DNA of 64,000 nucleotides, from NCBI RefSeq assembly GCF_001263175.1, contig NZ_CP012332.1, forward strand, positions 2,229,501 to 2,293,500, read 5' to 3'. Source of the stretch: Vulgatibacter incomptus (GTDB lineage Bacteria > Myxococcota > Myxococcia > Myxococcales > Vulgatibacteraceae). The first letter of the stretch is position 1; every line of letters begins with the position of its first letter. Under the pieces are notes generated by a model, which was not told the DNA's origin, searched no databases, and saw nothing but the letters and a program-made list of their open reading frames with translations. The position numbers and the translations under genes were made by a program. This document shows positions 1 through 64,000 of this stretch, piece by piece.

Positions 1-691
1 CGAAGCCGTAGATCCCCTGGATCCGGATGTCGGTGTTGTTCGTCGACCACGCGGTTCCGTCGATCGGGAAGGTCACGCCCGGGAGCAGCGCGAGCTGATG
101 GTGTCGCCCGAACGTGAACGGCACACGGAGATCGAGGTCCATGTCCGTCTCGTTGTCTCGCGTCCCGGCCACCTGGTTGAAGAAGGTGACGGACGCCTCC
201 AGCAGGTAGAAGTTGGCGCGGACCCGCTCTGCGAAGACCGGGTTGTCGTGGCCGTCACCCCCGACGAAGGTGAACGCCTCGAAGTTCACGCTCCGCGTGA
301 GCTGCGGATACGTGTAGGCCTCCGCGAAGTTCCAGTCGTGGAGCTGGTGATTGCTGGGCCAGGGCGGGCCCGGGATGCTGGGGAGATCGCCGCTGTCCAC
401 CTCGACCTTCTCGCTGGAAGGCGCGGCGTAGAGCTGATGCTCCCGGATTCCCCAGTAGGGCTTGCTCGACTGGAAGCGCGGCCCAGGAGGAATCGCGCCC
501 TCGTGGACCTTGCCCGTCTCCGTCGTGTTGATTGGGGCGCCGGAGACCTCGCCCTCATCCTCGAAGAAGGCCGAAGCGCCCTCCTCGTCTCCCTCCGCGA
601 CCACCCATGACCCCTCCGGGGCCGCTTGAGCGATCGCCCCGAGGGGAATGAGGAGCGCGGCGCCGATGGCCACACATCGCCCGAAACCCAT
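1..691 (-). CDS. Secreted beta-barrel-like protein, partial (C-terminus beyond left edge)
   Basis: Reading leftward from an ATG at 689-691, an open frame continues without a stop to the left edge, so about 230 N-terminal residues are visible. The first ~25 form a signal peptide: a short basic start, a hydrophobic core and an Ala-rich end (AIAQA). An acidic Pro/Ser-rich stretch follows. From about residue 110 short strands of alternating polar and aromatic residues appear (SVNFEAFTF, NFYLLEASVTFF, HQLALLPGVTF), as in outer-membrane barrels of the transporter/MetA-like type. The protein probably sits in the outer membrane. The family and ligand cannot be fixed from this part. A GGGGGA tract lies about 7 bases before the start. 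It runs away from the next gene and shows no operon link. Confidence 0.7.
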   Translation of the reverse strand, partial: MGFGRCVAIGAALLIPLGAIAQAAPEGSWVVAEGDEEGASAFFEDEGEVSGAPINTTETGKVHEGAIPPGPRFQSSKPYWGIREHQLYAAPSSEKVEVDSGDLPSIPGPPWPSNHQLHDWNFAEAYTYPQLTRSVNFEAFTFVGGDGHDNPVFAERVRANFYLLEASVTFFNQVAGTRDNETDMDLDLRVPFTFGRHHQLALLPGVTFPIDGTAWSTNNTDIRIQGIYGF

Positions 692-795
692 CGTCGGATC
701 CCCCGGGCGCCGAATGGACGGCGCCCCTGGGGATCACGCTAGGGAGCGGATTCCGGGCATGCAGGCGAGCGCTACCCCGGCGGGGAGAACCGAGA

Positions 796-936
796 TCAGT
801 AGGGCGCGGCCATCGTGGCGAGGCTGCCGATGATCCCGAGACCCACGCCCAGGGTGATCACGATGAGCAGGACCAGGCGGGGCCCCGTCCACCGATCGTC
901 CGCTGCGCGCTCCAGCTTGAACTCCGTCTCGTTCAT
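796..936 (-). CDS. Small single-span membrane protein (46 aa)
   Basis: A 46-codon frame starts at the ATG at 934-936, with a GGAG ribosome site seven bases upstream; this RBS decides the start over longer in-frame options. The N-terminal ~19 residues are charged (NETEFKLERAADDRW). One hydrophobic helix follows (about residues 20-42, GPRLVLLIVITLGVGLGII), and the C-terminus is short. The topology suggests a small inner-membrane peptide with a cytoplasmic N-terminus. I do not recognise the family. The clean RBS, the amphipathic-then-hydrophobic layout and a length typical of small membrane subunits make it believable despite its size. Confidence 0.55.
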   Translation of the reverse strand: MNETEFKLERAADDRWTGPRLVLLIVITLGVGLGIIGSLATMAAPY

Positions 937-1192
937 CGCTCGTCTCCGGGAAGGAAAAGCGTTCCGCGGGAAACAGCCCCGGCGGGCGCTCCGATCTCGC
1001 ACCTTCCGCCGATCCCGTCAACCGTGCATCGCTGGCGGCGTGGACCCTTCGTCGCGTCCGGCGAAGGGGTGCTCCCATGAAGCGGGGGCTTGGCACGGCC
1101 GACCCTCTCTGCGTAGGATCCGCCCTCGCGCTTCCGCGCCCGTCGGCCCGATATTCGGGCACGCGGCTCCCTGTTTCAAACGCGTCCACTCG

Positions 1193-1996
1193 ATGTCCCG
1201 CGAAAACCTTCCTCCCAACGAACCGAATCGCATGGAGGACCTCCTTCCTGCGGATCCCTCCTCCCAGGCCGCGCTCCTGCTCCAGGCAGGCTACGTTCTC
1301 GATCCGGCGAGCGGAAACTACTGGCATCCCTACGCCCAGCACTGGCTCGAGGTCGCGTCGGGCCAGTATCTGGACGCCGCGGGCGCACGCCTCGATCCGG
1401 CGGTCGCCAGGGCCGCGGTCCACGCCTTGACCGGCTGTGCGGGACCCGCCGCGCCCGCCGAATGGGCTCCCGACGCCTATCCGTCGACGGACTCGGTCCC
1501 GGACGACGCGGAAGGGATCTTCGGACGTGCGGCCGCCGACGAAGCGGAGCCGATCGATGACGAGGATCTGATCGACGACGACGAGGTCGAGCTGATCGAC
1601 CCCACGGCCGGAGTCGAGCCGGGCCAGCTGTCCGCGCAGTTCACCGACTCGTGGCGTGTGGTGATCCACATGGCCTCGGGCGCAGTCCGGCGCGGCAAGC
1701 TCGACGGAGCCGACCTCCACGCAGCGTCCATCCGTCTGGCCACGCCCGCAGGGCCGGAGACCCTCGCCACCGACGCGATCAAGGTCATCTTCTTCATGGG
1801 CACCGAGGCGCCTGCACCCGCCATCGGCGCGAGGCAGGTGCGGCTCATCCTCTCGGATGGCCGCCCCCTCGCCGGCTACGCCCCCGATCCCCTTCCGACC
1901 CAGGGCGGCTTCTTCCTGCTCCCGGCCGATTCCCGCGCGAACACGGCGCGGATCTTCGTCTATCCCCACGCCATCCGCGACGTGGAGCTGACCTGA
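1193..1996 (+). CDS. DUF6982-like two-module protein
   Basis: This 267-residue protein is predicted soluble. The N-terminal ~85 residues hold aromatic-rich segments (GYVLDPASGNYWHPY, HWLEVASGQYL). An acidic linker follows at about 100-140 (EPIDDEDLIDDDEVELI). The C-terminal half contains two related modules with the pattern hydrophobic strand, DG or SG turn, strand ending in a VIFF or IFVYP motif, at about 145-205 and 210-265. Such modules resemble the DUF6982 family common in myxobacteria, often beside PilZ- or FHA-type signalling proteins; that match is from memory and not certain. The start at 1193 has no clear Shine-Dalgarno. A second ATG at 1232 (MEDLLPAD) is an alternative. It stands alone, upstream of the metal-uptake locus. 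Confidence 0.75.
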   Translation: MSRENLPPNEPNRMEDLLPADPSSQAALLLQAGYVLDPASGNYWHPYAQHWLEVASGQYLDAAGARLDPAVARAAVHALTGCAGPAAPAEWAPDAYPSTDSVPDDAEGIFGRAAADEAEPIDDEDLIDDDEVELIDPTAGVEPGQLSAQFTDSWRVVIHMASGAVRRGKLDGADLHAASIRLATPAGPETLATDAIKVIFFMGTEAPAPAIGARQVRLILSDGRPLAGYAPDPLPTQGGFFLLPADSRANTARIFVYPHAIRDVELT

Positions 1997-2007
1997 AGGC
2001 GGTCCTT

Positions 2008-2036
2008 TTGCAACTCAGGCGCATTTGAAGTTGCAA
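2008..2036. promoter_or_regulatory. Candidate metal-regulator operator (inverted repeat)
   Basis: An 8-base inverted repeat, TTGCAACT at 2008-2015 and AGTTGCAA at 2029-2036, flanks a 13-base centre. It lies 64 bases before the start at 2100 of a metal-uptake gene run. The half sites are themselves palindromic (TTGCAA). A Fur-family repressor such as Zur is the natural candidate given the downstream znuABC genes. No regulator gene is in the window, so the link is inference. Confidence 0.4.
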
Positions 2037-2099
2037 CTCCCGACGCTTCGTGCGAGACAAGGGATGGGCCCATGAAGTACCGGGCCCCCGTGGAAGTCG

Positions 2100-2378
2100 A
2101 TGCGATCGTTCCTGCGAGTGTTCCTGCTCTTCCTCGTCCTCGTCGCCTACGGCGTCGAGGCTGGGGCCTCGCAGCGCCATTTCCACGATCCCGGCGAGCG
2201 CAGCGACTGCGCGGCGTGCTCGTTCCAGGCCACGCCGGGGACGCCGCCCGCCGCTACCGCTCTCGAGCCGCCGGTCTTCGTCGCGCCGCTCGGCGAGGCG
2301 ATCGGGCGCCATACGGATCCGCCCCCGCCCCTCGAGCCCGCGGACGTCAGCTTCGCCACCTCCCCACCTGCAGCTTGA
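2100..2378 (+). CDS. Small secreted His/Cys-motif protein (92 aa)
   Basis: The frame starts at ATG 2100. Residues 1-24 form a signal peptide (RSFLRVFLLFLVLVAYGVEAGA). The mature N-terminus carries H27, H29, C37 and C40 within about 14 residues (HFHDPGERSDCAAC), which could bind a metal ion. The remaining ~50 residues are Pro/Ala-rich and probably disordered. It is the first gene after the candidate operator and leads into a porin and ZnuA, so a periplasmic role in metal handling is plausible. It faintly resembles DUF2946-type small secreted proteins, which carry Cys/His pairs. Function is otherwise unknown. Confidence 0.6.
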   Translation: MRSFLRVFLLFLVLVAYGVEAGASQRHFHDPGERSDCAACSFQATPGTPPAATALEPPVFVAPLGEAIGRHTDPPPPLEPADVSFATSPPAA

Positions 2379-2550
2379 CCTTCGCGCCGTGGTCTGACCC
2401 GCGCACTCCGTCGTTCGGAGCGCATCGGCCGTCGTCCACGTCATAGGCGCGCCTGAAGAACGGTCCTGCCGTGCGCCGCGCATGTGGCGCCGGTCCATCG
2501 TCGTCAAGCGGTCGGGCTCGTCGTCCAAGCTCGACAGGTGAGCTCCATCC

Positions 2551-3987
2551 ATGTCGTCTCGCAATCCGGCGGGAGGCCTGCGCCTCCTCGCTCGGGGGCT
2601 GCGCACCGGCCATCACACCGCGTGTGTCACCCTCTCGCTCCTCGTTCCGGGCGCCCTCTGCGCCTCCCTTCCCTTCTCCGCCTTCGCCCAAGAGGCTCCC
2701 GTCGCAGCGCCGGAGCCCGACCGCTCGCAGGCCGCGGCGCCTTCCGCTGCTGGCCAGGCTCCATCCGCACCGGCCCCGGCGTCCTCCCCTGACGAGGACG
2801 CCGAGAGGGCCCGCCTGGAAGCGGAGCTCTCCGCCGAGCTCGGCACCACGCAAGGTCCGCCGACCGTCCCGATCCCGAACCCCGAACACCTCCAGACACC
2901 GTCGGCACAGCCGGTCGGCAAGCTCCTCCCCGACATCTCGGCGATCGGTACCTTCGCCGCAGCGGGGTTCTCGGGAGAGCCCACCCTGCGGCTCCCCGCC
3001 CACGAGCCGACCCATCGCGGGCCGCAGCTCCAGGAGATCGAGCTCGCCTTCCAGTCGAACATCGATCCCTTCGTGCGCGCGGACGTCTTCCTGGCGATCT
3101 CCTCGGAGGGCCTCGAGGTCGAGGAGGCCTACGCGACGACGTTGGGTCTCCCCTGGAACCTCCAGCTCCGGGCGGGCCAGTTCTACGCGCCCTTCGGGCG
3201 GTTCAACCAGGTGCACTTCCTCGAGGTCACGCCCTTCGCCGACATGCCGCTCCCGAACCGGCGCTTCTTCGGCGGCGAGCAGCTCCGCGGAATCGGCGCC
3301 GAGGCCTCGGTGCTCCTCCCCCTCCCCTTCCTGGTGGAGCTCCGGACCGCCGCCATATCCGCGGGGAACGAGGTCTCGTTCGGCGTGCCGGCCCCAGAGA
3401 TCCAGCGGGTCACCGACCTCATCGGCGTCGCTCGACTGCTCACCTCCTTCGAGCTCACCGACGACCTCACCCTCGTCGCGGGCGCCTCCGCCGCGAACGG
3501 CCCCAACTCCACGGGCGGCCCGCTGGTCACCGACAAGAACCGCACCGACATCTGGGGAGGCGATCTCTATCTGCGGCTTCGCGACCGCTCGTCCCGGGCC
3601 TACACCGCCCTCCAGGCCGAATACCTCTACCGCCGCGCCACCGCCCCAGACGGGCGCGTGGAGCAGGGAGGCGCGTACGCCTGGCTGGTGCGCAGGTTCG
3701 ATGCAGAGTGGGAGGCGGCCGTCCGCTACGACTTCCTCGGCCTGCCCGGGGGCAGGGAGCTCGGCTCGCCCGAGCTGGGGGGCGAGATCGGGCCCTTCCT
3801 CGAGCCCGCGCGGCAGCAGCGGGTGGGCGCTGCCGTGAGCTACTACCCCTCCGAGTTCCAGCGAATCCGCGTCCAGGCCAACTACGACTTCGGCCTGGAG
3901 ACGCCCGGCGAACCCGCCAAGGGCGTCCAGGAATACTTCCTCCAGTATCAGCTCGTCATGGGCGCGCACGGCGCGCATCCGTTCTAG
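2551..3987 (+). CDS. Outer-membrane porin of the metal-uptake locus
   Basis: The product has 478 residues. A long N-terminal region ends in a signal peptide cleaved near AFA-QEAP (about residue 46), followed by a Pro/Ala-rich linker to about 80. A short Asp/Glu/Arg/Leu helix (EDAERARLEAELSAEL) comes next, then a barrel from about residue 130 to the end. The barrel has repeating amphipathic strands (QLQEIELAFQSNIDPF, LQLRAGQFYAPFGRFNQVHF) and terminates in an aromatic residue (AHPF), the usual beta-barrel signal. It lies nine bases before znuA and is probably co-transcribed. A role in passing zinc or a zinc complex across the outer membrane is inferred from position. No TonB box or plug is evident, so it looks like a porin rather than a TonB receptor. 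Confidence 0.8.
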   Translation: MSSRNPAGGLRLLARGLRTGHHTACVTLSLLVPGALCASLPFSAFAQEAPVAAPEPDRSQAAAPSAAGQAPSAPAPASSPDEDAERARLEAELSAELGTTQGPPTVPIPNPEHLQTPSAQPVGKLLPDISAIGTFAAAGFSGEPTLRLPAHEPTHRGPQLQEIELAFQSNIDPFVRADVFLAISSEGLEVEEAYATTLGLPWNLQLRAGQFYAPFGRFNQVHFLEVTPFADMPLPNRRFFGGEQLRGIGAEASVLLPLPFLVELRTAAISAGNEVSFGVPAPEIQRVTDLIGVARLLTSFELTDDLTLVAGASAANGPNSTGGPLVTDKNRTDIWGGDLYLRLRDRSSRAYTALQAEYLYRRATAPDGRVEQGGAYAWLVRRFDAEWEAAVRYDFLGLPGGRELGSPELGGEIGPFLEPARQQRVGAAVSYYPSEFQRIRVQANYDFGLETPGEPAKGVQEYFLQYQLVMGAHGAHPF

Positions 3988-3996
3988 GAGAGCGTC

Positions 3997-4905
3997 ATGT
4001 CTCGCATTTTGATCCCTCTTCTCGCCCTCGCGCTCGCGGGCAGCGCCTCCGCCGACGTGCGAGTCGTCTCGTCGATCGGCTCCCTCGGCGCCATCGCCAG
4101 GGAGGTCGTCGGCAAGCAGGGCAAGGTCACCGTCCTGGCGCCGGCCCACCAGGACCCCCACTTCGTCGACGGCAAGCCGACGATGATGCTCGAGCTGAAC
4201 CAGGCCGACGTGCTCCTCCAAGCGGGCCTCGGCCTGGAGGTCGGCTGGCTCCCGACCCTCGTCACCGGCGCGCGCAACGGCAAGATCCAGCCGGGCCGCC
4301 CAGGAAACATCGACGCATCCGCCTTCGTCGGGCCGCTGCTCGACTCGGACGCAAAGCTCGATCGCTCCCTCGGCGACGTGCACCCCGGCGGGAACCCGCA
4401 CTACTGGCTCGACCCGCGCCGGGCGAAGCGCATCGCGACCGGCCTCGCGGAGCGTCTCGCCAGCCTGGATCCGGAGAACGCCGCGGCCTATCGGGCCAAC
4501 GCCGCCGCCTTCGGAGCAGCCCTCGATCCGAAAATCGCGGAGTGGGAGAAGGCGATGGCGCCCTTCCGCGGCCGGGCCATCGTCCCGTACCACAAGAGCC
4601 TCGCGTACCTGGAGGACTGGCTCGGGCTGAAGGAGGTGGCGACGGTGGAGCCGCTGCCCGGGATCTCTCCCTCGCCCTCCCACCTCGCCGGCGTGATCAT
4701 GCAGCTCCGTCAGACGAAGCCGCCCGCCGTGGTGGCCGCCGAGCCCTGGTACAACCTGCGGACCGCGGAGACGGTCGCCGAGAAGGGAGGCGCGACGCTC
4801 GTGCGCCTCCCGGGCGACGTCGGCTCGGTCCCGGGCAAGGACTCGTACATCGCCCACCTCGACGAGCTGATCTCGCGCCTCCGGGCCGGGCTGGAGGGGC
4901 GATGA
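3997..4905 (+). CDS. znuA: Zinc/manganese ABC transporter substrate-binding protein
   Basis: This 302-residue cluster A-I solute-binding protein starts at ATG 3997 behind an AGGAGAG ribosome site. Residues 1-19 form the signal peptide. The metal ligands expected for this family are visible: H55 in DPHF, H135 in NPHYWLD and H199 in PYHKSL, with a C-terminal acidic ligand likely near GDVGS or GKDS. The long His-rich loop typical of many ZnuA proteins is missing; two neighbouring His-rich lipoproteins may replace it. The stop overlaps the start of the next gene by four bases (ATGA). It delivers periplasmic metal to ZnuBC encoded at 6368-7977. Zinc is favoured over manganese, but the sequence alone does not settle it. 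Confidence 0.88.
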   Translation: MSRILIPLLALALAGSASADVRVVSSIGSLGAIAREVVGKQGKVTVLAPAHQDPHFVDGKPTMMLELNQADVLLQAGLGLEVGWLPTLVTGARNGKIQPGRPGNIDASAFVGPLLDSDAKLDRSLGDVHPGGNPHYWLDPRRAKRIATGLAERLASLDPENAAAYRANAAAFGAALDPKIAEWEKAMAPFRGRAIVPYHKSLAYLEDWLGLKEVATVEPLPGISPSPSHLAGVIMQLRQTKPPAVVAAEPWYNLRTAETVAEKGGATLVRLPGDVGSVPGKDSYIAHLDELISRLRAGLEGR

Positions 4906-5603
4906 CGAGCCGCATCACGCGCAGCGATCCTCGTCGTTCTGCATCGCACCTCGCTACCCTCGCCGGTGCGGCCCTGCTCCTCGCGGGGTGCGCCACCGGT
5001 TTCGGCGAGGCGGCGACCGGGACGGTCGACGTCGTGGTCGTTCCCGCAGGGACCGTCTCCGGCGGCGTCCGATTCGAGTCCGCCTTCCTCACGGTGACGG
5101 GCATCGAGCTCGAGGAAGCCGAGGCCGAAGCCGGCGCGGACGGGGGGCACGGGCACCACCATCACCTTTTCGAGCCCGCTCCGCTGGCGGGCCCGGTCAC
5201 CCTCGACCTCCTCGGCGGCGCGCAGACCGTGCGGCGGCTCACCGTCCCCGCCTCGAGCTTCACGGCGTTGGCGGTAGGCCAGGCGCCGGCGTTCGACGGC
5301 GTGGCGGCGGGCTGTGCCTTTTTCGCGCGGGGCACCGCCACGCTCGACGGCGACAACGTGCCGGTGCGCATCTGCCTGAAGGCGGTGACCGGCGTGCTCG
5401 CCCGCGTCCCGCTGGAGCTCGACATCGGCCACGAGGAAGAGGCCGAGATGCGCCTCTTGCTCTCGGTGAACGATCTCCTCACCGACGTGGACGTCTCCCT
5501 CCTGCCCCGCGAGGGCGACGGCTCGATCGTCATCGACGCGCGCCGTCCCTTCGAGGCGACGGTGATCCGCAAAAACCTCGAGTCGGCCTTCTCCACTCTC
5601 TAG
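4902..5603 (+). CDS. His-rich lipoprotein coupled to znuA
   Basis: The ATG at 4902 overlaps the znuA stop, implying translational coupling. The 233-residue product has a lipoprotein signal with lipobox LLAGC and lipidated C30. A His cluster, HGHHHH at residues 83-88, follows an acidic stretch (EEAEAEAGAD). The rest is beta-rich (TVDVVVVPAGTVSGG, GPVTLDLLGG). A mature lipoprotein with an exposed His tract inside a zinc locus suggests a metal-holding protein that feeds ZnuA; this is inference. I do not recognise a named domain. A gap of 113 bases separates it from the next lipoprotein. Confidence 0.75.
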   Translation: MTSRITRSDPRRSASHLATLAGAALLLAGCATGFGEAATGTVDVVVVPAGTVSGGVRFESAFLTVTGIELEEAEAEAGADGGHGHHHHLFEPAPLAGPVTLDLLGGAQTVRRLTVPASSFTALAVGQAPAFDGVAAGCAFFARGTATLDGDNVPVRICLKAVTGVLARVPLELDIGHEEEAEMRLLLSVNDLLTDVDVSLLPREGDGSIVIDARRPFEATVIRKNLESAFSTL

Positions 5604-5716
5604 TCCCTTCGCCCCGCGGGCGGAGGGCACCTCCACTCTCAACCACCGTTCGCCGCCTGCCCCGGTTTCCCGGGGACGGGACGGAACGGGAACGCACAAC
5701 CCAAGGAATCCGCGAC

Positions 5717-6235
5717 GTGTCTCTCTTCCGCAACCTCCTCTTGGCTTCGCTCCTCGTGACCCTCTCCGCGTGCGGGAACGGGGACGACTCCTCGAACGAC
5801 GGCCACACCCACGACGATCTCGCCGAGCTCGCCGAGCACGCCTGCGAGCACGGCCAGGACGGCCCCTTCCTCGAGGTGAACGCCTCTCTCACTCGCGGGG
5901 ACGCCGCAGAGGCGGTGAGCCGCGCCCACACCGCCTTCCGGATCGCCCTCCCCGAGGACTCCGACGGCACCCACCGCGGCGCCGTCGTCTACACCGCGAC
6001 GGCTACCGGCGAGGTGGTCTTCTTCCTCTCCGCAGACGTCCCGCTCTCCGTTCATGACGGGGAGGCCGAGGTCGAGATCGAGGCGGAGGGAAAGGTGGAC
6101 GCCTGCCCCGCCGTGATCACGAAGGCCGTGACCGTCGACGTGACCGCGGGCACCGAGTACGTCCTCGAGCTCGGCCCCACCGACGCAGCCACGGTGACGC
6201 TCGTGGCGGTCTCGGCAGGCGGCCACGCCCACTAG
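5717..6235 (+). CDS. Second His-containing lipoprotein of the metal locus
   Basis: The best start is GTG 5717, which has an AAGGA site nine bases upstream and gives a clean lipoprotein signal (MSLFRNLLLASLLVTLSAC, lipidated C19). The mature protein begins with a His/Asp segment (DGHTHDD, residues 28-34) plus another His pair shortly after (EHACEHG), and ends in GGHAH. The middle is a beta-sandwich-like sequence (GAVVYTATATGEVVFFLS, DVTAGTEYVLELGP). Total length is 172 residues. Placed between znuA and znuC, it is probably a periplasmic metal-binding accessory. It is not a paralogue of the preceding lipoprotein beyond the shared His-rich character. Confidence 0.72.
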   Translation: MSLFRNLLLASLLVTLSACGNGDDSSNDGHTHDDLAELAEHACEHGQDGPFLEVNASLTRGDAAEAVSRAHTAFRIALPEDSDGTHRGAVVYTATATGEVVFFLSADVPLSVHDGEAEVEIEAEGKVDACPAVITKAVTVDVTAGTEYVLELGPTDAATVTLVAVSAGGHAH

Positions 6236-6278
6236 GACGAGAACCCGCGCGGCGTTCAGGCGCTCGCGCGGCTGCCCT

Positions 6279-6311
6279 CCACCTGCCCCTCGAGCGACCG
6301 GGGGCAGGTGG
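6279..6311 (+). terminator. Hairpin between lipoprotein and znuC
   Basis: A perfect 11-bp inverted repeat (CCACCTGCCCC at 6279-6289, GGGGCAGGTGG at 6301-6311) encloses an 11-base loop, 44 bases after the lipoprotein stop. No T-run follows, so it may be a weak terminator or mRNA processing structure that lowers znuCB expression relative to the binding proteins. Confidence 0.4.
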
Positions 6312-6367
6312 CCCAATCCCGCGGATTCGTTGCGACACCCCCCTCGCAGATCCATACTCCCGAGCCC

Positions 6368-7150
6368 ATGTCAGTCCCCCCCGAAATCCAGGCCCCCGAA
6401 ATCCAGGCCGTGCCCGCGCGGGAGCCCGTCGTGCGCTTCCGGAGCGCCGTCCTGGGCCACGGTCGGCGCCGCATCGCGGGCCCCATCGACTTCGAGCTGG
6501 GCGCCCGGGAGTTCCTGGTGGTGGCCGGCGCCAACGGCACCGGCAAATCCACCTTCGTCAGGACGATGCTGGGCGTGCTCCCGCCGCTCGCCGGAAGCGT
6601 CGAGGCCAAGGCCGCCCGCTTCGGCTACGTGCCGCAGCGCGAGCGCCTCGACGAGATCTGGCCCTTCTCCGTGCTCGAGATCGCGCTCATGGGCCTGATC
6701 CCGGGCCTCGGCCCCTTCCGCTTCTTCGACAAGGCCGCGAGGCGGCGCGCCGAGACCCTCGTGGAAGAGGTAGGGCTCGGCGGCCTCGCATCCCGCCCCT
6801 TCCGCGATCTCTCGGGAGGCCAGCAGCAGCGCGCGCTCATCGCCCGCGCCCTCGCCTCCGAGCCCGACGTGCTGGTGCTCGACGAGCCCACCAACCACCT
6901 GGACGTCCCGGGCGAGCGGGCGATCTTCGAGCTCCTCGGCACGATCCACCGGGAGCGGCCCTGTGCGCTGGTGGTGATCTGCCACCACCTGGAGCCGGTG
7001 CTCCGCCTGGCCACCCGCCTCGGCGTCCTCCGGGGCGGCGCCCTCCAGGCCGGCTCGGTAGACGAGGTGCTGAGGGCCGGCGCCCTCGAGGGCCTCGTGG
7101 ACGACGGCTTCACTCTTCGTGCAGGCGGCGCAAGGGAGACCGGCGCGTGA
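6368..7150 (+). CDS. znuC: Zinc/manganese ABC transporter ATP-binding protein
   Basis: This is a 260-residue ABC ATPase. Visible motifs are Walker A (GANGTGKST), Q-loop (YVPQRE), the signature LSGGQQQRALIARAL, Walker B (VLVLDEPTNHLD) and the switch His in VICHHLE. Length and motif spacing fit the ZnuC/MntB group. The ATG at 6368 is preferred over an upstream in-frame GTG at 6308, which lies inside the hairpin. The first 20 residues are a Pro/Glu-rich extension. Its stop overlaps the znuB GTG start by four bases. It powers import through ZnuB, with ZnuA and probably the His-rich lipoproteins as upstream partners. Confidence 0.9.
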   Translation: MSVPPEIQAPEIQAVPAREPVVRFRSAVLGHGRRRIAGPIDFELGAREFLVVAGANGTGKSTFVRTMLGVLPPLAGSVEAKAARFGYVPQRERLDEIWPFSVLEIALMGLIPGLGPFRFFDKAARRRAETLVEEVGLGGLASRPFRDLSGGQQQRALIARALASEPDVLVLDEPTNHLDVPGERAIFELLGTIHRERPCALVVICHHLEPVLRLATRLGVLRGGALQAGSVDEVLRAGALEGLVDDGFTLRAGGARETGA

Positions 7151-7977
7151 ACGGGATTTCGTTTTGGGAGGCGAGCTTCCTCTGGCGCGATCCGCTGATC
7201 GCCGTCTGCCTCGGCGCCTTCCTCTGCTCCCTCGCCGGCGTCTTCGTGGTGCTCAAGCGCTCCGCCTTCGTGGGAGCCGCCGTCTCGCAGGCAGCGGGGC
7301 TCGGCGTAGTCCTCGCCCTCCTCGCTCCCCACGTGATCGGCCTCTCGCCGCCGCCGCTCGCCGCCGGAATCCTCGTAGGCGCGTCGTCCGCGGGCCTCTT
7401 CTCCCTCTCCCGCAAGGGCGGGCGCGTCGGGGTCGAGTCCTCCATCGCCCTCGCCTACGTGATCGCCGGCGCGGCCTCGCTCCTCCTGGGCGTCTTCCTC
7501 ACCCACGAATACGAGGCCGTCCACTCCCTCCTCTTCGGCGACGCGGTCGCCGCTCCGCCGGAGGAGCTCCTCGCCCTGGCCGTCACGGCCGTGGGAATCG
7601 CCCTCATCCAGCTCGCCTTCGGGCGGAAGCTCCTCTTCGTCTCCTTCGATCCGGAGACCGCCCGGGCGATGGGGATGGCGGTCCGCCGCTACAACGCCAC
7701 GCTCTACTTCTCCATCGGCCTCGGCCTCGCCGTCGCCACCCGCGCGCTGGGAGCGCTCCCCGTCTTCGCGCTCACCGTGATCCCGGCAGCCGGCGGCCTC
7801 CTCCTCTTCGACAGGCTCCGGGCGGTCTTCGCCTTCGCGATCGGCACCGCCCTCGCCTCCGGCGTGGTCGGCTACTACCTCTCCTTCGTCTGGGAGAAGC
7901 CTACCGGGGCGATGATCGTCGCCTGCGCCGCGATCGCCCTCGTTCCCGGGTCCGTCCGCAGCCTCCTGAGGCGCTGA
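7147..7977 (+). CDS. znuB: Zinc/manganese ABC transporter permease
   Basis: This 276-residue ABC-3 family permease starts at the GTG overlapping the znuC stop. About eight hydrophobic helices span the whole length (for example LIAVCLGAFLCSLAGVFVVL, SIALAYVIAGAASLLLGVF, MIVACAAIALVPG). The family fingerprint FLTHEYEAVHSLLFGD and the cytoplasmic coupling segment DPETARAMGM are present. It forms the inner-membrane channel of the ZnuABC complex. The gene ends 12 bases before the end of the convergent rhomboid-like gene, closing the metal locus. Confidence 0.9.
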   Translation: MNGISFWEASFLWRDPLIAVCLGAFLCSLAGVFVVLKRSAFVGAAVSQAAGLGVVLALLAPHVIGLSPPPLAAGILVGASSAGLFSLSRKGGRVGVESSIALAYVIAGAASLLLGVFLTHEYEAVHSLLFGDAVAAPPEELLALAVTAVGIALIQLAFGRKLLFVSFDPETARAMGMAVRRYNATLYFSIGLGLAVATRALGALPVFALTVIPAAGGLLLFDRLRAVFAFAIGTALASGVVGYYLSFVWEKPTGAMIVACAAIALVPGSVRSLLRR

Positions 7978-7989
7978 TCCCCTGACTGG

Positions 7990-8772
7990 TCAGTGCAGCC
8001 AGGGCCCGCTGCCGTCGTCGGATCGCTTCGGGCGTGCGACGTTGGTGCGATCGTCGCCCTTCTTCTCGCCCTCGATCACGGAGAAGCGGCGGGTGCGCCT
8101 CTTGAGCTCCCGCTCGATCCTCCACGCCCGAAACCGCAGCCACGCGCGCCGAGGGCGGAAGAGGCCGTTCGCGAAGGCCAGCGCCGCCACCATCGAGAAG
8201 AACGCCGGCAACATGCGCGCCGGGCCGTCGACGATCGCGAAGAGCGCCAGGATCCCGAAGGCGACCAGCGTGAGCTGCCGGCCCTGCACCGGCAGCACGA
8301 ACATCAGGTAGACCGGCTGCCGCGCGAAGTGGTGGGCGAAGAGGATCGTGAGGGCGCCGAGGGCGACCCACAGCCCCGTGTACGGCGCGGACGCGAAGCC
8401 GAAGAGATAGGCGAAGGGGATCGTGGCGAGGGCGCCCAGCGCCGAGGCGCCGAGGTAGAAGCCGAGGAACCGCCGCGGCCCGAGCACCGCCTCCACCTGG
8501 CTGCCGATCGAGTACAGGAACCAGAGCGAGATCAGGAAGGAGAAGATCGCGCCACCGGACGGAAGGGGCACCACCAGCGCGTAGGTGACGACCTGCCAGA
8601 GCTCGCCTGCCAGGACGCTCGACGGGCGGAAGATCAGGTGTCCGAGGAGCCCGCCCGGATAGACGTTGCCGGTAATGGCGACGAGGATCGAGAGGGCGGC
8701 GATCACCACCGTGAGCCGGGTGGTCATGGTCCCACCCGCGCCGAATCCCCCACCCCCGCCCCAACGTCGCAT
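7990..8772 (-). CDS. Rhomboid-fold membrane protein lacking the catalytic serine
   Basis: The chosen start at 8772 gives MRRWGGGGGFGAGG, a Gly-rich cytoplasmic start seen in other rhomboid-like proteins; a second ATG at 8727 is possible. The 260 residues include about six hydrophobic helices, and the L1-type segment (GELWQVVTYALVVP) and helix-3 pattern fit the rhomboid superfamily. Where active rhomboids have a GASG serine motif, this protein reads APYTGLWVALG, with Thr or nothing at the serine position, and the pairing His is not obvious. A non-proteolytic, derlin/iRhom-like role is therefore likely. The C-terminal ~55 residues are basic and cytoplasmic (RIERELKRRTRRFSVIEGE). It is convergent with znuB and has no evident operon partner. 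Confidence 0.75.
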   Translation of the reverse strand: MRRWGGGGGFGAGGTMTTRLTVVIAALSILVAITGNVYPGGLLGHLIFRPSSVLAGELWQVVTYALVVPLPSGGAIFSFLISLWFLYSIGSQVEAVLGPRRFLGFYLGASALGALATIPFAYLFGFASAPYTGLWVALGALTILFAHHFARQPVYLMFVLPVQGRQLTLVAFGILALFAIVDGPARMLPAFFSMVAALAFANGLFRPRRAWLRFRAWRIERELKRRTRRFSVIEGEKKGDDRTNVARPKRSDDGSGPWLH

Positions 8773-8949
8773 CGGCCTCAAACTCGTTTCCTTCCCGCTC
8801 GGAGCGGCACAGCCCGGATCCAGGAGAGCATAAGCCTCCTCCCGGTGACCGCAACGGGTGCGTGTGGGAGGGCCTTCCCGACCGCGAGCCTCGACACGAT
8901 CCGCGACGGCTCGAGCCCCTGGAGGGCGAGCCAAGGGCCGCAGCGGCTA

Positions 8950-9150
8950 CTAACGATCGATCGCCTTCTCACGGAAGAAGAGCGTGATCGAGAGGCAGTG
9001 GAATTCCTTGTCCGACGACTGGGTCACGACCTTGTCGAGGATCTCCAGGTTCGGATTCTCGCGCAGCCACTTCGTGATGTTGTCGCCCATGCTCTCCCGA
9101 TCGCGCGCGAGCGTGGTCGAGAACACCTTGACCCCCGTGAAGTGCGGCAT
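8950..9150 (-). CDS. Conserved-looking 66-residue protein, unknown function
   Basis: A 66-codon frame starts at ATG 9150 behind AGGAGG. It has no signal peptide or membrane span. The composition is that of a compact soluble alpha/beta domain: strand VKVFSTTLARDRE, helix NITKWLRENP, strand LEILDKVVTQSS, strand FHCLSITLFFRE. The ordered hydrophobic pattern and less GC-skewed residue choice (many K, N, I, F) argue for a genuine gene rather than noise. I cannot name the family. It is not closely linked to either neighbour, with gaps of about 170 bases on each side. Confidence 0.65.
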   Translation of the reverse strand: MPHFTGVKVFSTTLARDRESMGDNITKWLRENPNLEILDKVVTQSSDKEFHCLSITLFFREKAIDR

Positions 9151-9319
9151 CTCCCTCGCCTCCTGAACCGCCGCCGCCTGCGTCGCAGCGATGGTGGTCG
9201 CCTCCCCCGTTGGCGACCCACATCGCCGTCAGCGAGGTCCTGCCTGGCCGGCTCGTCCCCCGAGTCTCCTCCGGCCGCCCGGCCGCCGCAACAAAAGATC
9301 GGCGCCGGGCCGGACGGTT

Positions 9320-10582
9320 TCAGAGCGCCGCGGCGCCCTCGTACTCTCTCACCGCGTCCCGGATCGCGGCGTCGCTCAGCGTGACAGCCGAGGCCTTCGC
9401 CTTCGCGAGGATGAACTTCCCGAGCTCCTCCGTGGCCGCCATGCCCTGCTGCTCCAGCCAGAAGGTCACGTTCGACATCCCGCTCATCGGCCCAACGTCG
9501 ATGGTCTGGCCCTTGCCGAACTCGCCGGCCGGCACGGCCGAGTAGACGCGATCGGCGAGCCACTCGTCGCCTCGGCGCTTGGCCTTGATGATCGCGGCGG
9601 CGTGGACGCCGGTGGCGGTGCGGAAGGCGTCCTCGCCCACCAGCGGATAGTTGATGGGGATCCCGACCTTCGTCGCGGTGGCCACCGCTCGGACGAACTC
9701 CACCAGCTTGGTGAGGTCCCGGTCGATGACGCCTAGCAGCTTCAGGTTCACGAGGAGCTGGTCGATCGCGGTGTTGCCGACGCGCTCGCCGATTCCCATC
9801 GCGGTGCCGTGGAGGCGGTCCGCGCCGTACTCCAGCGCGAAGAGGGTGTTCACCACCGCCAGGCCGCGGTCGTTGTGCCCGTGCCAGTCGATCTTCACGT
9901 CGGCGCCGCTCTCGGCGATCAGGGCCTTGGTGAAGGCGATCAGGCGGCGCACGCCGTCGGGGGTCGCGTGGCCCACGGTGTCACAGAGGCAGAGGCGCGA
10001 GGCCCCGTGCTCGATCGCGCTGCGGAAGAGCACCTCCAGCGTCGCAGGCGACGAGCGGGTGGTGTCCTCGGTGACGTAGCAGATGTCGAGGTTCTCTTTC
10101 ACCGCGAAGTCGATCGCCTTCTGGGAGGCCTCGCGGATGTGCTCCACCGTCCACCCTTCCGCGTACTGGCGGATCGGCGAGGAGCCGATGAAGGCGTAGG
10201 CCGTGAGCGGGATCCCGACCTTCTGCTGAATGTCGGCGATCGGCGCCATGTCCGAGACCACCGTCCGCCCAGCGGCGCAGACCCGCAGGGGGAGCCGGTT
10301 GTCGCGGACGTAGGTGGCGATCGCGGTCACGTCGTCGTACGCCCGCTGGCCGGCGCACGGGAGCCCGACGTCGGCGGCGCCGATTCCCAGGTCCGCCATG
10401 AGCTGGATGATCCGGAGCTTCTCCTCCACCGAGGGATCCGCCACCGAAGGCGACTGGAGGCCGTCCCGCAGCGACTCGTCGAAGAGGTCGAACGAGCGGC
10501 CGCTCATGGGGGCCGTCGAAGCGGTGTCGTTCCAGTCGTGGATCAGCTGCGCGTGCTCGGGAGAAGGGGTCGACACGGACAT
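9320..10582 (-). CDS. Short 2-isopropylmalate/homocitrate synthase-like enzyme (HMGL family)
   Basis: The 420-residue product starts at ATG 10582 behind GGAG. It has the HMGL-like TIM barrel: metal-binding D35 and catalytic R39 in DESLRDGLQ, and H234/H236 in the HGHNDRG motif, followed by GIGERVGNTAIDQLL. Family LeuA enzymes carry DGEQ; here the Glu is Leu (DGLQ), as in HMG-CoA lyases. The ~110-residue C-terminal allosteric domain of normal LeuA is absent, so leucine feedback is unlikely. The expected reaction is acetyl-CoA condensation with a 2-oxo acid. Nearby genes encode the matching isomerase (15262) and dehydrogenase (13312). Substrate (2-oxoisovalerate, 2-oxoglutarate or other) cannot be read from sequence. 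Confidence 0.82.
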   Translation of the reverse strand: MSVSTPSPEHAQLIHDWNDTASTAPMSGRSFDLFDESLRDGLQSPSVADPSVEEKLRIIQLMADLGIGAADVGLPCAGQRAYDDVTAIATYVRDNRLPLRVCAAGRTVVSDMAPIADIQQKVGIPLTAYAFIGSSPIRQYAEGWTVEHIREASQKAIDFAVKENLDICYVTEDTTRSSPATLEVLFRSAIEHGASRLCLCDTVGHATPDGVRRLIAFTKALIAESGADVKIDWHGHNDRGLAVVNTLFALEYGADRLHGTAMGIGERVGNTAIDQLLVNLKLLGVIDRDLTKLVEFVRAVATATKVGIPINYPLVGEDAFRTATGVHAAAIIKAKRRGDEWLADRVYSAVPAGEFGKGQTIDVGPMSGMSNVTFWLEQQGMAATEELGKFILAKAKASAVTLSDAAIRDAVREYEGAAAL

Positions 10583-10652
10583 CTCGGTCTCCAGCTAGAG
10601 GGGGCACCACTCTGCCAGCCGCTTCGGGTCGGGTAAAGCCACCGAGACGTGA

Positions 10653-10689
10653 GAAGAGCCCGGATCCGCATGTGGGACCCGAGCTCTTC
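10653..10689 (-). terminator. Imperfect hairpin between barrel protein and LeuA-like gene
   Basis: Outer stem GAAGAGC (10653-10659) pairs with GCTCTTC (10683-10689). Inner CGG and TCC blocks pair across single mismatches, giving a long imperfect hairpin 34 bases after the stop of the minus-strand gene at 10723. There is no T-run, so termination is likely but not certain. Confidence 0.4.
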
Positions 10690-10722
10690 GGCTCGCACCA
10701 GGCGCGTCGTCGCGACTTTGCG

Positions 10723-11247
10723 TCAGAGCTTCACGCGGGCGAAGAAGAAGGCGTCCACGAGGGCGTCGGCGTCGTGGGGCGAGACCACGATGCCAGGCGC
10801 GATCTCGATGCCGAGGGAGATCGGCGCTCGCCGGAGGACGAAGTCGAGCCCCACCGGCACCCGGACGCCGAGGAACCCGCCGTCGTTGCAGAAGCTCCGG
10901 TAGCGGCGATGGTGGTCGTCGTACCAGCTGCACCAGCCCCGGGCGACTCCGAGGAGGCCGCCGGCGCCGATGTAGAAGTCGAGATGCAGATCGCTGGTGT
11001 TGTTCAACAGCTGGGCGACGCCCCACAGGTAGTCGGCGTGGACGCGGAAGCCGGGCCCTGCGCCGACCCCGATGTCGATGGCGTCGGAGCCGCCGAGCCA
11101 ATGCTTGGCGGTGATGCCGGTGGGGCTCCCCAACATGAAGCCGAGGCCCCAGGCGTTGGGCTGGCGAACGGGAGCGGCCTGGGCGGGCGCCGCGAAGGCG
11201 GCTCCGAGGGTGAAGACAGATGCGACAAGAAGTGAGCGGAATTTCAT
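10723..11247 (-). CDS. Small outer-membrane beta-barrel-like protein (174 aa)
   Basis: The start is ATG 11247. Residues 1-23 form a signal peptide (KFRSLLVASVFTLGAAFAAPAQA). The rest is a run of amphipathic strands with Gly turns (GLGFMLGSPTGITAKHWLG, AIDIGVGAGPGFRVHADYLW, LHLDFYIGAGGLLGVARGW) and ends DAFFFARVKL, typical of a small eight- to ten-strand barrel. It resembles DUF3996-type proteins, a tentative match. One Cys pair (GWCSW, FCNDGG) may form a disulfide. The gene is flanked by hairpins on both sides and is probably a single-gene transcript. Confidence 0.7.
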   Translation of the reverse strand: MKFRSLLVASVFTLGAAFAAPAQAAPVRQPNAWGLGFMLGSPTGITAKHWLGGSDAIDIGVGAGPGFRVHADYLWGVAQLLNNTSDLHLDFYIGAGGLLGVARGWCSWYDDHHRRYRSFCNDGGFLGVRVPVGLDFVLRRAPISLGIEIAPGIVVSPHDADALVDAFFFARVKL

Positions 11248-11364
11248 GGCTGAACCTCGATTCCGCCGCACTCTGCTAGAATTTGGACAATCTGGCCAGC
11301 AGTTCCGCCCGAGAGCGGTCCGAGTCGGCGGCAGCGCCTGCCGGACCCAGGCCACAGAAAGCGA

Positions 11365-11393
11365 AGAGGCTCGCCCAGTTGGGGCGAGCCTCT
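11365..11393 (-). terminator. Terminator hairpin after the thiolase gene
   Basis: A perfect 12-bp stem (AGAGGCTCGCCC at 11365-11376, GGGCGAGCCTCT at 11382-11393) with a five-base loop lies 43 bases beyond the thiolase stop on the minus strand. In that direction it is followed by TCGCTTTCTG, a weak T-rich tail. It separates the thiolase transcript from the barrel gene. Confidence 0.65.
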
Positions 11394-11435
11394 CGATGAA
11401 ACCTGCGTCGTCTTGTGATTCGGCCGCCGGCGACC

Positions 11436-12632
11436 TCAGTCGACCTGGACCACTACCGCGAGGCCCTGACCGCCGCCGATGCAGGCGGAGCCGATGGCCT
11501 TGCCGCCGCCGCGGGCGGCGAGGGCGTAGAGGAGGTGGCCGATGATCCGGGCGCCGGAGGCGCCGAGGGGGTGGCCGAGGGCGATGGCGCCGCCGTCCAC
11601 GTTCGTCTTCTCCCGCGGAAGGCCGAGAACCTTCTCCACCGCGAGGTACTGGGGCGCGAAGGCCTCGTTCACCTCGAAGAGGTCGTACTGCGAGATCTCG
11701 GTGCCGGTGCGGCGCAGGGCGTCGCGGATCGCCGGCACGGGGCCGATGCCCATCACGGTGGGATCGCAGCCGGACACGCCCCAGTTCACGAGGCGGCCGA
11801 GGATCTTGAGGCCCTTCCGCTCGGCGTACTCGCGGGTGGCCATCACCAGCATCGCCGCGCCGTCGCAGATCCCCGACGCCGCGCCGGCGTGGATCACGCC
11901 GTCCTTCTTGAAGACCTTGGGGAGCTTCGCGAGCCCCTCGACGGTGGTCTCGGGGCGGGCGTGCTCGTCCTTGGCGAAGGTGACGGTCTGGCCCTTGCGC
12001 GCGGGGAGCTCCATCGCGGCGAGCTCGGCGTCGAAGCGACCTGCCTCGTCGGCAGCGGCCCAACGCTTCTGGCTGAGGACGGAGTACTCGTCCACGTCAC
12101 CCTGGGAGATGGAGTGCTCCACCGCGAGCTTCTCGGCCGTCATGGCCATGGGCATGCCGGTGAAGCTGTCGGTGAGGGCGCTCCAGAGGGAATCCTCGAG
12201 CTCGCCCTTGCCCAGCGGGATGCCCCAGCGGGCGCCGCGGATCACGTGAGGCGCCTGGGACATGGACTCGGCGCCGCCGGCGAGGATCACCTCGTGCTGG
12301 CCGGTGAGGAGCATCATCGCGCCCTGCACCAGGGCCTCGAAGCCCGAGCCGCAGAGGCGGTTGACGGTGACCGCGGGGACGGTCTCCGGGAGCCCCGCGC
12401 GCAGGCCCACGTGACGGGCGATGTAGATCGCGTCGGCGGAGGTCTGGCAGACGTTGCCGACCACCACGTGGCCCACGTCCTCGGCGGGAACGCCGGACTG
12501 CTTCAGCGCGGCCTTCGCGGCGTGGACCGCGAGGTCGGTGGCGGAGAGGCCCTTGAGCGTGCCGCCGAAGGTGCCGAACGGCGTGCGCTTCGCCGCAAGG
12601 AAGACGATCTCGGTGCTGCCTGCGCTCTTCAT
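11436..12632 (-). CDS. Acetyl-CoA C-acyltransferase (thiolase)
   Basis: This is a 398-residue type II thiolase. The start at 12632 is chosen because AGGAGA lies seven bases before it; an upstream ATG at 12650 overlaps the previous stop. Catalytic residues are all visible: nucleophile C94 in NRLCGSGFEAL, the NEAFA and GGAIALGHPLGASG His motifs, and the second Cys in ACIGGGQG. It either condenses two acetyl-CoA or cleaves 3-oxoacyl-CoA in the cytosol. It sits directly downstream of the membrane protein and LeuB-like genes, with 15 bases or less between genes, so it probably shares their transcript. Whether it supplies acetoacetyl-CoA or serves beta-oxidation cannot be decided. Confidence 0.9.
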   Translation of the reverse strand: MKSAGSTEIVFLAAKRTPFGTFGGTLKGLSATDLAVHAAKAALKQSGVPAEDVGHVVVGNVCQTSADAIYIARHVGLRAGLPETVPAVTVNRLCGSGFEALVQGAMMLLTGQHEVILAGGAESMSQAPHVIRGARWGIPLGKGELEDSLWSALTDSFTGMPMAMTAEKLAVEHSISQGDVDEYSVLSQKRWAAADEAGRFDAELAAMELPARKGQTVTFAKDEHARPETTVEGLAKLPKVFKKDGVIHAGAASGICDGAAMLVMATREYAERKGLKILGRLVNWGVSGCDPTVMGIGPVPAIRDALRRTGTEISQYDLFEVNEAFAPQYLAVEKVLGLPREKTNVDGGAIALGHPLGASGARIIGHLLYALAARGGGKAIGSACIGGGQGLAVVVQVD

Positions 12633-12646
12633 CTCGTTTTCTCCTG

Positions 12647-13315
12647 TCATCGGCCGAGGTTCCGGGCGATTCCCGCCACGAACATCCCGACCCAGATCAA
12701 TGCGATCGTCGCAAACACGAGGCCGCGGATCTCCTTCCGACGAACCTCCCGCCTGCCGGGGCCCTTCGCGTAGAAGCCATGGCCCGCCTGAACCCGCGCG
12801 TCGAGCGTGAAGCGGTCGTCGAGCGGATGCCCCGCCTCGACCAGCCGCTCGATCCGCCGCTTGTGGGCGTTGAGGACCTCAGCCGGGCTGCTGGCCGGGA
12901 GGCCGCCCGCCAGGTAGTCGGCCTCGTCGATCGAGGGGCAGTGAAAGTCCGTGGTGATGACCGCCGCGCCGTCGGTGTAGTCCGTGACCAGGGAGAGCCA
13001 GGCCTCGTTGCCCACGGCGCGCACGGTGGCGAAGCACCGCGCCTCGGGGAGCGCGAGGACGAGCTCCCTGCGCTGCCTGGCCAGCGGGCGGCTCTCCGCG
13101 AGGACCCCCAGCGGCTCGAAGCCCAGATCGCCGAGCTCCGCCAACATCTCGCGCATCGCGGGCCCACCGGGCGCCACCTGCTCCTGGCCGCCGACGATTC
13201 GCCAGCGGATCCACGAGGGCCGCACGAAGGCGAGGGCGCCGGGGAGGTTGCGCCAGAGTAGGTAGGCGATCAGCGCCAGGAAACCCAACGAGCGCCAGAG
13301 GTCCTGCTGGCTCAT
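12647..13315 (-). CDS. Two-span membrane protein, unknown
   Basis: The 222-residue product starts at an ATG overlapping the LeuB-like stop by four bases. It has one hydrophobic helix near the N-terminus (LGFLALIAYLLW, about 10-22) and one near the C-terminus (GLVFATIALIWVGMFVAGIA, about 198-217). Between them lies a ~170-residue soluble alpha/beta domain containing VRAVGNEAWLSLVTDYTDGAAVITTDFHCP. With both ends hydrophobic, the middle domain probably faces one side of the inner membrane. I do not recognise the family. The tight coupling to the dehydrogenase upstream and thiolase downstream suggests co-expression, but no functional link is evident. Confidence 0.7.
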   Translation of the reverse strand: MSQQDLWRSLGFLALIAYLLWRNLPGALAFVRPSWIRWRIVGGQEQVAPGGPAMREMLAELGDLGFEPLGVLAESRPLARQRRELVLALPEARCFATVRAVGNEAWLSLVTDYTDGAAVITTDFHCPSIDEADYLAGGLPASSPAEVLNAHKRRIERLVEAGHPLDDRFTLDARVQAGHGFYAKGPGRREVRRKEIRGLVFATIALIWVGMFVAGIARNLGR

Positions 13316-14376
13316 GCGGCGGCCAACCTCGCGACCTGGGCTCGGACGAACTCCGAGACCTCGGACGTGGTCCGGGAGCCGCCCACGTCCGGCGTGAGGA
13401 CGTTCTCGGCGACCGCCAGGTCGACCGCCTTCTCGACGATCCGCGCCTCGGCGTCGTGGCCGAGGTGCTCGAGGAGGAGCGCACAGGTGAGGAAGGTGGC
13501 GATCGGGTTCGCCTTGCCGGTGCCGACGATGTCGGGCGCGCTGCCGTGGACCGGCTCGAAGAGGCCGATCTTCCCGGGGTTGAGGTTCGCGCTGGCGCTG
13601 AAGCCGAGGCCGCCCGAGATCCCGGCGCCCAGGTCGGTGAGGATGTCACCGAAGAGGTTGTTGGTCACGACCACCCGGAAGAGCTCGGGCCGCAGCACCA
13701 TCTGCATTGCGAGGACGTCCACGTACATATGACGCAGCTCGAGGTCCGGATAGTCCCGGGCGAGCTCTTTCCAGACCCGCTGCCACAGGCCGCCCGCGTG
13801 CCGCATGGCGTTCGACTTGTCGCTCATCCATACGGTCTTCTCGCCGTGCTTGCGGGCCCAGTCGAGGGCGGCGCGGCAGATCCGCTCCACGCCCTTGCGG
13901 GAGTTCACGTCCTCGGTGATCGCGATCTCATCGGCAGTGCCCTGCTTGAAGTTGCCGCCGACGTCCACGTAGACGCCCTCGGTGTTCTCCCGGAAGAAGA
14001 CCCCGTCGATCTCCTTGCGGCCCTTGCCGACCAGAGGCGAGAAGCGATCCGCCAGGAGGCGCACCGGGCGCAGGTTCACGTAGAGATCGAGCTGGAAGCG
14101 CAGCGCCAGGAGGATCTCGCGGGCGTGGCGGCTGTCGGGCACGCGCGGGTCGCCGACGGCGCCGAAGAGGATCGCCCGGTAGTCCCGGCGGAACGCCTCG
14201 AGCTGCTCGGGCGGGAGGGTCGTACCGTCCTTCAGGTAGCGGTCGGCGCCGTAGTCGAAGAACTCGAGCTCGAGCCCGAGCCCGCGCGCCGACGAGAGCT
14301 GCTCCAGGAGCTTCGCGCCCTCGGGCGCGACCTCCTTGCCGATACCGTCCCCGGGGATCACCGCGATCTTCGACAT
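13312..14376 (-). CDS. leuB: 3-isopropylmalate dehydrogenase-like enzyme
   Basis: The 354-residue protein belongs to the isocitrate/isopropylmalate dehydrogenase family. N-terminal IAVIPGDGIGKEV is the family opener. Substrate and metal motifs follow (LRFQLDLYVNLRPVRLL, FFRENTEGVYVDVGG, the Lys/Asp region DKSNAMRHAGG, and NLFGDILTDLGAGISGGLG). The nucleotide loop HGSAPDIVGTGKANPIA fits NAD. ATG 14376 is preferred over the GTG immediately before it. It would oxidise and decarboxylate the 2-hydroxy acid made by the isomerase at 15262. The arginine-rich helix that separates isopropylmalate from homoisocitrate and tartrate users is not decisive by eye, so leuB is provisional. Confidence 0.85.
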   Translation of the reverse strand: MSKIAVIPGDGIGKEVAPEGAKLLEQLSSARGLGLELEFFDYGADRYLKDGTTLPPEQLEAFRRDYRAILFGAVGDPRVPDSRHAREILLALRFQLDLYVNLRPVRLLADRFSPLVGKGRKEIDGVFFRENTEGVYVDVGGNFKQGTADEIAITEDVNSRKGVERICRAALDWARKHGEKTVWMSDKSNAMRHAGGLWQRVWKELARDYPDLELRHMYVDVLAMQMVLRPELFRVVVTNNLFGDILTDLGAGISGGLGFSASANLNPGKIGLFEPVHGSAPDIVGTGKANPIATFLTCALLLEHLGHDAEARIVEKAVDLAVAENVLTPDVGGSRTTSEVSEFVRAQVARLAAA

Positions 14377-14423
14377 CACTCGCCTCGCTTCCGTCCCGCC
14401 AGGGCGAGACAGGGGCGCCGAAA

Positions 14424-14445
14424 GGGCCGCCCGCTAGAGCGGCCC
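14424..14445 (-). terminator. Terminator of the DUF3332 gene
   Basis: Stem GGGCCGC (14424-14430) pairs with GCGGCCC (14439-14445). On the minus strand it is followed by TTT (14423-14421), about 60 bases beyond the DUF3332 stop and before the LeuB-like start. Confidence 0.5.
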
Positions 14446-14506
14446 CGTCGTCACAGGAAGGAGCGGGATTGTGAAGGCCGACCGCGGGTCGGTCAAGGCG
14501 GGAACG

Positions 14507-15088
14507 TTAGCGAGCGGCCATCGAAGCCGCGTTCTGGCGCGCCTGCTCGGAGGCCCAGGCGGCGACCGACACGGTCGAGTTGCCGGCGAGCGCGAGCTCC
14601 TCGGCGGTGTAGGAGCGGAAGGAACCCGTAGCGTCCGTCACGACCACATCGCCGTTGACCTGGCCGTGGACCGCGGCGAGGAGATTGCCCTCGTCGTCCC
14701 AGGCCTCGAAGCCGTCGGCGGTCCGGACGAAGTGCCGCACCACGCCCTCGTGCTCCACCCGGATCCCGTCCTCGCTCTCGCGGACCAGCTTGAGCGGCGA
14801 GCCGTCGGGGAGCTCCACGATCCGCTCCTCGCCGATCTCGGGCACGTTCCCCGCGATCGGGTTGTGGCCCGTCCAGAACTCGATCGTGTTGAAGATGAAC
14901 GCATCGCCGAGAAGGAAGAGCCCGTACACCGGAATGAAGCTGAGGCCCAGGAAGACGAGCTCCTGGACCCACTTGCCGCCCACGTCTCGGTTGAACCTCC
15001 AGAGCGCGGTCGTGGCGTGGAACTTACCGAAACACGCGGTCTGGACGAGCAGGGTTGCAGCGAGAGCAAGGACAAGTCTACGGCGCAT
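14507..15088 (-). CDS. DUF3332 family lipoprotein
   Basis: This 193-residue protein starts at ATG 15088 with GGAGG four bases upstream. It has a lipoprotein signal ending in VQTAC (C19). The DUF3332 hallmark follows: FGKFHATTALWRFNRDVGGKW, a hydrophobic segment LVFLGLSFIPVYGLFLLGDAF, and FNTIEFWTGHNPI. The C-terminal half is beta-rich (GIRVEHEGVVRHFVRTADG). It is probably anchored in the outer or inner membrane on the periplasmic side; the family has no assigned function. It is divergent from the one-chain isomerase gene and ends before its own hairpin, so it is transcribed alone. Confidence 0.8.
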   Translation of the reverse strand: MRRRLVLALAATLLVQTACFGKFHATTALWRFNRDVGGKWVQELVFLGLSFIPVYGLFLLGDAFIFNTIEFWTGHNPIAGNVPEIGEERIVELPDGSPLKLVRESEDGIRVEHEGVVRHFVRTADGFEAWDDEGNLLAAVHGQVNGDVVVTDATGSFRSYTAEELALAGNSTVSVAAWASEQARQNAASMAAR

Positions 15089-15261
15089 GGATCCTCCGGA
15101 TGACCTGGATGCCTCTCACGGAAACCCGCGTCTCCATGGAGGAGGTCTTCGTTGAACGGCACAAAGCCGGAGGCTACAGTGCGACCCCCTGCCGCTCACG
15201 GCAAGGAGAAAGGTCCCGGACTGTTCCGAGAGGAACTGGACCGCCCCGCTCGAGGAAGCCC

Positions 15262-17229
15262 ATGCGCAAGCCGATGACGCTCACCCAGAAGATCCTCGCC
15301 GCACACGCCATCGGCCTCAACCGTCCCTGGGTCGAGGCGGGCGACGTGCTCCGGATCAAGGTGGACTGGACCATCGCCTCCGAGCTGGCGTGGAACGGCA
15401 TGGCCCAGACCTGGGAGCGCCTCGGCAAGCCGAAGGTCCACGATCGCGAGCGCTTCTACCTCGCGGTGGACCACACGGTCGATCCCGTCACGCTGGCGAA
15501 CGACAAGCGGACCCAGAAGCTCACCCAGCTCTCCCGCGACTTCGCCAAGGAGAGCGGGATCCGGCACTTCTACGACGCCAACGAGACGATCCTGCACACC
15601 AAGTTCTACCGGGACCTGGTGCAGCCCGGTGAGGTGGTGCTGGGCGCGGACTCCCACACCTCCTCGCACGGCGGCATGGGCGCGTTCTCCATGGGCCTGG
15701 GTGGCGCCGACATCACCGCCGCCATGGTGCTGGGCGAGTCGTGGATCGAGGTCCCCGAGGCAATCGCCGTCGACTACGCGGGCGAGCTCGCCTTCGGCAT
15801 CGGCGGCAAGGACGTGATCCTCGAGACCCTCGGCAAGCTCGGCCGCAACACCGTGGCCATGGAGCGCAGCGTCGAGTACCGAGGCGACGCCGTGCGCCGG
15901 TGGTCCACCGACGTGCGCTTCACCATCGCCAACATGACGGCGGAGCTCGGCGGGCTGAACGGGATCTTCGAGCCCGACGAGGTCGTGGCCGACTGGCTGT
16001 CGCAGCGGGCGACGCACAAGGACTCCGCCCGCTACTTCCGCGCCGACGACGACGCGCCCTACGCGGAGCGCTTCCGGATCGACCTCTCCAAGCTGGGGCC
16101 GGTGATCGCCAAGCCCTTCTCCCCCGACAACGTCTTCCCGGTGGAGGCGCTTCTCGGAATGGAGCTGCAGGGGGCGTTCATCGGCGCCTGCACCACCACC
16201 GAGGAGGAGCTGGTCCTCGGGGCTCTGGTGCTCGAGAAGGCCCTCGCCGCGGGCATGAAGCCGGTGGACACCCAGAAGCGCCTGGTGGTGCCGGGCGACC
16301 TCGCCATCGTCGCCCACCTGCGCGAGACGGGCCTCGCCGCGATCTACGAGAAGGCCGGCTTCCGCGTGGGCCCGCCGGGCTGCTCCATGTGCCTCGGCAT
16401 CGCCTCCGAGAGGGCCGGCAAGGGCGAGGCGTGGATCACCTCCCAGAACCGCAACTTCGAGAACCGCATGGGCGAGGGCTCCCTGGCCTATCTCGCGTCC
16501 GCCGCCACGGTGGCCGCCTCGGCGCTCTCGCTCCGCGTGGCCGATCCGCGCCCCCTCCTCGCCCAGGTCGACCAGGAGCGCTTCGCCGCCCTGCTCCGCC
16601 GCAGCGAGAGCCGGCTCCCCGAGATCACCGTCTCCGAGCCGAAGGTGGCGCTCGCCGCTGAGGCGCATGCCGGAGGCGCTGCCGAGACCGGCAAGGCCGG
16701 ATCGGTCCTCCGCGCCGGCGTGCAGCGCTTCGGCGACTCGGTGGACACCGACGCCATCATCCCGGGCGACTTCTGCCACCTCACCAAGCTCGAGGAGATC
16801 GGTGAGAAGTGCTTCCACTTCGTGCGCCCGGAGTTCGTCGGCCGCAGCCGCGAGGGCCGCACGATCGTGGTCGCCGGCGAGGGCTGGGGCTCGGGGAGCT
16901 CCCGCGAGCACGCGGTCTGGGCGCTCAAGGGCGCCGGTGTCGAGTGCGTGATCGCCAAGAGCTACGCCTTCATCCACAAGCGCAACCTGGTGAACGAGGC
17001 CCTCCCCTACCTCACGGTGAAGGACGAGGAGTTCTACGCGCTGACCCAGGAGGGCGACGAGCTCTCGGTGGATCTCGGCAGCGGCCGAATCACCCACGTG
17101 GCGTCGGGCCGGGTGTTCGAGGCGCAGACCCTCGCCCAGGTGGTCCAGGCCCTCGGCCGCGAGGGCGGCCTCGTCCCGGCTATCCAGCGCCACGGCGCCG
17201 AGGTCTTCTCGGTGCTCTCCGCGGGCTGA
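15262..17229 (+). CDS. One-chain isopropylmalate isomerase/homoaconitase-like enzyme
   Basis: The 655-residue protein starts at ATG 15262, five bases after an AGGA site. The N-terminal ~440 residues are the aconitase-family large domain with the 4Fe-4S ligands C310 (GACTTTEE), C374 and C377 (GCSMCLG), and the GADSHTSSHGGMG motif. After a linker of about 40 residues, the swivel (small-subunit) domain occupies about 480-655 with RFGDSVDTDAIIPG and GSGSSREHA. Bacteria usually encode these domains as separate LeuC and LeuD. The fused order resembles fungal isopropylmalate isomerase and homoaconitase. It would isomerise the product of the LeuA-like synthase (9320). A strong hairpin follows. Confidence 0.88.
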   Translation: MRKPMTLTQKILAAHAIGLNRPWVEAGDVLRIKVDWTIASELAWNGMAQTWERLGKPKVHDRERFYLAVDHTVDPVTLANDKRTQKLTQLSRDFAKESGIRHFYDANETILHTKFYRDLVQPGEVVLGADSHTSSHGGMGAFSMGLGGADITAAMVLGESWIEVPEAIAVDYAGELAFGIGGKDVILETLGKLGRNTVAMERSVEYRGDAVRRWSTDVRFTIANMTAELGGLNGIFEPDEVVADWLSQRATHKDSARYFRADDDAPYAERFRIDLSKLGPVIAKPFSPDNVFPVEALLGMELQGAFIGACTTTEEELVLGALVLEKALAAGMKPVDTQKRLVVPGDLAIVAHLRETGLAAIYEKAGFRVGPPGCSMCLGIASERAGKGEAWITSQNRNFENRMGEGSLAYLASAATVAASALSLRVADPRPLLAQVDQERFAALLRRSESRLPEITVSEPKVALAAEAHAGGAAETGKAGSVLRAGVQRFGDSVDTDAIIPGDFCHLTKLEEIGEKCFHFVRPEFVGRSREGRTIVVAGEGWGSGSSREHAVWALKGAGVECVIAKSYAFIHKRNLVNEALPYLTVKDEEFYALTQEGDELSVDLGSGRITHVASGRVFEAQTLAQVVQALGREGGLVPAIQRHGAEVFSVLSAG

Positions 17230-17241
17230 TCCTAGGCTGGC

Positions 17242-17266
17242 AGCGGCTTCGATCCACGAAGCCGCT
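17242..17266 (+). terminator. Terminator after the one-chain isomerase
   Basis: A perfect 10-bp stem (AGCGGCTTCG at 17242-17251, CGAAGCCGCT at 17257-17266) with loop ATCCA lies 13 bases after the stop at 17229. It can act for the plus strand and perhaps for the convergent xthA gene. Confidence 0.65.
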
Positions 17267-17376
17267 TGCCGGAGTCCCAGGGAGACTGTCGCAGTAACGA
17301 AGCCCACTGCGGCGGTTACCGCAACAGGCTCCTAGCGGTGCCGGGCCGTGCGCCCGTCATCAGAGGACGCGCTGCT

Positions 17377-18165
17377 TCAGCGGCAAGCGTCGGGTGCCAC
17401 GTCGACCACGACGGGGCAGTGGTCGGAGCCCATCACGTCGTGGAGGATGTCGGCGGCCTTCACGTAGGGCATCGCACCCGGTGACGCGAGCACGTAGTCG
17501 ATGCGCCAGCCGATGTTCTTCGCGCGCACGTTGAAGCGCTGGCTCCACCACGAGTAGCGGTCCTTCGCCTCGGGGTGGAAGTGCCGGAAGGTGTCGACGA
17601 AGCCGTTGCGCAGCCACCGGTCGAGCTCGTCGCGCTCCTCGGGGAGGAAGCCGCTGGTGTCCTCGTTCTGCTTCGGCCTGGCGAGGTCCACGGGCCGGTG
17701 GGCGGTGTTGAAGTCGCCCATGACGAGGATCGGCTCGCCGTCGCGGAGCCCCTTCTCCAGGCGATCGAAGAGCGCCCGGTAGAAGTCGAGCTTGAACGGG
17801 ACGCGGCTGTTGTCGCGCTCCTTGCCGTTCCCGTTCGGGAAGTAGCAGTTCACCACCTGCAGCTTCCCGAAGCGGGCGATCTGCAGGCGCCCTTCGGCGT
17901 CGAACTCCTCCACGCCGAGCTTGGTCTCGATCTCGTCGGGGGTCTCCCGCGAGAACAGACCGACACCGCTGTAGCCGGGTCTCTCGGCCGCGACGAAGTG
18001 GGTCGCGAAGCCCTCGGGGTTCCGGACCTCGTTCGGGATCTGCTCCTCGTTCGCCCGGACCTCCTGCACGCCGACGATGTCGGCGCCGGCGCCGGAGAGC
18101 CAATCGCCGAAGCCCTTCTTCGAGCAGGCGCGAAGCCCGTTCACGTTCCAGCTAGCAATCCGCAC
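17377..18165 (-). CDS. xthA: Exodeoxyribonuclease III
   Basis: This 262-residue AP endonuclease/3'-5' exonuclease acts in base-excision repair. Motifs in order are ASWNVNGLRA (Asn ligand), GVQEVRA (metal Glu), the tyrosine/arginine region PNGNGKERDN, GDFNTAHRPVD (Asp/Asn pair), and the terminal GSDHCPVVVD with the catalytic Asp-His. Length and the PNG-rich loop fit ExoIII rather than the longer eukaryotic APE group. GTG 18165 is preferred because AGGAG lies eight bases upstream; another GTG at 18171 is only two bases from the same site. It lies 20 bases downstream of tatC and could be co-transcribed with the tat genes. Confidence 0.92.
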   Translation of the reverse strand: MRIASWNVNGLRACSKKGFGDWLSGAGADIVGVQEVRANEEQIPNEVRNPEGFATHFVAAERPGYSGVGLFSRETPDEIETKLGVEEFDAEGRLQIARFGKLQVVNCYFPNGNGKERDNSRVPFKLDFYRALFDRLEKGLRDGEPILVMGDFNTAHRPVDLARPKQNEDTSGFLPEERDELDRWLRNGFVDTFRHFHPEAKDRYSWWSQRFNVRAKNIGWRIDYVLASPGAMPYVKAADILHDVMGSDHCPVVVDVAPDACR

Positions 18166-18185
18166 GGACACCTCTCCTGAAAGCG

Positions 18186-19418
18186 TCAGGCCGCGAGCGC
18201 CGCAGCCTCTCGTGCTTTCCGGCGCCGAGAGATCAGGCGCGCCGCGATGATGCCGATCTCGTAGAAGAGGATCATCGGAATCGACATCAAGGCCAGGTTG
18301 AAGGGATCGCCGGTCGGCGTGAGCACCGCGGCGATGATGACGTTGATCACGATCGCGTAGCGCCGGAACTTCGCCAGCTCGCTCCCGTCGATGAGCCCGA
18401 TCGACGCCAACAGCGCGAAGATCACAGGGATCTCGAAGATCACGCCGAAGGCGAGGAGGAGCAGGAGCACGAGATCGAGCTGCTCCCGCATGGAGAGCAT
18501 CGGCCGCGTCCAGTCGTCCATCGAGTGCTGCTCGCTCGCGGCGGCGAGGCGGGCAGACGTCGAAGTATGGTGGTCGAGGACCTCGCGGAGCTGCGCGGTC
18601 TTTTCCGGACCGGCTCCCGACGTGATCGCCCGGCGCAGCTCCTCGTCCGCCCTGGCCAGGAGCTCTTCCGCGCGCCCGGTCTCGCCGCGGATCGCCAGGC
18701 TACGTGCCTCGCTCCGCGAGAGGATCGCAGCAGAGAGCTCGACCCTGGCGGCGGCGCTCCGATCGGCGGCGCGCTCCGCGACGTCGAGGGCCGGCGAGAG
18801 GTGCTCGATCCTCTCGAGGAGCGCCTGGCTGCCGCCGCGGCTCACCGCGGGCAGCTCGGCCAGATGCCCATCCACCTGATCGAGGAGCCTCGAGGCATTC
18901 GACGGATCGCCGGCGCGAAGCAGCATGCCGGCGTCCTCCATGGATCCCTTCGCCAGCTTGAGCTCCACGGATCGATCGCGGATGTCCTCGGGCTGGAGGA
19001 GGAACTCGAACGCAGGCGGCAGGATGGCGAAGTAGCAGAAGACCACGCCGCCGATGAAGCAACCCGTCCCCGCCACTACGAAGGGCACGGCCATCCGCCT
19101 CTCGTTGGCGTAGAGGCCGGGAGCGACGAAGCCCCAGAGCTGGTAGAGGATCACCGGCGCGGAGAGGAAGAGCCCCGCGTAGAGCCCGACCTTGATGAAG
19201 GTGTTGAGCTCCTCGATCGCCGACGTCTGGACCAGGGCCCGCTGACCCTCCGGCAGCGCGCGGAGGATCGGGATCACCAGGATGTGGAAGAGCTCCTTCG
19301 AGAAATTCAGCGCGATCCCGGCCAGCACGACCACGGCGATCGACGCCCTGATCAGTCGGCTCCTCAGCTCACCGAGGTGATCGAGGAGGCTCAGGCGCAG
19401 GTCCGGATCACGCCTCAT
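18186..19418 (-). CDS. tatC: Sec-independent translocase TatC with large periplasmic insertion
   Basis: TatC normally has about 250 residues and six helices; this one has 410. The N-terminus carries the conserved LLDHLGELRSRL, then helices 1-3 (to about residue 140, ending in ILPPAFEFLL). Helices 4-6 resume at about 310 (LVLLLLLAFGVIFEIPVIFALL, NVIIAAVLTPTGDP, SIPMILFYEIGII). Between them lies a ~160-residue, charged, Ala/Leu/Glu-rich helical segment (about 143-305; for example SEARSLAIRGETGRAEELLARADEE without breaks) in the place of the short second periplasmic loop. Core receptor residues look intact. The gene overlaps tatB by four bases. The insertion looks like a helical bundle or TPR-like domain. 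Confidence 0.92.
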   Translation of the reverse strand: MRRDPDLRLSLLDHLGELRSRLIRASIAVVVLAGIALNFSKELFHILVIPILRALPEGQRALVQTSAIEELNTFIKVGLYAGLFLSAPVILYQLWGFVAPGLYANERRMAVPFVVAGTGCFIGGVVFCYFAILPPAFEFLLQPEDIRDRSVELKLAKGSMEDAGMLLRAGDPSNASRLLDQVDGHLAELPAVSRGGSQALLERIEHLSPALDVAERAADRSAAARVELSAAILSRSEARSLAIRGETGRAEELLARADEELRRAITSGAGPEKTAQLREVLDHHTSTSARLAAASEQHSMDDWTRPMLSMREQLDLVLLLLLAFGVIFEIPVIFALLASIGLIDGSELAKFRRYAIVINVIIAAVLTPTGDPFNLALMSIPMILFYEIGIIAARLISRRRKAREAAALAA

Positions 19419-19870
19419 CGGCCCGGCTCATCCTCTGTACGGCTCGTGGTCGCGACGGCGACCGGCTCCACCATCAGCGCCTGTGGCGCTGCAGCGCTCG
19501 CGATCGCCTGGGGCGCTGCGGCGATCGCGATGGCATGCGGCGAGGCGGCGATTGCGACAGGCGCGGGAGCCCCTTCGGCGCCTGGTGCCGCCGGCGCGCC
19601 AGCCGCAGGAGCACCCCCCGCCGGGACGGTCTCACCTCCCGAGGCGGCGACTGCCCCTTCGATCGGCGTCTTCGCGGGCAGGCGGGCGACCTCCTCGTCG
19701 AGCTTGTTGAACTCGCTCTCGACGATGTCCTTGAAGTCCCCGGTGGCCTTGCGGACCTCGCGCATGCCCTTGCCGAGCATGCGGGCGACCTTGGGAAGCC
19801 GCTCCGGCCCCAGCACGATGAGCGCGACGACCATGATGACGAGGATCTCGGAGAATTTCAGGCCGAACAT
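19415..19870 (-). CDS. tatB: Twin-arginine translocase subunit TatB (TatA/B family)
   Basis: This 151-residue protein starts at ATG 19870, six bases after GAGG; a GTG two codons earlier is less likely. It has a short N-terminal helix (MFGLKFSEILVIMVVALIVLGPERLP) with Glu near position 8, as in TatB, then the amphipathic helix LPKVARMLGKGMREVRKATGDFKDI. The C-terminal ~75 residues are an Ala/Pro-rich tail with repeated AIA, PHAIA and PQA units, probably disordered. It pairs with TatC to receive folded proteins with RR signals. A separate TatA is not seen in the window; this protein might do both jobs. Confidence 0.88.
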   Translation of the reverse strand: MFGLKFSEILVIMVVALIVLGPERLPKVARMLGKGMREVRKATGDFKDIVESEFNKLDEEVARLPAKTPIEGAVAASGGETVPAGGAPAAGAPAAPGAEGAPAPVAIAASPHAIAIAAAPQAIASAAAPQALMVEPVAVATTSRTEDEPGR

Positions 19871-19899
19871 CTGCACCTCGGGCGCGGCGATTCGACAGC

Positions 19900-19937
19900 G
19901 TGCTACACGGGAAAAGGGTCTCGGCGCAACCCGAGAC
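19900..19937 (-). promoter_or_regulatory. Candidate tatBC promoter with overlapping inverted repeat
   Basis: On the minus strand, TTGCGC (19924-19929), an 18-base spacer and TAGCAC (19900-19905) form a moderate sigma70-type promoter 30 bases before tatB. A 7-bp inverted repeat (GTCTCGG 19918-19924, CCGAGAC 19931-19937) covers the -35 box and could be an operator. Confidence 0.35.
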
Positions 19938-20122
19938 TAGCGGGGATGCGCCGGGAGATCGGGCTGGCGGGCGTGCGGAAAAACGCTTCTCGAGCTCGGT
20001 CGATTCCGCGGAAATTCTCGTTCAGTCGCTGTGCGCGGACCGAGAGTCCGGGTCATTTTTGAGCCGATCGAACGTTCTCCGCCGGCCCCCCTGCTCGGCG
20101 GGCCCTCTCCCTTGGAGGCGAC

Positions 20123-21151
20123 ATGGATCAGACGCTCCTCTTCGCGGACGCCCGCTGCCTCGACCACGAGCCCGGATTCGCCCACCCTGAGTCGCCCGCC
20201 CGGCTCCGAGCCGTCCTCTCCGCCCTCGACCGGAGGCCGATCGAGGGAACCCGGCTCCTCGAGCCCCGGCCGGCCTCCCGAGAGCAGCTCCTTCGCGTCC
20301 ATCGTCCCGAATACGTCGACGAGATCCTCGCCCTCGACGGCCAGTGGGCCCAGCTCGATCCGGACACCGCGGTCTCGAAGGGGAGCGTGACGGCCGCCCT
20401 CCTCTCGGCCGGCGCCGCCATCAAGGCGGTGGAGGCGGTCGTGGGCGAGCGGGCCCGAAACGCCTTCTCGATCACCCGCCCCCCGGGCCACCACGCGGAG
20501 CCCGACCGCGCCATGGGCTTCTGCCTCTTCAACAACGTCGCCGTCGCGGCGGCCCACGCCCGGGAGGCCCTCGGCTGCCGGAAGGTGCTGATCGTGGACT
20601 GGGACGTGCACCACGGAAACGGGACGCAGTCCGCCTTCTACGACCGCGGAGACGTCCTCTTCTTCTCCACCCACCGCCTCCCCTTCTATCCCGGCACGGG
20701 AGAGCTGGAGGAGGTGGGCCGCGGCGAGGGCGAGGGGCTCAACGTGAACGTCCCCCTCCCTCCTCGCCTCGGCGACGGCGACTACGCGGCCCTCTTCCGG
20801 GAGCTCCTCATCCCGATCGCAGACGCCTGGCGTCCCGACCTCGTGCTCGTCTCCGCCGGCTTCGACTCCCACGTCGAGGATCCCCTCGGCGGGATGGCCG
20901 TGACGCCCGAGGGCTTCGCCGGCCTCTGTGGCATCGCGATGGAGCTCGCCGAGCGGCACGCCGGCGGCAAGCTCGCCCTCGTCCTCGAGGGCGGCTACGA
21001 CCTCGGCGGTCTCTCCAGCAGCACCCACGCCTGCATGGAGGTCCTCGCAGGCGCAAAGCCCCCTGCCCTCCCCACGTCGCCAACTCCGAGGGGAAGGGAG
21101 GCCATCGACCGAGCGAGGGCCTTTCACTCCAGGTACTGGAACGTCTTCTGA
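20123..21151 (+). CDS. Histone deacetylase family hydrolase
   Basis: This 342-residue arginase-fold Zn enzyme starts at ATG 20123 behind GGAGG. Catalytic elements are clear: RPPGHHAEPDRAMGFC (tandem His), DWDVHHGNGTQ (metal Asp and His), GFDSHVEDPLGGM (metal Asp), and the transition-state Tyr in LEGGYDLGGL. It belongs to the class II HDAC/acetylpolyamine amidohydrolase/AcuC superfamily. The bacterial substrate may be an acetylated polyamine, acetoin-pathway protein or other N-acetyl-lysine target. The fit with class IIb-type HDACs suggests protein or polyamine deacetylation. It is followed 68 bases later by the dioxygenase gene on the same strand, without evident metabolic connection. Confidence 0.9.
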   Translation: MDQTLLFADARCLDHEPGFAHPESPARLRAVLSALDRRPIEGTRLLEPRPASREQLLRVHRPEYVDEILALDGQWAQLDPDTAVSKGSVTAALLSAGAAIKAVEAVVGERARNAFSITRPPGHHAEPDRAMGFCLFNNVAVAAAHAREALGCRKVLIVDWDVHHGNGTQSAFYDRGDVLFFSTHRLPFYPGTGELEEVGRGEGEGLNVNVPLPPRLGDGDYAALFRELLIPIADAWRPDLVLVSAGFDSHVEDPLGGMAVTPEGFAGLCGIAMELAERHAGGKLALVLEGGYDLGGLSSSTHACMEVLAGAKPPALPTSPTPRGREAIDRARAFHSRYWNVF

Positions 21152-21219
21152 CCTCGCTGGGCGATCGTCTGCCCAATCGATCACTGCCTGGGGACCGTCG
21201 CGGACCTATCGTTGGGTCC

Positions 21220-22512
21220 ATGGACGCGCCAGGCATCGAAGAGGGAACGAGCGAGCCGGTCCAGGCAGGGGACGGCTCGCCCGAAGGCGTCACACGCCGA
21301 GCGCTCGAGGCCTACGAGACCATCCGGGACGCCCGGGTGAAGCACCTGGTCCAAGGGCTGATCGAGCACCTCCACGCCTGCGTCGGTGAGCTCAGGCCCA
21401 CCGACGAGGAGTGGGAGTTCGCCTGGCGCTTCATGGAGCGCATGGCGCAGATGACCAGCCCGGAGCGCAACGAGTTCCTTCTCCTCGCCGACGTGCTCGG
21501 GGTGAGCCAGCTCATCGAAGCGCTCGCACATCAGGGGCCGGCCGAGGTCGGCTCCGCGCTCCTGGGCCCCTTCTATCGACATGGCGCGCCGAACCGCGGC
21601 CGCGGCGCTTCGATCGCGAGCGACGACACGCCGGGCGACCGGGTCCGCGTCACCGGCCGGGTCTTCGACTGGAAGACGAAGCAGCCGATCGCGGGAGCGA
21701 TCATCGAGGCCTGGCAAGCGTCGACGGAGGGGCTCTACGAGAATCAAGATCCGAACCAGCCGGACTTCAATCTCAGAGGGCGGTTCCGTACCGATGAGGA
21801 CGGAACGTTCGAGCTGACCGCGCTCCTGCCGGTGCCGTATCCGATCCCGACCGACGGCCCCGTCGGCGAGCTCCTGCGCACGGCAGGCCGCTCGGCACAT
21901 CGTCCCGCGCACATTCACGTCATCGTCATGGCGCCAGGCCATCGAACGTTCGTGACCCAGCTGTTCCGCGAGGGCGATCCCTACCTCGCCATCGACCCCA
22001 CCTTCACCGCCACGCGCGAAAACGTTCGACACTTCGAGCACGCCGACGACGAGTGGAGGCTACACGTCGACTTTCCGATGAGGAAAGGGAAGGAGCGGCT
22101 TCCGGAGGCGCCCATCCCGAAGCGACGGCTGCCGAAGGAAGAGGTGGCGCAGCACTTCGTCGGGACCTGGCGTCTCGTCGACGCGCTTCGGACCTACGAC
22201 GACGGCGCAACACCGACGCACGTCTACGGCGAGAAGCCGATCGGCTATATCCACTACGACGATGCCGGGATGATGTCCGTGCAGCTCGGTCCGCGGGAGC
22301 GACGTTCCGATTCCGACTATCACGCCTACTTCGGCAGGTACGAGGTCGACGCTGACCGCGACCTCGTTCGCCACATGGTCGAGGGACAAACGCCGGCTGG
22401 GCGATATCCGAAGGTTCTGGAGCGCCACTTCCGCTTCTCGGGGGACCTCCTCCATCTACAGCCCGTCGACGATCCGAAGCGCGAGATCGTCTGGCAGCGG
22501 GTGGAGCGCTGA
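21220..22512 (+). CDS. Intradiol ring-cleavage dioxygenase fused to lipocalin-like domain
   Basis: The 430-residue protein has two parts. Residues ~30-285 are a catechol/hydroxyquinol 1,2-dioxygenase: a helical N-terminal dimerisation domain, then the non-heme Fe(III) ligands Y173 (GLYEN), Y207 (VPYPIP), H231 and H233 (RPAHIHV), spaced as in the family. Residues ~300-430 match a lipocalin-like domain (HFVGTWRLVDALRTYDDG, IGYIHYDDAGMMSVQL), normally a stand-alone protein. The enzyme would cleave catechols to muconates or maleylacetate-type products; the extra domain may bind a hydrophobic substrate. No SD precedes ATG 21220, but TATCGT lies seven bases upstream, suggesting a leaderless start. 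No other aromatic-degradation genes are near. Confidence 0.85.
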   Translation: MDAPGIEEGTSEPVQAGDGSPEGVTRRALEAYETIRDARVKHLVQGLIEHLHACVGELRPTDEEWEFAWRFMERMAQMTSPERNEFLLLADVLGVSQLIEALAHQGPAEVGSALLGPFYRHGAPNRGRGASIASDDTPGDRVRVTGRVFDWKTKQPIAGAIIEAWQASTEGLYENQDPNQPDFNLRGRFRTDEDGTFELTALLPVPYPIPTDGPVGELLRTAGRSAHRPAHIHVIVMAPGHRTFVTQLFREGDPYLAIDPTFTATRENVRHFEHADDEWRLHVDFPMRKGKERLPEAPIPKRRLPKEEVAQHFVGTWRLVDALRTYDDGATPTHVYGEKPIGYIHYDDAGMMSVQLGPRERRSDSDYHAYFGRYEVDADRDLVRHMVEGQTPAGRYPKVLERHFRFSGDLLHLQPVDDPKREIVWQRVER

Positions 22513-22554
22513 CTCGTCGAGCGGCAGCCGATCAATTCGAGCCGCCGCCGAGGC

Positions 22555-22689
22555 TCAGAGCGTGTGAAGAAATCGGTCCCGCAGCAGCGGGCCCGACTTC
22601 TTCAGCCGCGCTCCGCGCGGAAACGCTCTTCTTTTCGTCTGCTCCGCCTTCGGCTTCGCGAGAGCTTTTGAATTCTTCACAAGCTCTCA
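22555..22689 (-). repeat. Structured 3'-end element, copy A
   Basis: This is one of five related ~130-bp elements. Sense is the minus strand, directly after the PBP1A gene, whose TGA (22687-22689) is the first triplet of the element. In sense order there are four structures. Hairpin 1 is GAGAGCTT...AAGCTCTC with an inner TGAA/TTCA pairing. Then comes the CGAAGCCGAAGGCGGAGCAG core, followed by a CCGCGC/GCGCGG hairpin. Last is a long hairpin with arms GAAGAA/TTCTTC, TCGG/CCGA and CCCGC/GCGGG interrupted by a single unpaired position. Confidence 0.85.
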
Positions 22690-25299
22690 GTGCTCCATCA
22701 TGAAGAGGTCGGGGTCGACGGTGCCGCCCGAATGCGACGACTCCTTCGTGGGCGCGGTGCCGACCTTGAACGGCAGGACCCTCGCGCCGGGGCCGGAGGC
22801 CGGCCTCCCGCTGCGGACGTCGACGGAGGCGAAGCTGATGCCCGCAGGGACCGGCCAGTTCCTGCCCGGCCTGCCGTCGAGCGCGTTCTCCATGTACTCG
22901 GTCCAGATCGGCAGCGCCGCCCGGCCGCCGTTCTCGTAGCGGCCCATCGGGGACGAGTCGTAGCGGTCGTAGCCGACCCAGACCCCCGCCACGAGATCGC
23001 GTGAGAAGCCCATGAACCACGCGTCGAAGGAGTCGTTGGTGGTGCCGGTCTTCCCCGCGATCGGCCACTTGTTGTTCAGGTAGCCGGAGCGGGCCGCGGT
23101 GCCGAAGAGCGTCACCTGGTGGAGGAGCTCGGTGGTGATGTAGGCGGTCTCGGGCGTGATCAGCCGCTCGGGCTCGTAGCCGAGCTCGGCGTAGCCTGCG
23201 AGGATCCGGTCGCCCAGCGGCGCCCATCCGTCGGCGTACCAGGTGTGGTCCTCGAGGGTACGCCCGAAGCGATCCTCCACCCTCCGCAGGAAGGTGGTCC
23301 GGGGCTTGGTCCCGAGGCGATCGAAGGTGGAGTAGACCTTCGCGAGATCCCAGAGCGTCACGCACGAAGAGCCGAGCGCGATCGAGAAGTCCTCGTTGAG
23401 CTTGCTGGTGATCCCGATCTTGTTCGCCCAGTCGACGGTGGCGCGAACGCCGAGGTTCTCGAGCGCCTTCACCGCCGGGACGTTCATCGAGTTGACCAGC
23501 GCGTGGGCCGCCGTGACCTCGCCCTGGAAGTCGAGGCCGTAGTTCTGGGGCTTCCAGCGGTTCTGGTTCGCGGGATCGTCGGCGACGATCGGCGCGTCGA
23601 TGAGGATCGACGCGGCGGTGAACGGCCGCGTCTTGGTGGGATCGGTGGTGTCCTTGCCCAGCTCGAGGTTGCCCGAGTAGACGATCGGCTTGAACGCCGA
23701 GCCGGGCTGACGGCAGGACTGGAACGCGCGGTTGAACTCGGAGGCGTCGAAGTCGTAGCCGCCGATCATCGCGACCACGTAGCCGCTCCACGGATCGAGC
23801 GAGACGGTCGCCCCCTGGAGCTTGGGCTCCTGCTCCAGGGCGAGGAAGAGGCCGTCGGCGCCGTAGGTCTTCTTCAGCGCGGGCTGCTCGGAGTCCATGC
23901 CGATGTCACGCCACGTGGAGCCGCGGACGATGAGGAGGTCGCCGACCGAGAGGGCGTCCTTGAGCGAGGAGATCAGCGCCGACGGGAAGTACGCCTCGGA
24001 GTTGGGCTTGCGCGCCCAGCGGGCCGCGGCCAGCGGGAGCTCCGCCGTCAGCTTCGTCCCCAGCTTCACGGTGGCGAGCTTCGGCCCCACCTCGGTGACG
24101 ATGCCGACGTAGAGGCGATCGCGCTCGAGCTTCGCGCCGCCCCGCTTGTCGAGGACCTCGTCGAAGCCCGCGAACCGCTTCGGCCACTCGGCCTTCGGCA
24201 CGTTGTCCAGCGGCCCGTAGTAGCCCTGCCGGTGATCGACGAAGTGGAGCCCCTTGAGCATCGCGTTCTGGGCGAAGCGCTGGTTCTCGCTGTTCATCGA
24301 GGACCAGATCTTCAGGCCCTCGTTGAGCATCCGCTGGTTGCCGTAGCGATCGACGACGTCGCGGCGGACGTGCTCGGCGAAGAACGGCGCGGTGTCGCCG
24401 AAGACGTCCTCCACGTGGTGGACCTTCACCGGCTGCGCCTGGGCCTCGTCCCGCTGGGCCTGGGAGATCATCCCCTCTTCGAACATCCGCCGGAGCACGT
24501 ACTTGCGCCTCTCGGCGGCGCGCTCGGGATAGACGAAGGGCGAGTACCGGGACGGCGCCTGGGGGAGCCCGGCGATCAGGGCCATCTCCGGCAGGGTGAG
24601 GTCCTCGACGTTCTTGCGGAAGTAGTTCTCCGCCGCCGACTGGACGCCGTAGCTGTGGTGGCCGAGGTAGACGTTGTTCAGGTAGAGCCAGAGGATCTCC
24701 TCCTTGGAGAACTTCTCCTCCAGCTCCAGCGCCAGGAGCAGCTCCTTCACCTTGCGCCGGATCGTCTTTTCGCGGCCCTTCTCGTAGCCCTCGGCCGAGA
24801 TCAGGAGGGCCTTCGCGGTCTGCTGGGTGAGGGTCGAACCGCCGCCGCGGACCCGCCCCGACGTGACCATCTTGAAGGCGGCGCCCGCGATCCCCTCGAC
24901 GTCGAAGCCGGGGTGGTCGAAGAACTTGCCGTCTTCGGCCGCGATGAAGGCCTGGATGAGCTTCTTCGGGATCCGCTCGTAGGAGACGACCTTGCGCCGC
25001 TCCTTGAAGAACTCGGCGATCAGCACCTCGTCGGTGGCGAAGGCCTCCGAGAGGATCGGCGGGTGCCACTGATCGAGGCGCGGCACCGGGGGTACGTCCC
25101 TGCCGTACTCCCGGTAGCCCCAGTACGCGGCGCCGGCGCCGGCGACGAGCACCAGGAAGAAGCCCGCGAGCGTGAGCCGGACCAGCCAGCGAAGCAGGCC
25201 CGCCTTCTTCTTCGTCTTCTTCGACTTGGCGCTCGGAGCGGGCTCCGGAGCCGAGGATTCACCCTGGGGCCTCGTGGGGCCCATGCCAGCGTCTGCCAT
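22687..25299 (-). CDS. Penicillin-binding protein 1A (class A, bifunctional)
   Basis: This 870-residue class A PBP builds and cross-links peptidoglycan. It has a cytoplasmic Lys/Pro-rich tail (1-33) and one TM helix (about 36-60). The GT51 transglycosylase domain (about 95-270) has catalytic E122 in AAEDGKFFDHPG, RGGGSTLTQQ and KVKELLLALELEEKFSKEEILWLYLN. The transpeptidase domain (about 490-810) has S534 and K537 in CRQPGSAFKP, SMN (HALVNSMN) and KTGTTND. An OB-like insert near 395-450 is typical of PBP1A. The stop codon is the first triplet of repeat copy A. It is separated by 11 bases from the upstream methyltransferase gene and probably follows it on one transcript. Confidence 0.93.
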   Translation of the reverse strand: MADAGMGPTRPQGESSAPEPAPSAKSKKTKKKAGLLRWLVRLTLAGFFLVLVAGAGAAYWGYREYGRDVPPVPRLDQWHPPILSEAFATDEVLIAEFFKERRKVVSYERIPKKLIQAFIAAEDGKFFDHPGFDVEGIAGAAFKMVTSGRVRGGGSTLTQQTAKALLISAEGYEKGREKTIRRKVKELLLALELEEKFSKEEILWLYLNNVYLGHHSYGVQSAAENYFRKNVEDLTLPEMALIAGLPQAPSRYSPFVYPERAAERRKYVLRRMFEEGMISQAQRDEAQAQPVKVHHVEDVFGDTAPFFAEHVRRDVVDRYGNQRMLNEGLKIWSSMNSENQRFAQNAMLKGLHFVDHRQGYYGPLDNVPKAEWPKRFAGFDEVLDKRGGAKLERDRLYVGIVTEVGPKLATVKLGTKLTAELPLAAARWARKPNSEAYFPSALISSLKDALSVGDLLIVRGSTWRDIGMDSEQPALKKTYGADGLFLALEQEPKLQGATVSLDPWSGYVVAMIGGYDFDASEFNRAFQSCRQPGSAFKPIVYSGNLELGKDTTDPTKTRPFTAASILIDAPIVADDPANQNRWKPQNYGLDFQGEVTAAHALVNSMNVPAVKALENLGVRATVDWANKIGITSKLNEDFSIALGSSCVTLWDLAKVYSTFDRLGTKPRTTFLRRVEDRFGRTLEDHTWYADGWAPLGDRILAGYAELGYEPERLITPETAYITTELLHQVTLFGTAARSGYLNNKWPIAGKTGTTNDSFDAWFMGFSRDLVAGVWVGYDRYDSSPMGRYENGGRAALPIWTEYMENALDGRPGRNWPVPAGISFASVDVRSGRPASGPGARVLPFKVGTAPTKESSHSGGTVDPDLFMMEH

Positions 25300-25310
25300 T
25301 GCGGGGCAGC

Positions 25311-26177
25311 CTAGAGCACCGCCGTCCCAGGCACAACGCCGGATCCCTCGAAGACCACCTCGGGCGCCCCTGCGAAGCGGCGCTTCATCACCTCAATCGC
25401 CTCCGGGTTGTGATCGACGAGGAGGAACCGCCTCCCCGCCTTCAGGGCGGCCTCACCGGTGGTGCCGCTCCCAGCGAAGAAGTCCAGGACCAGCCCCCCT
25501 GGCGGCGAGGACGCCTTCACGATCCGGCTCAGGATCCCGAGGGGCTTCTGTGTGGGATAGCCCAGCTTCTCCCTGCCCGTGGGGCTGACGATCGTGTGCC
25601 ACCAGGTGTCGGTGGGGAGCTTGCCCCTGGCGGCCTTCTCGGGGCCGACGAGGCCCGGCGCCATGTAGGGGATCCGGTCGATCTCGTCGGCGTTGAAGAG
25701 GTAGGCCTTCGCGTTCTTCGCGTAGAAGAGGATGTTGTCGTGCTTGGCGGGCCACCGCTTCCGCGTCCGGGCGCCGTAGTCGTAGGCCCAGACGATCTCG
25801 TTCAGGAAGCACGACCTCCCGAAGATCGAGTCGATCAGCACCTTGCAGTAGTGCACCTCGCGGTAGTCGACGTGGAAGTAGAAGCTCCCCGTGCGCTTGA
25901 GCACGCGGCGCGCCTCGACGATCCGGGGCTCGAGGAAACCCAGGTAGTCGTCGAAGCGGTCGGGGAAGGAGCGGGTCTCGCGCTCGACCGTCTGGTAGCG
26001 CCGGCCGTGGAAGCCCGCCCTGCCGCCGGTCTCCGTGCGGATGGCCGAGAGCGTCCTGCGGGACTGGACTCGGCCCGTGTTGAACGGCGGGTCGATGTAG
26101 ACGAGGTCGACCGACTCGGACGGCAACCCGGCCAGCACCTCCAGGTTGTCCCCGAAGACGACCCGGCCCGTCGTCAC
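25311..26177 (-). CDS. Orphan site-specific DNA methyltransferase (beta-class)
   Basis: This 288-residue amino-methyltransferase starts at a GTG overlapping the RluA-type gene stop by four bases. Motif IV DPPFNTG is N-terminal (D29) and the SAM-binding motif I FFAGSGTTG is C-terminal (about 233-241), the order of beta-class N6-adenine/N4-cytosine enzymes. Between them are GSFYFHVDYREVHYCK and WAYDYGARTRKRW, the likely target-recognition region. No restriction endonuclease gene adjoins it, so it is probably a solitary methylase acting in regulation or protection. The specificity cannot be predicted by eye. The operon order rluA-type, methylase, PBP1A is unusual. Confidence 0.85.
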   Translation of the reverse strand: MTTGRVVFGDNLEVLAGLPSESVDLVYIDPPFNTGRVQSRRTLSAIRTETGGRAGFHGRRYQTVERETRSFPDRFDDYLGFLEPRIVEARRVLKRTGSFYFHVDYREVHYCKVLIDSIFGRSCFLNEIVWAYDYGARTRKRWPAKHDNILFYAKNAKAYLFNADEIDRIPYMAPGLVGPEKAARGKLPTDTWWHTIVSPTGREKLGYPTQKPLGILSRIVKASSPPGGLVLDFFAGSGTTGEAALKAGRRFLLVDHNPEAIEVMKRRFAGAPEVVFEGSGVVPGTAVL

Positions 26178-27157
26178 GCCTTTTCCCCTTGGTCCGAGTC
26201 CTTCGGCAGCGTCCACGCGATCCCCGCGGCGTGGAGGACCTGAGCGAGCTCCCTGGGCAGCGGCGCCTGCACGACGAGGGGATTGCCGGTGACGGGATGC
26301 TCCAGCTCCAGCCTTCGGGCATGGAGGAACTGCCGGTCGAGCCCCCAGCCCTTCGCCACCTCGCGGTTGAACGGGAAGTCCCCGTAGCGCGAGTCGCCAG
26401 CCACCGGATGGCCGATGGCGGCGAGGTGGCGGCGGATCTGGTGGGTGCGGCCCGTCTCGATTGTGCACTCGAGGAGGCTCACGCCGGCGCCGCTCGCGAG
26501 CACGCGGAAGTGCGTGACGGCGGGCTGCATGTTTACGCCCCTCTCGGCCCGCGAGCGCGCGGTCTGCTGGTGCTCGGCGAGGGGCAGATCGATCGTGCCC
26601 TTCGGCCGGGGCATCCGGCCCTTCACGAGGGCGAGGTAGCGCTTGTGCGCCGCACCTTCCGTGAAGATCTCCGTGAGCCGCACCATCGCCTTGCGCTTCT
26701 TGGCGACGAGGATCACGCCGGAGGTCTCGCGGTCGAGGCGGTGCGCCGGGCTGGGCTTGAACTCCTTCTGCTCCTCGTCGACCTGGAGGTAGTGGCGAGC
26801 CCAGTCCACCAGGGTCCCGCCCTTGATCCCGGATCCCGGATGGACCGCCATCCCGCCCGGCTTGTCCACCGCGAGCACGGAGTCGTCCTCGTAGAGGATC
26901 GGCACCTCGGGCAGCTTGTGGACGCGGGGCTTCGGCGGGAGCGGCACGCCCGACGGTCCGGGCTGGACCACCCGGAACTCCACCACGTCTCCCGCCTGGA
27001 GCAGGTAGTCGTTCTGGGTCCGCTTGCCGTTCACCCGGATCCGCTTGGTGCGGATCATCTTGAAGATGCCGCTCAAGGGGACCTCGGCCAGCAGGCGCCT
27101 CGCCAGCTTGTCGATCCGCTGCCCTGCTTCGTCCTCGGAGATCGTCTGTTCGAACAC
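26174..27157 (-). CDS. RluA-family pseudouridine synthase
   Basis: This 327-residue RNA-modifying enzyme starts at GTG 27157. An N-terminal S4 domain (about 12-70; AGQRIDKLARRLL...RIRVNGKRTQND) precedes the catalytic domain with the HRLDRETSG motif (catalytic Asp), KRYLALV, and the C-terminal TGRTHQIRRHLA and LHARRLELEHPVTG. Domain layout and length fit RluC/RluD, which isomerise uridines in 23S rRNA. Its last codon overlaps the methyltransferase start (GTGA), so the two modification enzymes are translationally coupled. It is divergent from the toxin-antitoxin genes. Confidence 0.9.
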   Translation of the reverse strand: MFEQTISEDEAGQRIDKLARRLLAEVPLSGIFKMIRTKRIRVNGKRTQNDYLLQAGDVVEFRVVQPGPSGVPLPPKPRVHKLPEVPILYEDDSVLAVDKPGGMAVHPGSGIKGGTLVDWARHYLQVDEEQKEFKPSPAHRLDRETSGVILVAKKRKAMVRLTEIFTEGAAHKRYLALVKGRMPRPKGTIDLPLAEHQQTARSRAERGVNMQPAVTHFRVLASGAGVSLLECTIETGRTHQIRRHLAAIGHPVAGDSRYGDFPFNREVAKGWGLDRQFLHARRLELEHPVTGNPLVVQAPLPRELAQVLHAAGIAWTLPKDSDQGEKA

Positions 27158-27205
27158 GCCCGCCTTCTATCAGATGCAGGACTCCTCCGCAGGAAGGGAG
27201 ACTGC

Positions 27206-27234
27206 TTGCAAATGAAAATCTGACGGCATATTCT
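27206..27234 (+). promoter_or_regulatory. Promoter of the Xre/RES toxin-antitoxin operon
   Basis: TTGCAA at 27206-27211, exactly 17 bases, then TATTCT at 27229-27234, is a good sigma70-type promoter 25 bases before the antitoxin ATG. The stretch 27200-27245 is the most AT-rich in the surroundings. An AAGGAGG ribosome site follows at about 27246. Confidence 0.6.
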
Positions 27235-27259
27235 TTCAAACGATCAAGGAGGCGGCCGG

Positions 27260-27637
27260 ATGACCGAGAATCCCCAGCGCGATGCGGCTTCCGAGGCGTC
27301 CGTGTTGACCCAGGCCGTCCTGCGGGCTGCCGCGATCTTCGGGCTCTCCCAGAAGGAGCTCGCGGCGATCGTGGGCTTGAGCCCGGCGACCCTCTCGCGC
27401 GTCGCTTCGGGCACGAGCCAGCTCCGCGTCGAGAGCAAGGAGGGCGAGCTCGGGATCCTCTTCGTACGAATCTTCCGAAGCCTCGATGCCCTCGTCGGCG
27501 GAGCAAAGGACGCCTGCCGTGCGTGGCTGATGGCCTACAACCACCACCTCCACGGCGTCCCGCTGGAGCTGATGCAGAGCGTGAGGGGGATCGTCGATGT
27601 CGCCGAATATCTCGACGCGATCCGCGGAAGGGCCTGA
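27260..27637 (+). CDS. Antitoxin, Xre/MbcA/ParS family
   Basis: This 125-residue antitoxin starts at ATG 27260. Residues ~15-60 form a Xre-like helix-turn-helix (AAAIFGLSQKELAAIVGLSPATLSRVASG). Residues ~70-125 match the MbcA/ParS toxin-binding domain (DACRAWLMAYNHHLHGVPLELMQSV, VAEYLDAI), where the usual WL..PN..LGG..P is altered to WLMAYNHHLHGVP. It should neutralise the downstream RES toxin and repress the shared promoter. Its coding end overlaps the toxin start by 41 bases. Confidence 0.85.
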   Translation: MTENPQRDAASEASVLTQAVLRAAAIFGLSQKELAAIVGLSPATLSRVASGTSQLRVESKEGELGILFVRIFRSLDALVGGAKDACRAWLMAYNHHLHGVPLELMQSVRGIVDVAEYLDAIRGRA

Positions 27638-28361
27638 CCTCTGCGCTTACGAGGGCGTGCCCTGGCGCGTGGTCGAAGCCCAGCACGTCGTCTCCACGCG
27701 GAAGCTGGTCGACTCCGACGCCGACCAGCAGCTCCTCGAGGAGCTGATCGAGAGGCACAAGCCGCCGGTCCCTCGCGAGGAGGGCTTCGACGGCCTCCAC
27801 TTCCTCCTCTTCTCCTCCTTCCGCTACCCGCCGCTGCGGCACGGCTCCCGCTTTGGGAGCCGCTTCGAGCCCTCGCTCTGGTACGGCTCCGAAGAGCTCC
27901 GCACGGCGTTCGCCGAGGTCGCCTTCTACCGGCTGCGCTTCCTCGAGGGGACCGAAGCGAAGCTGGATCCGCTCATGGTCGAGCTCTCCTCGTTCCAGGT
28001 GAGGGTGCGCTCGAGGCTCGCCGCCGATCTCACCGCCGGAACCTTCCTCGCGCGGGCGGCCGAGCTCTGCTCGAAGGTGAGCTACGCCGCCAGCCAGGCC
28101 CTGGGGCGTGAGCTTCGCGAGGCCGGCGCGGAGATGATCCGCTACGCGTCGGCCCGAGACGAGCGAGGCGCGGCCAACGTGGCCCTCTTCACGCCCAGGG
28201 CCTTCGCGGAGAAGCGCCCGCGTACGCCGCAGACCTGGCTCTGCGTCGCGACGCGCGAGCGCATCGAGCTCTCCCGTAAGGACTACTTCGTCCGCGAGGT
28301 CTACGCCTTCCCCAGGAGCCAGTTCGAGGTGGACGGCGGCCTCCCGTCGCCGAGCGCTTGA
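27597..28361 (+). CDS. RES-domain toxin (NAD+-degrading family)
   Basis: The 254-residue product carries a RES domain: PWRVVEAQHVV at the start, then SRFEPSLWYGSEELRTAFAEVAFYRLRF (the Arg, Tyr and Glu positions of the RES active site; listed in two parts: SRFEPSLWYG and SEELRTAFAEV), and a Ser-containing C-terminal segment. Known RES toxins degrade NAD+ by phosphorolysis or glycohydrolysis and arrest growth. It is larger than the typical ~150-180 residues, with an ~80-residue C-terminal extension (ASARDERGAANVALFTPRAF). It lies directly behind its antitoxin in the standard order. The start at 27597 overlaps the antitoxin gene. Confidence 0.82.
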   Translation: MSPNISTRSAEGPDLCAYEGVPWRVVEAQHVVSTRKLVDSDADQQLLEELIERHKPPVPREEGFDGLHFLLFSSFRYPPLRHGSRFGSRFEPSLWYGSEELRTAFAEVAFYRLRFLEGTEAKLDPLMVELSSFQVRVRSRLAADLTAGTFLARAAELCSKVSYAASQALGRELREAGAEMIRYASARDERGAANVALFTPRAFAEKRPRTPQTWLCVATRERIELSRKDYFVREVYAFPRSQFEVDGGLPSPSA

Positions 28362-28371
28362 TCCGACGGCC

Positions 28372-29643
<1,272 letters not shown>

Positions 29644-29745
29644 GTCGGACTCCACATTGGCAGGGGTGAAGCGTCCCGATTCTTACCCGCATTAGCCCCG
29701 GTGGCCACCATGCGCTCGAGGTATCACTCTCCCTGATACAGGGCG

Positions 29746-30723
29746 TCAGAAGAGCTCGAGCTGGGGGCTGGGGTTCATGGCCCGCGCGTCGACGCCCCGG
29801 GCGCGGAGCTCCCGGGCGAGGTCGTCGGCGCTGCCATGGGTGGTGAGCACCCTCGAGGCGCCGGTGGCCTTCGCGTAGTCCACGAGGCCGTCGAAGTCCG
29901 CGTGATCCGAGAGCGGGATCGCAGCGTCGACGCGGGAGCGGTAGCGCGCGCCCGGATCGATGGCCCAGCCGCTGAGGAAGCAGGTGCGGATGGGACCTCG
30001 GCGGTTCCAGGCGCGAAACTCCCTGGTCCGTGGCGGCGCCACGATGACCTCGCCCGCCTCCGCCTCCGGCGAGAGCGGGGCGGCGTTCGGGAAGCGCACG
30101 CCGTGTGCGGAGTAGATCTCACAGATCGCCCAGGCCTCCGGGTGCACTCGCACCTTGAAGCCGCGCTCGCCGAGGATCTTCACCGCCTCCTGCGACTTGC
30201 CCAGGGAATAGGCGAAGAAGACGGGCGTCACGCCTGCGTCGAGCACCTCCCCGGCGAACGCGGCGATCCGATCCTCCACCTCGCTCCTGGGCGGGAAGCG
30301 ATAGCGGGGATGGCCGAAGGTCGACTCGATCACGAGGGTGTCGCACGCTGCCACCTCGACGGCGGCGGCGGTTCGGGACGGAGCCGTGTTCAGATCGCCG
30401 GTGTAGACCGTGCGGTGGCCGCGGACCGTGATCCGGATCTGGGCGCTCCCTAGCACGTGGCCCGCGGAGAAGAGCTCGAGCTCGAGAGGCCCGATTCGAA
30501 AGCTCCGCCCGTACTCCACCTGCCGATGGACGGTCTTCGCGCCCTGCAGCCGGTGGCCCATCAGCGCGAGGGTCGCGGGGGTCCCGATTGCCTCGAGGTG
30601 CCTGCCGATGTGATCACCGTGGGCGTGGGACACGAAGGAGCAGGCCGTCTTCCGCGTCGCGTCGAGCCAGAGAGGCGCGCTGCGGGCGCGCAGGCCCTCC
30701 CGGCTGAGGATCACCTCGGACAT
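29746..30723 (-). CDS. Metallo-beta-lactamase/beta-CASP exonuclease-like protein
   Basis: This 325-residue MBL-fold protein has the HxHxDH motif at H33-H38 (SHAHGDHIG), GHVLGSAQI, YTGDLN, a beta-CASP-like cap with TLVIESTFG and FAYSLGKSQEAVKIL, and C-terminal LSDHADFDGLV and LTTHG. This is the pattern of the CPSF73/YSH1-like exonuclease group and of DNA-ligase-associated exonucleases (LigD-like repair clusters). It should cut single-stranded RNA or DNA. No ligase or helicase gene is nearby, so its cellular partner is unknown. Confidence 0.85.
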   Translation of the reverse strand: MSEVILSREGLRARSAPLWLDATRKTACSFVSHAHGDHIGRHLEAIGTPATLALMGHRLQGAKTVHRQVEYGRSFRIGPLELELFSAGHVLGSAQIRITVRGHRTVYTGDLNTAPSRTAAAVEVAACDTLVIESTFGHPRYRFPPRSEVEDRIAAFAGEVLDAGVTPVFFAYSLGKSQEAVKILGERGFKVRVHPEAWAICEIYSAHGVRFPNAAPLSPEAEAGEVIVAPPRTREFRAWNRRGPIRTCFLSGWAIDPGARYRSRVDAAIPLSDHADFDGLVDYAKATGASRVLTTHGSADDLARELRARGVDARAMNPSPQLELF

Positions 30724-30866
30724 GGAGCGTTCCTACCACGCCCGGAAGGGCCTGCGTGCAGCCGGCCGGGCAGGCCGGTCGGGGCGCCCGCCGTTCGCCG
30801 CGACGGGTGGCGAGCGGCCTTGCGCCTGGTTAGGCTCGGGCGACCCCATCGCTCGGAAGGATCGAG

Positions 30867-31634
30867 ATGTCGAACGTGGAGCTCTACAGCATGTCCTTCT
30901 GCCCCTTCGCGCAGCGCGCCCGGCTCATGCTGCGCCGCAAGGGCGTGGATTTCGCGACCCACGAGATCGACGTCACCAAGCCGAGGAGCGCGTCGTTCCT
31001 CCAGATCAATCCGGAGGGCAAGGTCCCCGTGATCCGCCACGAGGGCCGCGTGCTGAACGAGTCGAGCGTGATTTGCGAGTACCTCGAAGACGCCTTCCCC
31101 GAGCCGCCCACCCTCCCCCGCGAGCCCTACACGCGGGCCTTGGCGCGGATCATGGTCGACCACTGCAACAACCAGTTCGTGCCGCTCATGTACCGGCTGC
31201 TCATGAACCAGGACCGCTCCGCCGACGCGAAGCTCATCGACCAGGCGCTCGCCACCTGGAGGTGGGTGGACGAGCTCCTCAGCCGCCACAACCCGAACGG
31301 CACCTTCCTCGACGACCGGGACGGCTTCTCCCTGGCGGAGATCAACTACGCGCCGTTCTTCCAGCGGTATTGCCTGAACGAGCACTACCGGGGATTCCGG
31401 CTCCCCGACGAGGCCGGCTTCGCCCGCGTGCGCCGCTTCCGGGACGCGCTCCTCGGAGACGCCCTCGTCAAGGAGACGGGCATGTCGGACGAGGACTTCA
31501 TCAAGCTCTACTTCGACTACTCGCTGGGCTTCGGAAACGGGAGCGTCCCGCCGGGCCGCGAGCGCAGCTCCTTCGACCTCTCCGTTCCCCTCGCGGAGCG
31601 ACCGCTCCCGCCCGCCGCTCCCAGGGCCGTCTGA
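30867..31634 (+). CDS. Glutathione S-transferase family protein
   Basis: This 255-residue GST starts at ATG 30867 behind GGAAGGA. The N-terminal thioredoxin-like domain has SFCPFAQRARLML (catalytic-type C12, as in omega/beta GSTs), GKVPVIRHEGRVLNES and SSVICEYLEDAFP. An all-helical C-terminal domain starts at about residue 90. The Cys-based active site suggests thiol-transferase or dehydroascorbate-reductase-like activity rather than Ser/Tyr conjugation. The last ~25 residues are a Pro-rich tail. Repeat copy B begins right after its stop. No catabolic neighbours give a substrate hint. Confidence 0.87.
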   Translation: MSNVELYSMSFCPFAQRARLMLRRKGVDFATHEIDVTKPRSASFLQINPEGKVPVIRHEGRVLNESSVICEYLEDAFPEPPTLPREPYTRALARIMVDHCNNQFVPLMYRLLMNQDRSADAKLIDQALATWRWVDELLSRHNPNGTFLDDRDGFSLAEINYAPFFQRYCLNEHYRGFRLPDEAGFARVRRFRDALLGDALVKETGMSDEDFIKLYFDYSLGFGNGSVPPGRERSSFDLSVPLAERPLPPAAPRAV

Positions 31635-31639
31635 CACGC

Positions 31640-31777
31640 GGAGCCGACGGCGGAGCAGACGAAGAGCGTTTCCGCGCACGCGAAGCCGAAGGCGGAGCCA
31701 AGGAAAGGCGCGATCGCGCGAAGCGCGGCTGAATCAATCGGGCCCGCTTATGCGGGACCGATTGATTCTCTCGCTCA
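31640..31777 (+). repeat. Structured 3'-end element, copy B (variant, sense on plus strand)
   Basis: This copy lies between the GST stop and the convergent stop at 31775. It lacks the first hairpin but has the GAAGCCGAAGGCGGAGC core, a partly duplicated core at its start, the CGCGCGAAGCGCGG hairpin, and the main hairpin with changed arms (GAATCA/TGATTC instead of GAAGAA/TTCTTC). The inner TCGG/CCGA and CCCGC/GCGGG blocks are kept. It is the only copy whose sense strand is plus, matching the GST upstream. Confidence 0.7.
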
Positions 31778-32731
31778 GGGCGCGGCTTCGACGGCGAAGG
31801 ACCAGCCCAGGGGTTCCACGAGCCCTTCGGCGAAGCGCCGGATCTCCTCCACCGCGCGAGATGGCGCGTGCCAGAGCAGGTAGTGCCCGCCCGGCTCGCA
31901 GGCCATGCACTCGTGCCGCACGTGGGGTGGAAGACCCCTGCACCTGTCGAAGAGCACCACGCCCTCCACGAGCTCGCGGGCGGCCTCCCGATCACCAAGC
32001 GCGAGCGAGGCCACCACGAGGTCGCCGCGGACCACGAAGCCATCGGTACGCGCCGCTTCGTCCAGGAGCGCGCGGGGGCAGCGGCGCACGAAGGTGACGG
32101 CCTCGTCCGCCACGACCCGCTTCTTCCGGAAACCAAGCCACGAAGGGGCCTCGGACTCGATCCGGATCGGCTCCGCCGGCGATCCGCCGTCGAGCGATCG
32201 GGAGAAGCCCCTCTCGCGTCCGACGATGAAGGCCGCCGCGCGGCCGTGGAAGGCGAAGGCGAGGAGCTGCCGCCGGATCCGATCCCAGGCGCGGTGCTGG
32301 GCCGGCGCGTCGATCCCCTGGTAGGTGAACACGAGCCGCTTCGGGTCGGAGGCGTCCATCACCAGCCGCAGGCGCCTGGCAGGGAGGCGCCACTCGTAGC
32401 CGGAGACGATCCAGGCGCGCCGCTCCGGCGGGTCGCGGAGCCGCGAAAGCAGCCACTCGACCTCTCGCTCGAAGTCCTCCCTCCGCGCGCCGACCTTGGG
32501 GGCGGCCGCGAGGCAGGTGCGGAAGTAGAGGTGCCCCGAGGGCCCCCTCGCCTTGCGAAGGTTCCAACGAGGATTCTCGAAGACCTCGAGCTCCAACCCG
32601 CCCAGCAGCAACCGCCCGGGCCGCGGCACGCTCGATACCCTCCGTAGCCGCGAGACGAGCTCGTGGGTGTCCAGAGAGCCATCCACGTAGACGCTGCACG
32701 CAAGACCGAGCTCCGCGGACCGACCGAGCAT
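31775..32731 (-). CDS. Hypothetical protein, 318 aa
   Basis: The frame begins at ATG 32731, with a stop (TAA) 14 codons upstream and no other start between. There is no signal peptide or clear membrane span. Features are YVDGSLDTHELVSRL near the start, a Trp/Arg-rich middle (WIVSGYEWRLPARRLRLVMD, VFTYQGIDAPAQHRAWDRI), and a C-terminal part with three Cys (FDRCRGLPPHVRHECMAC) next to His residues, which could bind a metal. I do not recognise the family. Codon third positions are strongly G/C as in neighbours. The gene ends exactly where repeat copy B ends. Confidence 0.6.
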   Translation of the reverse strand: MLGRSAELGLACSVYVDGSLDTHELVSRLRRVSSVPRPGRLLLGGLELEVFENPRWNLRKARGPSGHLYFRTCLAAAPKVGARREDFEREVEWLLSRLRDPPERRAWIVSGYEWRLPARRLRLVMDASDPKRLVFTYQGIDAPAQHRAWDRIRRQLLAFAFHGRAAAFIVGRERGFSRSLDGGSPAEPIRIESEAPSWLGFRKKRVVADEAVTFVRRCPRALLDEAARTDGFVVRGDLVVASLALGDREAARELVEGVVLFDRCRGLPPHVRHECMACEPGGHYLLWHAPSRAVEEIRRFAEGLVEPLGWSFAVEAAP

Positions 32732-32794
32732 CTCCTCCCCGAAGGCGCGGATCCCGCCGGTGGGATCCTCTTAGAAGGTGCGTCCGGACCGGCG

Positions 32795-33817
32795 TCAGCG
32801 CCGGAAATACCGCAGCTCGCCGTGGCGCTCGATCGCGCCGACCCGCGAATCCGCCTCGAGGAGGTCCAGGTTCCCGAGGATCTCCCCGATCACCAGGTAG
32901 GTGTCGAGCCCGGTCGCCCGAGGAAAAAGTGACAGGACCAGCTCGACGGGCGTCGCGCCGCCAGCTGGGATCAGAGAGAGGATCTTCTCCTGCCGCCTTG
33001 CGTAGAAGCCCTCGAGCCCGTCGATCACCCGCCTGTGGTCCACGAAGCACGCGCCGTGCCCCGGCACCACCCAGTCGAGCTCGAGCGCCCGGGCCCTCGC
33101 CGCCGACTCGAGGTAGGTGGGCAGCGCCCGGAAGCGGCTCCCGTCGCGCAGGATCTCCAGGAGCGGATTCGGCGAGACGTGCTCGAGGATGTGATCGTTC
33201 GCGAGGAGGACGGCCAGAGGTCCGCCAGCGCCGCCACGGGTCGAAAGCAGCGCGCAGACCAGCCCCGGCGTGTGCCCGGGCATCTCGAGGAGGGTCGCGT
33301 CGCAGCGCGCGAAGGAGAGCTGCTGGCCCTCCGCCAGCTCGCCGAGCGGCTCTTCCAGCCTCCCCCCGAGGTGCTCCTGGTACGCCGCCACCTCGAGGAT
33401 CTCCCGGACGCTCGCGGCGGGCACACCGCAGCGGCGCAGGAATTCCTCGTAGAGCTCCCGATCGGCGATCCAGTGGACCGGCGAGAGCAGCTTTCGGCGA
33501 TCGCGCGCGTGCACATAGACCGGCGCGCCCGAGACCTCTCTCACCCTGCTTGCCTGGCCGTAGTGATCGACGTGGCCGTGGGTGACGAAGATCCGGCGCA
33601 CCTCGCCGAGGTCGCTGCCGATCGCGGCGAGCCCCGAGCGCAGCACGGCTTCCGCGTCGACTCCTCCGATCCCGGTGTCGAAGAGGGCGATTCCGCCGCC
33701 CTCTTCCTCCACCGCGATCACGTTGACCGGGCCGCCTGCCTGGGGAAAGGGCAGCGGGATCGGGATGCGATGAACGCCCAGCCTGGCGATGGCGGCATCG
33801 CCGCCGCGCTCCGGCAT
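32795..33817 (-). CDS. MBL-fold metallo-hydrolase
   Basis: This 340-residue metallo-beta-lactamase-fold hydrolase starts at ATG 33817. The metal motif THGHVDHYG gives H80, H82, D84 and H85. Further ligands are likely in LEMPGHTPGLVCALL and VVPGHGACFVDHR. The C-terminal ~80 residues are helical and resemble the winged-helix extension of LACTB2-like hydrolases (KILSLIPAGGATPVELVLSLFP). Hydroxyacylglutathione-type or thioester substrates are possible. The gene is the last of a minus-strand run beginning with bamA, but repeat copy C sits between it and lpxI, so co-transcription is uncertain. Confidence 0.85.
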   Translation of the reverse strand: MPERGGDAAIARLGVHRIPIPLPFPQAGGPVNVIAVEEEGGGIALFDTGIGGVDAEAVLRSGLAAIGSDLGEVRRIFVTHGHVDHYGQASRVREVSGAPVYVHARDRRKLLSPVHWIADRELYEEFLRRCGVPAASVREILEVAAYQEHLGGRLEEPLGELAEGQQLSFARCDATLLEMPGHTPGLVCALLSTRGGAGGPLAVLLANDHILEHVSPNPLLEILRDGSRFRALPTYLESAARARALELDWVVPGHGACFVDHRRVIDGLEGFYARRQEKILSLIPAGGATPVELVLSLFPRATGLDTYLVIGEILGNLDLLEADSRVGAIERHGELRYFRR

Positions 33818-33831
33818 CGTCGATGCTCCTC

Positions 33832-33960
33832 TGAGCGTGTGAAGGAATCGGTCCCGCAGAAGCGGGTCCGACTCCTTCAGCCGCGCTTCGCGCGGAAACG
33901 CTCTTCTCTTCGTCTGCTCTGCCTTCGGCTTCGCAAGAGTTCGTGAATTCTTCACGAACT
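33832..33960 (-). repeat. Structured 3'-end element, copy C
   Basis: Sense is the minus strand, starting 17 bases after the lpxI stop (TAG, 33978-33980). Hairpin 1 is a perfect 10-bp stem AGTTCGTGAA/TTCACGAACT with a three-base loop. The main hairpin carries GAAGGA/TCCTTC where copy A has GAAGAA/TTCTTC, preserving pairing. It is positioned between two same-strand genes rather than between convergent genes. Confidence 0.85.
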
Positions 33961-33977
33961 GCCGCGCGCGCCGATCG

Positions 33978-34814
33978 CTACCTCCAGCTCCCGTCGGAGT
34001 CGGCGCCCACCAGGGCCAGCTTCGCCGCATCGGCGCGGGCGACGATCTCCTTCTCCTCCAGGATCACCGAGCGCGCCGCCTCGAAGACCAGCGCGCTCGC
34101 CCCAATCTCCACACAGGTGTTCACGGTGCCGGGGCCGATGCACGGCGCGTCGAAGCGCATGTCCTGCTCGGGCATGGCGAACTTCACCACCACCACGCCC
34201 TTGCCCACCAGCTCGCCGGCCCGGCGGATGCACCGATCCGTGCCCTCCATCCCCTCCACCGCCACGACCACCCCGCCCTTGGTGCAGACCGTCTGGCCCA
34301 CCTCGGCCCGGCTGATGGCGTTCGAGACCTTCACGCCCAGGCGGATGTCCGCCTCCATCGCCGAGTCCGGCTTGTACCTGCCGTACGCACCCTTGCGGGC
34401 CATCAGGTCGGGACAGTACGGCGCAGGGTCGACGATGCGGACGCCCTCCTCCTCGAACATCGAGGCGACGGCTCGGAGCAGGCTGTCGTTGTCGAAGCGC
34501 TTGAGCTTGGGCGCGTGCTTCAGCGCCATGAGGTCCGGGCGGAGGCCGCCCCAGAGGTTCACCTTGGCGACGCCCCCCGCCATCGCGGCGGCGTCGACGC
34601 CCGCCTTCCGGAAGGCCTTCACCATCTTGCCGAGCTGACCGAGGTGGACCCAGGTGACCTCGTCGCAAACGGACTCGAGCGAACGGTCCGCGTCGCCCTC
34701 GTGGGCCACGCAGACCACCCGGTGGCCCGACCGCTTCGCGCTCTCGGCGAACCGCAGGGGAAAGACGCCTGAACCTGCGATCAGCCCGATGGTCGGAGAG
34801 ACGGCTGCTTCCAT
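33978..34814 (-). CDS. lpxI: UDP-2,3-diacylglucosamine pyrophosphatase LpxI
   Basis: This 278-residue LpxI (DUF1009) protein hydrolyses UDP-2,3-diacylglucosamine to lipid X and UMP in lipid A synthesis. Visible features are the N-terminal IGLIAGSGVFPLRFAESAKR, HLGQLGKMVKAFRKAGV, LWGGLRPDLMAL, DNDSLLRAV, and the C-terminal catalytic domain with TVCTKGGVVVAVEGMEGTD, FDAPCIGPGTVN and GASALVFEAARS. Many proteobacteria use LpxH instead; LpxI is found in alpha- and some delta-lineage bacteria. It starts eight bases after lpxA and belongs to the bamA-lpxI operon. Confidence 0.93.
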   Translation of the reverse strand: MEAAVSPTIGLIAGSGVFPLRFAESAKRSGHRVVCVAHEGDADRSLESVCDEVTWVHLGQLGKMVKAFRKAGVDAAAMAGGVAKVNLWGGLRPDLMALKHAPKLKRFDNDSLLRAVASMFEEEGVRIVDPAPYCPDLMARKGAYGRYKPDSAMEADIRLGVKVSNAISRAEVGQTVCTKGGVVVAVEGMEGTDRCIRRAGELVGKGVVVVKFAMPEQDMRFDAPCIGPGTVNTCVEIGASALVFEAARSVILEEKEIVARADAAKLALVGADSDGSWR

Positions 34815-34821
34815 GTGCTCG

Positions 34822-35598
34822 CTACCTCGTCACGCCGCGCTGGGACCCCTCGATGAAGCGCAGCATGTGCTCGACGTTCGGATCGCCGGGGAGCTCGGCG
34901 CGCACCTGCGTGAGCGCCTCGCGAAGCCCGAGCTTCATCCGGAAGAGGGTCCGGTACGCCTTCTTGATGTTCCGAATCTCATCCTCGGTGAACTTGTGCC
35001 GGGTGAGGCCCACCGTGTTCAGGCCGGCGAGCTCCGCGCGGTAGCCGCTGGCCGTGCAGAACGGCGGCACGTCCATGCCCACCATCGAGCCGCCGCCGAT
35101 GAAGGCGTTGCGGCCGATCCGGGTGAACTGGTGGATCCCCGACATCCCGCCGAAGATCACGTGATCCTCCACGATCACGTGGCCGGCGAGCATCGAGCTG
35201 TTCCCGAGGATCACGCCGTCGCCGATCTGGACGTCGTGGGCCACGTGCGAGTAGGCCATCAGCAGGCAGCGCGAGCCCACCTTGGTGATCCCGCCGCCCT
35301 CTTCCGTGCCGCGGTGGAGGGTCGCGAACTCGCGGACCACCGTGTTGTCACCGATGACGGTGCGCGTGGGCTGCCCGCGGTACTTGAGGTCCTGGGGCGC
35401 CTCGCCAACGGAGCAGAACTGGAAGAAGCGGGCGCCCTTGCCGATGGTGGTGTCGCCCGAGATTACCGCGTGGGAGCCGATCTTCGTGCCCTCGCCGATC
35501 TTCACCTGCGGGCCAATGATCGAATACGGGCCGACCTCCACCGAGGGATGCAGCTCCGCGCCGCTCTCGATGATTGCCGTGGGATGGATCCGGCTCAT
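34822..35598 (-). CDS. lpxA: UDP-N-acetylglucosamine O-acyltransferase
   Basis: This 258-residue left-handed beta-helix protein performs the first step of lipid A synthesis. Hexapeptide repeats run from residue 3 (IHPTAIIESGAELHPSV) to about 185. Catalytic H121 lies in the SHVAHD motif, and FCSVGEAPQDLKYRG is the family fingerprint. The C-terminal ~70 residues are the helical domain (LAGLNTVGLTRHKFTEDEI). ATG 35598 is preceded by an AGGA. It is in the order lpxD-fabZ-lpxA, conserved in Gram-negative bacteria, 11 bases after fabZ. Confidence 0.96.
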   Translation of the reverse strand: MSRIHPTAIIESGAELHPSVEVGPYSIIGPQVKIGEGTKIGSHAVISGDTTIGKGARFFQFCSVGEAPQDLKYRGQPTRTVIGDNTVVREFATLHRGTEEGGGITKVGSRCLLMAYSHVAHDVQIGDGVILGNSSMLAGHVIVEDHVIFGGMSGIHQFTRIGRNAFIGGGSMVGMDVPPFCTASGYRAELAGLNTVGLTRHKFTEDEIRNIKKAYRTLFRMKLGLREALTQVRAELPGDPNVEHMLRFIEGSQRGVTR

Positions 35599-35608
35599 TC
35601 CTGGCCCC

Positions 35609-36049
35609 TTACTTGTCCACCGAGGTGGCCGTGAGCAGCGCCTCGGCAACCCGCTGCCCGTCGACCATTGCGTGCACGGAGAGCTTCCAGACCGGGCCCT
35701 TGCGCCTGGCGATCGTGGCATGGAGCTCGAGCTTGTCGCCGGGGCGGACCGGGCGCCGGAGGCGCGCGTCATCGATCCCCGCCAGGAAGATCACCTTCTT
35801 GGTCAGATCGAGTGGATCGGATTCGTAGGCGAGCAGCGCCCCGGCCTGGGCGAGCGCCTCGAGGATGAGCACGCCCGGCATCACGGGATTTCCCGGGAAG
35901 TGTCCGTTGAAGAAGTCCTCGTTGATCGTGACGTTCTTGTAGCCGACCAGCCGCTCCCCGCGGACCAGCTCGGTCACCCGATCGATGAGGAGAAACGGAT
36001 AGCGATGGGGAAGGATCTCCTGGATCCGTCCGTAGTCGAAGCCTTCCAA
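35609..36049 (-). CDS. fabZ: 3-hydroxyacyl-ACP dehydratase FabZ
   Basis: This 146-residue hot-dog-fold dehydratase acts in fatty-acid elongation. The start is read as TTG 36049, six bases after GGAGGG, giving [19 protein letters not shown], the normal N-terminus; an ATG at 36094 would add 15 unlikely residues and lacks an RBS. The catalytic H50 lies in [14 protein letters not shown] and E64 in LILEALAQ. It competes with LpxA and LpxD for 3-hydroxyacyl-ACP and sits between their genes, the usual arrangement. Confidence 0.95.
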
Positions 36050-36133
36050 GCAAACCCTCCAGCCGTGTCCCGTGTGGGACCGTCTAGGTACCATTGCCGT
36101 CGAAACGCGGGCGCGAACGTGCGCCCGCGACGG

Positions 36134-37177
36134 CTATCGTTCTTTCTCGAGCTGCTCCACCTTCTTGCGGAGCGCGCGGAGCTCCTTGAGGAGCTCGGGG
36201 AGCTGATGGGTCGCCGCCTGCTCGCGCAGCCATCGCTTCTGATCGATGGCCGGGACGCCGCCGTAGGCAGCCCCCGCCGGGATGTCGGTGAAGACCGCGG
36301 AGGCGGCAGCGACCCGCGCGCCGTCCCCCAGCTCGAGGTGCCCGATCACGCCGACCTGCCCCCCGATGACCACGCCCTTGCCGAGGCGCGTGGAACCGGC
36401 GATTGCGGTGGCCCCGGCCAGGAGGCTCAAGGGCCCGATCTCGACGTTGTGGGCGAGCTGGACCAGGTTGTCGATCTTGGTCCCGGCGCCAATCACGGTG
36501 TCGCCGAGGGTGCCCCGGTCGACGCAGGTGTTCGCGCCGATCTCGACGTCGACGCCGACCTGCACCGTGCCGGACTGTGGAACCTTGAAGTGCCGCATCC
36601 GGGCCGGCTCGAAGGCGAAGCCGAAGCCGTCGCCGCCGATCACCGCGCCAGGCTGGACGATCGTCCGCGCCCCCAGGCTGCAGCCTTCCCGCACGACCAC
36701 GCCGGGATAGAGGAGGCAGTCCTCGCCGACGGTGACCCCATCGAGGATCGCGCAGTGGGCGTGGATCACCGTCCGGGCGCCGATCTTCACGCCCCGCCCG
36801 ACGTACGCGAAGGGCATCACCGTCGCGGAGGGATCGATCTCGGCGTCGGCCTCCACCGCCGCCCGGGGATCGACCCCGGCGGGATAGGTAGGCTGGCGAT
36901 GGAAGAGGGTCGAGGCCTTGGCGAAGGCGAGGTAGGCGTCTCGAACCACGAGGAGGCTCGCAGACGCCGGCTTCTCGCCCTCTGCGTCCCCCCCGGCCAC
37001 GATCACCGCGCCGGCGGATGTGCCGAGGAACTCCGCCTTGTACTTGCGGTTCGAGAAGAAGCTGATCTGGGACGAGTCGGCCGTCTCAAGGGGCGCCACG
37101 CCGCGGATCGTCCGCGAGCCGTCGCCCACCACCTCGCCGCCGAGCTCCTTGGCCAGCTCCGAGAGCAGGATCTCCAT
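36134..37177 (-). CDS. lpxD: UDP-3-O-(3-hydroxyacyl)glucosamine N-acyltransferase
   Basis: This 347-residue acyltransferase is the third step of lipid A synthesis. The N-terminal uridine-binding domain (about 1-95) contains ISFFSNRKYKAEFLGTSAGA. A left-handed beta-helix of hexapeptide repeats spans about 105-310, with catalytic H243 in IDNLVQLAHNVEIG and GGDGFGFAFE as signature. The C-terminus is a Lys/Glu/Leu coiled-coil helix (LLKELRALRKKVEQLEKE). It starts two bases after skp ends, so the two are tightly coupled. Confidence 0.95.
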   Translation of the reverse strand: MEILLSELAKELGGEVVGDGSRTIRGVAPLETADSSQISFFSNRKYKAEFLGTSAGAVIVAGGDAEGEKPASASLLVVRDAYLAFAKASTLFHRQPTYPAGVDPRAAVEADAEIDPSATVMPFAYVGRGVKIGARTVIHAHCAILDGVTVGEDCLLYPGVVVREGCSLGARTIVQPGAVIGGDGFGFAFEPARMRHFKVPQSGTVQVGVDVEIGANTCVDRGTLGDTVIGAGTKIDNLVQLAHNVEIGPLSLLAGATAIAGSTRLGKGVVIGGQVGVIGHLELGDGARVAAASAVFTDIPAGAAYGGVPAIDQKRWLREQAATHQLPELLKELRALRKKVEQLEKER

Positions 37178-37179
37178 GG

Positions 37180-37710
37180 TTATTTCTTCGCCGTCGCCTT
37201 GTGGGTCGAGTTGTACAGCCGCACCAGCTCGTTGGTGAGGTCGAACGACGGCGGGCCGTAGAGCAGGCCGGACTCGTTCAGCTCCAGCACGAAGGTGAAG
37301 CCCTCCTTCTCGGCGAGGCCGGCGATCAGCGTCCGCATCTTCGCGAAGATCTCGGCGGTGGCCTGGCGCTCCTCGTCGGAGAGCTCCTTCTGGAGCTTGG
37401 TGTAGAGGCCGGAGACCCGCATGAACTCCTTGTCGAGCTCCTCGGCCTTCTGCCGGAGGGTCGCCTCGTCCATCGCGAGCCGCTTCTTGTCGAGCTCGTC
37501 CTTGCGGGTCTTGAGGGCGTTCTGCTCCTTGTCGAGCTGGACCTGGCTCTTCTCGAACTTGGTCTTGAGGCGGGCCTTGGCGACCTGGCCTTCCTCGACC
37601 TCGTTCAGGGCGCGCTGGAGGTCCACGTAGCCGATCTTCACGTCAGCGAAGGCGAAGGCCGGGAGGAGGAGCAGCGCCGGGAGCACCGCGAAGGAGAGTA
37701 GACGTCGCAT
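37180..37710 (-). CDS. skp: Periplasmic chaperone Skp/OmpH
   Basis: This 176-residue OmpH-family protein has a signal peptide (RRLLSFAVLPALLLLPAFAFA, cleaved near residue 22). A small beta segment (VKIGYVDLQRALNEVEEG) precedes long amphipathic helices (about 45-130, rich in K/E/L; for example QVQLDKEQNALKTRKDELD), and a beta segment returns at the end (FTFVLELNESGLLYG). It traps unfolded outer-membrane proteins on the way to BamA, encoded just upstream. Confidence 0.92.
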   Translation of the reverse strand: MRRLLSFAVLPALLLLPAFAFADVKIGYVDLQRALNEVEEGQVAKARLKTKFEKSQVQLDKEQNALKTRKDELDKKRLAMDEATLRQKAEELDKEFMRVSGLYTKLQKELSDEERQATAEIFAKMRTLIAGLAEKEGFTFVLELNESGLLYGPPSFDLTNELVRLYNSTHKATAKK

Positions 37711-37827
37711 CTCGAACCTCGGTTTCGGAGCAAGGCGGCGTACCGTAGCGCCGCGTTGCGGTCAAGCGGGCTGGCGAGACGCTCGGTCGGTCGCCAAGCC
37801 CCAGGGCGCCGGAGAAACGCCGGCTCC

Positions 37828-40221
37828 CTAGAAGCTGTTCCCGATGGTGAACTCGAAGAGGATCCGTTGATCCTCGGGGCGCGGCGTGAGCGGGATGCCC
37901 CATTCGAAGCGCAGGGGCCCGATGGGAGAGAACCACCGGAAGCCGAAGCCCACCGAGTGGAACATCCCGAGGAAAAGATCGAACTGCTTGTCGTTGAAGA
38001 AGTTCGCGTTCTGGGCGAAGGCGTTTCCGAGGTCGTAGAAGAGGACGCCGCGGATCCCGACCTTCTCGAAGATCGGGAACTCGAGCTCGTTGTTGAAGAC
38101 GAGCTGTTTGTTGCCGCCGATCAGGTACGGGAACGTCGCCGACTGGGGGTCATTCCCGTTGGTCGCCACCGGGATCGTGGGGGAGACGGTCCGGAGCGGA
38201 TAGCCGCGCACCGAGTTGATCCCGCCGACGAAGTAGAGCTCCGACACCGGCACGTTCGGCCCGCGGATGTAGCCGACCGTCCCCTGGGTCTTGAACACGA
38301 AGCGCCAGGGGAGCTCGAAGTACCAGCGCGAGACACCCGTATAGCGGGTGTACCGGAAATCGGATCCCAGCCAGGACGGGGCCTCTTCGACCGAGGCCGA
38401 CTGGTAGAAGCCCTTGGAGGGGAAGAGGCGGTTGTTCCTCGCGTCCCAGGTGAGGGTGAGGCGGGCCGACGAGGTGAGGCCGTCCTTGAACCGGCCGAAG
38501 AGGCGGACACCGCCCACCTGCGATCCCCCGGTGGTCACGCTCACGTCCTCGAGCGTGTAGGTGAGGAAGAGGCGCAGGTCGTCGTTCTCGACCAAGGGGA
38601 GCGGGTGGCCGAAGGTGACGTCGCCGCCCATCGCCTTCCGCACGAAGCCGCCGTAGTCGACGTCGGTCCGGTAGAGGTCGAAGGCGAAGGTCCAGTTCGA
38701 GTCCAGGAAGTACGGCTCGATGAACTGGATCTGGTAGAGCTGCCTCAGGCTCGAGATCTGGGCGGAGAGGGACGCCGACTGCCCCCAGCCGAAGAAGTTG
38801 CTCTGGGAGATCTGCGCGGTGGCGATGAAGTTCTCCACCGACGAGAAGCCCGCGCCCACCTGGAAGGTTCCGGTGGCCTTCTCCTTCACCTCGACCACGC
38901 CGACGATGAGCTCGTCGCTCGATCCCTTCCGGGTGGAGATCTCCACCGTGCCGGTGCGCGGATCGGGCTCGAAGAAGCCCAGGGCCGTGACCCGCGCCTT
39001 GGACCGGTTCAGCGCGGTGCCGCTGAAATACTCGCCCTCGTAGATCCGCAGCTCGCGGCGGATCACCTTGTCGCGGGTCTTCTCGTTGCCGACGATCTCG
39101 ATCCGCTCCCAGCGGACCTTCTTGCCCTGGTCGATCTCGAAGGTGAGGTCGACGGTCCGCTCCTCGGCGTTCACCGCGGTCAGCGGCATCACGTTGACGT
39201 AGGCGTAGGCGTCGTCCTGGTAGAGGTTGGTGAGCGCCTGGATGTCCGCCTGGAGCTTGGAGCGCGAGAAGATCTCTCCCCCGTGCACCGTCATCCGCGA
39301 CGCCAGATCCTCCTTGGACGTGAGGATGTCGCCCGCGAAGTCGATCGCGCCGATCGAGTACTGCTCCCCCTCCTCGATCGGGATCGTGATGTAGATCGAG
39401 CGCTTGTCCGGCGTGATCGAGACCGCCGGCTTGCCGAACTTCACGTTGATGTAGCCGTGGTCGTAGTAGACGCCCTGGGCCACCTGCATGTCGCGCTGGA
39501 AGAGCTCCTCGCGGTAGGTGCCGGATCCCGTGAGGAAGGAGAGGAAGTCTCCCTCCTTGGTGATCATCACCTCCTTGAGCTGGTCGTTGGAGATCTTCTC
39601 GTTCCCCATGAAGGAGATCTCCTTGACCATCACCTTGGAGTTCTCGTTCACCTCGAAGACGACGTCGACCTGGTTGTCCGGCGCCTCCACCACCCGGTAG
39701 CCCACCGAGGCGAGGAAGAAGCCCTTCTCGACGTACTGCTCGTTCAGTTTGGCGGCGTTCCGCTTCACGGCGGCGCGGTCGAGGATCTGGAAGGGCTTGA
39801 CGTCGAGCTTCTCCCGGAGGTCGTCCGTCGAGATCTCGTCGTTGCCCTCGATCCGCACCTCGCGGATCGCCGGCCTCTCGACGACGGTGACGGTCACCAC
39901 GACGCCCTGAGGCGTGGGCTCGGCGTCGATCCGCACGTCCGAGAAGAAGCCGAGGCCGAAGATCCGGCGGATGTCCTCGCGGAGCACGCGGCGGTCGAGG
40001 GCGCTGCCGACCCGCGTCGCCATCACCGCGCGGATCGCGGCGGGCTCGGCCCTGCGGGCGCCTTCGATCCGGATCTCGGAGATCCGCGCTCCCTCCTCCT
40101 CGTCACGGGCCTCGCCGGCACCCGGCAGCGATTCCTCGCCGATCGCGGGCGCACCCCGACCGCTGGCGGGAAGGGCGAGGAAGAGGGCGCAGAGGCCGAG
40201 GGCGAGGAGGCGCGGAGGCAT
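37828..40221 (-). CDS. bamA: Outer-membrane protein assembly factor BamA
   Basis: This 797-residue Omp85 protein has a signal peptide to about residue 23, an acidic linker, and five POTRA domains (about 45-420; ISEIRIEGARR, IREVRIEGNDE, VKEISFMGNEK, IGAIDFAGD, WERIEIVGNEK each open one). The 16-strand barrel (about 430-797) contains the VRGY loop motif (INSVRGYPLR) and ends in FTIGNSF, the C-terminal aromatic signal. ATG 40221 fits the signal peptide, though no strong RBS is seen. It heads the operon bamA-skp-lpxD-fabZ-lpxA-lpxI. Confidence 0.95.
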   Translation of the reverse strand: MPPRLLALGLCALFLALPASGRGAPAIGEESLPGAGEARDEEEGARISEIRIEGARRAEPAAIRAVMATRVGSALDRRVLREDIRRIFGLGFFSDVRIDAEPTPQGVVVTVTVVERPAIREVRIEGNDEISTDDLREKLDVKPFQILDRAAVKRNAAKLNEQYVEKGFFLASVGYRVVEAPDNQVDVVFEVNENSKVMVKEISFMGNEKISNDQLKEVMITKEGDFLSFLTGSGTYREELFQRDMQVAQGVYYDHGYINVKFGKPAVSITPDKRSIYITIPIEEGEQYSIGAIDFAGDILTSKEDLASRMTVHGGEIFSRSKLQADIQALTNLYQDDAYAYVNVMPLTAVNAEERTVDLTFEIDQGKKVRWERIEIVGNEKTRDKVIRRELRIYEGEYFSGTALNRSKARVTALGFFEPDPRTGTVEISTRKGSSDELIVGVVEVKEKATGTFQVGAGFSSVENFIATAQISQSNFFGWGQSASLSAQISSLRQLYQIQFIEPYFLDSNWTFAFDLYRTDVDYGGFVRKAMGGDVTFGHPLPLVENDDLRLFLTYTLEDVSVTTGGSQVGGVRLFGRFKDGLTSSARLTLTWDARNNRLFPSKGFYQSASVEEAPSWLGSDFRYTRYTGVSRWYFELPWRFVFKTQGTVGYIRGPNVPVSELYFVGGINSVRGYPLRTVSPTIPVATNGNDPQSATFPYLIGGNKQLVFNNELEFPIFEKVGIRGVLFYDLGNAFAQNANFFNDKQFDLFLGMFHSVGFGFRWFSPIGPLRFEWGIPLTPRPEDQRILFEFTIGNSF

Positions 40222-40245
40222 GGAAAGGCACGAAAAAACGGCCGG

Positions 40246-40275
40246 ACCATAGGATGCAAGGCCCCCGCGAGACAA
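40246..40275 (-). promoter_or_regulatory. Candidate bamA operon promoter
   Basis: On the minus strand TTGTCT (40270-40275), an 18-base spacer and TATGGT (40246-40251) lie 25 bases before the bamA start. This is the best -35/-10 match in the 126-base divergent gap; the boxes are imperfect. Confidence 0.4.
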
Positions 40276-40347
40276 GGACAATTGGTAGACTTTTCCCCCC
40301 TTCACAAGAAGCGGGCGCCGCTCCCGGCCAGGAGCGCTGGATGTGCG

Positions 40348-41373
40348 ATGTCCCTGCTCGATCTCCTCTTCCGCAGACGATCCCCTTCGAAATCCGCTCG
40401 CCACGGCCTGCTGGATCGGCTGCGCGATCGCCTCCCCCCCGGGAACGCGCCCGGCCTCCTCCCTTCGCCCGACCCGGCCGAAGGTGAGGAAGAGCGGCTG
40501 CTGGGCGAGCGCCTCGGCATCGAGCTCCACCGACACGCCGCCACGGGGCGGTCCATGGGCCTCTCACGGAGGGTGGCGGCGGTCGCGAGCAGCGCGCAGC
40601 GCCTCGACCCGCGGGAGCTCGAGGAGGCGCTCGCGGATCTCGAGCCTTGGGAGCTCCCCTCCCTGTTGGAGGCGCTCGCCGCGCGCCGCGACTTCGCGCC
40701 GCCCCGAGTCGCCGAGGTCGCCCGCCGGCTCGCCCCGCTCGCCCGAGACTTCCGCACCTTGGCCGGCGCGCTGGCGCTGCTCTCGAAGGGAACCCGGGAG
40801 GCCGATCGCGACCTCCTCCGTCTCGCGGCGCGCTCCCATGCCCTCGCACGCTTCTGTGCCGACGCGGTCCTGGCGCTGGAGCCCGCCGAGGTCGAGCCCG
40901 CCCTCCTCGATCTCGCATCGGTCAGCGACGGACTGGCCCGCTCCCTCATCCTCGAGCAGCTCGCCATCCGCCACCTGCCCGATGGCGCCTCGGCCGGCCC
41001 TCTGGATCGAGCCGAGGAAGCCCTCCGCCTCGCAGGCGCGATCGAAGAGCCGATCGAGCGGGCCTATGCGGCGGTTCCCCTCCTCGAGGTCTCGAAAGCG
41101 GTCCCGCTGCTCGGTTCCAGGCCGGAGCTCGCGCCCGCCCTGGCCTCTTGCCTCGAGGCGGTCTCGCGAGGCGGCTGGAACGGTGGACCCGGTCCCGGGC
41201 TCGCCAGGCTCCCCGGCGCGATGGCGACGGCCGAGGCGCTCATCGGCCGCCAGGAGCTCCCTGCCGCCGATCGGCTCCGCGCCGCCCGCGCCGTCGTCGA
41301 TGCCCGCCCGATCCCGCCGGGTCCCGTACGCCTCGCGGCCGACAAGCTCCTCGCGTCGCTCCAGGCGACCTGA
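40348..41373 (+). CDS. Hypothetical helical protein, 341 aa
   Basis: The start at ATG 40348 gives MSLLDLLFRRRSPSKSARHGLLDRL. An AGGAG lies 13 bases upstream, a long spacing. The whole protein is Ala/Leu/Arg/Glu-rich and predicted all-helical, with repeating ~35-residue helical pairs (ELEEALADLEPWELPSLLEALAARR, VARRLAPLARDFRTLAGALALL), suggestive of a HEAT/ARM-like solenoid. No signal peptide is present. Function is unknown. It is divergent from bamA, and its stop faces repeat copy D. Confidence 0.65.
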   Translation: MSLLDLLFRRRSPSKSARHGLLDRLRDRLPPGNAPGLLPSPDPAEGEEERLLGERLGIELHRHAATGRSMGLSRRVAAVASSAQRLDPRELEEALADLEPWELPSLLEALAARRDFAPPRVAEVARRLAPLARDFRTLAGALALLSKGTREADRDLLRLAARSHALARFCADAVLALEPAEVEPALLDLASVSDGLARSLILEQLAIRHLPDGASAGPLDRAEEALRLAGAIEEPIERAYAAVPLLEVSKAVPLLGSRPELAPALASCLEAVSRGGWNGGPGPGLARLPGAMATAEALIGRQELPAADRLRAARAVVDARPIPPGPVRLAADKLLASLQAT

Positions 41374-41398
41374 CTCGACGCCAGGATGCCACCCGGCG

Positions 41399-41531
41399 TC
41401 AGAGCGTATGAAGAAATCGCCCCCGAGGAGCGGGAGCGATTTCTTCATCTCGCGCTACGCGCGAAAAGCGCTCCCTTTCGTTTGCTCGCCTCCGGCTCGC
41501 GAGAGTTCGTGAATTTCTTCACGAACTCTCA
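41399..41531 (-). repeat. Structured 3'-end element, copy D (most diverged but best paired)
   Basis: Sense is the minus strand, after the acyl-CoA ligase gene, whose TGA (41529-41531) overlaps the element. Hairpin 1 is a perfect 13-bp stem GAGAGTTCGTGAA/TTCACGAACTCTC closed by GAAA, a GNRA tetraloop. The main hairpin has ATGAAGAAATCGC and its exact complement as outer arm, with paired changes against the other copies (TCGC/GCGA for TCGG/CCGA). The third hairpin is TCGCGC/GCGCGA. Confidence 0.85.
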
Positions 41532-43367
41532 GTCGAACTTCTCCTCGTAGAGGGCGTCGAGCACGGCTCGGTAGTGCTCGGTCGTGACCTTGCGCTTCAC
41601 CTTGAGCGAGGGCGTGAGCTCGCCGGTCTCCACCGTGAAGTCCCGGGGAGCGATCGCGAACTTCTTGATCGTCTCGTACGAGGGGAGCGTCGCGTTCAGC
41701 CGGGCGACGGCGGCCTCGACCTCCATCCGGATCTCCGGACGACGGGAGAGCTCCTCGTAGCTCGAGACCGTGATTCCCCTCGAAGCGAGGAGCTTGCGGC
41801 CGTACTCGTCCTGGACCGTAATCAGCGCGGTGAGGAACTTGCGCTTGTCGCCGTACACCATCGCCTGGCTGACGATGGGCTCGGTCTTGAGCGCGTTCTC
41901 GAGGTTCTGCGGCGGAACGTTCTTCCCGCCGGCGGTGACGATGATGTCCTTCTTGCGGTCGGTGATCCGGAGGTAGCCGTCCGCGTCGAGGGTGCCGATG
42001 TCGCCCGTGTGGAACCATCCGTCCGGATCGAGGACCTCGGCGGTGGCGTCAGGCCGATTGTAGTAGCCCTTCATCACACCGCCGCCGCGGACGAGGATCT
42101 CGCCGTCCCCCGCGATCCGGAACTCGGTGCCGGGCACTGCCGGACCGACCGTGCCGATCTTGTTGCGCCCCGGGACGTTCACGGCCGTCCCGGCCGCTGT
42201 CTCGGTGAGGCCCCAGCCCTCGAGAACCTGGAGGCCGAGCAGATCGAAGAACCAGGCGATCTTGGGCGAGAGCGGCGCGCCGCCCGAGACGAAGACCCGC
42301 ATCCGGCCGCCGAGCCGCTCCTCCTTGAGCGTCTTCGCAACCTTCGAGAAAACGAGCTTCTTGGCGAGGGTCCAGCCCAGGCCGCCGTAGATCCGCCCCT
42401 CGCTCCTCGCCTCGGCATATTCGTCGAAGAGGGAGAGCGCCCAGCGGAAGAGCATGCCCTTCAGGCCGGGCGCGGCGGTTCCCGTCCCGACGACCGACGC
42501 GAAGACCTTCTCGAAGACGCGGGGAACCGCCGGAATGAGCGACGGCCGGATCTCCGCCGCGTTCTCGACCACCTTGTCCGGCGCTTCGGCGAAGCACATC
42601 TCGGCGCCGAGGTGCCACCACACGGCCTGGACCACCTGCGCGAAGGAGTGGGCCAGCGGGAGGAAGAACAGGATCGAGTCGCCCGGCCGGAAGATCGCGA
42701 TCTGCGCCACCGAGGCCGCCTCGTAGCACCAGTTCCGGTGGGTCAGGACCACGCCCTTGGGGTTGCCCGTGGTGCCAGAGGTATAGAGGAGCGTCGCCGT
42801 CCGATCGGCCTCGATCGCGGCGCATCGCTGGTCGAAGGCGTCGGGCTCACGGCCGCCCGCCTCCTTGCCCATCCTCTCGAGCTCGGTCAGCGGAATCACC
42901 CAATCGGCGTCCGAAGGCGAGACCTCGCCATCCATGAGGATGGCCTTTCGGAGCTCGGGGAGGGCCGCGCGGCTGCCCCGGACCTTCGCGAGCTGCGTCT
43001 CGTTCTCGACGAAGACCAGGGAGGAGCCGCTGTCGCGCAGGATGTACTCCACCTCGGACGCGAGGAACGACTGGTAGATCGGCACCGCGACCGCCCGGGC
43101 CGCGAAAGCGCCCGCCGTCGACAAGGAGTGTTCGACCCGCGTCGAGGCCACGAGCGCGATGCGGTCGTCCGGCTGCACTCCCAGCGCGATCAGTCCGTCG
43201 GAGATCGTCCGGGTCCGCGCGACCAGCTCCTCCCAGGAGAGGCTCCGCCAGGCGCCCCCCTGCTTGAACCGGGTCGCGATCGCCTTCGGCTCGATGGCGG
43301 CGCGATCCAGGAGCATGCGGACGACGTTGACCGGGATCGGGAAGCTGCTTCCTGCCTGCTGGGACAT
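41529..43367 (-). CDS. Long-chain fatty-acid--CoA ligase (AMP-forming)
   Basis: This 612-residue ANL-superfamily enzyme has the P-loop LLYTSGTTGNPKGVVLTH, A5 motif GWGLTETAAG, A7 GWFHTGDIG, A8 ITDRKKDIIVTAGGKNVPP (hinge and CoA-side residues) and C-terminal catalytic Lys region (SLKVKRK). Length and motif set match bubblegum/FadD15-like long-chain ligases. The start at 43367 is favoured because GAGG lies six bases upstream; ATGs at 43385 and 43424 lack an RBS. It activates fatty acids for degradation or lipid synthesis. It is divergent from lon; the stop is embedded in repeat copy D. Confidence 0.9.
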   Translation of the reverse strand: MSQQAGSSFPIPVNVVRMLLDRAAIEPKAIATRFKQGGAWRSLSWEELVARTRTISDGLIALGVQPDDRIALVASTRVEHSLSTAGAFAARAVAVPIYQSFLASEVEYILRDSGSSLVFVENETQLAKVRGSRAALPELRKAILMDGEVSPSDADWVIPLTELERMGKEAGGREPDAFDQRCAAIEADRTATLLYTSGTTGNPKGVVLTHRNWCYEAASVAQIAIFRPGDSILFFLPLAHSFAQVVQAVWWHLGAEMCFAEAPDKVVENAAEIRPSLIPAVPRVFEKVFASVVGTGTAAPGLKGMLFRWALSLFDEYAEARSEGRIYGGLGWTLAKKLVFSKVAKTLKEERLGGRMRVFVSGGAPLSPKIAWFFDLLGLQVLEGWGLTETAAGTAVNVPGRNKIGTVGPAVPGTEFRIAGDGEILVRGGGVMKGYYNRPDATAEVLDPDGWFHTGDIGTLDADGYLRITDRKKDIIVTAGGKNVPPQNLENALKTEPIVSQAMVYGDKRKFLTALITVQDEYGRKLLASRGITVSSYEELSRRPEIRMEVEAAVARLNATLPSYETIKKFAIAPRDFTVETGELTPSLKVKRKVTTEHYRAVLDALYEEKFD

Positions 43368-43692
43368 CACGGCCTCGGCTCTCATGGCGTACCCCGATGA
43401 AAGGTGCGGCCCCGCCTCGCGCAACCAAGCGCCGGCGAGTGAATCGACTCCCTAGGCGATTTGCAAAGGAGGTCGATTCGTACCACGTGCAAAACTGACC
43501 CGGCAACGATTCGAGCCCCATCTGGTTGCCAAGACGCAATCCGTTGCCAAGTTGGGGCCTAGTTGAGCCAATGCCAACCGTGAGGGGCCTCCCGGCACCG
43601 CGCGGAAGGAAGCCCCCGGGGCGGACTGACCGACGTCCCGGGCTTTGCGGCGAGGGGCCCTTTGGCCCCTCGGTGACGAGAGCGAGACCCGC
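43368..43692. promoter_or_regulatory. Divergent control region between acyl-CoA ligase and lon
   Basis: This is the only gap over 300 bases. It contains an 8-bp inverted repeat (GAATCGAC 43441-43448, GTCGATTC 43472-43479) and two direct repeats GTTGCCAAG (43525-43533 and 43543-43551, 18 bases start to start, close to two helical turns). A GC-rich hairpin (about 43610-43645) follows, then a perfect 9-bp hairpin CGAGGGGCC/GGCCCCTCG (43651-43659, 43664-43672) 20 bases before the lon ATG. No confident -35/-10 pair is visible. The direct repeats could bind a stress regulator; the 5' hairpins would be in the lon leader RNA. Confidence 0.45.
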
Positions 43693-46137
<2,445 letters not shown>

Positions 46138-46155
46138 CCGCCAACGGTCGCAAAC

Positions 46156-46184
46156 AGGGGCTGCCCACATCACGGGCGGCCCCT
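46156..46184 (+). terminator. lon terminator
   Basis: Stem AGGGGCTGCCC (46156-46166) pairs with GGGCGGCCCCT (46174-46184) with one T-G wobble and a seven-base loop, 18 bases after the lon stop, followed by TTCGTGT. Confidence 0.6.
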
Positions 46185-46268
46185 TCGTGTACCCAGCCGC
46201 CGGGATCACGCCCGTGGCTCCTATGTCCCTCCGCGGCGCCGCCGCGACGTCCTCGAGGCACCGCGTGC

Positions 46269-46274
46269 TAGCGT
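46269..46274 (+). promoter_or_regulatory. -10 element six bases before the GNAT start (leaderless type)
   Basis: TAGCGT at 46269-46274 is followed by only six bases before ATG 46281, placing the expected transcription start on or next to the A of the start codon. No Shine-Dalgarno is present. The same TAGCGT hexamer occurs in the glyQ and rpsA promoter candidates. The -35 region is poor. Confidence 0.4.
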
Positions 46275-46280
46275 GCCGCC

Positions 46281-46799
46281 ATGGGCCCTCTCGCGCTTTC
46301 GATTCGAAGAGCACGGCAGGAGGACGCGCCGCTGCTCGCGGCAGCGGAGCGGGCGATCGCGCGCGTTCCGGGGCGGCTCGCGTCTAGGCCCGACGAAATC
46401 GACGACGACGCGTTTCGAAGGATGATCGTCGACCTCAACGAGCGCGGCCGCGGCACCTATCTCGTCGCCGAATGCGGGGGCGTGGTCGTCGGGCACGCGT
46501 TCTTGGAGCCACTCCCTCTCGCAGCGACATCGCACGTCGTCCGCCTGACGATCGCCGTTCACGAAGGCCATCAACGCCGCGGCGTCGGTCGAGCCCTGAT
46601 GGACGAGCTCTCGAGCTGGGCCCGAGCGAATCCGCGCGTCGAGAAAATCGAGCTGCAGGTGCGCTCGGCGAACGATCGCGCGATCGCGCTCTATCGATCC
46701 CTCGGCTTCGTCGAAGAGGGCCGCAAGACCAGACGGCTGAAGCTCGGTCCGAACGAGTACCTCGACGATATCTACATGGCGCTCTGGGTCGGTCCGTAG
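46281..46799 (+). CDS. GNAT family N-acetyltransferase
   Basis: This 172-residue GNAT domain protein shows LSIRRARQEDAPLLAAAERA at the start, the beta4 strand GTYLVAECGGVVVGHAFLEPL, the acetyl-CoA pyrophosphate loop VHEGHQRRGVGRALMDEL (Q/RxxGxG/A), and the motif B part IELQVRSANDRAIALYRSLGFVEEGRKTR. The end YLDDIYMALWV is typical of the RimI/PhnO-like and antibiotic-acetylase-like groups. Substrate is unknown. It has no RBS and may be translated from a leaderless mRNA. It is convergent with the TPR lipoprotein gene, 13 bases away. Confidence 0.9.
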   Translation: MGPLALSIRRARQEDAPLLAAAERAIARVPGRLASRPDEIDDDAFRRMIVDLNERGRGTYLVAECGGVVVGHAFLEPLPLAATSHVVRLTIAVHEGHQRRGVGRALMDELSSWARANPRVEKIELQVRSANDRAIALYRSLGFVEEGRKTRRLKLGPNEYLDDIYMALWVGP

Positions 46800-46812
46800 A
46801 GCGTCGAGCGGA

Positions 46813-47814
46813 TCAGCGGGCCGCTTTCTCGAGGCGCTGGAGGGCCGCGCGGATCTCGAGGTTGGAGGGCTCGGCCCACGCACCGCGCTTCCAGGCGGCA
46901 GCGGCGGCGTCGAGCTGTCCGCGCGCCTCGAAGCGCGTGCCCTCTTCCAGCCAGGCCTGGGCGAGGCTTCGGCGCACCGACCGGGTCGCGACCGACGAGA
47001 TCCCGGGGGGCAGGATTCGGCGCTCTTCCTCGATGGCGACGGTCCACTGGGCGTGCGCTTCGGTGAGACGGCCCGCCAGGAAGGCGGTCTGCCCGTCCTT
47101 GAACTTTCCGCCGATGAGCGTGATGCCAGCGGCGAGGCTCTGGAGCGCGCGGTCGTCGGCTCGAGGTTCGATGCCGGCCTTTCGCAGCTTGCGGAGGGCG
47201 TCCAGGGCGGCGTCGACCTTTCCGTCGAGGACGAAGAGGCCGACGGCGGTCGCCACGCCAGGCTCGGGATACGCCTGCTCGAGGGCCTCGGCGGCGAGCG
47301 CGCGGACTTTCTGGCGTGCCTCCGCCCAGCCGCGGGCCTCGGCGTCCCTTCCGCGGCGGGACGAAGCCGCGGTTCCAGTGGTGCAGGACTCTTTCTGCGC
47401 TCGCCCTCCGTCGGCCACTCCCTCGGCGCAAGCGCCCGCCCCTGCCGCGTGCTCGATCGCCGCCTGCGCCCGGCGCCTCGCGATCCGGGCCTCGTCATGG
47501 AAGGGATCGAGATCGAGGAGGGCCTGGGCCTCTGCCGACGCCTCGGTCCAGGACTCCCGATCGAGGAAGGCGCGCAGGTGAACCTCGTGGCGGCGGCGGG
47601 TCGCGTCGCGCACCCGCCACTCGGACGCTACGGATGATCCGCTCCGCTCCGGCTGTACCGGCGGCGGCTCCGTTCGGCAGGCTGCGACGACGGCCGCGGC
47701 GGCGATCGCGAGGGCGATTCCGGCGACGGCCGTGGCAATCCGCGCGGCCGCGCGAGAGGCAAGGATTCGCACGATGGGCAAGCCGTTGGCAGATGCGTTC
47801 TCCGGCGCGCGCAT
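46813..47814 (-). CDS. TPR-like lipoprotein of the Tad locus
   Basis: This 333-residue protein starts at ATG 47814, with GAGGAG overlapping the cpaF end. A hydrophobic segment ends in VVAAC (lipobox; C46 after a longer than usual N-region). The mature part is helical with TPR-like repeats (ASAEAQALLDLDPFHDEARIARRRAQAA, GRLTEAHAQWTVAIEEERRI, LDAAAAAWKRGAWAEPSNLEIRAAL). TadD-type TPR lipoproteins accompany Tad pilus assembly genes, so an accessory role for the secretin or pilus is inferred. It is coupled to cpaF with a three-base gap. Confidence 0.75.
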   Translation of the reverse strand: MRAPENASANGLPIVRILASRAAARIATAVAGIALAIAAAAVVAACRTEPPPVQPERSGSSVASEWRVRDATRRRHEVHLRAFLDRESWTEASAEAQALLDLDPFHDEARIARRRAQAAIEHAAGAGACAEGVADGGRAQKESCTTGTAASSRRGRDAEARGWAEARQKVRALAAEALEQAYPEPGVATAVGLFVLDGKVDAALDALRKLRKAGIEPRADDRALQSLAAGITLIGGKFKDGQTAFLAGRLTEAHAQWTVAIEEERRILPPGISSVATRSVRRSLAQAWLEEGTRFEARGQLDAAAAAWKRGAWAEPSNLEIRAALQRLEKAAR

Positions 47815-47817
47815 GGC

Positions 47818-49548
47818 CTACTCCTCCCGGAAGAGGTCCGCTGTGACGGCCATCCCCCGCCGCGACAGATCCTCGCAGAACTTGGGAATGAAGCCCGAGG
47901 CGACGTGGCGGCCCACGACCCGCCCTTCCGCGTCGTAGCCCTGCTGGTCCCACGCGAAGATCTCCTGGAGGGTGACGATGTCGCCCTCCATGCCGGTGAG
48001 CTCGGTGATGCTGGTCACCCGTCGTGAACCATCCGAGCACCGCGTCTGCTGCACGATGAGGTCGACCGCGCTCGCGACTTGCTCCCGGATGGCCCTCACC
48101 GGCAGGTCCATCCCAGACATCAGGCACATCGTCTCCAGCCGGGAGAGGGCGTCCCTCGGCGTGTTCGCGTGGAGGGTGGTGAGCGAGCCGTCGTGCCCCG
48201 TGTTCATCGCCTGGAGCATGTCGAGCGCCTCTCCCGCGCGGCATTCGCCGACCACGATCCGATCCGGACGCATGCGGAGGCAGTTCTTCACGAGCTCGCG
48301 AATGGTGATCGCGCCCTTCCCTTCCAGGTTGGGCGGGCGCGACTCGAGCTGCACCCAGTGGGCCTGACGGATCTGCAGCTCCGCCGCGTCCTCGACGGTG
48401 ACGATCCGCTCGCCCTCGGGGATGAACGACGTCAGCACGTTGAGGAGCGTGGTCTTTCCGGATCCCGTGCCGCCGGAGATCACGATGTTCTTCTTGGCGA
48501 GGACCGCGATCTCGAGGAGGCGAGCCATCCTCTCGGTCATGGAGCCGAAGCGGACCAGGTCGGGCGCGGTGAGCTTCTCGCGCTTGAACTTCCGGATGGT
48601 GATGCACGGCCCCTTGAGGGCAAGCGGGGGGATCACCGCGTGGACCCGGGAGCCGTCCTTGAGCCGCGCGTCCACCAGGGGGGACGACTCGTCGATGCGC
48701 CTGCCGATCGGCGCGACGATCCGCTCGATCACGGCGAGGACCGCCCGGTTGGAGGAGAAGGTCTTCTCGCAAGGGACGATCCGGCCGTGCTTCTCCACGA
48801 AGATCTGGTCGGCGTGGTTGACCATCACCTCGCTGATCTCGTCGTCGGCGAGGAGCTCCTCGAGGGGCCCGAGGCCGAGCACTTCGTCGATCACGTCGGC
48901 GAGGAGCTGCCGGCGATCGCCGATCGACTCGAGCCTCCCCTGGGCGCCGAGGTCGGCGAGGATTCCCTCGAGTGCCTTCTCGCTTCGGGCGCGGAGCTGA
49001 TCGTCGCCGAGCTTGTCGAGGTCGAGGCGCCGCAGGTCTAGCGCCTCGATGAGCCGGTCGTGGAGCTCCTTGCGAAGCGCCGCTCGATCCTCTCCGCGGT
49101 TCGCGGGTGCCGCTGGTCGACGCCCGTCTGTCTGGCCGGGAGCCCGCTCCAAGGCCGGCGAAGGCGGATCGCCCCCCGCTCGCCCCGACTTCTGCGACGC
49201 CGGAGAGGGCGCGGCCGTCCTTGTTTCGCCCGCCTCCTTCGCGCCGGGAACATCGGTGTCGCGCCCGAGCGACAGCCGGTACGTGCCGATCCCGAGCTCA
49301 TCGCCGACGCCGAGCTCTCGTGGCCCGGCGAGGCGGCTGCCGTTCAGGAAGGTGCCGTTCGTGGACCCCAGATCCTCGACCTCCCAAGCGCTTCCGCGGG
49401 CCCGGAGCCGGGCGTGGCGCTTCGAGACGTCGCTGCCAGCGAGCACCAGGCCGCAGCCCTCCCCCCTGCCGATGGTCAGCGAGCTCCCGGCGAGCTCCAG
49501 TCGCCGCGTACCGCCACCTGCATCCGTGATCTTCAGCGTGTCGGCCAT
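47818..49548 (-). CDS. cpaF: Tad/Flp secretion ATPase CpaF with N-terminal FHA domain
   Basis: This 576-residue protein starts at ATG 49548, six bases after AGGAG. Residues ~1-95 form an FHA domain (LTIGRGEGCGLVL, SKRHARLRA, DLGSTNGTFLNG) that would bind phosphothreonine partners. A Pro-rich linker runs to about 155. Residues ~160-576 are the CpaF/TadA ATPase: GGTGSGKTTLLN (Walker A), RIVTVEDAAELQI, GECRAGEALDMLQAMNTGHDG (Walker B region) and HANTPRDALSRLE (His box). It drives pilin or secretion. The FHA fusion ties the motor to Ser/Thr kinase signalling, common in myxobacteria. Confidence 0.93.
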   Translation of the reverse strand: MADTLKITDAGGGTRRLELAGSSLTIGRGEGCGLVLAGSDVSKRHARLRARGSAWEVEDLGSTNGTFLNGSRLAGPRELGVGDELGIGTYRLSLGRDTDVPGAKEAGETRTAAPSPASQKSGRAGGDPPSPALERAPGQTDGRRPAAPANRGEDRAALRKELHDRLIEALDLRRLDLDKLGDDQLRARSEKALEGILADLGAQGRLESIGDRRQLLADVIDEVLGLGPLEELLADDEISEVMVNHADQIFVEKHGRIVPCEKTFSSNRAVLAVIERIVAPIGRRIDESSPLVDARLKDGSRVHAVIPPLALKGPCITIRKFKREKLTAPDLVRFGSMTERMARLLEIAVLAKKNIVISGGTGSGKTTLLNVLTSFIPEGERIVTVEDAAELQIRQAHWVQLESRPPNLEGKGAITIRELVKNCLRMRPDRIVVGECRAGEALDMLQAMNTGHDGSLTTLHANTPRDALSRLETMCLMSGMDLPVRAIREQVASAVDLIVQQTRCSDGSRRVTSITELTGMEGDIVTLQEIFAWDQQGYDAEGRVVGRHVASGFIPKFCEDLSRRGMAVTADLFREE

Positions 49549-49557
49549 CGTCGTCTC

Positions 49558-51000
49558 CTAGTCGAGGAGCTGGAGCTTCACGTCGCTCTCGGCCTTGCGG
49601 TAGCTGTCCTGGCCGTCCTCGATCATCCGCTGGACCTGCTGGCTGGCGGGGTTCACCACCGTCGGCGTGACGAAGATCACGAGCTCGCGCTCGACGTCGT
49701 CGATGGTCCGCTGCTTGAACAGCTCGCCGATGATCGGAACGCTCCCCAGCCCCGGGACCTTCGAGACCACCTTCTGCTGATCGCGGCTGAACACGCCCGA
49801 GAGCACGATGGTCTCGCCGTTGCGCACCGTGACGTTGGTCTTCACCGATCGGCTGCGAAAGCCCGGGACGGCGACGGTTCCGCCGACGGAGACGGCGACC
49901 GAGCGATCGATCTCGGAGACCTCCGCCTCGATCTCGGTCCGGACGTTCCCGAAGCGATCGGCCGTGGGACGGATGCGCAGGATGATCCCGTACTTGTGGT
50001 AGACGACCGTCGCGCTGCTCTGGGTGATGAGCGGGACCGGCACCTCGCCGCCCGCCAGGAACTCGGCCTGATCGCCCGACGCGCAGACCAGCGTGGGCCG
50101 GGCCAGCAGCCGGCCGTCGCCCTGATCGAGCGCGAGGCGCAGCGAGCCCTGCGCGTTCGCCACGAGGCTGGTCGCGAGGGTCCCGGTCGCGTCGGTGAGG
50201 CCCGGGAGCCCCGAGGTGCCCACGGCCGCTACGTCGACCTCGGCGCTCACGTCGGTCGGAAGCCGCAGGCCGAAGTTGAGGAGCTGGCTGCTGCGGACCT
50301 CGACGAACTGGACCTCCGAGAGGACCATCCGCTTCACACCCACCGTGAGCATGTTCTCGACCTTCTCGCCGTAGGCCTTCGCGATGAGCTCGGCCTTCCG
50401 AAGGTCCGGCTCCGACTCGACGGATCCCTCTAGGAAGATCGTGGAGCCCACCACCTGGGCGGAGGCGCCGCGGAGTCCGTGCTGGACGAAGGCGTCGTTG
50501 AGCCGGCCCGCGACCTGGCGCCGCGCCTCCGGCGAGAGCTTCACGAAGGAGCGGGCCGTCGGGTAGACCGCCACCACCTCCTCGGCCCGGCGAAAGTCGT
50601 CCGCCGTGAGGGCCTCGCCGTCGAGGAGCACGCGATCGCCGACGGCGTGGACGACGATCCCTTCCACGTCCCCGAGGAGACGGCGGACCTCGTCGGCTGT
50701 CTCGTCGACCGAAACGCTCCGGACCACGATGTTGTAGCTGTCGCGGGTACCGTTCGAGCGCCAGACGAGGAGCGTGGTCCTCCCGACCTGGCCGCCGAGG
50801 ATCAGCATCTGGCTCGAGCCCAGGGGCTTCACGTCGGCCACGTTGGGGTCGCCGACGGCGATCCGGCTGACGCCTCCCGGCACGGAGAGGACCTTCTGCG
50901 TGCCGACGCCGAGGTGGAGGGTCTGCTCGGCTGCGAGCGCTCCGGCCGCAGGAGCGAGGAGGCAGAGCACGAGGGCGATGCGGGCCAGAGGAGAGCTCAC
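49558..51000 (-). CDS. cpaC: Tad-type secretin CpaC/RcpA
   Basis: This 480-residue outer-membrane secretin starts at a GTG overlapping the cpaA stop (GTGA). It has a signal peptide (to about residue 24, GALAAEQ). The N-domain carries the pilus secretin motif (LHLGVGTQKVLSVPGGVSRIAVGDPNVADV), the BON-like middle has GSVESEPDLRKAELIAKAYG, and the secretin domain has FVEVRSSQLLNFGLRL, ISRDQQ-type VFSRDQQKVVSKVPGLGSVPIIGELF and ELVIFVTPTVV. It forms the outer-membrane channel for a Flp pilus or a related secretion system. It is followed 9 bases later by FHA-CpaF. Confidence 0.92.
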   Translation of the reverse strand: MSSPLARIALVLCLLAPAAGALAAEQTLHLGVGTQKVLSVPGGVSRIAVGDPNVADVKPLGSSQMLILGGQVGRTTLLVWRSNGTRDSYNIVVRSVSVDETADEVRRLLGDVEGIVVHAVGDRVLLDGEALTADDFRRAEEVVAVYPTARSFVKLSPEARRQVAGRLNDAFVQHGLRGASAQVVGSTIFLEGSVESEPDLRKAELIAKAYGEKVENMLTVGVKRMVLSEVQFVEVRSSQLLNFGLRLPTDVSAEVDVAAVGTSGLPGLTDATGTLATSLVANAQGSLRLALDQGDGRLLARPTLVCASGDQAEFLAGGEVPVPLITQSSATVVYHKYGIILRIRPTADRFGNVRTEIEAEVSEIDRSVAVSVGGTVAVPGFRSRSVKTNVTVRNGETIVLSGVFSRDQQKVVSKVPGLGSVPIIGELFKQRTIDDVERELVIFVTPTVVNPASQQVQRMIEDGQDSYRKAESDVKLQLLD

Positions 51001-51533
51001 CACCCGCCTCCGACGAAGAGCGAGGCCACCGTCCCCGCGACGATCGCGACTCCGTAGGGGAGCCACGCTGTCCGCTCGCCCAGCTCAGCGCCGCCTCGGC
51101 GAATGCGCAGCGCCCGGAGGAGCAGGAACCAGACGTTGCGGATGGTCTCACCCAGCGTGCCCGCCTGAATCACCACGGCGAAGGCCAGGAGACCGCCGGC
51201 GATCGCCGTGAGGAGGAGCGCGCCGAGGATCCGCTCCCAGCCCAGGATGGCGCCGACCGCGCCGGCGAGCTTGACGTCCCCCATCCCCATTCCGCCCGTC
51301 CACGCCGGGAGCAGGAAGGCGGCGAGGCCGACCGCGGCGCCGACGAGGCCGCTCGCGAGACCCAGCGGCGAGTCCCATCCGGCGAGGAGGAGACGCGCCG
51401 CCAGAGCGAGCCCGATCGTCGGCAGGGTCACGACGTCGAGGATCTTCCGCGAGCGCAGGTCGGTCGCGAGAGAGACCGAGAGGCAGAACGCGAGGAGAGC
51501 GTAGAGGATCGAGGGGGCTGCGCCGGGGGCCAT
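50997..51533 (-). CDS. cpaA: Prepilin peptidase CpaA/TadV
   Basis: This 178-residue membrane aspartyl protease has about five or six helices. Catalytic Asp candidates are in LATDLRSRKI (first) and GMGMGDVKLAGAVGA (second, the GxGDVKL signature). The short form without an N-methylation Cys domain is typical of TadV/CpaA, which process Flp-type prepilins. It starts at ATG 51533 and is the first gene of the Tad cluster here. No Flp pilin gene is in the 183-base gap upstream, where one normally occurs. Confidence 0.9.
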   Translation of the reverse strand: MAPGAAPSILYALLAFCLSVSLATDLRSRKILDVVTLPTIGLALAARLLLAGWDSPLGLASGLVGAAVGLAAFLLPAWTGGMGMGDVKLAGAVGAILGWERILGALLLTAIAGGLLAFAVVIQAGTLGETIRNVWFLLLRALRIRRGGAELGERTAWLPYGVAIVAGTVASLFVGGGW

Positions 51534-51548
51534 GTTCGACTCCGAGCT

Positions 51549-51594
51549 ACCGTGATTGATCTCGATTGATCACGGTGAGCAGGAAGCGGGCCAG
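51549..51594 (-). promoter_or_regulatory. Candidate sigma54 promoter and inverted repeat upstream of cpaA
   Basis: On the minus strand, 51594-51578 reads CTGGCCCGCTTCCTGCT, matching 11 of 14 fixed positions of the -24/-12 consensus (YTGGCACGRNNNTTGCW), including the invariant GG and GC ten bases apart, 45 bases before cpaA. Between it and the gene lies an 8-bp inverted repeat, ACCGTGAT (51549-51556) and ATCACGGT (51569-51576), with a TGATCTCGATTG centre. Confidence 0.4.
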
Positions 51595-51716
51595 GCGTGC
51601 AAAGCCTCGAAATTACGGGGTATCGTCCTTTGCCAAGGAGGCGGGGCCGGCGGAGCTGCGGGCCCCTGGCCCGAGCCGCGGGCCGCCTGGAGGCGGCCTC
51701 ATCGGGCGCGCAGGCG

Positions 51717-53831
51717 CTACTGGAGGACCTTGAACGCGCCGTCTGCGGGCGTCACCGCCTCGGGAAAGAAGCCCAACACCGTGTCCGCGCCGCTGTAGGC
51801 GACGAAGATCTTCCAGGTGGGGCTGGCGCCGTCGCTGAGCATGAACGGCGTCATCGCTGCCGCAATCAGCCGATTTGGAATCGGCGCGGCACGGAAGAAG
51901 GCGAAGCCACTCGAGGTCGACCAGGCGAAGATCGTCCCCCTCGCGACCGAGCCCGGGGGCGGCGGCGTGAACGCGAAGAGCAGATCGCTCGCAGCGAAGG
52001 CGCTCGAGGTCTGGGCGTCGGATGCCCGCCCAACGAAGCCGGTCACGGAGCCCGTGAGGGTCCAGGGGAGCGCCTTGGGCGGCAGGATGTCCAGGCGAAG
52101 CCCTGCCGCCGCGCACCCGTCCGGATTGACGAGCCCCGCGGGGTGGAGATCAACCACGAGGGAACGGCCGTCCGGCGCGACCCCGGTGATGGGGAAACCG
52201 TCGCAGACCAGCGTGCCGGTGATCCGGGGAACCAGGCGATCCGCGAGGAGGGGATCGCTGGAGGCGACGAGCGGAATCGGAGAGAGGAAGGTCACGGCCG
52301 AGCCCACGGGAAGCGCGAACGTGCCGGTGACGAGGTCCTCGATGCTGCCGACGTCGTCGAATCCCGGGAGCGGGTTCTCGAAGGCCCCCTCCCAGGTCTC
52401 GTTCAGCGGCCGCGCGCCCGGGGGCAGCGTCACGCTGGGGACCGCGGCCGCCCCGGTGCCGCGACGGGAGCCGGCCCGAAGGGTCGGAGTGGTGATGGCG
52501 GGGCCCTTCTGCACCGAGCTCAGCAGGAAGACGGGATCCGGCGCGGCTCGGGCCCCGGTGCCCTCGAGGAAGGTGCCGAGACCGCCGGCGAGGTAGGTGA
52601 TCTCCCCATCGGTGGAGTTGAAGAGCGTGAGCTCCGGCAGGCCGATGGCTGCCACGTGGTTCCCATCGGCGTTGAGCGTGGCGGCGTTGAAAGCGTTCAC
52701 CACGGTGAAGGTCCCGTTGATCGCGATCACGCCGAGCTGCGCTCCAGGGAGCTGGAAGGCCGCGGGGCCCCCCGTCGTCGCGTCGACCGCGAGGGTGCCG
52801 GGCTGGCCCGGAACGCCGCCGAGGTCCACCACGGCGACGTTGGGGCAGAGCATCGTCCCGGCGCAGAAGGAGGGCTCGAGCACCACGAAGAGCCGCCCCG
52901 AGCGCTGGGCGCAGGGATCGGCCACGAGGGCCGCTTCGAGCGCCGGCGTCAGCGCGGGCGAGGGAGCGAACGCCACGGCCCGCGCGGCGGCGACGCGCTC
53001 CTCGATGGAGCCGTCGGGGAGCGTCACCGGCACGCGCAGCTCGATGCGCTCGGCCTCGCTCACCGGGTCCAGCGAGATCGCGCCGTCCGCGGCGATCCGC
53101 GCCTTGGTGAGCCAGACGCCGGGGACGTGGTCCGGCGAGAGGTTCGCGTCGGCGATCGCCACGGTGCGGCAATCGAGATCCACGCCCGGAATGGGCGCCT
53201 GGGTCCCCGGCGGATCGAGGGCGATGCCCGCGGGAAAGATCCCTGGGAGGTCGATGGTCGTGGCGATGGACGGCAACGGCTCGGTGCTCGTGCTCGTCAC
53301 TAGGTGTGGAGGACGAATCGCGACGAGGCTCCCGCCGTCCCCGTCCGGCGAGAGGCCGGCGAGGAGGAAGTGGTCGGCGAGGGCGCCGCCCTCCGCGAAG
53401 CCGAAGGCGCCGGTGAAGGCGACGCCGGCAGTGGGAACGGTGTCGACGGCGATCGTGATCGGGAAGCCGTCGGGGCCGTCCACGCTCCGGGGCCCGAAGG
53501 CCCCGGGGGGGACCTCCGTGTCGACGAAGCCGACCTCGGCGGCCGAGCCGGAGACCACGAAGACGAAGCGCCGCGCGGCCTCGACCTCGATCGGCGTGTT
53601 CACCGTGGGGATGGAGAGCGGAAAGAGCGCCGCCGGCCCGACCAGGAACTCGCTCGTGCCCACGTCGACGACCTTGAGGTCGTTGCTGCCCTGGTTGGCG
53701 ATGAAGAGGCGACCGCTGGGCTCGTGGGCCGCCAGCGACACGGGAGTGTCGAGGTTGCCGAAGGAGGCGATGATGGTCTCGCCGCAGCCTGCGGCGGCGA
53801 CGATGGCGAGGGTCGCGAGGATGCGGCGCAT
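51717..53831 (-). CDS. Beta-propeller-like lipoprotein, 704 aa
   Basis: The lipoprotein signal ends AAAGC (C16). The mature protein has repeated beta segments with YncE-type character in the first ~150 residues (PVSLAAHEPSGRLFIANQGSNDLKVVDV, not continuous here), then a long beta-rich body with few helices and several Cys (DLDCRTVAIAD, PCAQRSG, FCAGTMLCPNVAVVD). It is probably anchored in a membrane facing the periplasm or the cell surface. The ATG at 53831 shares one base with the stop of the upstream, similar lipoprotein gene, so the two are translated together. No enzyme motif is seen. A role in surface binding or adhesion is only a guess. Confidence 0.75.
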   Translation of the reverse strand: MRRILATLAIVAAAGCGETIIASFGNLDTPVSLAAHEPSGRLFIANQGSNDLKVVDVGTSEFLVGPAALFPLSIPTVNTPIEVEAARRFVFVVSGSAAEVGFVDTEVPPGAFGPRSVDGPDGFPITIAVDTVPTAGVAFTGAFGFAEGGALADHFLLAGLSPDGDGGSLVAIRPPHLVTSTSTEPLPSIATTIDLPGIFPAGIALDPPGTQAPIPGVDLDCRTVAIADANLSPDHVPGVWLTKARIAADGAISLDPVSEAERIELRVPVTLPDGSIEERVAAARAVAFAPSPALTPALEAALVADPCAQRSGRLFVVLEPSFCAGTMLCPNVAVVDLGGVPGQPGTLAVDATTGGPAAFQLPGAQLGVIAINGTFTVVNAFNAATLNADGNHVAAIGLPELTLFNSTDGEITYLAGGLGTFLEGTGARAAPDPVFLLSSVQKGPAITTPTLRAGSRRGTGAAAVPSVTLPPGARPLNETWEGAFENPLPGFDDVGSIEDLVTGTFALPVGSAVTFLSPIPLVASSDPLLADRLVPRITGTLVCDGFPITGVAPDGRSLVVDLHPAGLVNPDGCAAAGLRLDILPPKALPWTLTGSVTGFVGRASDAQTSSAFAASDLLFAFTPPPPGSVARGTIFAWSTSSGFAFFRAAPIPNRLIAAAMTPFMLSDGASPTWKIFVAYSGADTVLGFFPEAVTPADGAFKVLQ

Positions 53832-55243
53832 CAGAACGCCCCTTCCTGGACGCGGCCCAGGCGCGCGACCACGCGGGCGCTCTCCGGGCGGAAGAGCTCG
53901 AGGAGATCCACTACCCCGATCGTCCCCTGGGAGAACGACGGCGTGTAGATCCGCACCCCCGCCCCGTTCGGCCGGACGGCGAGCTCGGAGGGCGTTCCGC
54001 CCAGGCCGGTGACGAAGCCTGCGAGGACGCCGACGCGCATGTCGAAGAAGGCAATCCCGTCCGTGGTCGTAACGGCGACCAGGTCGCTGGGGCTGCCGTC
54101 CGGGAGCGTCCGCGGGATGGTGACGACGGAGTTGGGTCCGATCGGCGACGGGATCTGGTCCGCGGTGGCGAAGCGGGGGGTCTCGCCGGTCGCAGGCGGG
54201 AGCTCGGGGCACGCGGCGCCGGGCGGCACCACGGTCCCCTCGGGGAGGATGCAGCCATCGGTTGGGAGCGAGGGGATCCGGGTCACGTCGATCACGGCCA
54301 GCGCCGCTGGGAAGTGGGTGGCGAGGAAGACGTCGGCGGCGTCGGAGGAGACGGCGATTCCGCGGGAATCGGCGCCGTTCTCCTGAGGCGCGAGGTTGCG
54401 GGAGAAGAGCGGCCCGAGGATCGGAACACCCGCCTGGAAGTCGAAGAGGAAGACCTGCTGGTTGCCCGCGTCCATCGAGCGTCCCGACGCATAGAGCGTG
54501 CAGATCGGTGCGCCGTCGGCGCCCGGGCGACAGCCTCCCGCTGCGAGCCCCCCGATGGCGGTGTTGCCCACGTCGATCGTCTGGAGAGCGCCTCCGCCGA
54601 GGGACCAGAAATGGGCGTCGGCCTTGGCGGTGCCGATGACGCCTCCGGTGGGCGAGATCCGCGTCGTCGAGAAGTGCCCGACGTAGAGGTTTCCGAGGGA
54701 GACGACGATGCTGTAGGGGTCCGGCCTGGGGAAGGAGGCGCCTCCTGTGACGCAGAGGGTGCCCCCGAAGGAACAGGCGAGCCGGCTCGCGTCGAGGTCC
54801 GCGGCGACCACCGAGTTGCTGCCCCGGACCGGGACGAAGGCGCGCTGGAGGCCGGGCGCGAGCTGGGCCACCGCGACCTGGCCGCCGTAGTCGCCGATCT
54901 CGACGGCGCCCACGAAGGCGCTCGTGATGTCGGGGACGTTCACCGGGGCGCAGCTCGGATTCGCAGCCGGGCAGGCGGGATTCGGGGGCGCCTCCTCGAT
55001 CAGCCGATCGAGGGTCGCGAGGTCGAAGGCGTGGAGCACGCCCGAGCGGAAGCGGAGGTCGAAGTTGCTGGAGACCACCAGCAGCCGGGTCGGGACGGTC
55101 GGATCCTCGGGCGTAATCGCGATCCCGGTCGGGAACTGGAGCGACCCGAGGGGCGGCGGCGCCCCGTCCTCCGATCGGGCGCAGCCGGCGAAGAGCAGCG
55201 CCAGGGCGACGGGGAGGACGGGAAAGGAAGAGGTGGGGCTCAC
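53831..55243 (-). CDS. Beta-propeller-like lipoprotein, 470 aa
   Basis: The chosen GTG at 55243 gives a compact lipoprotein signal (MSPTSSFPVLPVALALLFAGC, split at the lipidated C21); a TTG at 55258 would add five residues. The mature chain carries repeated WD/YncE-like blades (GSLQFPTGIAITPEDP, RLLVVSSNFDLRF, RAFVPVRGSNSVVAADL, NLYVGHFSTTRISP, DSRGIAVSSDAADVFLATH), suggesting a six- or seven-bladed propeller. Several Cys pairs (ACPAANPSCAP) may form disulfides. It is the first of a two-gene unit with the 704-residue lipoprotein and follows repeat copy E. Confidence 0.75.
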   Translation of the reverse strand: MSPTSSFPVLPVALALLFAGCARSEDGAPPPLGSLQFPTGIAITPEDPTVPTRLLVVSSNFDLRFRSGVLHAFDLATLDRLIEEAPPNPACPAANPSCAPVNVPDITSAFVGAVEIGDYGGQVAVAQLAPGLQRAFVPVRGSNSVVAADLDASRLACSFGGTLCVTGGASFPRPDPYSIVVSLGNLYVGHFSTTRISPTGGVIGTAKADAHFWSLGGGALQTIDVGNTAIGGLAAGGCRPGADGAPICTLYASGRSMDAGNQQVFLFDFQAGVPILGPLFSRNLAPQENGADSRGIAVSSDAADVFLATHFPAALAVIDVTRIPSLPTDGCILPEGTVVPPGAACPELPPATGETPRFATADQIPSPIGPNSVVTIPRTLPDGSPSDLVAVTTTDGIAFFDMRVGVLAGFVTGLGGTPSELAVRPNGAGVRIYTPSFSQGTIGVVDLLELFRPESARVVARLGRVQEGAF

Positions 55244-55352
55244 GCAGCTCGCTCGCAAAGGGCGCGAAGATAGGTCTCCGCTTCGAAAGGGGTCAAGGAC
55301 AACCGGCCCCCGGCGCCGGGCGAAGCCGTGCCGCCCGGCCCTGGTTCCGCCC

Positions 55353-55487
55353 GAGCGTGTGAAGAAATCGGCTCCGCTTGAAGCGGACCCGATTTCTTCA
55401 GCCGCGCTCCGCGCGGAGACGCTCCTCTTTTCGTCCGCTCCGCCTTCGGCGCCGGTGAGGTCGTGAATACCTTCACGACCTCACCGG
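55353..55487 (-). repeat. Structured 3'-end element, copy E
   Basis: Sense is the minus strand. The glyS stop TGA (55481-55483) lies inside hairpin 1, a perfect 16-bp stem (55452-55467 with 55472-55487) closed by four bases. The main hairpin has arms TGAAGAAATCGG/CCGATTTCTTCA and TCCGC/GCGGA, again with one unpaired position between blocks. The CCGCGC/GCGCGG hairpin and GCCGAAGGCGGAGC core are present. The element separates glyS from the beta-propeller lipoprotein genes. Confidence 0.88.
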
Positions 55488-57577
55488 GCGGCCTTCTTGA
55501 GATCCATCCGACCGAAGTCGGCGATCCGGCCGAAGAGCTCGCGCAGCTCGCCGAGCAGGCGCAGGCGATTGCCGCGCGCGCGCGGGTCCTCGGCCATCAC
55601 CATGACCTCGAGGAAGAAGGTATCGAGGGGTTCGCGGAGCGCGGTCAGCTCGCGAAGCCCGCCAAGGTAGTCGCCAGAGGCCAGGCGCGCCTCGACGGCG
55701 TCCCGCACGGAGACGAAACGCTCGTAGAGAGCGCCCTCGGCGGGCTTCTCGAAGAGCGTCGCGTCGACAGCGGCGGCAGCGGCAGCGGCCCCCGCCTTCT
55801 CGACGATGTTGGTGCGCGAGAAGCCCTCGGCGAGGGCGCGGAAGCGCTCGTCGGCGAGCATCGCCGCCACCGCCGCCACCCGATCGCGCGCCGCGACGAC
55901 GTCGTCGAAGCCCACTGCCAGCACCGCCTCCACCACCTCCGCCGGATGGGACTCCGACCAGAGGTTCTTGAGGCGCGCGCGGAAGAAGTCGAGGACCTGG
56001 CCCCTGACCTCGCCGGCCGGGAGCGTGAGCCGCCCCTCGAGCTGCGAGAGGGCCTGATCGACGAGCGCGGCAAGCGAGAAACGGAAGCCGGCGTGGAGCA
56101 CCACGTGGACGATCCCGAGGCACGCCCGGCGGAGGGCGAAGGGATCTGCCGCGCCAGTGGGCGGCTTGCCGATGCCGAAGATGCCCGCGATCGTGTCGAT
56201 GCGATCCGCGATCCCGACCACCGCGCCGACCTCGCTGCTCGGCAGCACGTCGCCGGCGCCCCTGGGCAGGTAGTGCTCGAAGATCGCGCGAGCGACCTCC
56301 TCCGGCTCGCCGGACGCGAGGGCGTACTCCCGCCCCATCGCCCCCTGCAGCTCGGGGAACTCGCCGACCATCCCGGTGACCAGGTCCGCCTTCGCGAGGG
56401 TTGCCGCGCGCTCGACGTGCTCGCGCTTCGCGGCGTCGAGGCCGAGGGCCTCGGCGAGCCACCGCGCGTCGGCCCGGAAGCGCTCGACCTTGTCGAGGAT
56501 GCTGCCCAGCTTGTGCTGGAAGGTGACCTTGCCGAGGCGCTCCACGCGGTCGACGAGCGGGACCTTCCGGTCCTCGTCGAAGAAGAAACGGCCGTCGGAG
56601 AGGCGCGCGTTGAGCACCCTCTCGAAGCCTCGGCGGGCGAGAGCCGGATCCTTCACCGGCGTGTTCGCGATGGCCACGAAGGCCGGGAGGAGCGCCGTAG
56701 CGTCGGAGTTGGTCACCGAGAAATACTTCTGGTGCCCCTTCATCTCCGAGACGAGCACCTCTCGCGGCAGCTCGAGATACGCCGGGTCGAAGCCGCCCAC
56801 GATGTGCGAGGGCCGCTCCACCAGCCAGGTGACGTGCTCGACGAGCTCCTCGTCCGCCAGCAGCGCGCCACCCGCCTCCGCAGCACCCGCGGTAGCAGCC
56901 TTTCTCACAGCCTCGCGACGCTCCACCGGATCGACGATGACCTCGGCAGCGCGAAGGGCCTCGACGTAGCGGGCCGGAGACCCGATCTCGATGGGCCCGC
57001 TGGAGAGGAAGCGGTGGCCGAAAGTGACGCCGCCGGAGTCCACCTCGGCGAAGCGCAAGGGGACCACGTCGTCGCCGAAGCGGGTGAGGATCCAGTGGAG
57101 GGGCCGCGCGTAGGCGTCCTGGACGTCCCCCCACCTCATGGTCTTGCGCCAGGAGATCCCACGAACGGCCTCGAGGAGCACGCCGGGGAGCACCTCGAGG
57201 GCCGGCAGGCCCCGCTCCTCCACGCGCGCGCAGAGGTATTCGCCCTTGGGAGTGGCGCGCCGCTCCAGCTTCGCGACGTCGACGCCGGTCTTCTGGGCGA
57301 AAGAGAGCGCCGCCTTCGTGGGGTTCCCGTCCGCGTCGTAGGCGGCCTTCACCGGAGGCCCCAGCTCGTCGCGGGAGACGTCCTCCTGGCCCTCCGCCAC
57401 GTCGCGGATCCACACGGCCAACCGCCGCGGGGTGCCGAAGGTGCGGGCCGTGCCGTGGCCGAGGCGGGCCTTCGCCAGGCCCTCCACGATCAGCCGCTCC
57501 AGATCCTGGAGGCAGCTCGGGAAAAACGCGGCCGGGATCTCTTCCGTGCCGATCTCGAGGAGCAGGTCGCCGGCCAT
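55481..57577 (-). CDS. glyS: Glycyl-tRNA synthetase beta subunit
   Basis: This 698-residue beta subunit of the heterotetrameric synthetase starts at ATG 57577, one base after the glyQ stop. Family signatures are LLLEIGTEEIPAAF at the N-terminus, MRWGDVQDAYARPLHWIL, FGHRFLSSGPI, EVLVSEMKGHQKYFSV, DGRFFFDEDRKVPL, the HD-like FQHKLGSILDK and YLPRGAGD, and a C-terminal anticodon-binding domain (VMVMAEDPRARGNRLRLLGEL). It works with GlyQ to charge tRNA-Gly. The stop codon is folded into repeat copy E. Confidence 0.97.
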   Translation of the reverse strand: MAGDLLLEIGTEEIPAAFFPSCLQDLERLIVEGLAKARLGHGTARTFGTPRRLAVWIRDVAEGQEDVSRDELGPPVKAAYDADGNPTKAALSFAQKTGVDVAKLERRATPKGEYLCARVEERGLPALEVLPGVLLEAVRGISWRKTMRWGDVQDAYARPLHWILTRFGDDVVPLRFAEVDSGGVTFGHRFLSSGPIEIGSPARYVEALRAAEVIVDPVERREAVRKAATAGAAEAGGALLADEELVEHVTWLVERPSHIVGGFDPAYLELPREVLVSEMKGHQKYFSVTNSDATALLPAFVAIANTPVKDPALARRGFERVLNARLSDGRFFFDEDRKVPLVDRVERLGKVTFQHKLGSILDKVERFRADARWLAEALGLDAAKREHVERAATLAKADLVTGMVGEFPELQGAMGREYALASGEPEEVARAIFEHYLPRGAGDVLPSSEVGAVVGIADRIDTIAGIFGIGKPPTGAADPFALRRACLGIVHVVLHAGFRFSLAALVDQALSQLEGRLTLPAGEVRGQVLDFFRARLKNLWSESHPAEVVEAVLAVGFDDVVAARDRVAAVAAMLADERFRALAEGFSRTNIVEKAGAAAAAAAVDATLFEKPAEGALYERFVSVRDAVEARLASGDYLGGLRELTALREPLDTFFLEVMVMAEDPRARGNRLRLLGELRELFGRIADFGRMDLKKAAR

Positions 57578-57578
57578 C

Positions 57579-58475
<897 letters not shown>

Positions 58476-58486
58476 GGTAGCGGCGC

Positions 58487-58515
58487 ACGCTAGTCGCCGG
58501 CCTCGAGGGCGTCAA
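58487..58515 (-). promoter_or_regulatory. glyQS promoter (near-leaderless)
   Basis: On the minus strand TTGACG (58510-58515), exactly 17 bases, and TAGCGT (58487-58492). The glyQ ATG begins only 11 bases after the -10 box, predicting a leader of about five bases. The -10 hexamer matches that of the rpsA promoter exactly. Confidence 0.7.
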
Positions 58516-58567
58516 GAACGGACGCCGGGGCGCGAAACGCCCCGGCGCGACCGATCCCAAGCGCCCG

Positions 58568-58601
58568 AAAAAAGAATCGGCCCCGCGGGGGCGGGGCCGA
58601 T
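58568..58601 (-). terminator. Rho-independent terminator of the Cys-rich lipoprotein gene
   Basis: A perfect 11-bp stem ATCGGCCCCGC (58576-58586) and GCGGGGCCGAT (58591-58601) with a GGGG loop is followed on the minus strand by six T (58573-58568), 44 bases beyond the stop at 58645. This is the clearest intrinsic terminator in the window. Confidence 0.85.
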
Positions 58602-58644
58602 CCATCGGGCTCGCGCCGTAGGCGTGAGCGCTACCGTGGGCCTC

Positions 58645-61025
58645 TTACTGCGGGTCGCCGGTGCACTCACCGGGGCAGCAGCCGCAGTCGAGGATGCCGC
58701 CGCAGCCGTCTCCGGTCAGGCCGCAGCTGAGGCCCTGCTGGGCGCAGGTACGGGGGGTGCAGGCAGGAGCGCCGCAGATCCCCGCTCCACCGCCGCCGCA
58801 GATCTGGCCGGCGGGGCAGCTTCCGCACTGCAGGATCCCGCCGCAGCCGTCGCCCACCGGGCCGCACTGCACGCCGGCCTGCTCGCAGGTGCGAGGAGCG
58901 CAGGCCTGTCCGCAGTGGCCGCGCACGCCGCCGGCGCCGCAGACCAGGGGCGCCTCGCAGGTCCCGCAGCTCAGCACCCCGCCGCAGCCGTCACCGGCCG
59001 CGCCGCACTCGAAGCCCATCTCGTTGCAGGTCCGCGGCACGCAGGTCGGCACCGGGGGTCCTCGCTCTGGATGCACGAGGCGAGGTCGAGGAGCATGAAG
59101 AGGAGGACCTTCTCCTGGGCGGTGAGGCCGCCGCTGCCGCACTCCCGCGGGAACGTCTGTCCATTGAAGCTGCCGTTCGCCACGTGGAAGTCGCTGAAGA
59201 CCACGCGCCCGCACTGCTGCGCAGGCGGGAGCGCCATCGGCGTGTTGAAGGTCATGTGCTGGACGTGGTCGCTGTTGTTGGGGAGCCAGATCCAGCGCTG
59301 GGCGGAGGCCACCGTCGAGATGCTCTGGCGAGCCTCGGTGATCGAGATCTCCGTGTTCCCACCGGCGTTGGTGCCCGCGCCCACGAGCCGGAGCCACTCT
59401 GCGAAATCCCGCCCCTTCTGGAACGAGGTGTCAATCCGCCCGGTGGCCGTAGTGAAGCCGTTGTTGATCCCCGTCCAGTTGGCGCTCGAGCTGAACGGCT
59501 GCTCGTAGCGCAGCCAGTCCCGGCTGAAGTGCGTGGCGAAGACGCGGCCGCCCGCGTTCGTGTAGTCGACCAGCCGGGCGACGTCGGCCGCGTCGCGGGT
59601 CGTCTCGCCGCCCTGGCAGGCCAGGAGCACCGCGTCGTAGCCCATGAGCGTGTTCACGCTCGCGACGAGCTGGGCCTCGCCCGGCGTGCTGCTCGAGATC
59701 TGCGCGCCGGCCTTCCTCTTCCCCTTGTAGAAGTGGATCCGCCCGGTCCCGTTCGGATTGGTGAACTCGCGGTCGTCGACGCCCATCTTCCGGATCACGC
59801 ACTCGAGGGCGTCCACGTCGCCGGTGGAGACCGCGATCATCGGGATGTTGTCGTAGTTGTTGGCCTCGTGGTGCCTCTTCGCGAGGCGCGTCTGCTCGGC
59901 CGTCAGCCGGTTCTCCTGGCAGCCCTGGATGTCGATGTCCACCTTGCGGCGCCACCGGCCGATCTGGATCACGAGGGGCTGCGTACCGGAGGGGACGTCG
60001 GTGAGGACGAACTTTCCGTCCGGGCCCGTCACCGCGTGGGCCACCGCCCGCGGCGGGACCTGGGTGTCGCAGCGGTCACAGGTCGCGGCGGTCGGGAACG
60101 CCGGGATGTCGCCGAGGCTGCTGGGGATGTAGACGAGGGCGCCGTAGACGGGATCGCCGTTGGCGCCGGCGGGCGTGTAGACCGTCCCCGTGACGGTGGT
60201 CAGGTCGCCGCCAGGGCACGCCTCGCCGTGATGGCCGCCTCCCCCTTCGCCGCAGCGGTTGGCGCCGCCGCCGCCGCAGATCTTGCCGGCGCCGCAGGCC
60301 ATCGGGCCGCAGTCGATGACGGTTCCGCAGTTGTCCACGGCCATGCCGCAGTCGTAGCCGAGCTGCGCGCAGGTCTTCGGCTCGCAGGCGGGGACGCTCC
60401 CACACTTTCCGTGAACGCCGGTGCCGCCGCAGGTGGCCGGGGCCGTGCAGCTCCCGCACTCGATCAGGTTTCCGCAGCCGTCGGAGGCGGCGCCGCACTC
60501 GATCCCCGCCTGGGCGCAGGCCTGGTCCCGGGTCTTGCACTCGACGCCGAGATCGCCGCCGTCCTTTGCCTCGATGCAGAGGTTGCGCTTACCGTCGCCG
60601 CAGATCTGGCCCTCGCCGCAGCTGCCGCAGTCGATCGGCTTGTTGCAACCGTCGAGCTGCTGGCCGCAGGCCCTGTGGCCGTCGAGCGCGAGATCCTCGC
60701 AGCTCTTGGGCTGGCACGCGCCGCAGCGGTTCTGCGCCGCGAACCCGCACGTCTGCCCGTCCGCACACTGGCCGCAGATCAGGATCGCACCGCAGCCGTC
60801 GGCGATCCATCCGCACTCGGCCCCTTCCGACTCGCACGTCTTGGGCTTGCAGGGCCCGCCGCCCCCGCCGGTGCCGCCGCCGGTGTCACCGCCGCCGGAG
60901 CCACCGGTCCCCGGCTTCCCGGGTCCATCCGGGTCCGAACCGGAGCCTCCACCGCAACCGAACGAGGCGATGGCGACAACGCACGACGCCAAAAAAATGG
61001 GGAAAAAGCTCGAGGGAGCACGCAT
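58645..61025 (-). CDS. Cys-rich repeat lipoprotein with carboxypeptidase-regulatory-like domain, frameshifted
   Basis: ATG 61025, with GAGG upstream, begins a lipoprotein signal ending in a Cys (IASFGC). A Gly-rich linker follows, then about four repeats of the pattern CxPxTC...CG...DGCG...CGxC (about 65-285), a regulatory-like Ig domain (VTGTVYTPAGANGDPVYGAL), and a ~250-residue domain with a glutamine-amidotransferase-like strand (MGYDAVLLACQGGE). This frame ends at 58971 with a repeat-unlike tail. The repeats resume in another frame (PTCVPRTCNEMGFECGAAG onward) to 58645, giving three more repeats. One extra C in the C5 run (59054-59058) would join the two parts. Either a deletion, a sequencing error or a real frameshift. 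Confidence 0.75.
59054..59058 (-). other. Frameshift point in a G5/C5 homopolymer
   Basis: The minus-strand codons read GAG GAC CCC CGG TGC in the upstream frame. With one more C the reading becomes GAG GAC CCC CCG GTG CCG ACC TGC, continuing directly into the Cys-rich repeats that fill the other frame down to 58645. Confidence 0.75.
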
Positions 61026-61158
61026 GACGAACCTCGGGTCGATACCGACAGTCACCCCCGATTATCACGGCACCCTCGAGGCTTCTAGTTTTTAGATAAT
61101 TGTAGTTACAGGTGCGCTCACGGCCTACGCCGGCGATGGCCCCGTCGCCCCCATGAAC

Positions 61159-61200
61159 GACAGAAGCCCCTCCCCGCCTGAGCGGAGAGGGGCTTCTGTC
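61159..61200 (-). terminator. rpsA terminator hairpin
   Basis: GACAGAAGCCCCTC pairs perfectly with GAGGGGCTTCTGTC, with CCGC/GCGG continuing inside after one mismatch and a four-base loop. It starts 22 bases beyond the rpsA stop on the minus strand. No T-run follows in that direction. Confidence 0.65.
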
Positions 61201-61222
61201 TTCTATCCATTCACCGCGAGGA

Positions 61223-62929
61223 CTAGCGGTTGAACTTCTTCATCAGGTCGCCGAGGCGGGCCTTGCCCATGTCGCCACCCTGGTGGCGCATGTAGTCACG
61301 GTAGTCGGCCTCGCCGCTGAGCACGGCCTTGGCGGAGAGCGCGATCTTCCGGTCGACGGTGTTGATGTCGATGATCTTGACCTCGAGCTCGTCGCCTTCC
61401 TTGACCACGTCGGAGGGCTTCTCCACCCGCTCCTCGCGGAGCTCGGAGACGTGGACGAGGCCTTCGATCCCTTCCTCGATCTCCACGAAGGCGCCGAAGT
61501 CGGTGACCTTGGTGACCTTGCCCTTCACCACGGAGCCGATGGGGCTGCGCTCGGCGAGCGTGTCCCAGGGATCCTGGTGGAGCTGCTTGATGCCCAGGCT
61601 GAACCGCTCGTTCTCGACGTCGATGTTGAGAACGACCGCCTCGACCTCGTCACCCTTCTTGAAGATCTCGCCGGGGTGCTTGATGCGCTGCGTCCACGAG
61701 ATGTCGGACACGTGCACGAGGCCGTCGATGCCTTCCTCGACGCCCACGAAGACGCCGAAGTCGGTGACGTTGCGGATCTGGCCCTTGATGACGGAGCCGA
61801 TCGGGTACTTGTCCTCGAGGAGCGTCCAGGGGTTCGGCTCGATCTGCTTCATGCCGAGGGCGATGCGCTTCGCCTTCGGGTCGATGTCGAGAACGACCGC
61901 CTCGACCTCGTCGCCCACGTTGACGAGCTTGGACGGGTGCTTGACCCGCTTGGTCCAAGACATCTCGGAGACGTGAACCAGACCCTCGACGCCCTGCTCG
62001 ATCTCGATGAAGGCGCCGTAGTCGGTGAGCGAGACGATCTTGCCCTTGACGCGGGTGCCGACCGGGTACTTCTCGTCGGCGCGGTGCCAGGGGTCCTCCT
62101 GGATCTGCTTGAGGCCCAGGGAGACGCGCTCGGTCTGCGGGTCGAACTTGAGGACGACGACGCGAACCTCGTCACCGACGTTGAAGACCTCGCTCGGGTG
62201 GCCGACGCGGCCCCAAGACATGTCGGTGATGTGGAGGAGGCCGTCGATGCCGCCGAGGTCGATGAAGGCGCCGTAGTCGGTGAGGTTCTTGACCACACCC
62301 TTGAGGATCGCGCCTTCCTTGAGCTTGAGGAGCGTGTCCTTCTTGAGCTCCTCACGCTGCTTCTCGAGGAGGACCCGGCGGGAGAGCACGATGTTGCCGC
62401 GCTTCTTGTTGAACTTGATGACCTTGAAGTCGAAGTCCTTGCCGATGAACTGATCGAGGTTCCGCACCGGGCGGATGTCGACCTGCGAACCGGGGAGGAA
62501 CGCCTTCACGCCGATGTCGACGGAGAGGCCGCCCTTCACGCGCCCGACGATCATGCCGTGGACCAGCTCGTCGCGCTCGCACGCGGCCGAGATCTCGTCC
62601 CAGATCCGCATCTTGTCGGCCTTCTCCTTGGAGAGGACGACCATGCCGGTCTCGTTCTCGCGCGACTCGAGCAGCACCTCGACCGGATCACCGACCTTGA
62701 CGAGAGTCTCGCCCTTGGCGTTGGTGAACTCCGCGAGCGGGACCTGCCCTTCGGACTTGTAGCCGACGTCGACGATGGCGAAGTCCTTGGTGACCTGGAT
62801 CACGGTCCCCTTGACGACCTCGCCCTCCTTGAGGACGCCCTCGCCGCCACGCTCCTTGAGCGAGGCCTCGAACAGCTCCGCAAAGCTCTCTTCGTGTTCT
62901 TCCGTGTGACCCTGGGTATCAATGCTCAT
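61223..62929 (-). CDS. rpsA: 30S ribosomal protein S1
   Basis: This 568-residue protein has six S1 (OB) domains: GTVIQVTKDFAIVDVGYKSEG; GMIVGRVKGGLSVDIGVKAFLP; then four closely similar copies around VKNLTDYGAFIDLGGIDGLLH, IVSLTDYGAFIEIEQGVEGLVH, IRNVTDFGVFVGVEEGIDGLVH and VTKVTDFGAFVEIEEGIEGLVH (each near 20 residues). It brings mRNA to the 30S subunit and is essential in Gram-negative bacteria. The leader before ATG 62929 lacks a strong Shine-Dalgarno, as is usual for rpsA, which is autoregulated in enterobacteria. It has its own strong promoter and a downstream hairpin. Confidence 0.97.
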   Translation of the reverse strand: MSIDTQGHTEEHEESFAELFEASLKERGGEGVLKEGEVVKGTVIQVTKDFAIVDVGYKSEGQVPLAEFTNAKGETLVKVGDPVEVLLESRENETGMVVLSKEKADKMRIWDEISAACERDELVHGMIVGRVKGGLSVDIGVKAFLPGSQVDIRPVRNLDQFIGKDFDFKVIKFNKKRGNIVLSRRVLLEKQREELKKDTLLKLKEGAILKGVVKNLTDYGAFIDLGGIDGLLHITDMSWGRVGHPSEVFNVGDEVRVVVLKFDPQTERVSLGLKQIQEDPWHRADEKYPVGTRVKGKIVSLTDYGAFIEIEQGVEGLVHVSEMSWTKRVKHPSKLVNVGDEVEAVVLDIDPKAKRIALGMKQIEPNPWTLLEDKYPIGSVIKGQIRNVTDFGVFVGVEEGIDGLVHVSDISWTQRIKHPGEIFKKGDEVEAVVLNIDVENERFSLGIKQLHQDPWDTLAERSPIGSVVKGKVTKVTDFGAFVEIEEGIEGLVHVSELREERVEKPSDVVKEGDELEVKIIDINTVDRKIALSAKAVLSGEADYRDYMRHQGGDMGKARLGDLMKKFNR

Positions 62930-63058
62930 GGAAATGAGAATCTCTCTTCGCTTCTACGAAACGCCCCCTGGTTCACGAATGGGGAACGCCGACACGGGGA
63001 GCGATGCCGGGACCCGACAAAATTCAACCGATTTCACGCGGTCTGCGAGAAAACGCGC

Positions 63059-63087
63059 ACGCTAGTCGCGCGATTCCAGGTTGTCAA
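63059..63087 (-). promoter_or_regulatory. rpsA promoter
   Basis: On the minus strand a consensus TTGACA (63082-63087), exactly 17 bases, and TAGCGT (63059-63064). The expected start lies about 120 bases before the rpsA ATG, giving a long leader (about 62930-63052) that could carry autoregulatory structure. Confidence 0.75.
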
Positions 63088-63146
63088 GCGAGCCCGCAAA
63101 GCAGGAGGAGCGGCCTGTCGACACCGGAAATCTGACGTCGACCCGC

Positions 63147-64000
63147 TCAACGATTGGCGTGCGTCGGCTCGAACGATGGGCTGTGGAACCGGCGCTCCGC
63201 TGCCCCGTCCGGCGCGAAGGCCGCGATCGCCCTGGCCACGTCGTCGATCACGTCGTCCGGGGTAGAAGCGCCCGCCGAGATCCCGATCTCGCGGAAGCCG
63301 TGGAACCAGCTGACATCCAGCTCGTCCGAGCGCTCCACGTGGTGGACCCGCTCGTGCGGAAGGAACTCCGCCCCGATCTCCGCGAGGTGCCGGGTGTTGG
63401 CGCTCATCTTCCCGCCTACGACGATCAGGACCTCGACCTTCTCGCAGAGCTCCCGCACCTCGGTCTGCCGCTCGCCGGTGTCGTAGCAGATCGTGTTGAG
63501 GGCCCTCACCTCGCGGAACCTCAGGGAAGCCTCGCCCACGACCTTCTTGAAGTAGGTGGAGTCGTTGGTGGTCTGGGAGATCACCGCGACCTTCTTCACG
63601 CCAGGAAGCGCGGGGATCTCCGCGCCGGTGCGGAGGATCGTGTAGGGGCCCTCGGCGTAGGAGGCGACGCCCTTGATCTCGGCGTGGTTCGCGTCGCCGA
63701 CGATGATCAGGTGGTAGCCGTCCCGGGAGAGGCGCTGGGCCATCACCTGCGGGAACTTCACGTACGGGCACGTGCCGTCGATGACGTCGAGCTTGCGCTC
63801 CTTCGCGAGCGCCTGCTGGGGGACCACCGCGCCGTGCGTCCGGATGATCAGGGTGGTGTCGTCCGGGACGTCCTCGACCCGCTCGTAGACCTTGACGCCC
63901 TGCGACTCGAACTTGGCGATGACCTGGGGGTTGTGAATCACCGGGCCGAGGGTCGCCACGGGCGCCTTGGCGTCCGCCGTGGTCTCGAGCACCTTGTTCA
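63147..64000 (-). CDS. ispH: 4-hydroxy-3-methylbut-2-enyl diphosphate reductase, partial (N-terminus beyond right edge)
   Basis: The frame is open to the right edge, so the start and the first Fe-S Cys region lie outside. Visible are TLGPVIHNPQVIAKFESQGV, the substrate His in IRTHGAV, the Fe-S Cys in DGTCPYVK, VGDANHAEIKG (second His), SQTTNDSTYF, the third Cys in NTICYDTGERQTEV, VGGKMSANTRHLAEI and SAGASTPDDVI. This enzyme makes IPP and DMAPP in the MEP isoprenoid pathway. The HNPQV form matches the group common in Gram-positives and deltaproteobacteria. It lies upstream of rpsA in the same direction, but rpsA has its own promoter. Confidence 0.95.
   Translation of the reverse strand, partial: NKVLETTADAKAPVATLGPVIHNPQVIAKFESQGVKVYERVEDVPDDTTLIIRTHGAVVPQQALAKERKLDVIDGTCPYVKFPQVMAQRLSRDGYHLIIVGDANHAEIKGVASYAEGPYTILRTGAEIPALPGVKKVAVISQTTNDSTYFKKVVGEASLRFREVRALNTICYDTGERQTEVRELCEKVEVLIVVGGKMSANTRHLAEIGAEFLPHERVHHVERSDELDVSWFHGFREIGISAGASTPDDVIDDVARAIAAFAPDGAAERRFHSPSFEPTHANR

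What the first reader, a model, noticed from the sequence alone, without database searches (positions are those of the whole stretch)
22555..55487. Five-copy family of structured elements attached to gene 3' ends
Related ~130-bp sequences occur at 22555-22689, 31640-31777, 33832-33960, 41399-41531 and 55353-55487. All five lie immediately behind a stop codon and in the orientation of that gene (four minus, one plus), although the genes (PBP1A, GST, lpxI, acyl-CoA ligase, glyS) are unrelated. Four ordered hairpins are recognisable. Pairing is conserved while sequence changes: main-hairpin arms GAAGAA/TTCTTC, GAAGGA/TCCTTC and GAATCA/TGATTC, and inner TCGG/CCGA against TCGC/GCGA. One unpaired position inside the long stem is kept in all five. 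Covariation of this kind suggests selection on an RNA (or cruciform) structure, for example a termination, mRNA-stability or transposase-recognised REP-like unit. It is not a known element I can name.
Basis: partly seen in the sequence, partly recalled or inferred. Interest (0 to 1): 0.85.

Follow-up and report, generated by a model that had tools for sequence, protein, structure and literature searches.

The report
Structured mobile repeat at stop codons
A short, hairpin-rich DNA repeat has spread to more than a hundred places in one bacterium's genome, often landing right behind the stop signal of a gene and a few times inside genes without shifting their reading frame; it is a new family of a known kind of miniature mobile element.

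Summary
No credible copy was found in 194 other genomes of the phylum (capped scoring) or, with one copy as query, in plasmid and phage records.

Anatomy: optional hairpin H1, small hairpin H2, and a stem closing over H3 and the long H4. Pairing is kept while letters change: 22 of 34 body pairs show a change on both sides.

Best reading: a MITE-like, non-autonomous mobile element. Full copies (mostly 122-132 bp) have inverted termini, and 21 of 36 carry TGA on both sides. Two copies are in-frame insertions, in lnt and a helicase gene, when aligned with relatives.

27 of 36 H1-bearing copies sit on the TGA stop of a same-strand gene; three lie inside genes. No mobilising enzyme was identified.

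The parts
22555..22689 (-).
   Evidence: 123.7 bits; TGA/TGA, 129 nt
31638..31776 (+). Composite copy without H1, with a doubled H2 module, starting 3 nt after the TGA (31632-31634) of ORF 30867-31634
   Evidence: (90.8 bits for 31680-31776)
33833..33960 (-). Copy with a slightly worn H1, 17 nt after the TAG of ORF 33978-34814
   Evidence: (120.9 bits)
41399..41531 (-). Full copy of the second sequence type (CGCGAGCC...): TGA (41529-41531, stop of an acyl-CoA ligase-like ORF 41529-43424) + 127-nt element (41402-41528) + second TGA (41399-41401)
   Evidence: (81.8 bits)
55353..55487 (-). Full copy; the stop codon TGA of glyS (55481-55483) lies inside the H1 stem, with matching letters in the other arm; the TGA is shifted 1-2 nt from the usual junction
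   Evidence: 112.5 bits; glyS reaches model position 683 of 684

Best explanation
The family is a MITE-like, non-autonomous mobile repeat. A full copy runs 5'-GAGC(T/C)(T/C)GTGAAGAA (or GAGTTCGTGAAGAA) ... TTCTTCACACGCTC-3', mostly 122-132 bp, with inverted termini and usually TGA on both sides. I read the two TGAs as a 3-bp target duplication (inferred). An unidentified transposase inserted it repeatedly. Surviving full copies concentrate at native TGA stop codons in the sense direction, where the gene keeps a stop and its full protein. Insertions inside genes are tolerated when they keep the frame: the three H1-bearing copies inside genes are 129, 129 and 123 nt long, all multiples of three. 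The fold (H1, H2, and a stem closing over H3 and H4) is kept by compensatory change. G.U exceeds A.C in H4, which points to folding of the sense strand as RNA or single-stranded DNA. The likely effect at a stop codon is a hairpin barrier just behind the terminating ribosome and at the mRNA 3' end (inferred, not tested). Shown here: spread, boundaries, insertion, placement bias, covariation. Inferred: the enzyme, the duplication mechanism and any RNA effect.
For: Dispersed family: 128 places merged from 143 matches. Discrete unit: copies up to 99.2% identical with unrelated flanks. Empty sites: lnt carries 43 extra residues; of 16 relatives aligned (of 24 relative loci fetched), 11 have no residue there and 5 distant ones have 3 to about 19 other residues. 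A UvrD-like helicase carries about 31-36 extra residues against 14 of 16 relatives aligned (of 19 fetched); two distant rows align less clearly. Two further copies are open in frame: in an intein inside dnaE, and in a protein without a Pfam match. TGA on both flanks in 21 of 36 full copies; left and right TGA go together (Fisher one-sided 3.7e-5). 27 of 36 sit on the TGA stop of a same-strand gene (23 exactly, 4 shifted 1-2 nt), against 211 of 849 extragenic TGAs being stops in element-free gaps. Stops look native: 7 of 20 proteins scanned (of 27 such genes listed) match a model to within 3 positions of its end and 10 residues of their own end, among them GlyS, RsmI and two acyl-CoA dehydrogenases. 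Covariation. H4: 49 G.U against 11 A.C cells. No credible copy in 194 phylum genomes.
Against: No autonomous parent or cognate transposase was found. Three PF01797 loci lack a diagnostic element motif. None of six PF01609 loci holds the element's end motif; four are copies of one IS with different ends; the ends of the other two were not determined. Flanks that are not TGA do not match each other (for example GGA/CGA, GGA/GGC), so the duplication is seen only where both are TGA. Of the 105 aligned bodies 69 lack H1, and with it the 5' inverted terminus, yet one of these looks like a unit insertion. The lnt insertion is 43 residues, not the 44 expected from 129 + 3 nt. Copies are paralogues in subfamilies, so the shuffle controls overstate covariation; one measure (further pair types on A3) was reached by 34 of 500 shuffles. 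Over the whole body alignment G.U (135) exceeds A.C (89) less clearly than in H4. The second sequence type matches the 3' terminus at only 11 of 14 positions.
Confidence: 0.75

Rival explanations
1. A host-encoded 3'-UTR RNA element (terminator, mRNA stabiliser or translation-termination brake) that spread because it is useful at gene ends.
For: Sense 62 against antisense 19 in tandem gaps; convergent gaps over-represented (24 of 121 copies against 10% of intergenic bases); H1 fused to stop codons; covariation; G.U over A.C in H4.
Against: 16 of 121 copies lie between divergent genes and four more are open in frame inside genes, including lnt and an intein. H4 is followed by CACGCTC or close variants, with no U run. 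No credible copy in 194 phylum genomes.
Confidence: 0.15
2. A REP/REPIN-type repeat moved as single-stranded DNA by a RAYT (Y1) transposase.
For: Three PF01797 matches in the genome, one above the cut-off; imperfect hairpins; placement at 3' ends as in published REPs (PMC3733652, passages).
Against: None of the three fetched loci (3.2-3.3 kb each) carries a diagnostic element motif. The unit is much longer than the 20-40 bp given for REPs. It has inverted termini with TGA flanks. Copies show no obvious strand bias along the chromosome, 62 plus and 66 minus.
Confidence: 0.12
3. Integron attC-like recombination sites attached to gene 3' ends.
For: Similar length (recalled), folded structure with an unpaired position, and position behind genes in sense.
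Against: Copies are scattered singly over the chromosome and also lie inside genes. By eye the termini lack an attC-type core pair (GTTRRRY, recalled; alignments). No integrase was searched for.
Confidence: 0.01

Closest known systems
ERIC / YPAL (RU-1 / RU-2) of enterobacteria
   Same: About 127-168 bp palindromic MITE-like units, many per genome, mostly intergenic, with some fused into reading frames (PMC2759123, abstract start and passages)
   Different: No sequence comparison made; different host phylum; here most full copies are fused to TGA stops in sense
Rickettsia palindromic elements (RPE)
   Same: About 150-bp structured repeats inserted in frame in unrelated genes (PMC10969869, passages)
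   Different: RPEs are noted for frequent in-frame insertions; here four of 128 places were found in frame inside a gene
REP / SMAG / REPIN repeats with RAYT transposases
   Same: High copy, hairpins, placement downstream of genes, frequent G-T pairing; GTAG REP termini often supply a TAG stop and some lie inside ORFs (PMC3733652, passages)
   Different: Unit about 100-130 nt with up to four hairpins and inverted termini; TGA not TAG; no PF01797 locus carrying it
MITEs in general
   Same: Small, terminal inverted repeats, short direct repeats at the flanks, many copies
   Different: Parent insertion sequence not found; most copies lack the 5' terminus; strong stop-codon and sense bias

Membership tests
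MITE | Terminal inverted repeats | tested here: met
   5' GAGCTTGTGAAGAA against reverse complement of the 3' end GAGCGTGTGAAGAA: 13 of 14; second type GAGTTCGTGAAGAA 11 of 14 (sequences). Not met in the 69 of 105 aligned bodies without H1
MITE | Target-site duplication | tested here: inconclusive
   TGA on both sides in 21 of 36; the other flanks do not match each other
MITE | Empty sites in relatives | tested here: met
   lnt (11 of 16 relatives with no residue there, 5 with a few others) and helicase (14 of 16 clear); seen at protein level only
MITE | Parent transposon with the same ends | tested here: not met
   PF01609 and PF01797 loci only; other transposase families not searched
REP/RAYT | RAYT gene flanked by the repeat | tested here: not met
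   three PF01797 loci, no diagnostic element motif
REP/RAYT | GTAG or CGTC tag beside a 20-40 bp palindrome | tested here: inconclusive
   by eye, the first sequence type reads CGTC next to H2 on the reverse strand and the second type CGTT (alignment); no other support
RPE | In-frame insertion in coding genes | tested here: met
   four copies open in frame; two checked against relatives
RPE | Sequence homology to Rickettsia RPE families | not tested
   no RPE sequences compared
Intrinsic terminator | G+C-rich hairpin followed by a U run | tested here: not met
   H4 is followed by CACGCTC or close variants (inspection); the terminator scan tool was not run
Known Rfam RNA family | Match above gathering score | tested here: not met
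   0 matches in the window; best weak match over the 22555 copy 23.9 bits against a cut-off of 79
Integron attC | Paired core sites at the ends | tested here: inconclusive
   not seen by eye at the termini; motif recalled, no tool scan made

The most novel reading that the evidence does not exclude
The element's insertion machinery (or an RNA-linked copying route) is directed to native TGA stop codons in the sense orientation: it duplicates the stop, so the host protein is untouched, and the stop codon becomes the foot of a hairpin. That would be a translation-signal-guided, nearly harmless niche for a mobile element.
Probability: 0.25. Interest if true: 0.75.

Novelty: new variant of a known kind. 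Interest (0 to 1): 0.5.

Why it matters
It gives a large natural set of hairpins fused exactly to stop codons, with matched copies elsewhere and inside genes. This makes two questions directly testable: whether a mobile element can target stop codons, and what a strong stem right behind a stop codon does to ribosome release and mRNA stability. It also adds a further lineage, besides Rickettsia and enterobacteria, in which small palindromic DNA is written in frame into genes, here lnt and an intein in dnaE.

Tried and rejected
Chance repeats: rejected. Rfam family: none above cut-off. tRNA-like: none in the window. Homologue in relative G034 (31 bits): rejected; it is a gene end followed by an ordinary hairpin with a T run. 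Homologues in the 26 scattered genome contigs and one viral contig that share the 20-letter core: rejected; their best score is 19.8 bits; those tools may leave out records very near the window's own genome. RAYT cargo: not supported. Parent insertion sequence: PF01609 gave six matches; four are copies of one IS of about 1.37 kb with ends CTAGCAGGTTGCTGAA, unlike the element, a fifth is about 83-84% similar to it, and the sixth is unrelated to these at the BLAST level used; ends of the last two were not determined. Lagging-strand insertion: no obvious strand bias. A transposase family whose ends and target would fit (IS1031 group of IS5: GAG ends, TNA target) is recalled only and was not confirmed. 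Literature searches for insertion at stop codons found nothing to the point; one search gave one review, seen in the listing only. One search covered a guessed organism name; listing only.

Limits and rows dropped: one search scored 150 of 8,589 first-look candidates, so the family may be larger; searches scored 67 and 20 candidates a genome with stricter filters; the lists were cut. Of 129 places, 23 (22 weak or partial plus one pattern-only) were left out of the pair counts, and one composite (3717146) from the body alignment, leaving 105. Contig-end duplicates 4339491 and 4345048 were left out. Seven places not in a gap between genes, and the pattern-only place, are outside the 121. Two H1-position hairpins of unrelated sequence (323675, 1968162) are among the 39 H1 rows but not in the 36 rows. 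The 36 and the 36 come from different filters and are not the same set.

Full report
WHAT IS THERE. The five copies are present as described. The window is positions 2,229,501-2,293,500 of a single-contig 4,350,553-base genome. From its size and G+C content (69%) I guess Vulgatibacter incomptus; that name is recalled and no call confirms it. A covariance model built from 39 copies gave 143 matches at E <= 0.1 in this genome, from 150 scored of 8,589 first-look candidates, so the count is a lower bound. I merged overlapping, opposite-strand, composite-part and contig-end duplicates to 128 places (one search lists 129, one of them pattern-only). Of these, 106 score 66.8 bits or more and 22 score 21.6 to 58.0. 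Several of the weak ones are visibly partial, such as a copy in which the 5' end runs straight into H4 (1146870); the weakest may be chance.

ANATOMY. In the sense direction: H1 (for example GAGCTTGTGAA/TTCACAAGCTC, extended at its foot by the GA of a TGA and a matching TC), present in 36 of the 105 aligned strong bodies; H2 (GCGGAGCCGAAGGCGGAGC, or in a second type CGCGAGCCGGAGGCGAGC); an A-rich linker; then GAGCG...CGCTC closing over H3 (CGCGCGnAGCGCG) and the long H4. A composite form has H2 doubled, as in the 31640 copy. One intact copy (977657) folds 6.7 standard deviations below shuffles.

COVARIATION. On 36 copies with H1, 14 of 47 pairs show a change on both sides, with 96.3% of cells paired; slid controls pair 28-50%. 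In H1 alone 7 of 13 pairs do so. On 105 bodies, 22 of 34 pairs do so, 14 of 17 in H4. No shuffle of 500 reached the observed values, except that 34 of 500 reached the number of further pair types on the 36-copy alignment. Copies form subfamilies, so this is not a probability. In H4, G.U cells (49) outnumber A.C cells (11). Over the whole body structure the figures are 135 and 89, where one column pair that is mostly unpaired (48 A.C) and one helix-end pair (62 U.G) dominate. This supports folding of the sense strand, as RNA or as single-stranded DNA.

PLACEMENT. No annotation was available, so genes were called with a codon-usage score trained on 18 long ORFs of the window. Of 121 copies in gaps between genes, 81 lie in tandem gaps (62 sense, 19 antisense), 24 in convergent gaps and 16 in divergent gaps. 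In element-free gaps the same classes hold 58%, 10% and 33% of intergenic bases. So 3' ends and the sense direction are favoured, not required. Of 36 copies with H1 and an intact 3' end, 27 sit on the TGA stop of a same-strand gene (23 exactly, 4 shifted by one or two bases), 3 lie inside genes and 6 elsewhere. In element-free gaps only 211 of 849 extragenic TGAs are stops. Where it could be judged, the stops look native rather than created: GlyS reaches position 683 of 684 of its model, RsmI 272 of 275, acyl-CoA dehydrogenases 377 of 378 and 399 of 400, an acyl-CoA ligase 584 of 585, a permease 408 of 411 and a PilZ protein 100 of 102. That is 7 of 20 proteins scanned, out of 27 such genes; the other 13 had no family match or a match that ends before the C-terminus, which is not evidence either way.

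INSERTION. The strongest evidence is inside genes. In lnt, 43 extra residues encoded by the element are missing in the relatives: of 16 aligned (of 24 relative loci fetched), 11 have no residue there and 5 distant ones have 3 to about 19 unrelated residues. In a UvrD-like helicase about 31-36 extra residues stand against 14 of 16 relatives aligned (of 19 fetched); two distant rows align less clearly, and the same-family genome G001 has only a weak match. That copy lacks H1. A third copy lies in an intein (Pfam Intein_splicing, residues 559-955 of the translated stretch) inside dnaE, at about residue 834, and a fourth in a protein without a Pfam match; these two were not compared with relatives. 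The three H1-bearing copies inside genes are 129, 129 and 123 nt long, all multiples of three. Copies up to 99.2% identical have unrelated flanks. Twenty-one of 36 full copies carry TGA on both sides; left and right TGA go together (one-sided Fisher 3.7e-5), while non-TGA flanks do not match each other. I read this as a 3-bp duplication of a TGA target, which remains an inference.

DISTRIBUTION. No credible copy was found in 59 relatives or in 194 other genomes of the phylum; both searches used stricter filters and scored at most 67 and 20 candidates a genome. The single weak hit is not homologous. Core-pattern matches in 26 named genome contigs and one viral contig do not hold up. Plasmids and phages gave no match to one copy used as query. 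These collections may leave out records very near the window's own genome.

ENGINE. Not found. The genome has three matches to the Y1 transposase family (one above its cut-off), with no diagnostic element motif in their loci, and six PF01609 matches, none with the element's end motif in its locus; four of these belong to one insertion sequence whose ends differ. Other transposase families were not searched. There is no obvious strand bias along the chromosome.

COMPARISON. Published small repeats share single traits: ERIC and YPAL are intergenic MITE-like units sometimes fused to reading frames (PMC2759123, passages); RPEs insert in frame (PMC10969869, passages); REPs favour gene 3' ends, often pair G with T, often supply a TAG stop and sometimes lie in ORFs (PMC3733652, passages); REPs within 15 nt of a stop are reported to stall ribosomes (PMC12306157, passages). 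The combination seen here, full-length copies fused to TGA stops in sense with TGA on both sides and a covarying four-hairpin fold, I did not find in the searches made; the library lacks most subscription papers. I therefore file it as a new family and a variant of a known kind, not as a member of REP, RPE, ERIC or attC.

Noticed in passing
G000:C1:4334161-4350553 and 1-16393: Contig ends appear to overlap by 16,393 bases (10,199 of 10,199 compared bases identical at that offset; the rest was not compared): probably an untrimmed circular join, so genes there are counted twice.
   Followed up: partly
G000:C1:2208895-2213046 (L149): dnaE is interrupted by an intein, and the intein itself carries one copy of the repeat in frame.
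   Followed up: partly
L061 and L063: Two Y1-transposase-like genes are preceded by repeats of GACATGGGTGACACT or close variants, possibly their own recognition sites (sequence printed).
   Followed up: no
L290-L293: Four copies of one insertion sequence of about 1.37 kb, 99.8-100% identical, with ends CTAGCAGGTTGCTGAA: apparently recent transposition.
   Followed up: partly
window 61443-62295: Tandem 261-base repeats in the ORF 61223-62929 (-), looking like repeated domains of one protein.
   Followed up: no
G000:C1:2160072, 1214501, 2678860, 1753584: H1-only or otherwise truncated derivatives of the repeat, showing loss of the middle or the 3' part.
   Followed up: partly
G000:C1:1968162 and 323675: Unrelated hairpins occupy the place of H1 in front of H1-less copies, perhaps native terminators used as landing sites.
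   Followed up: no
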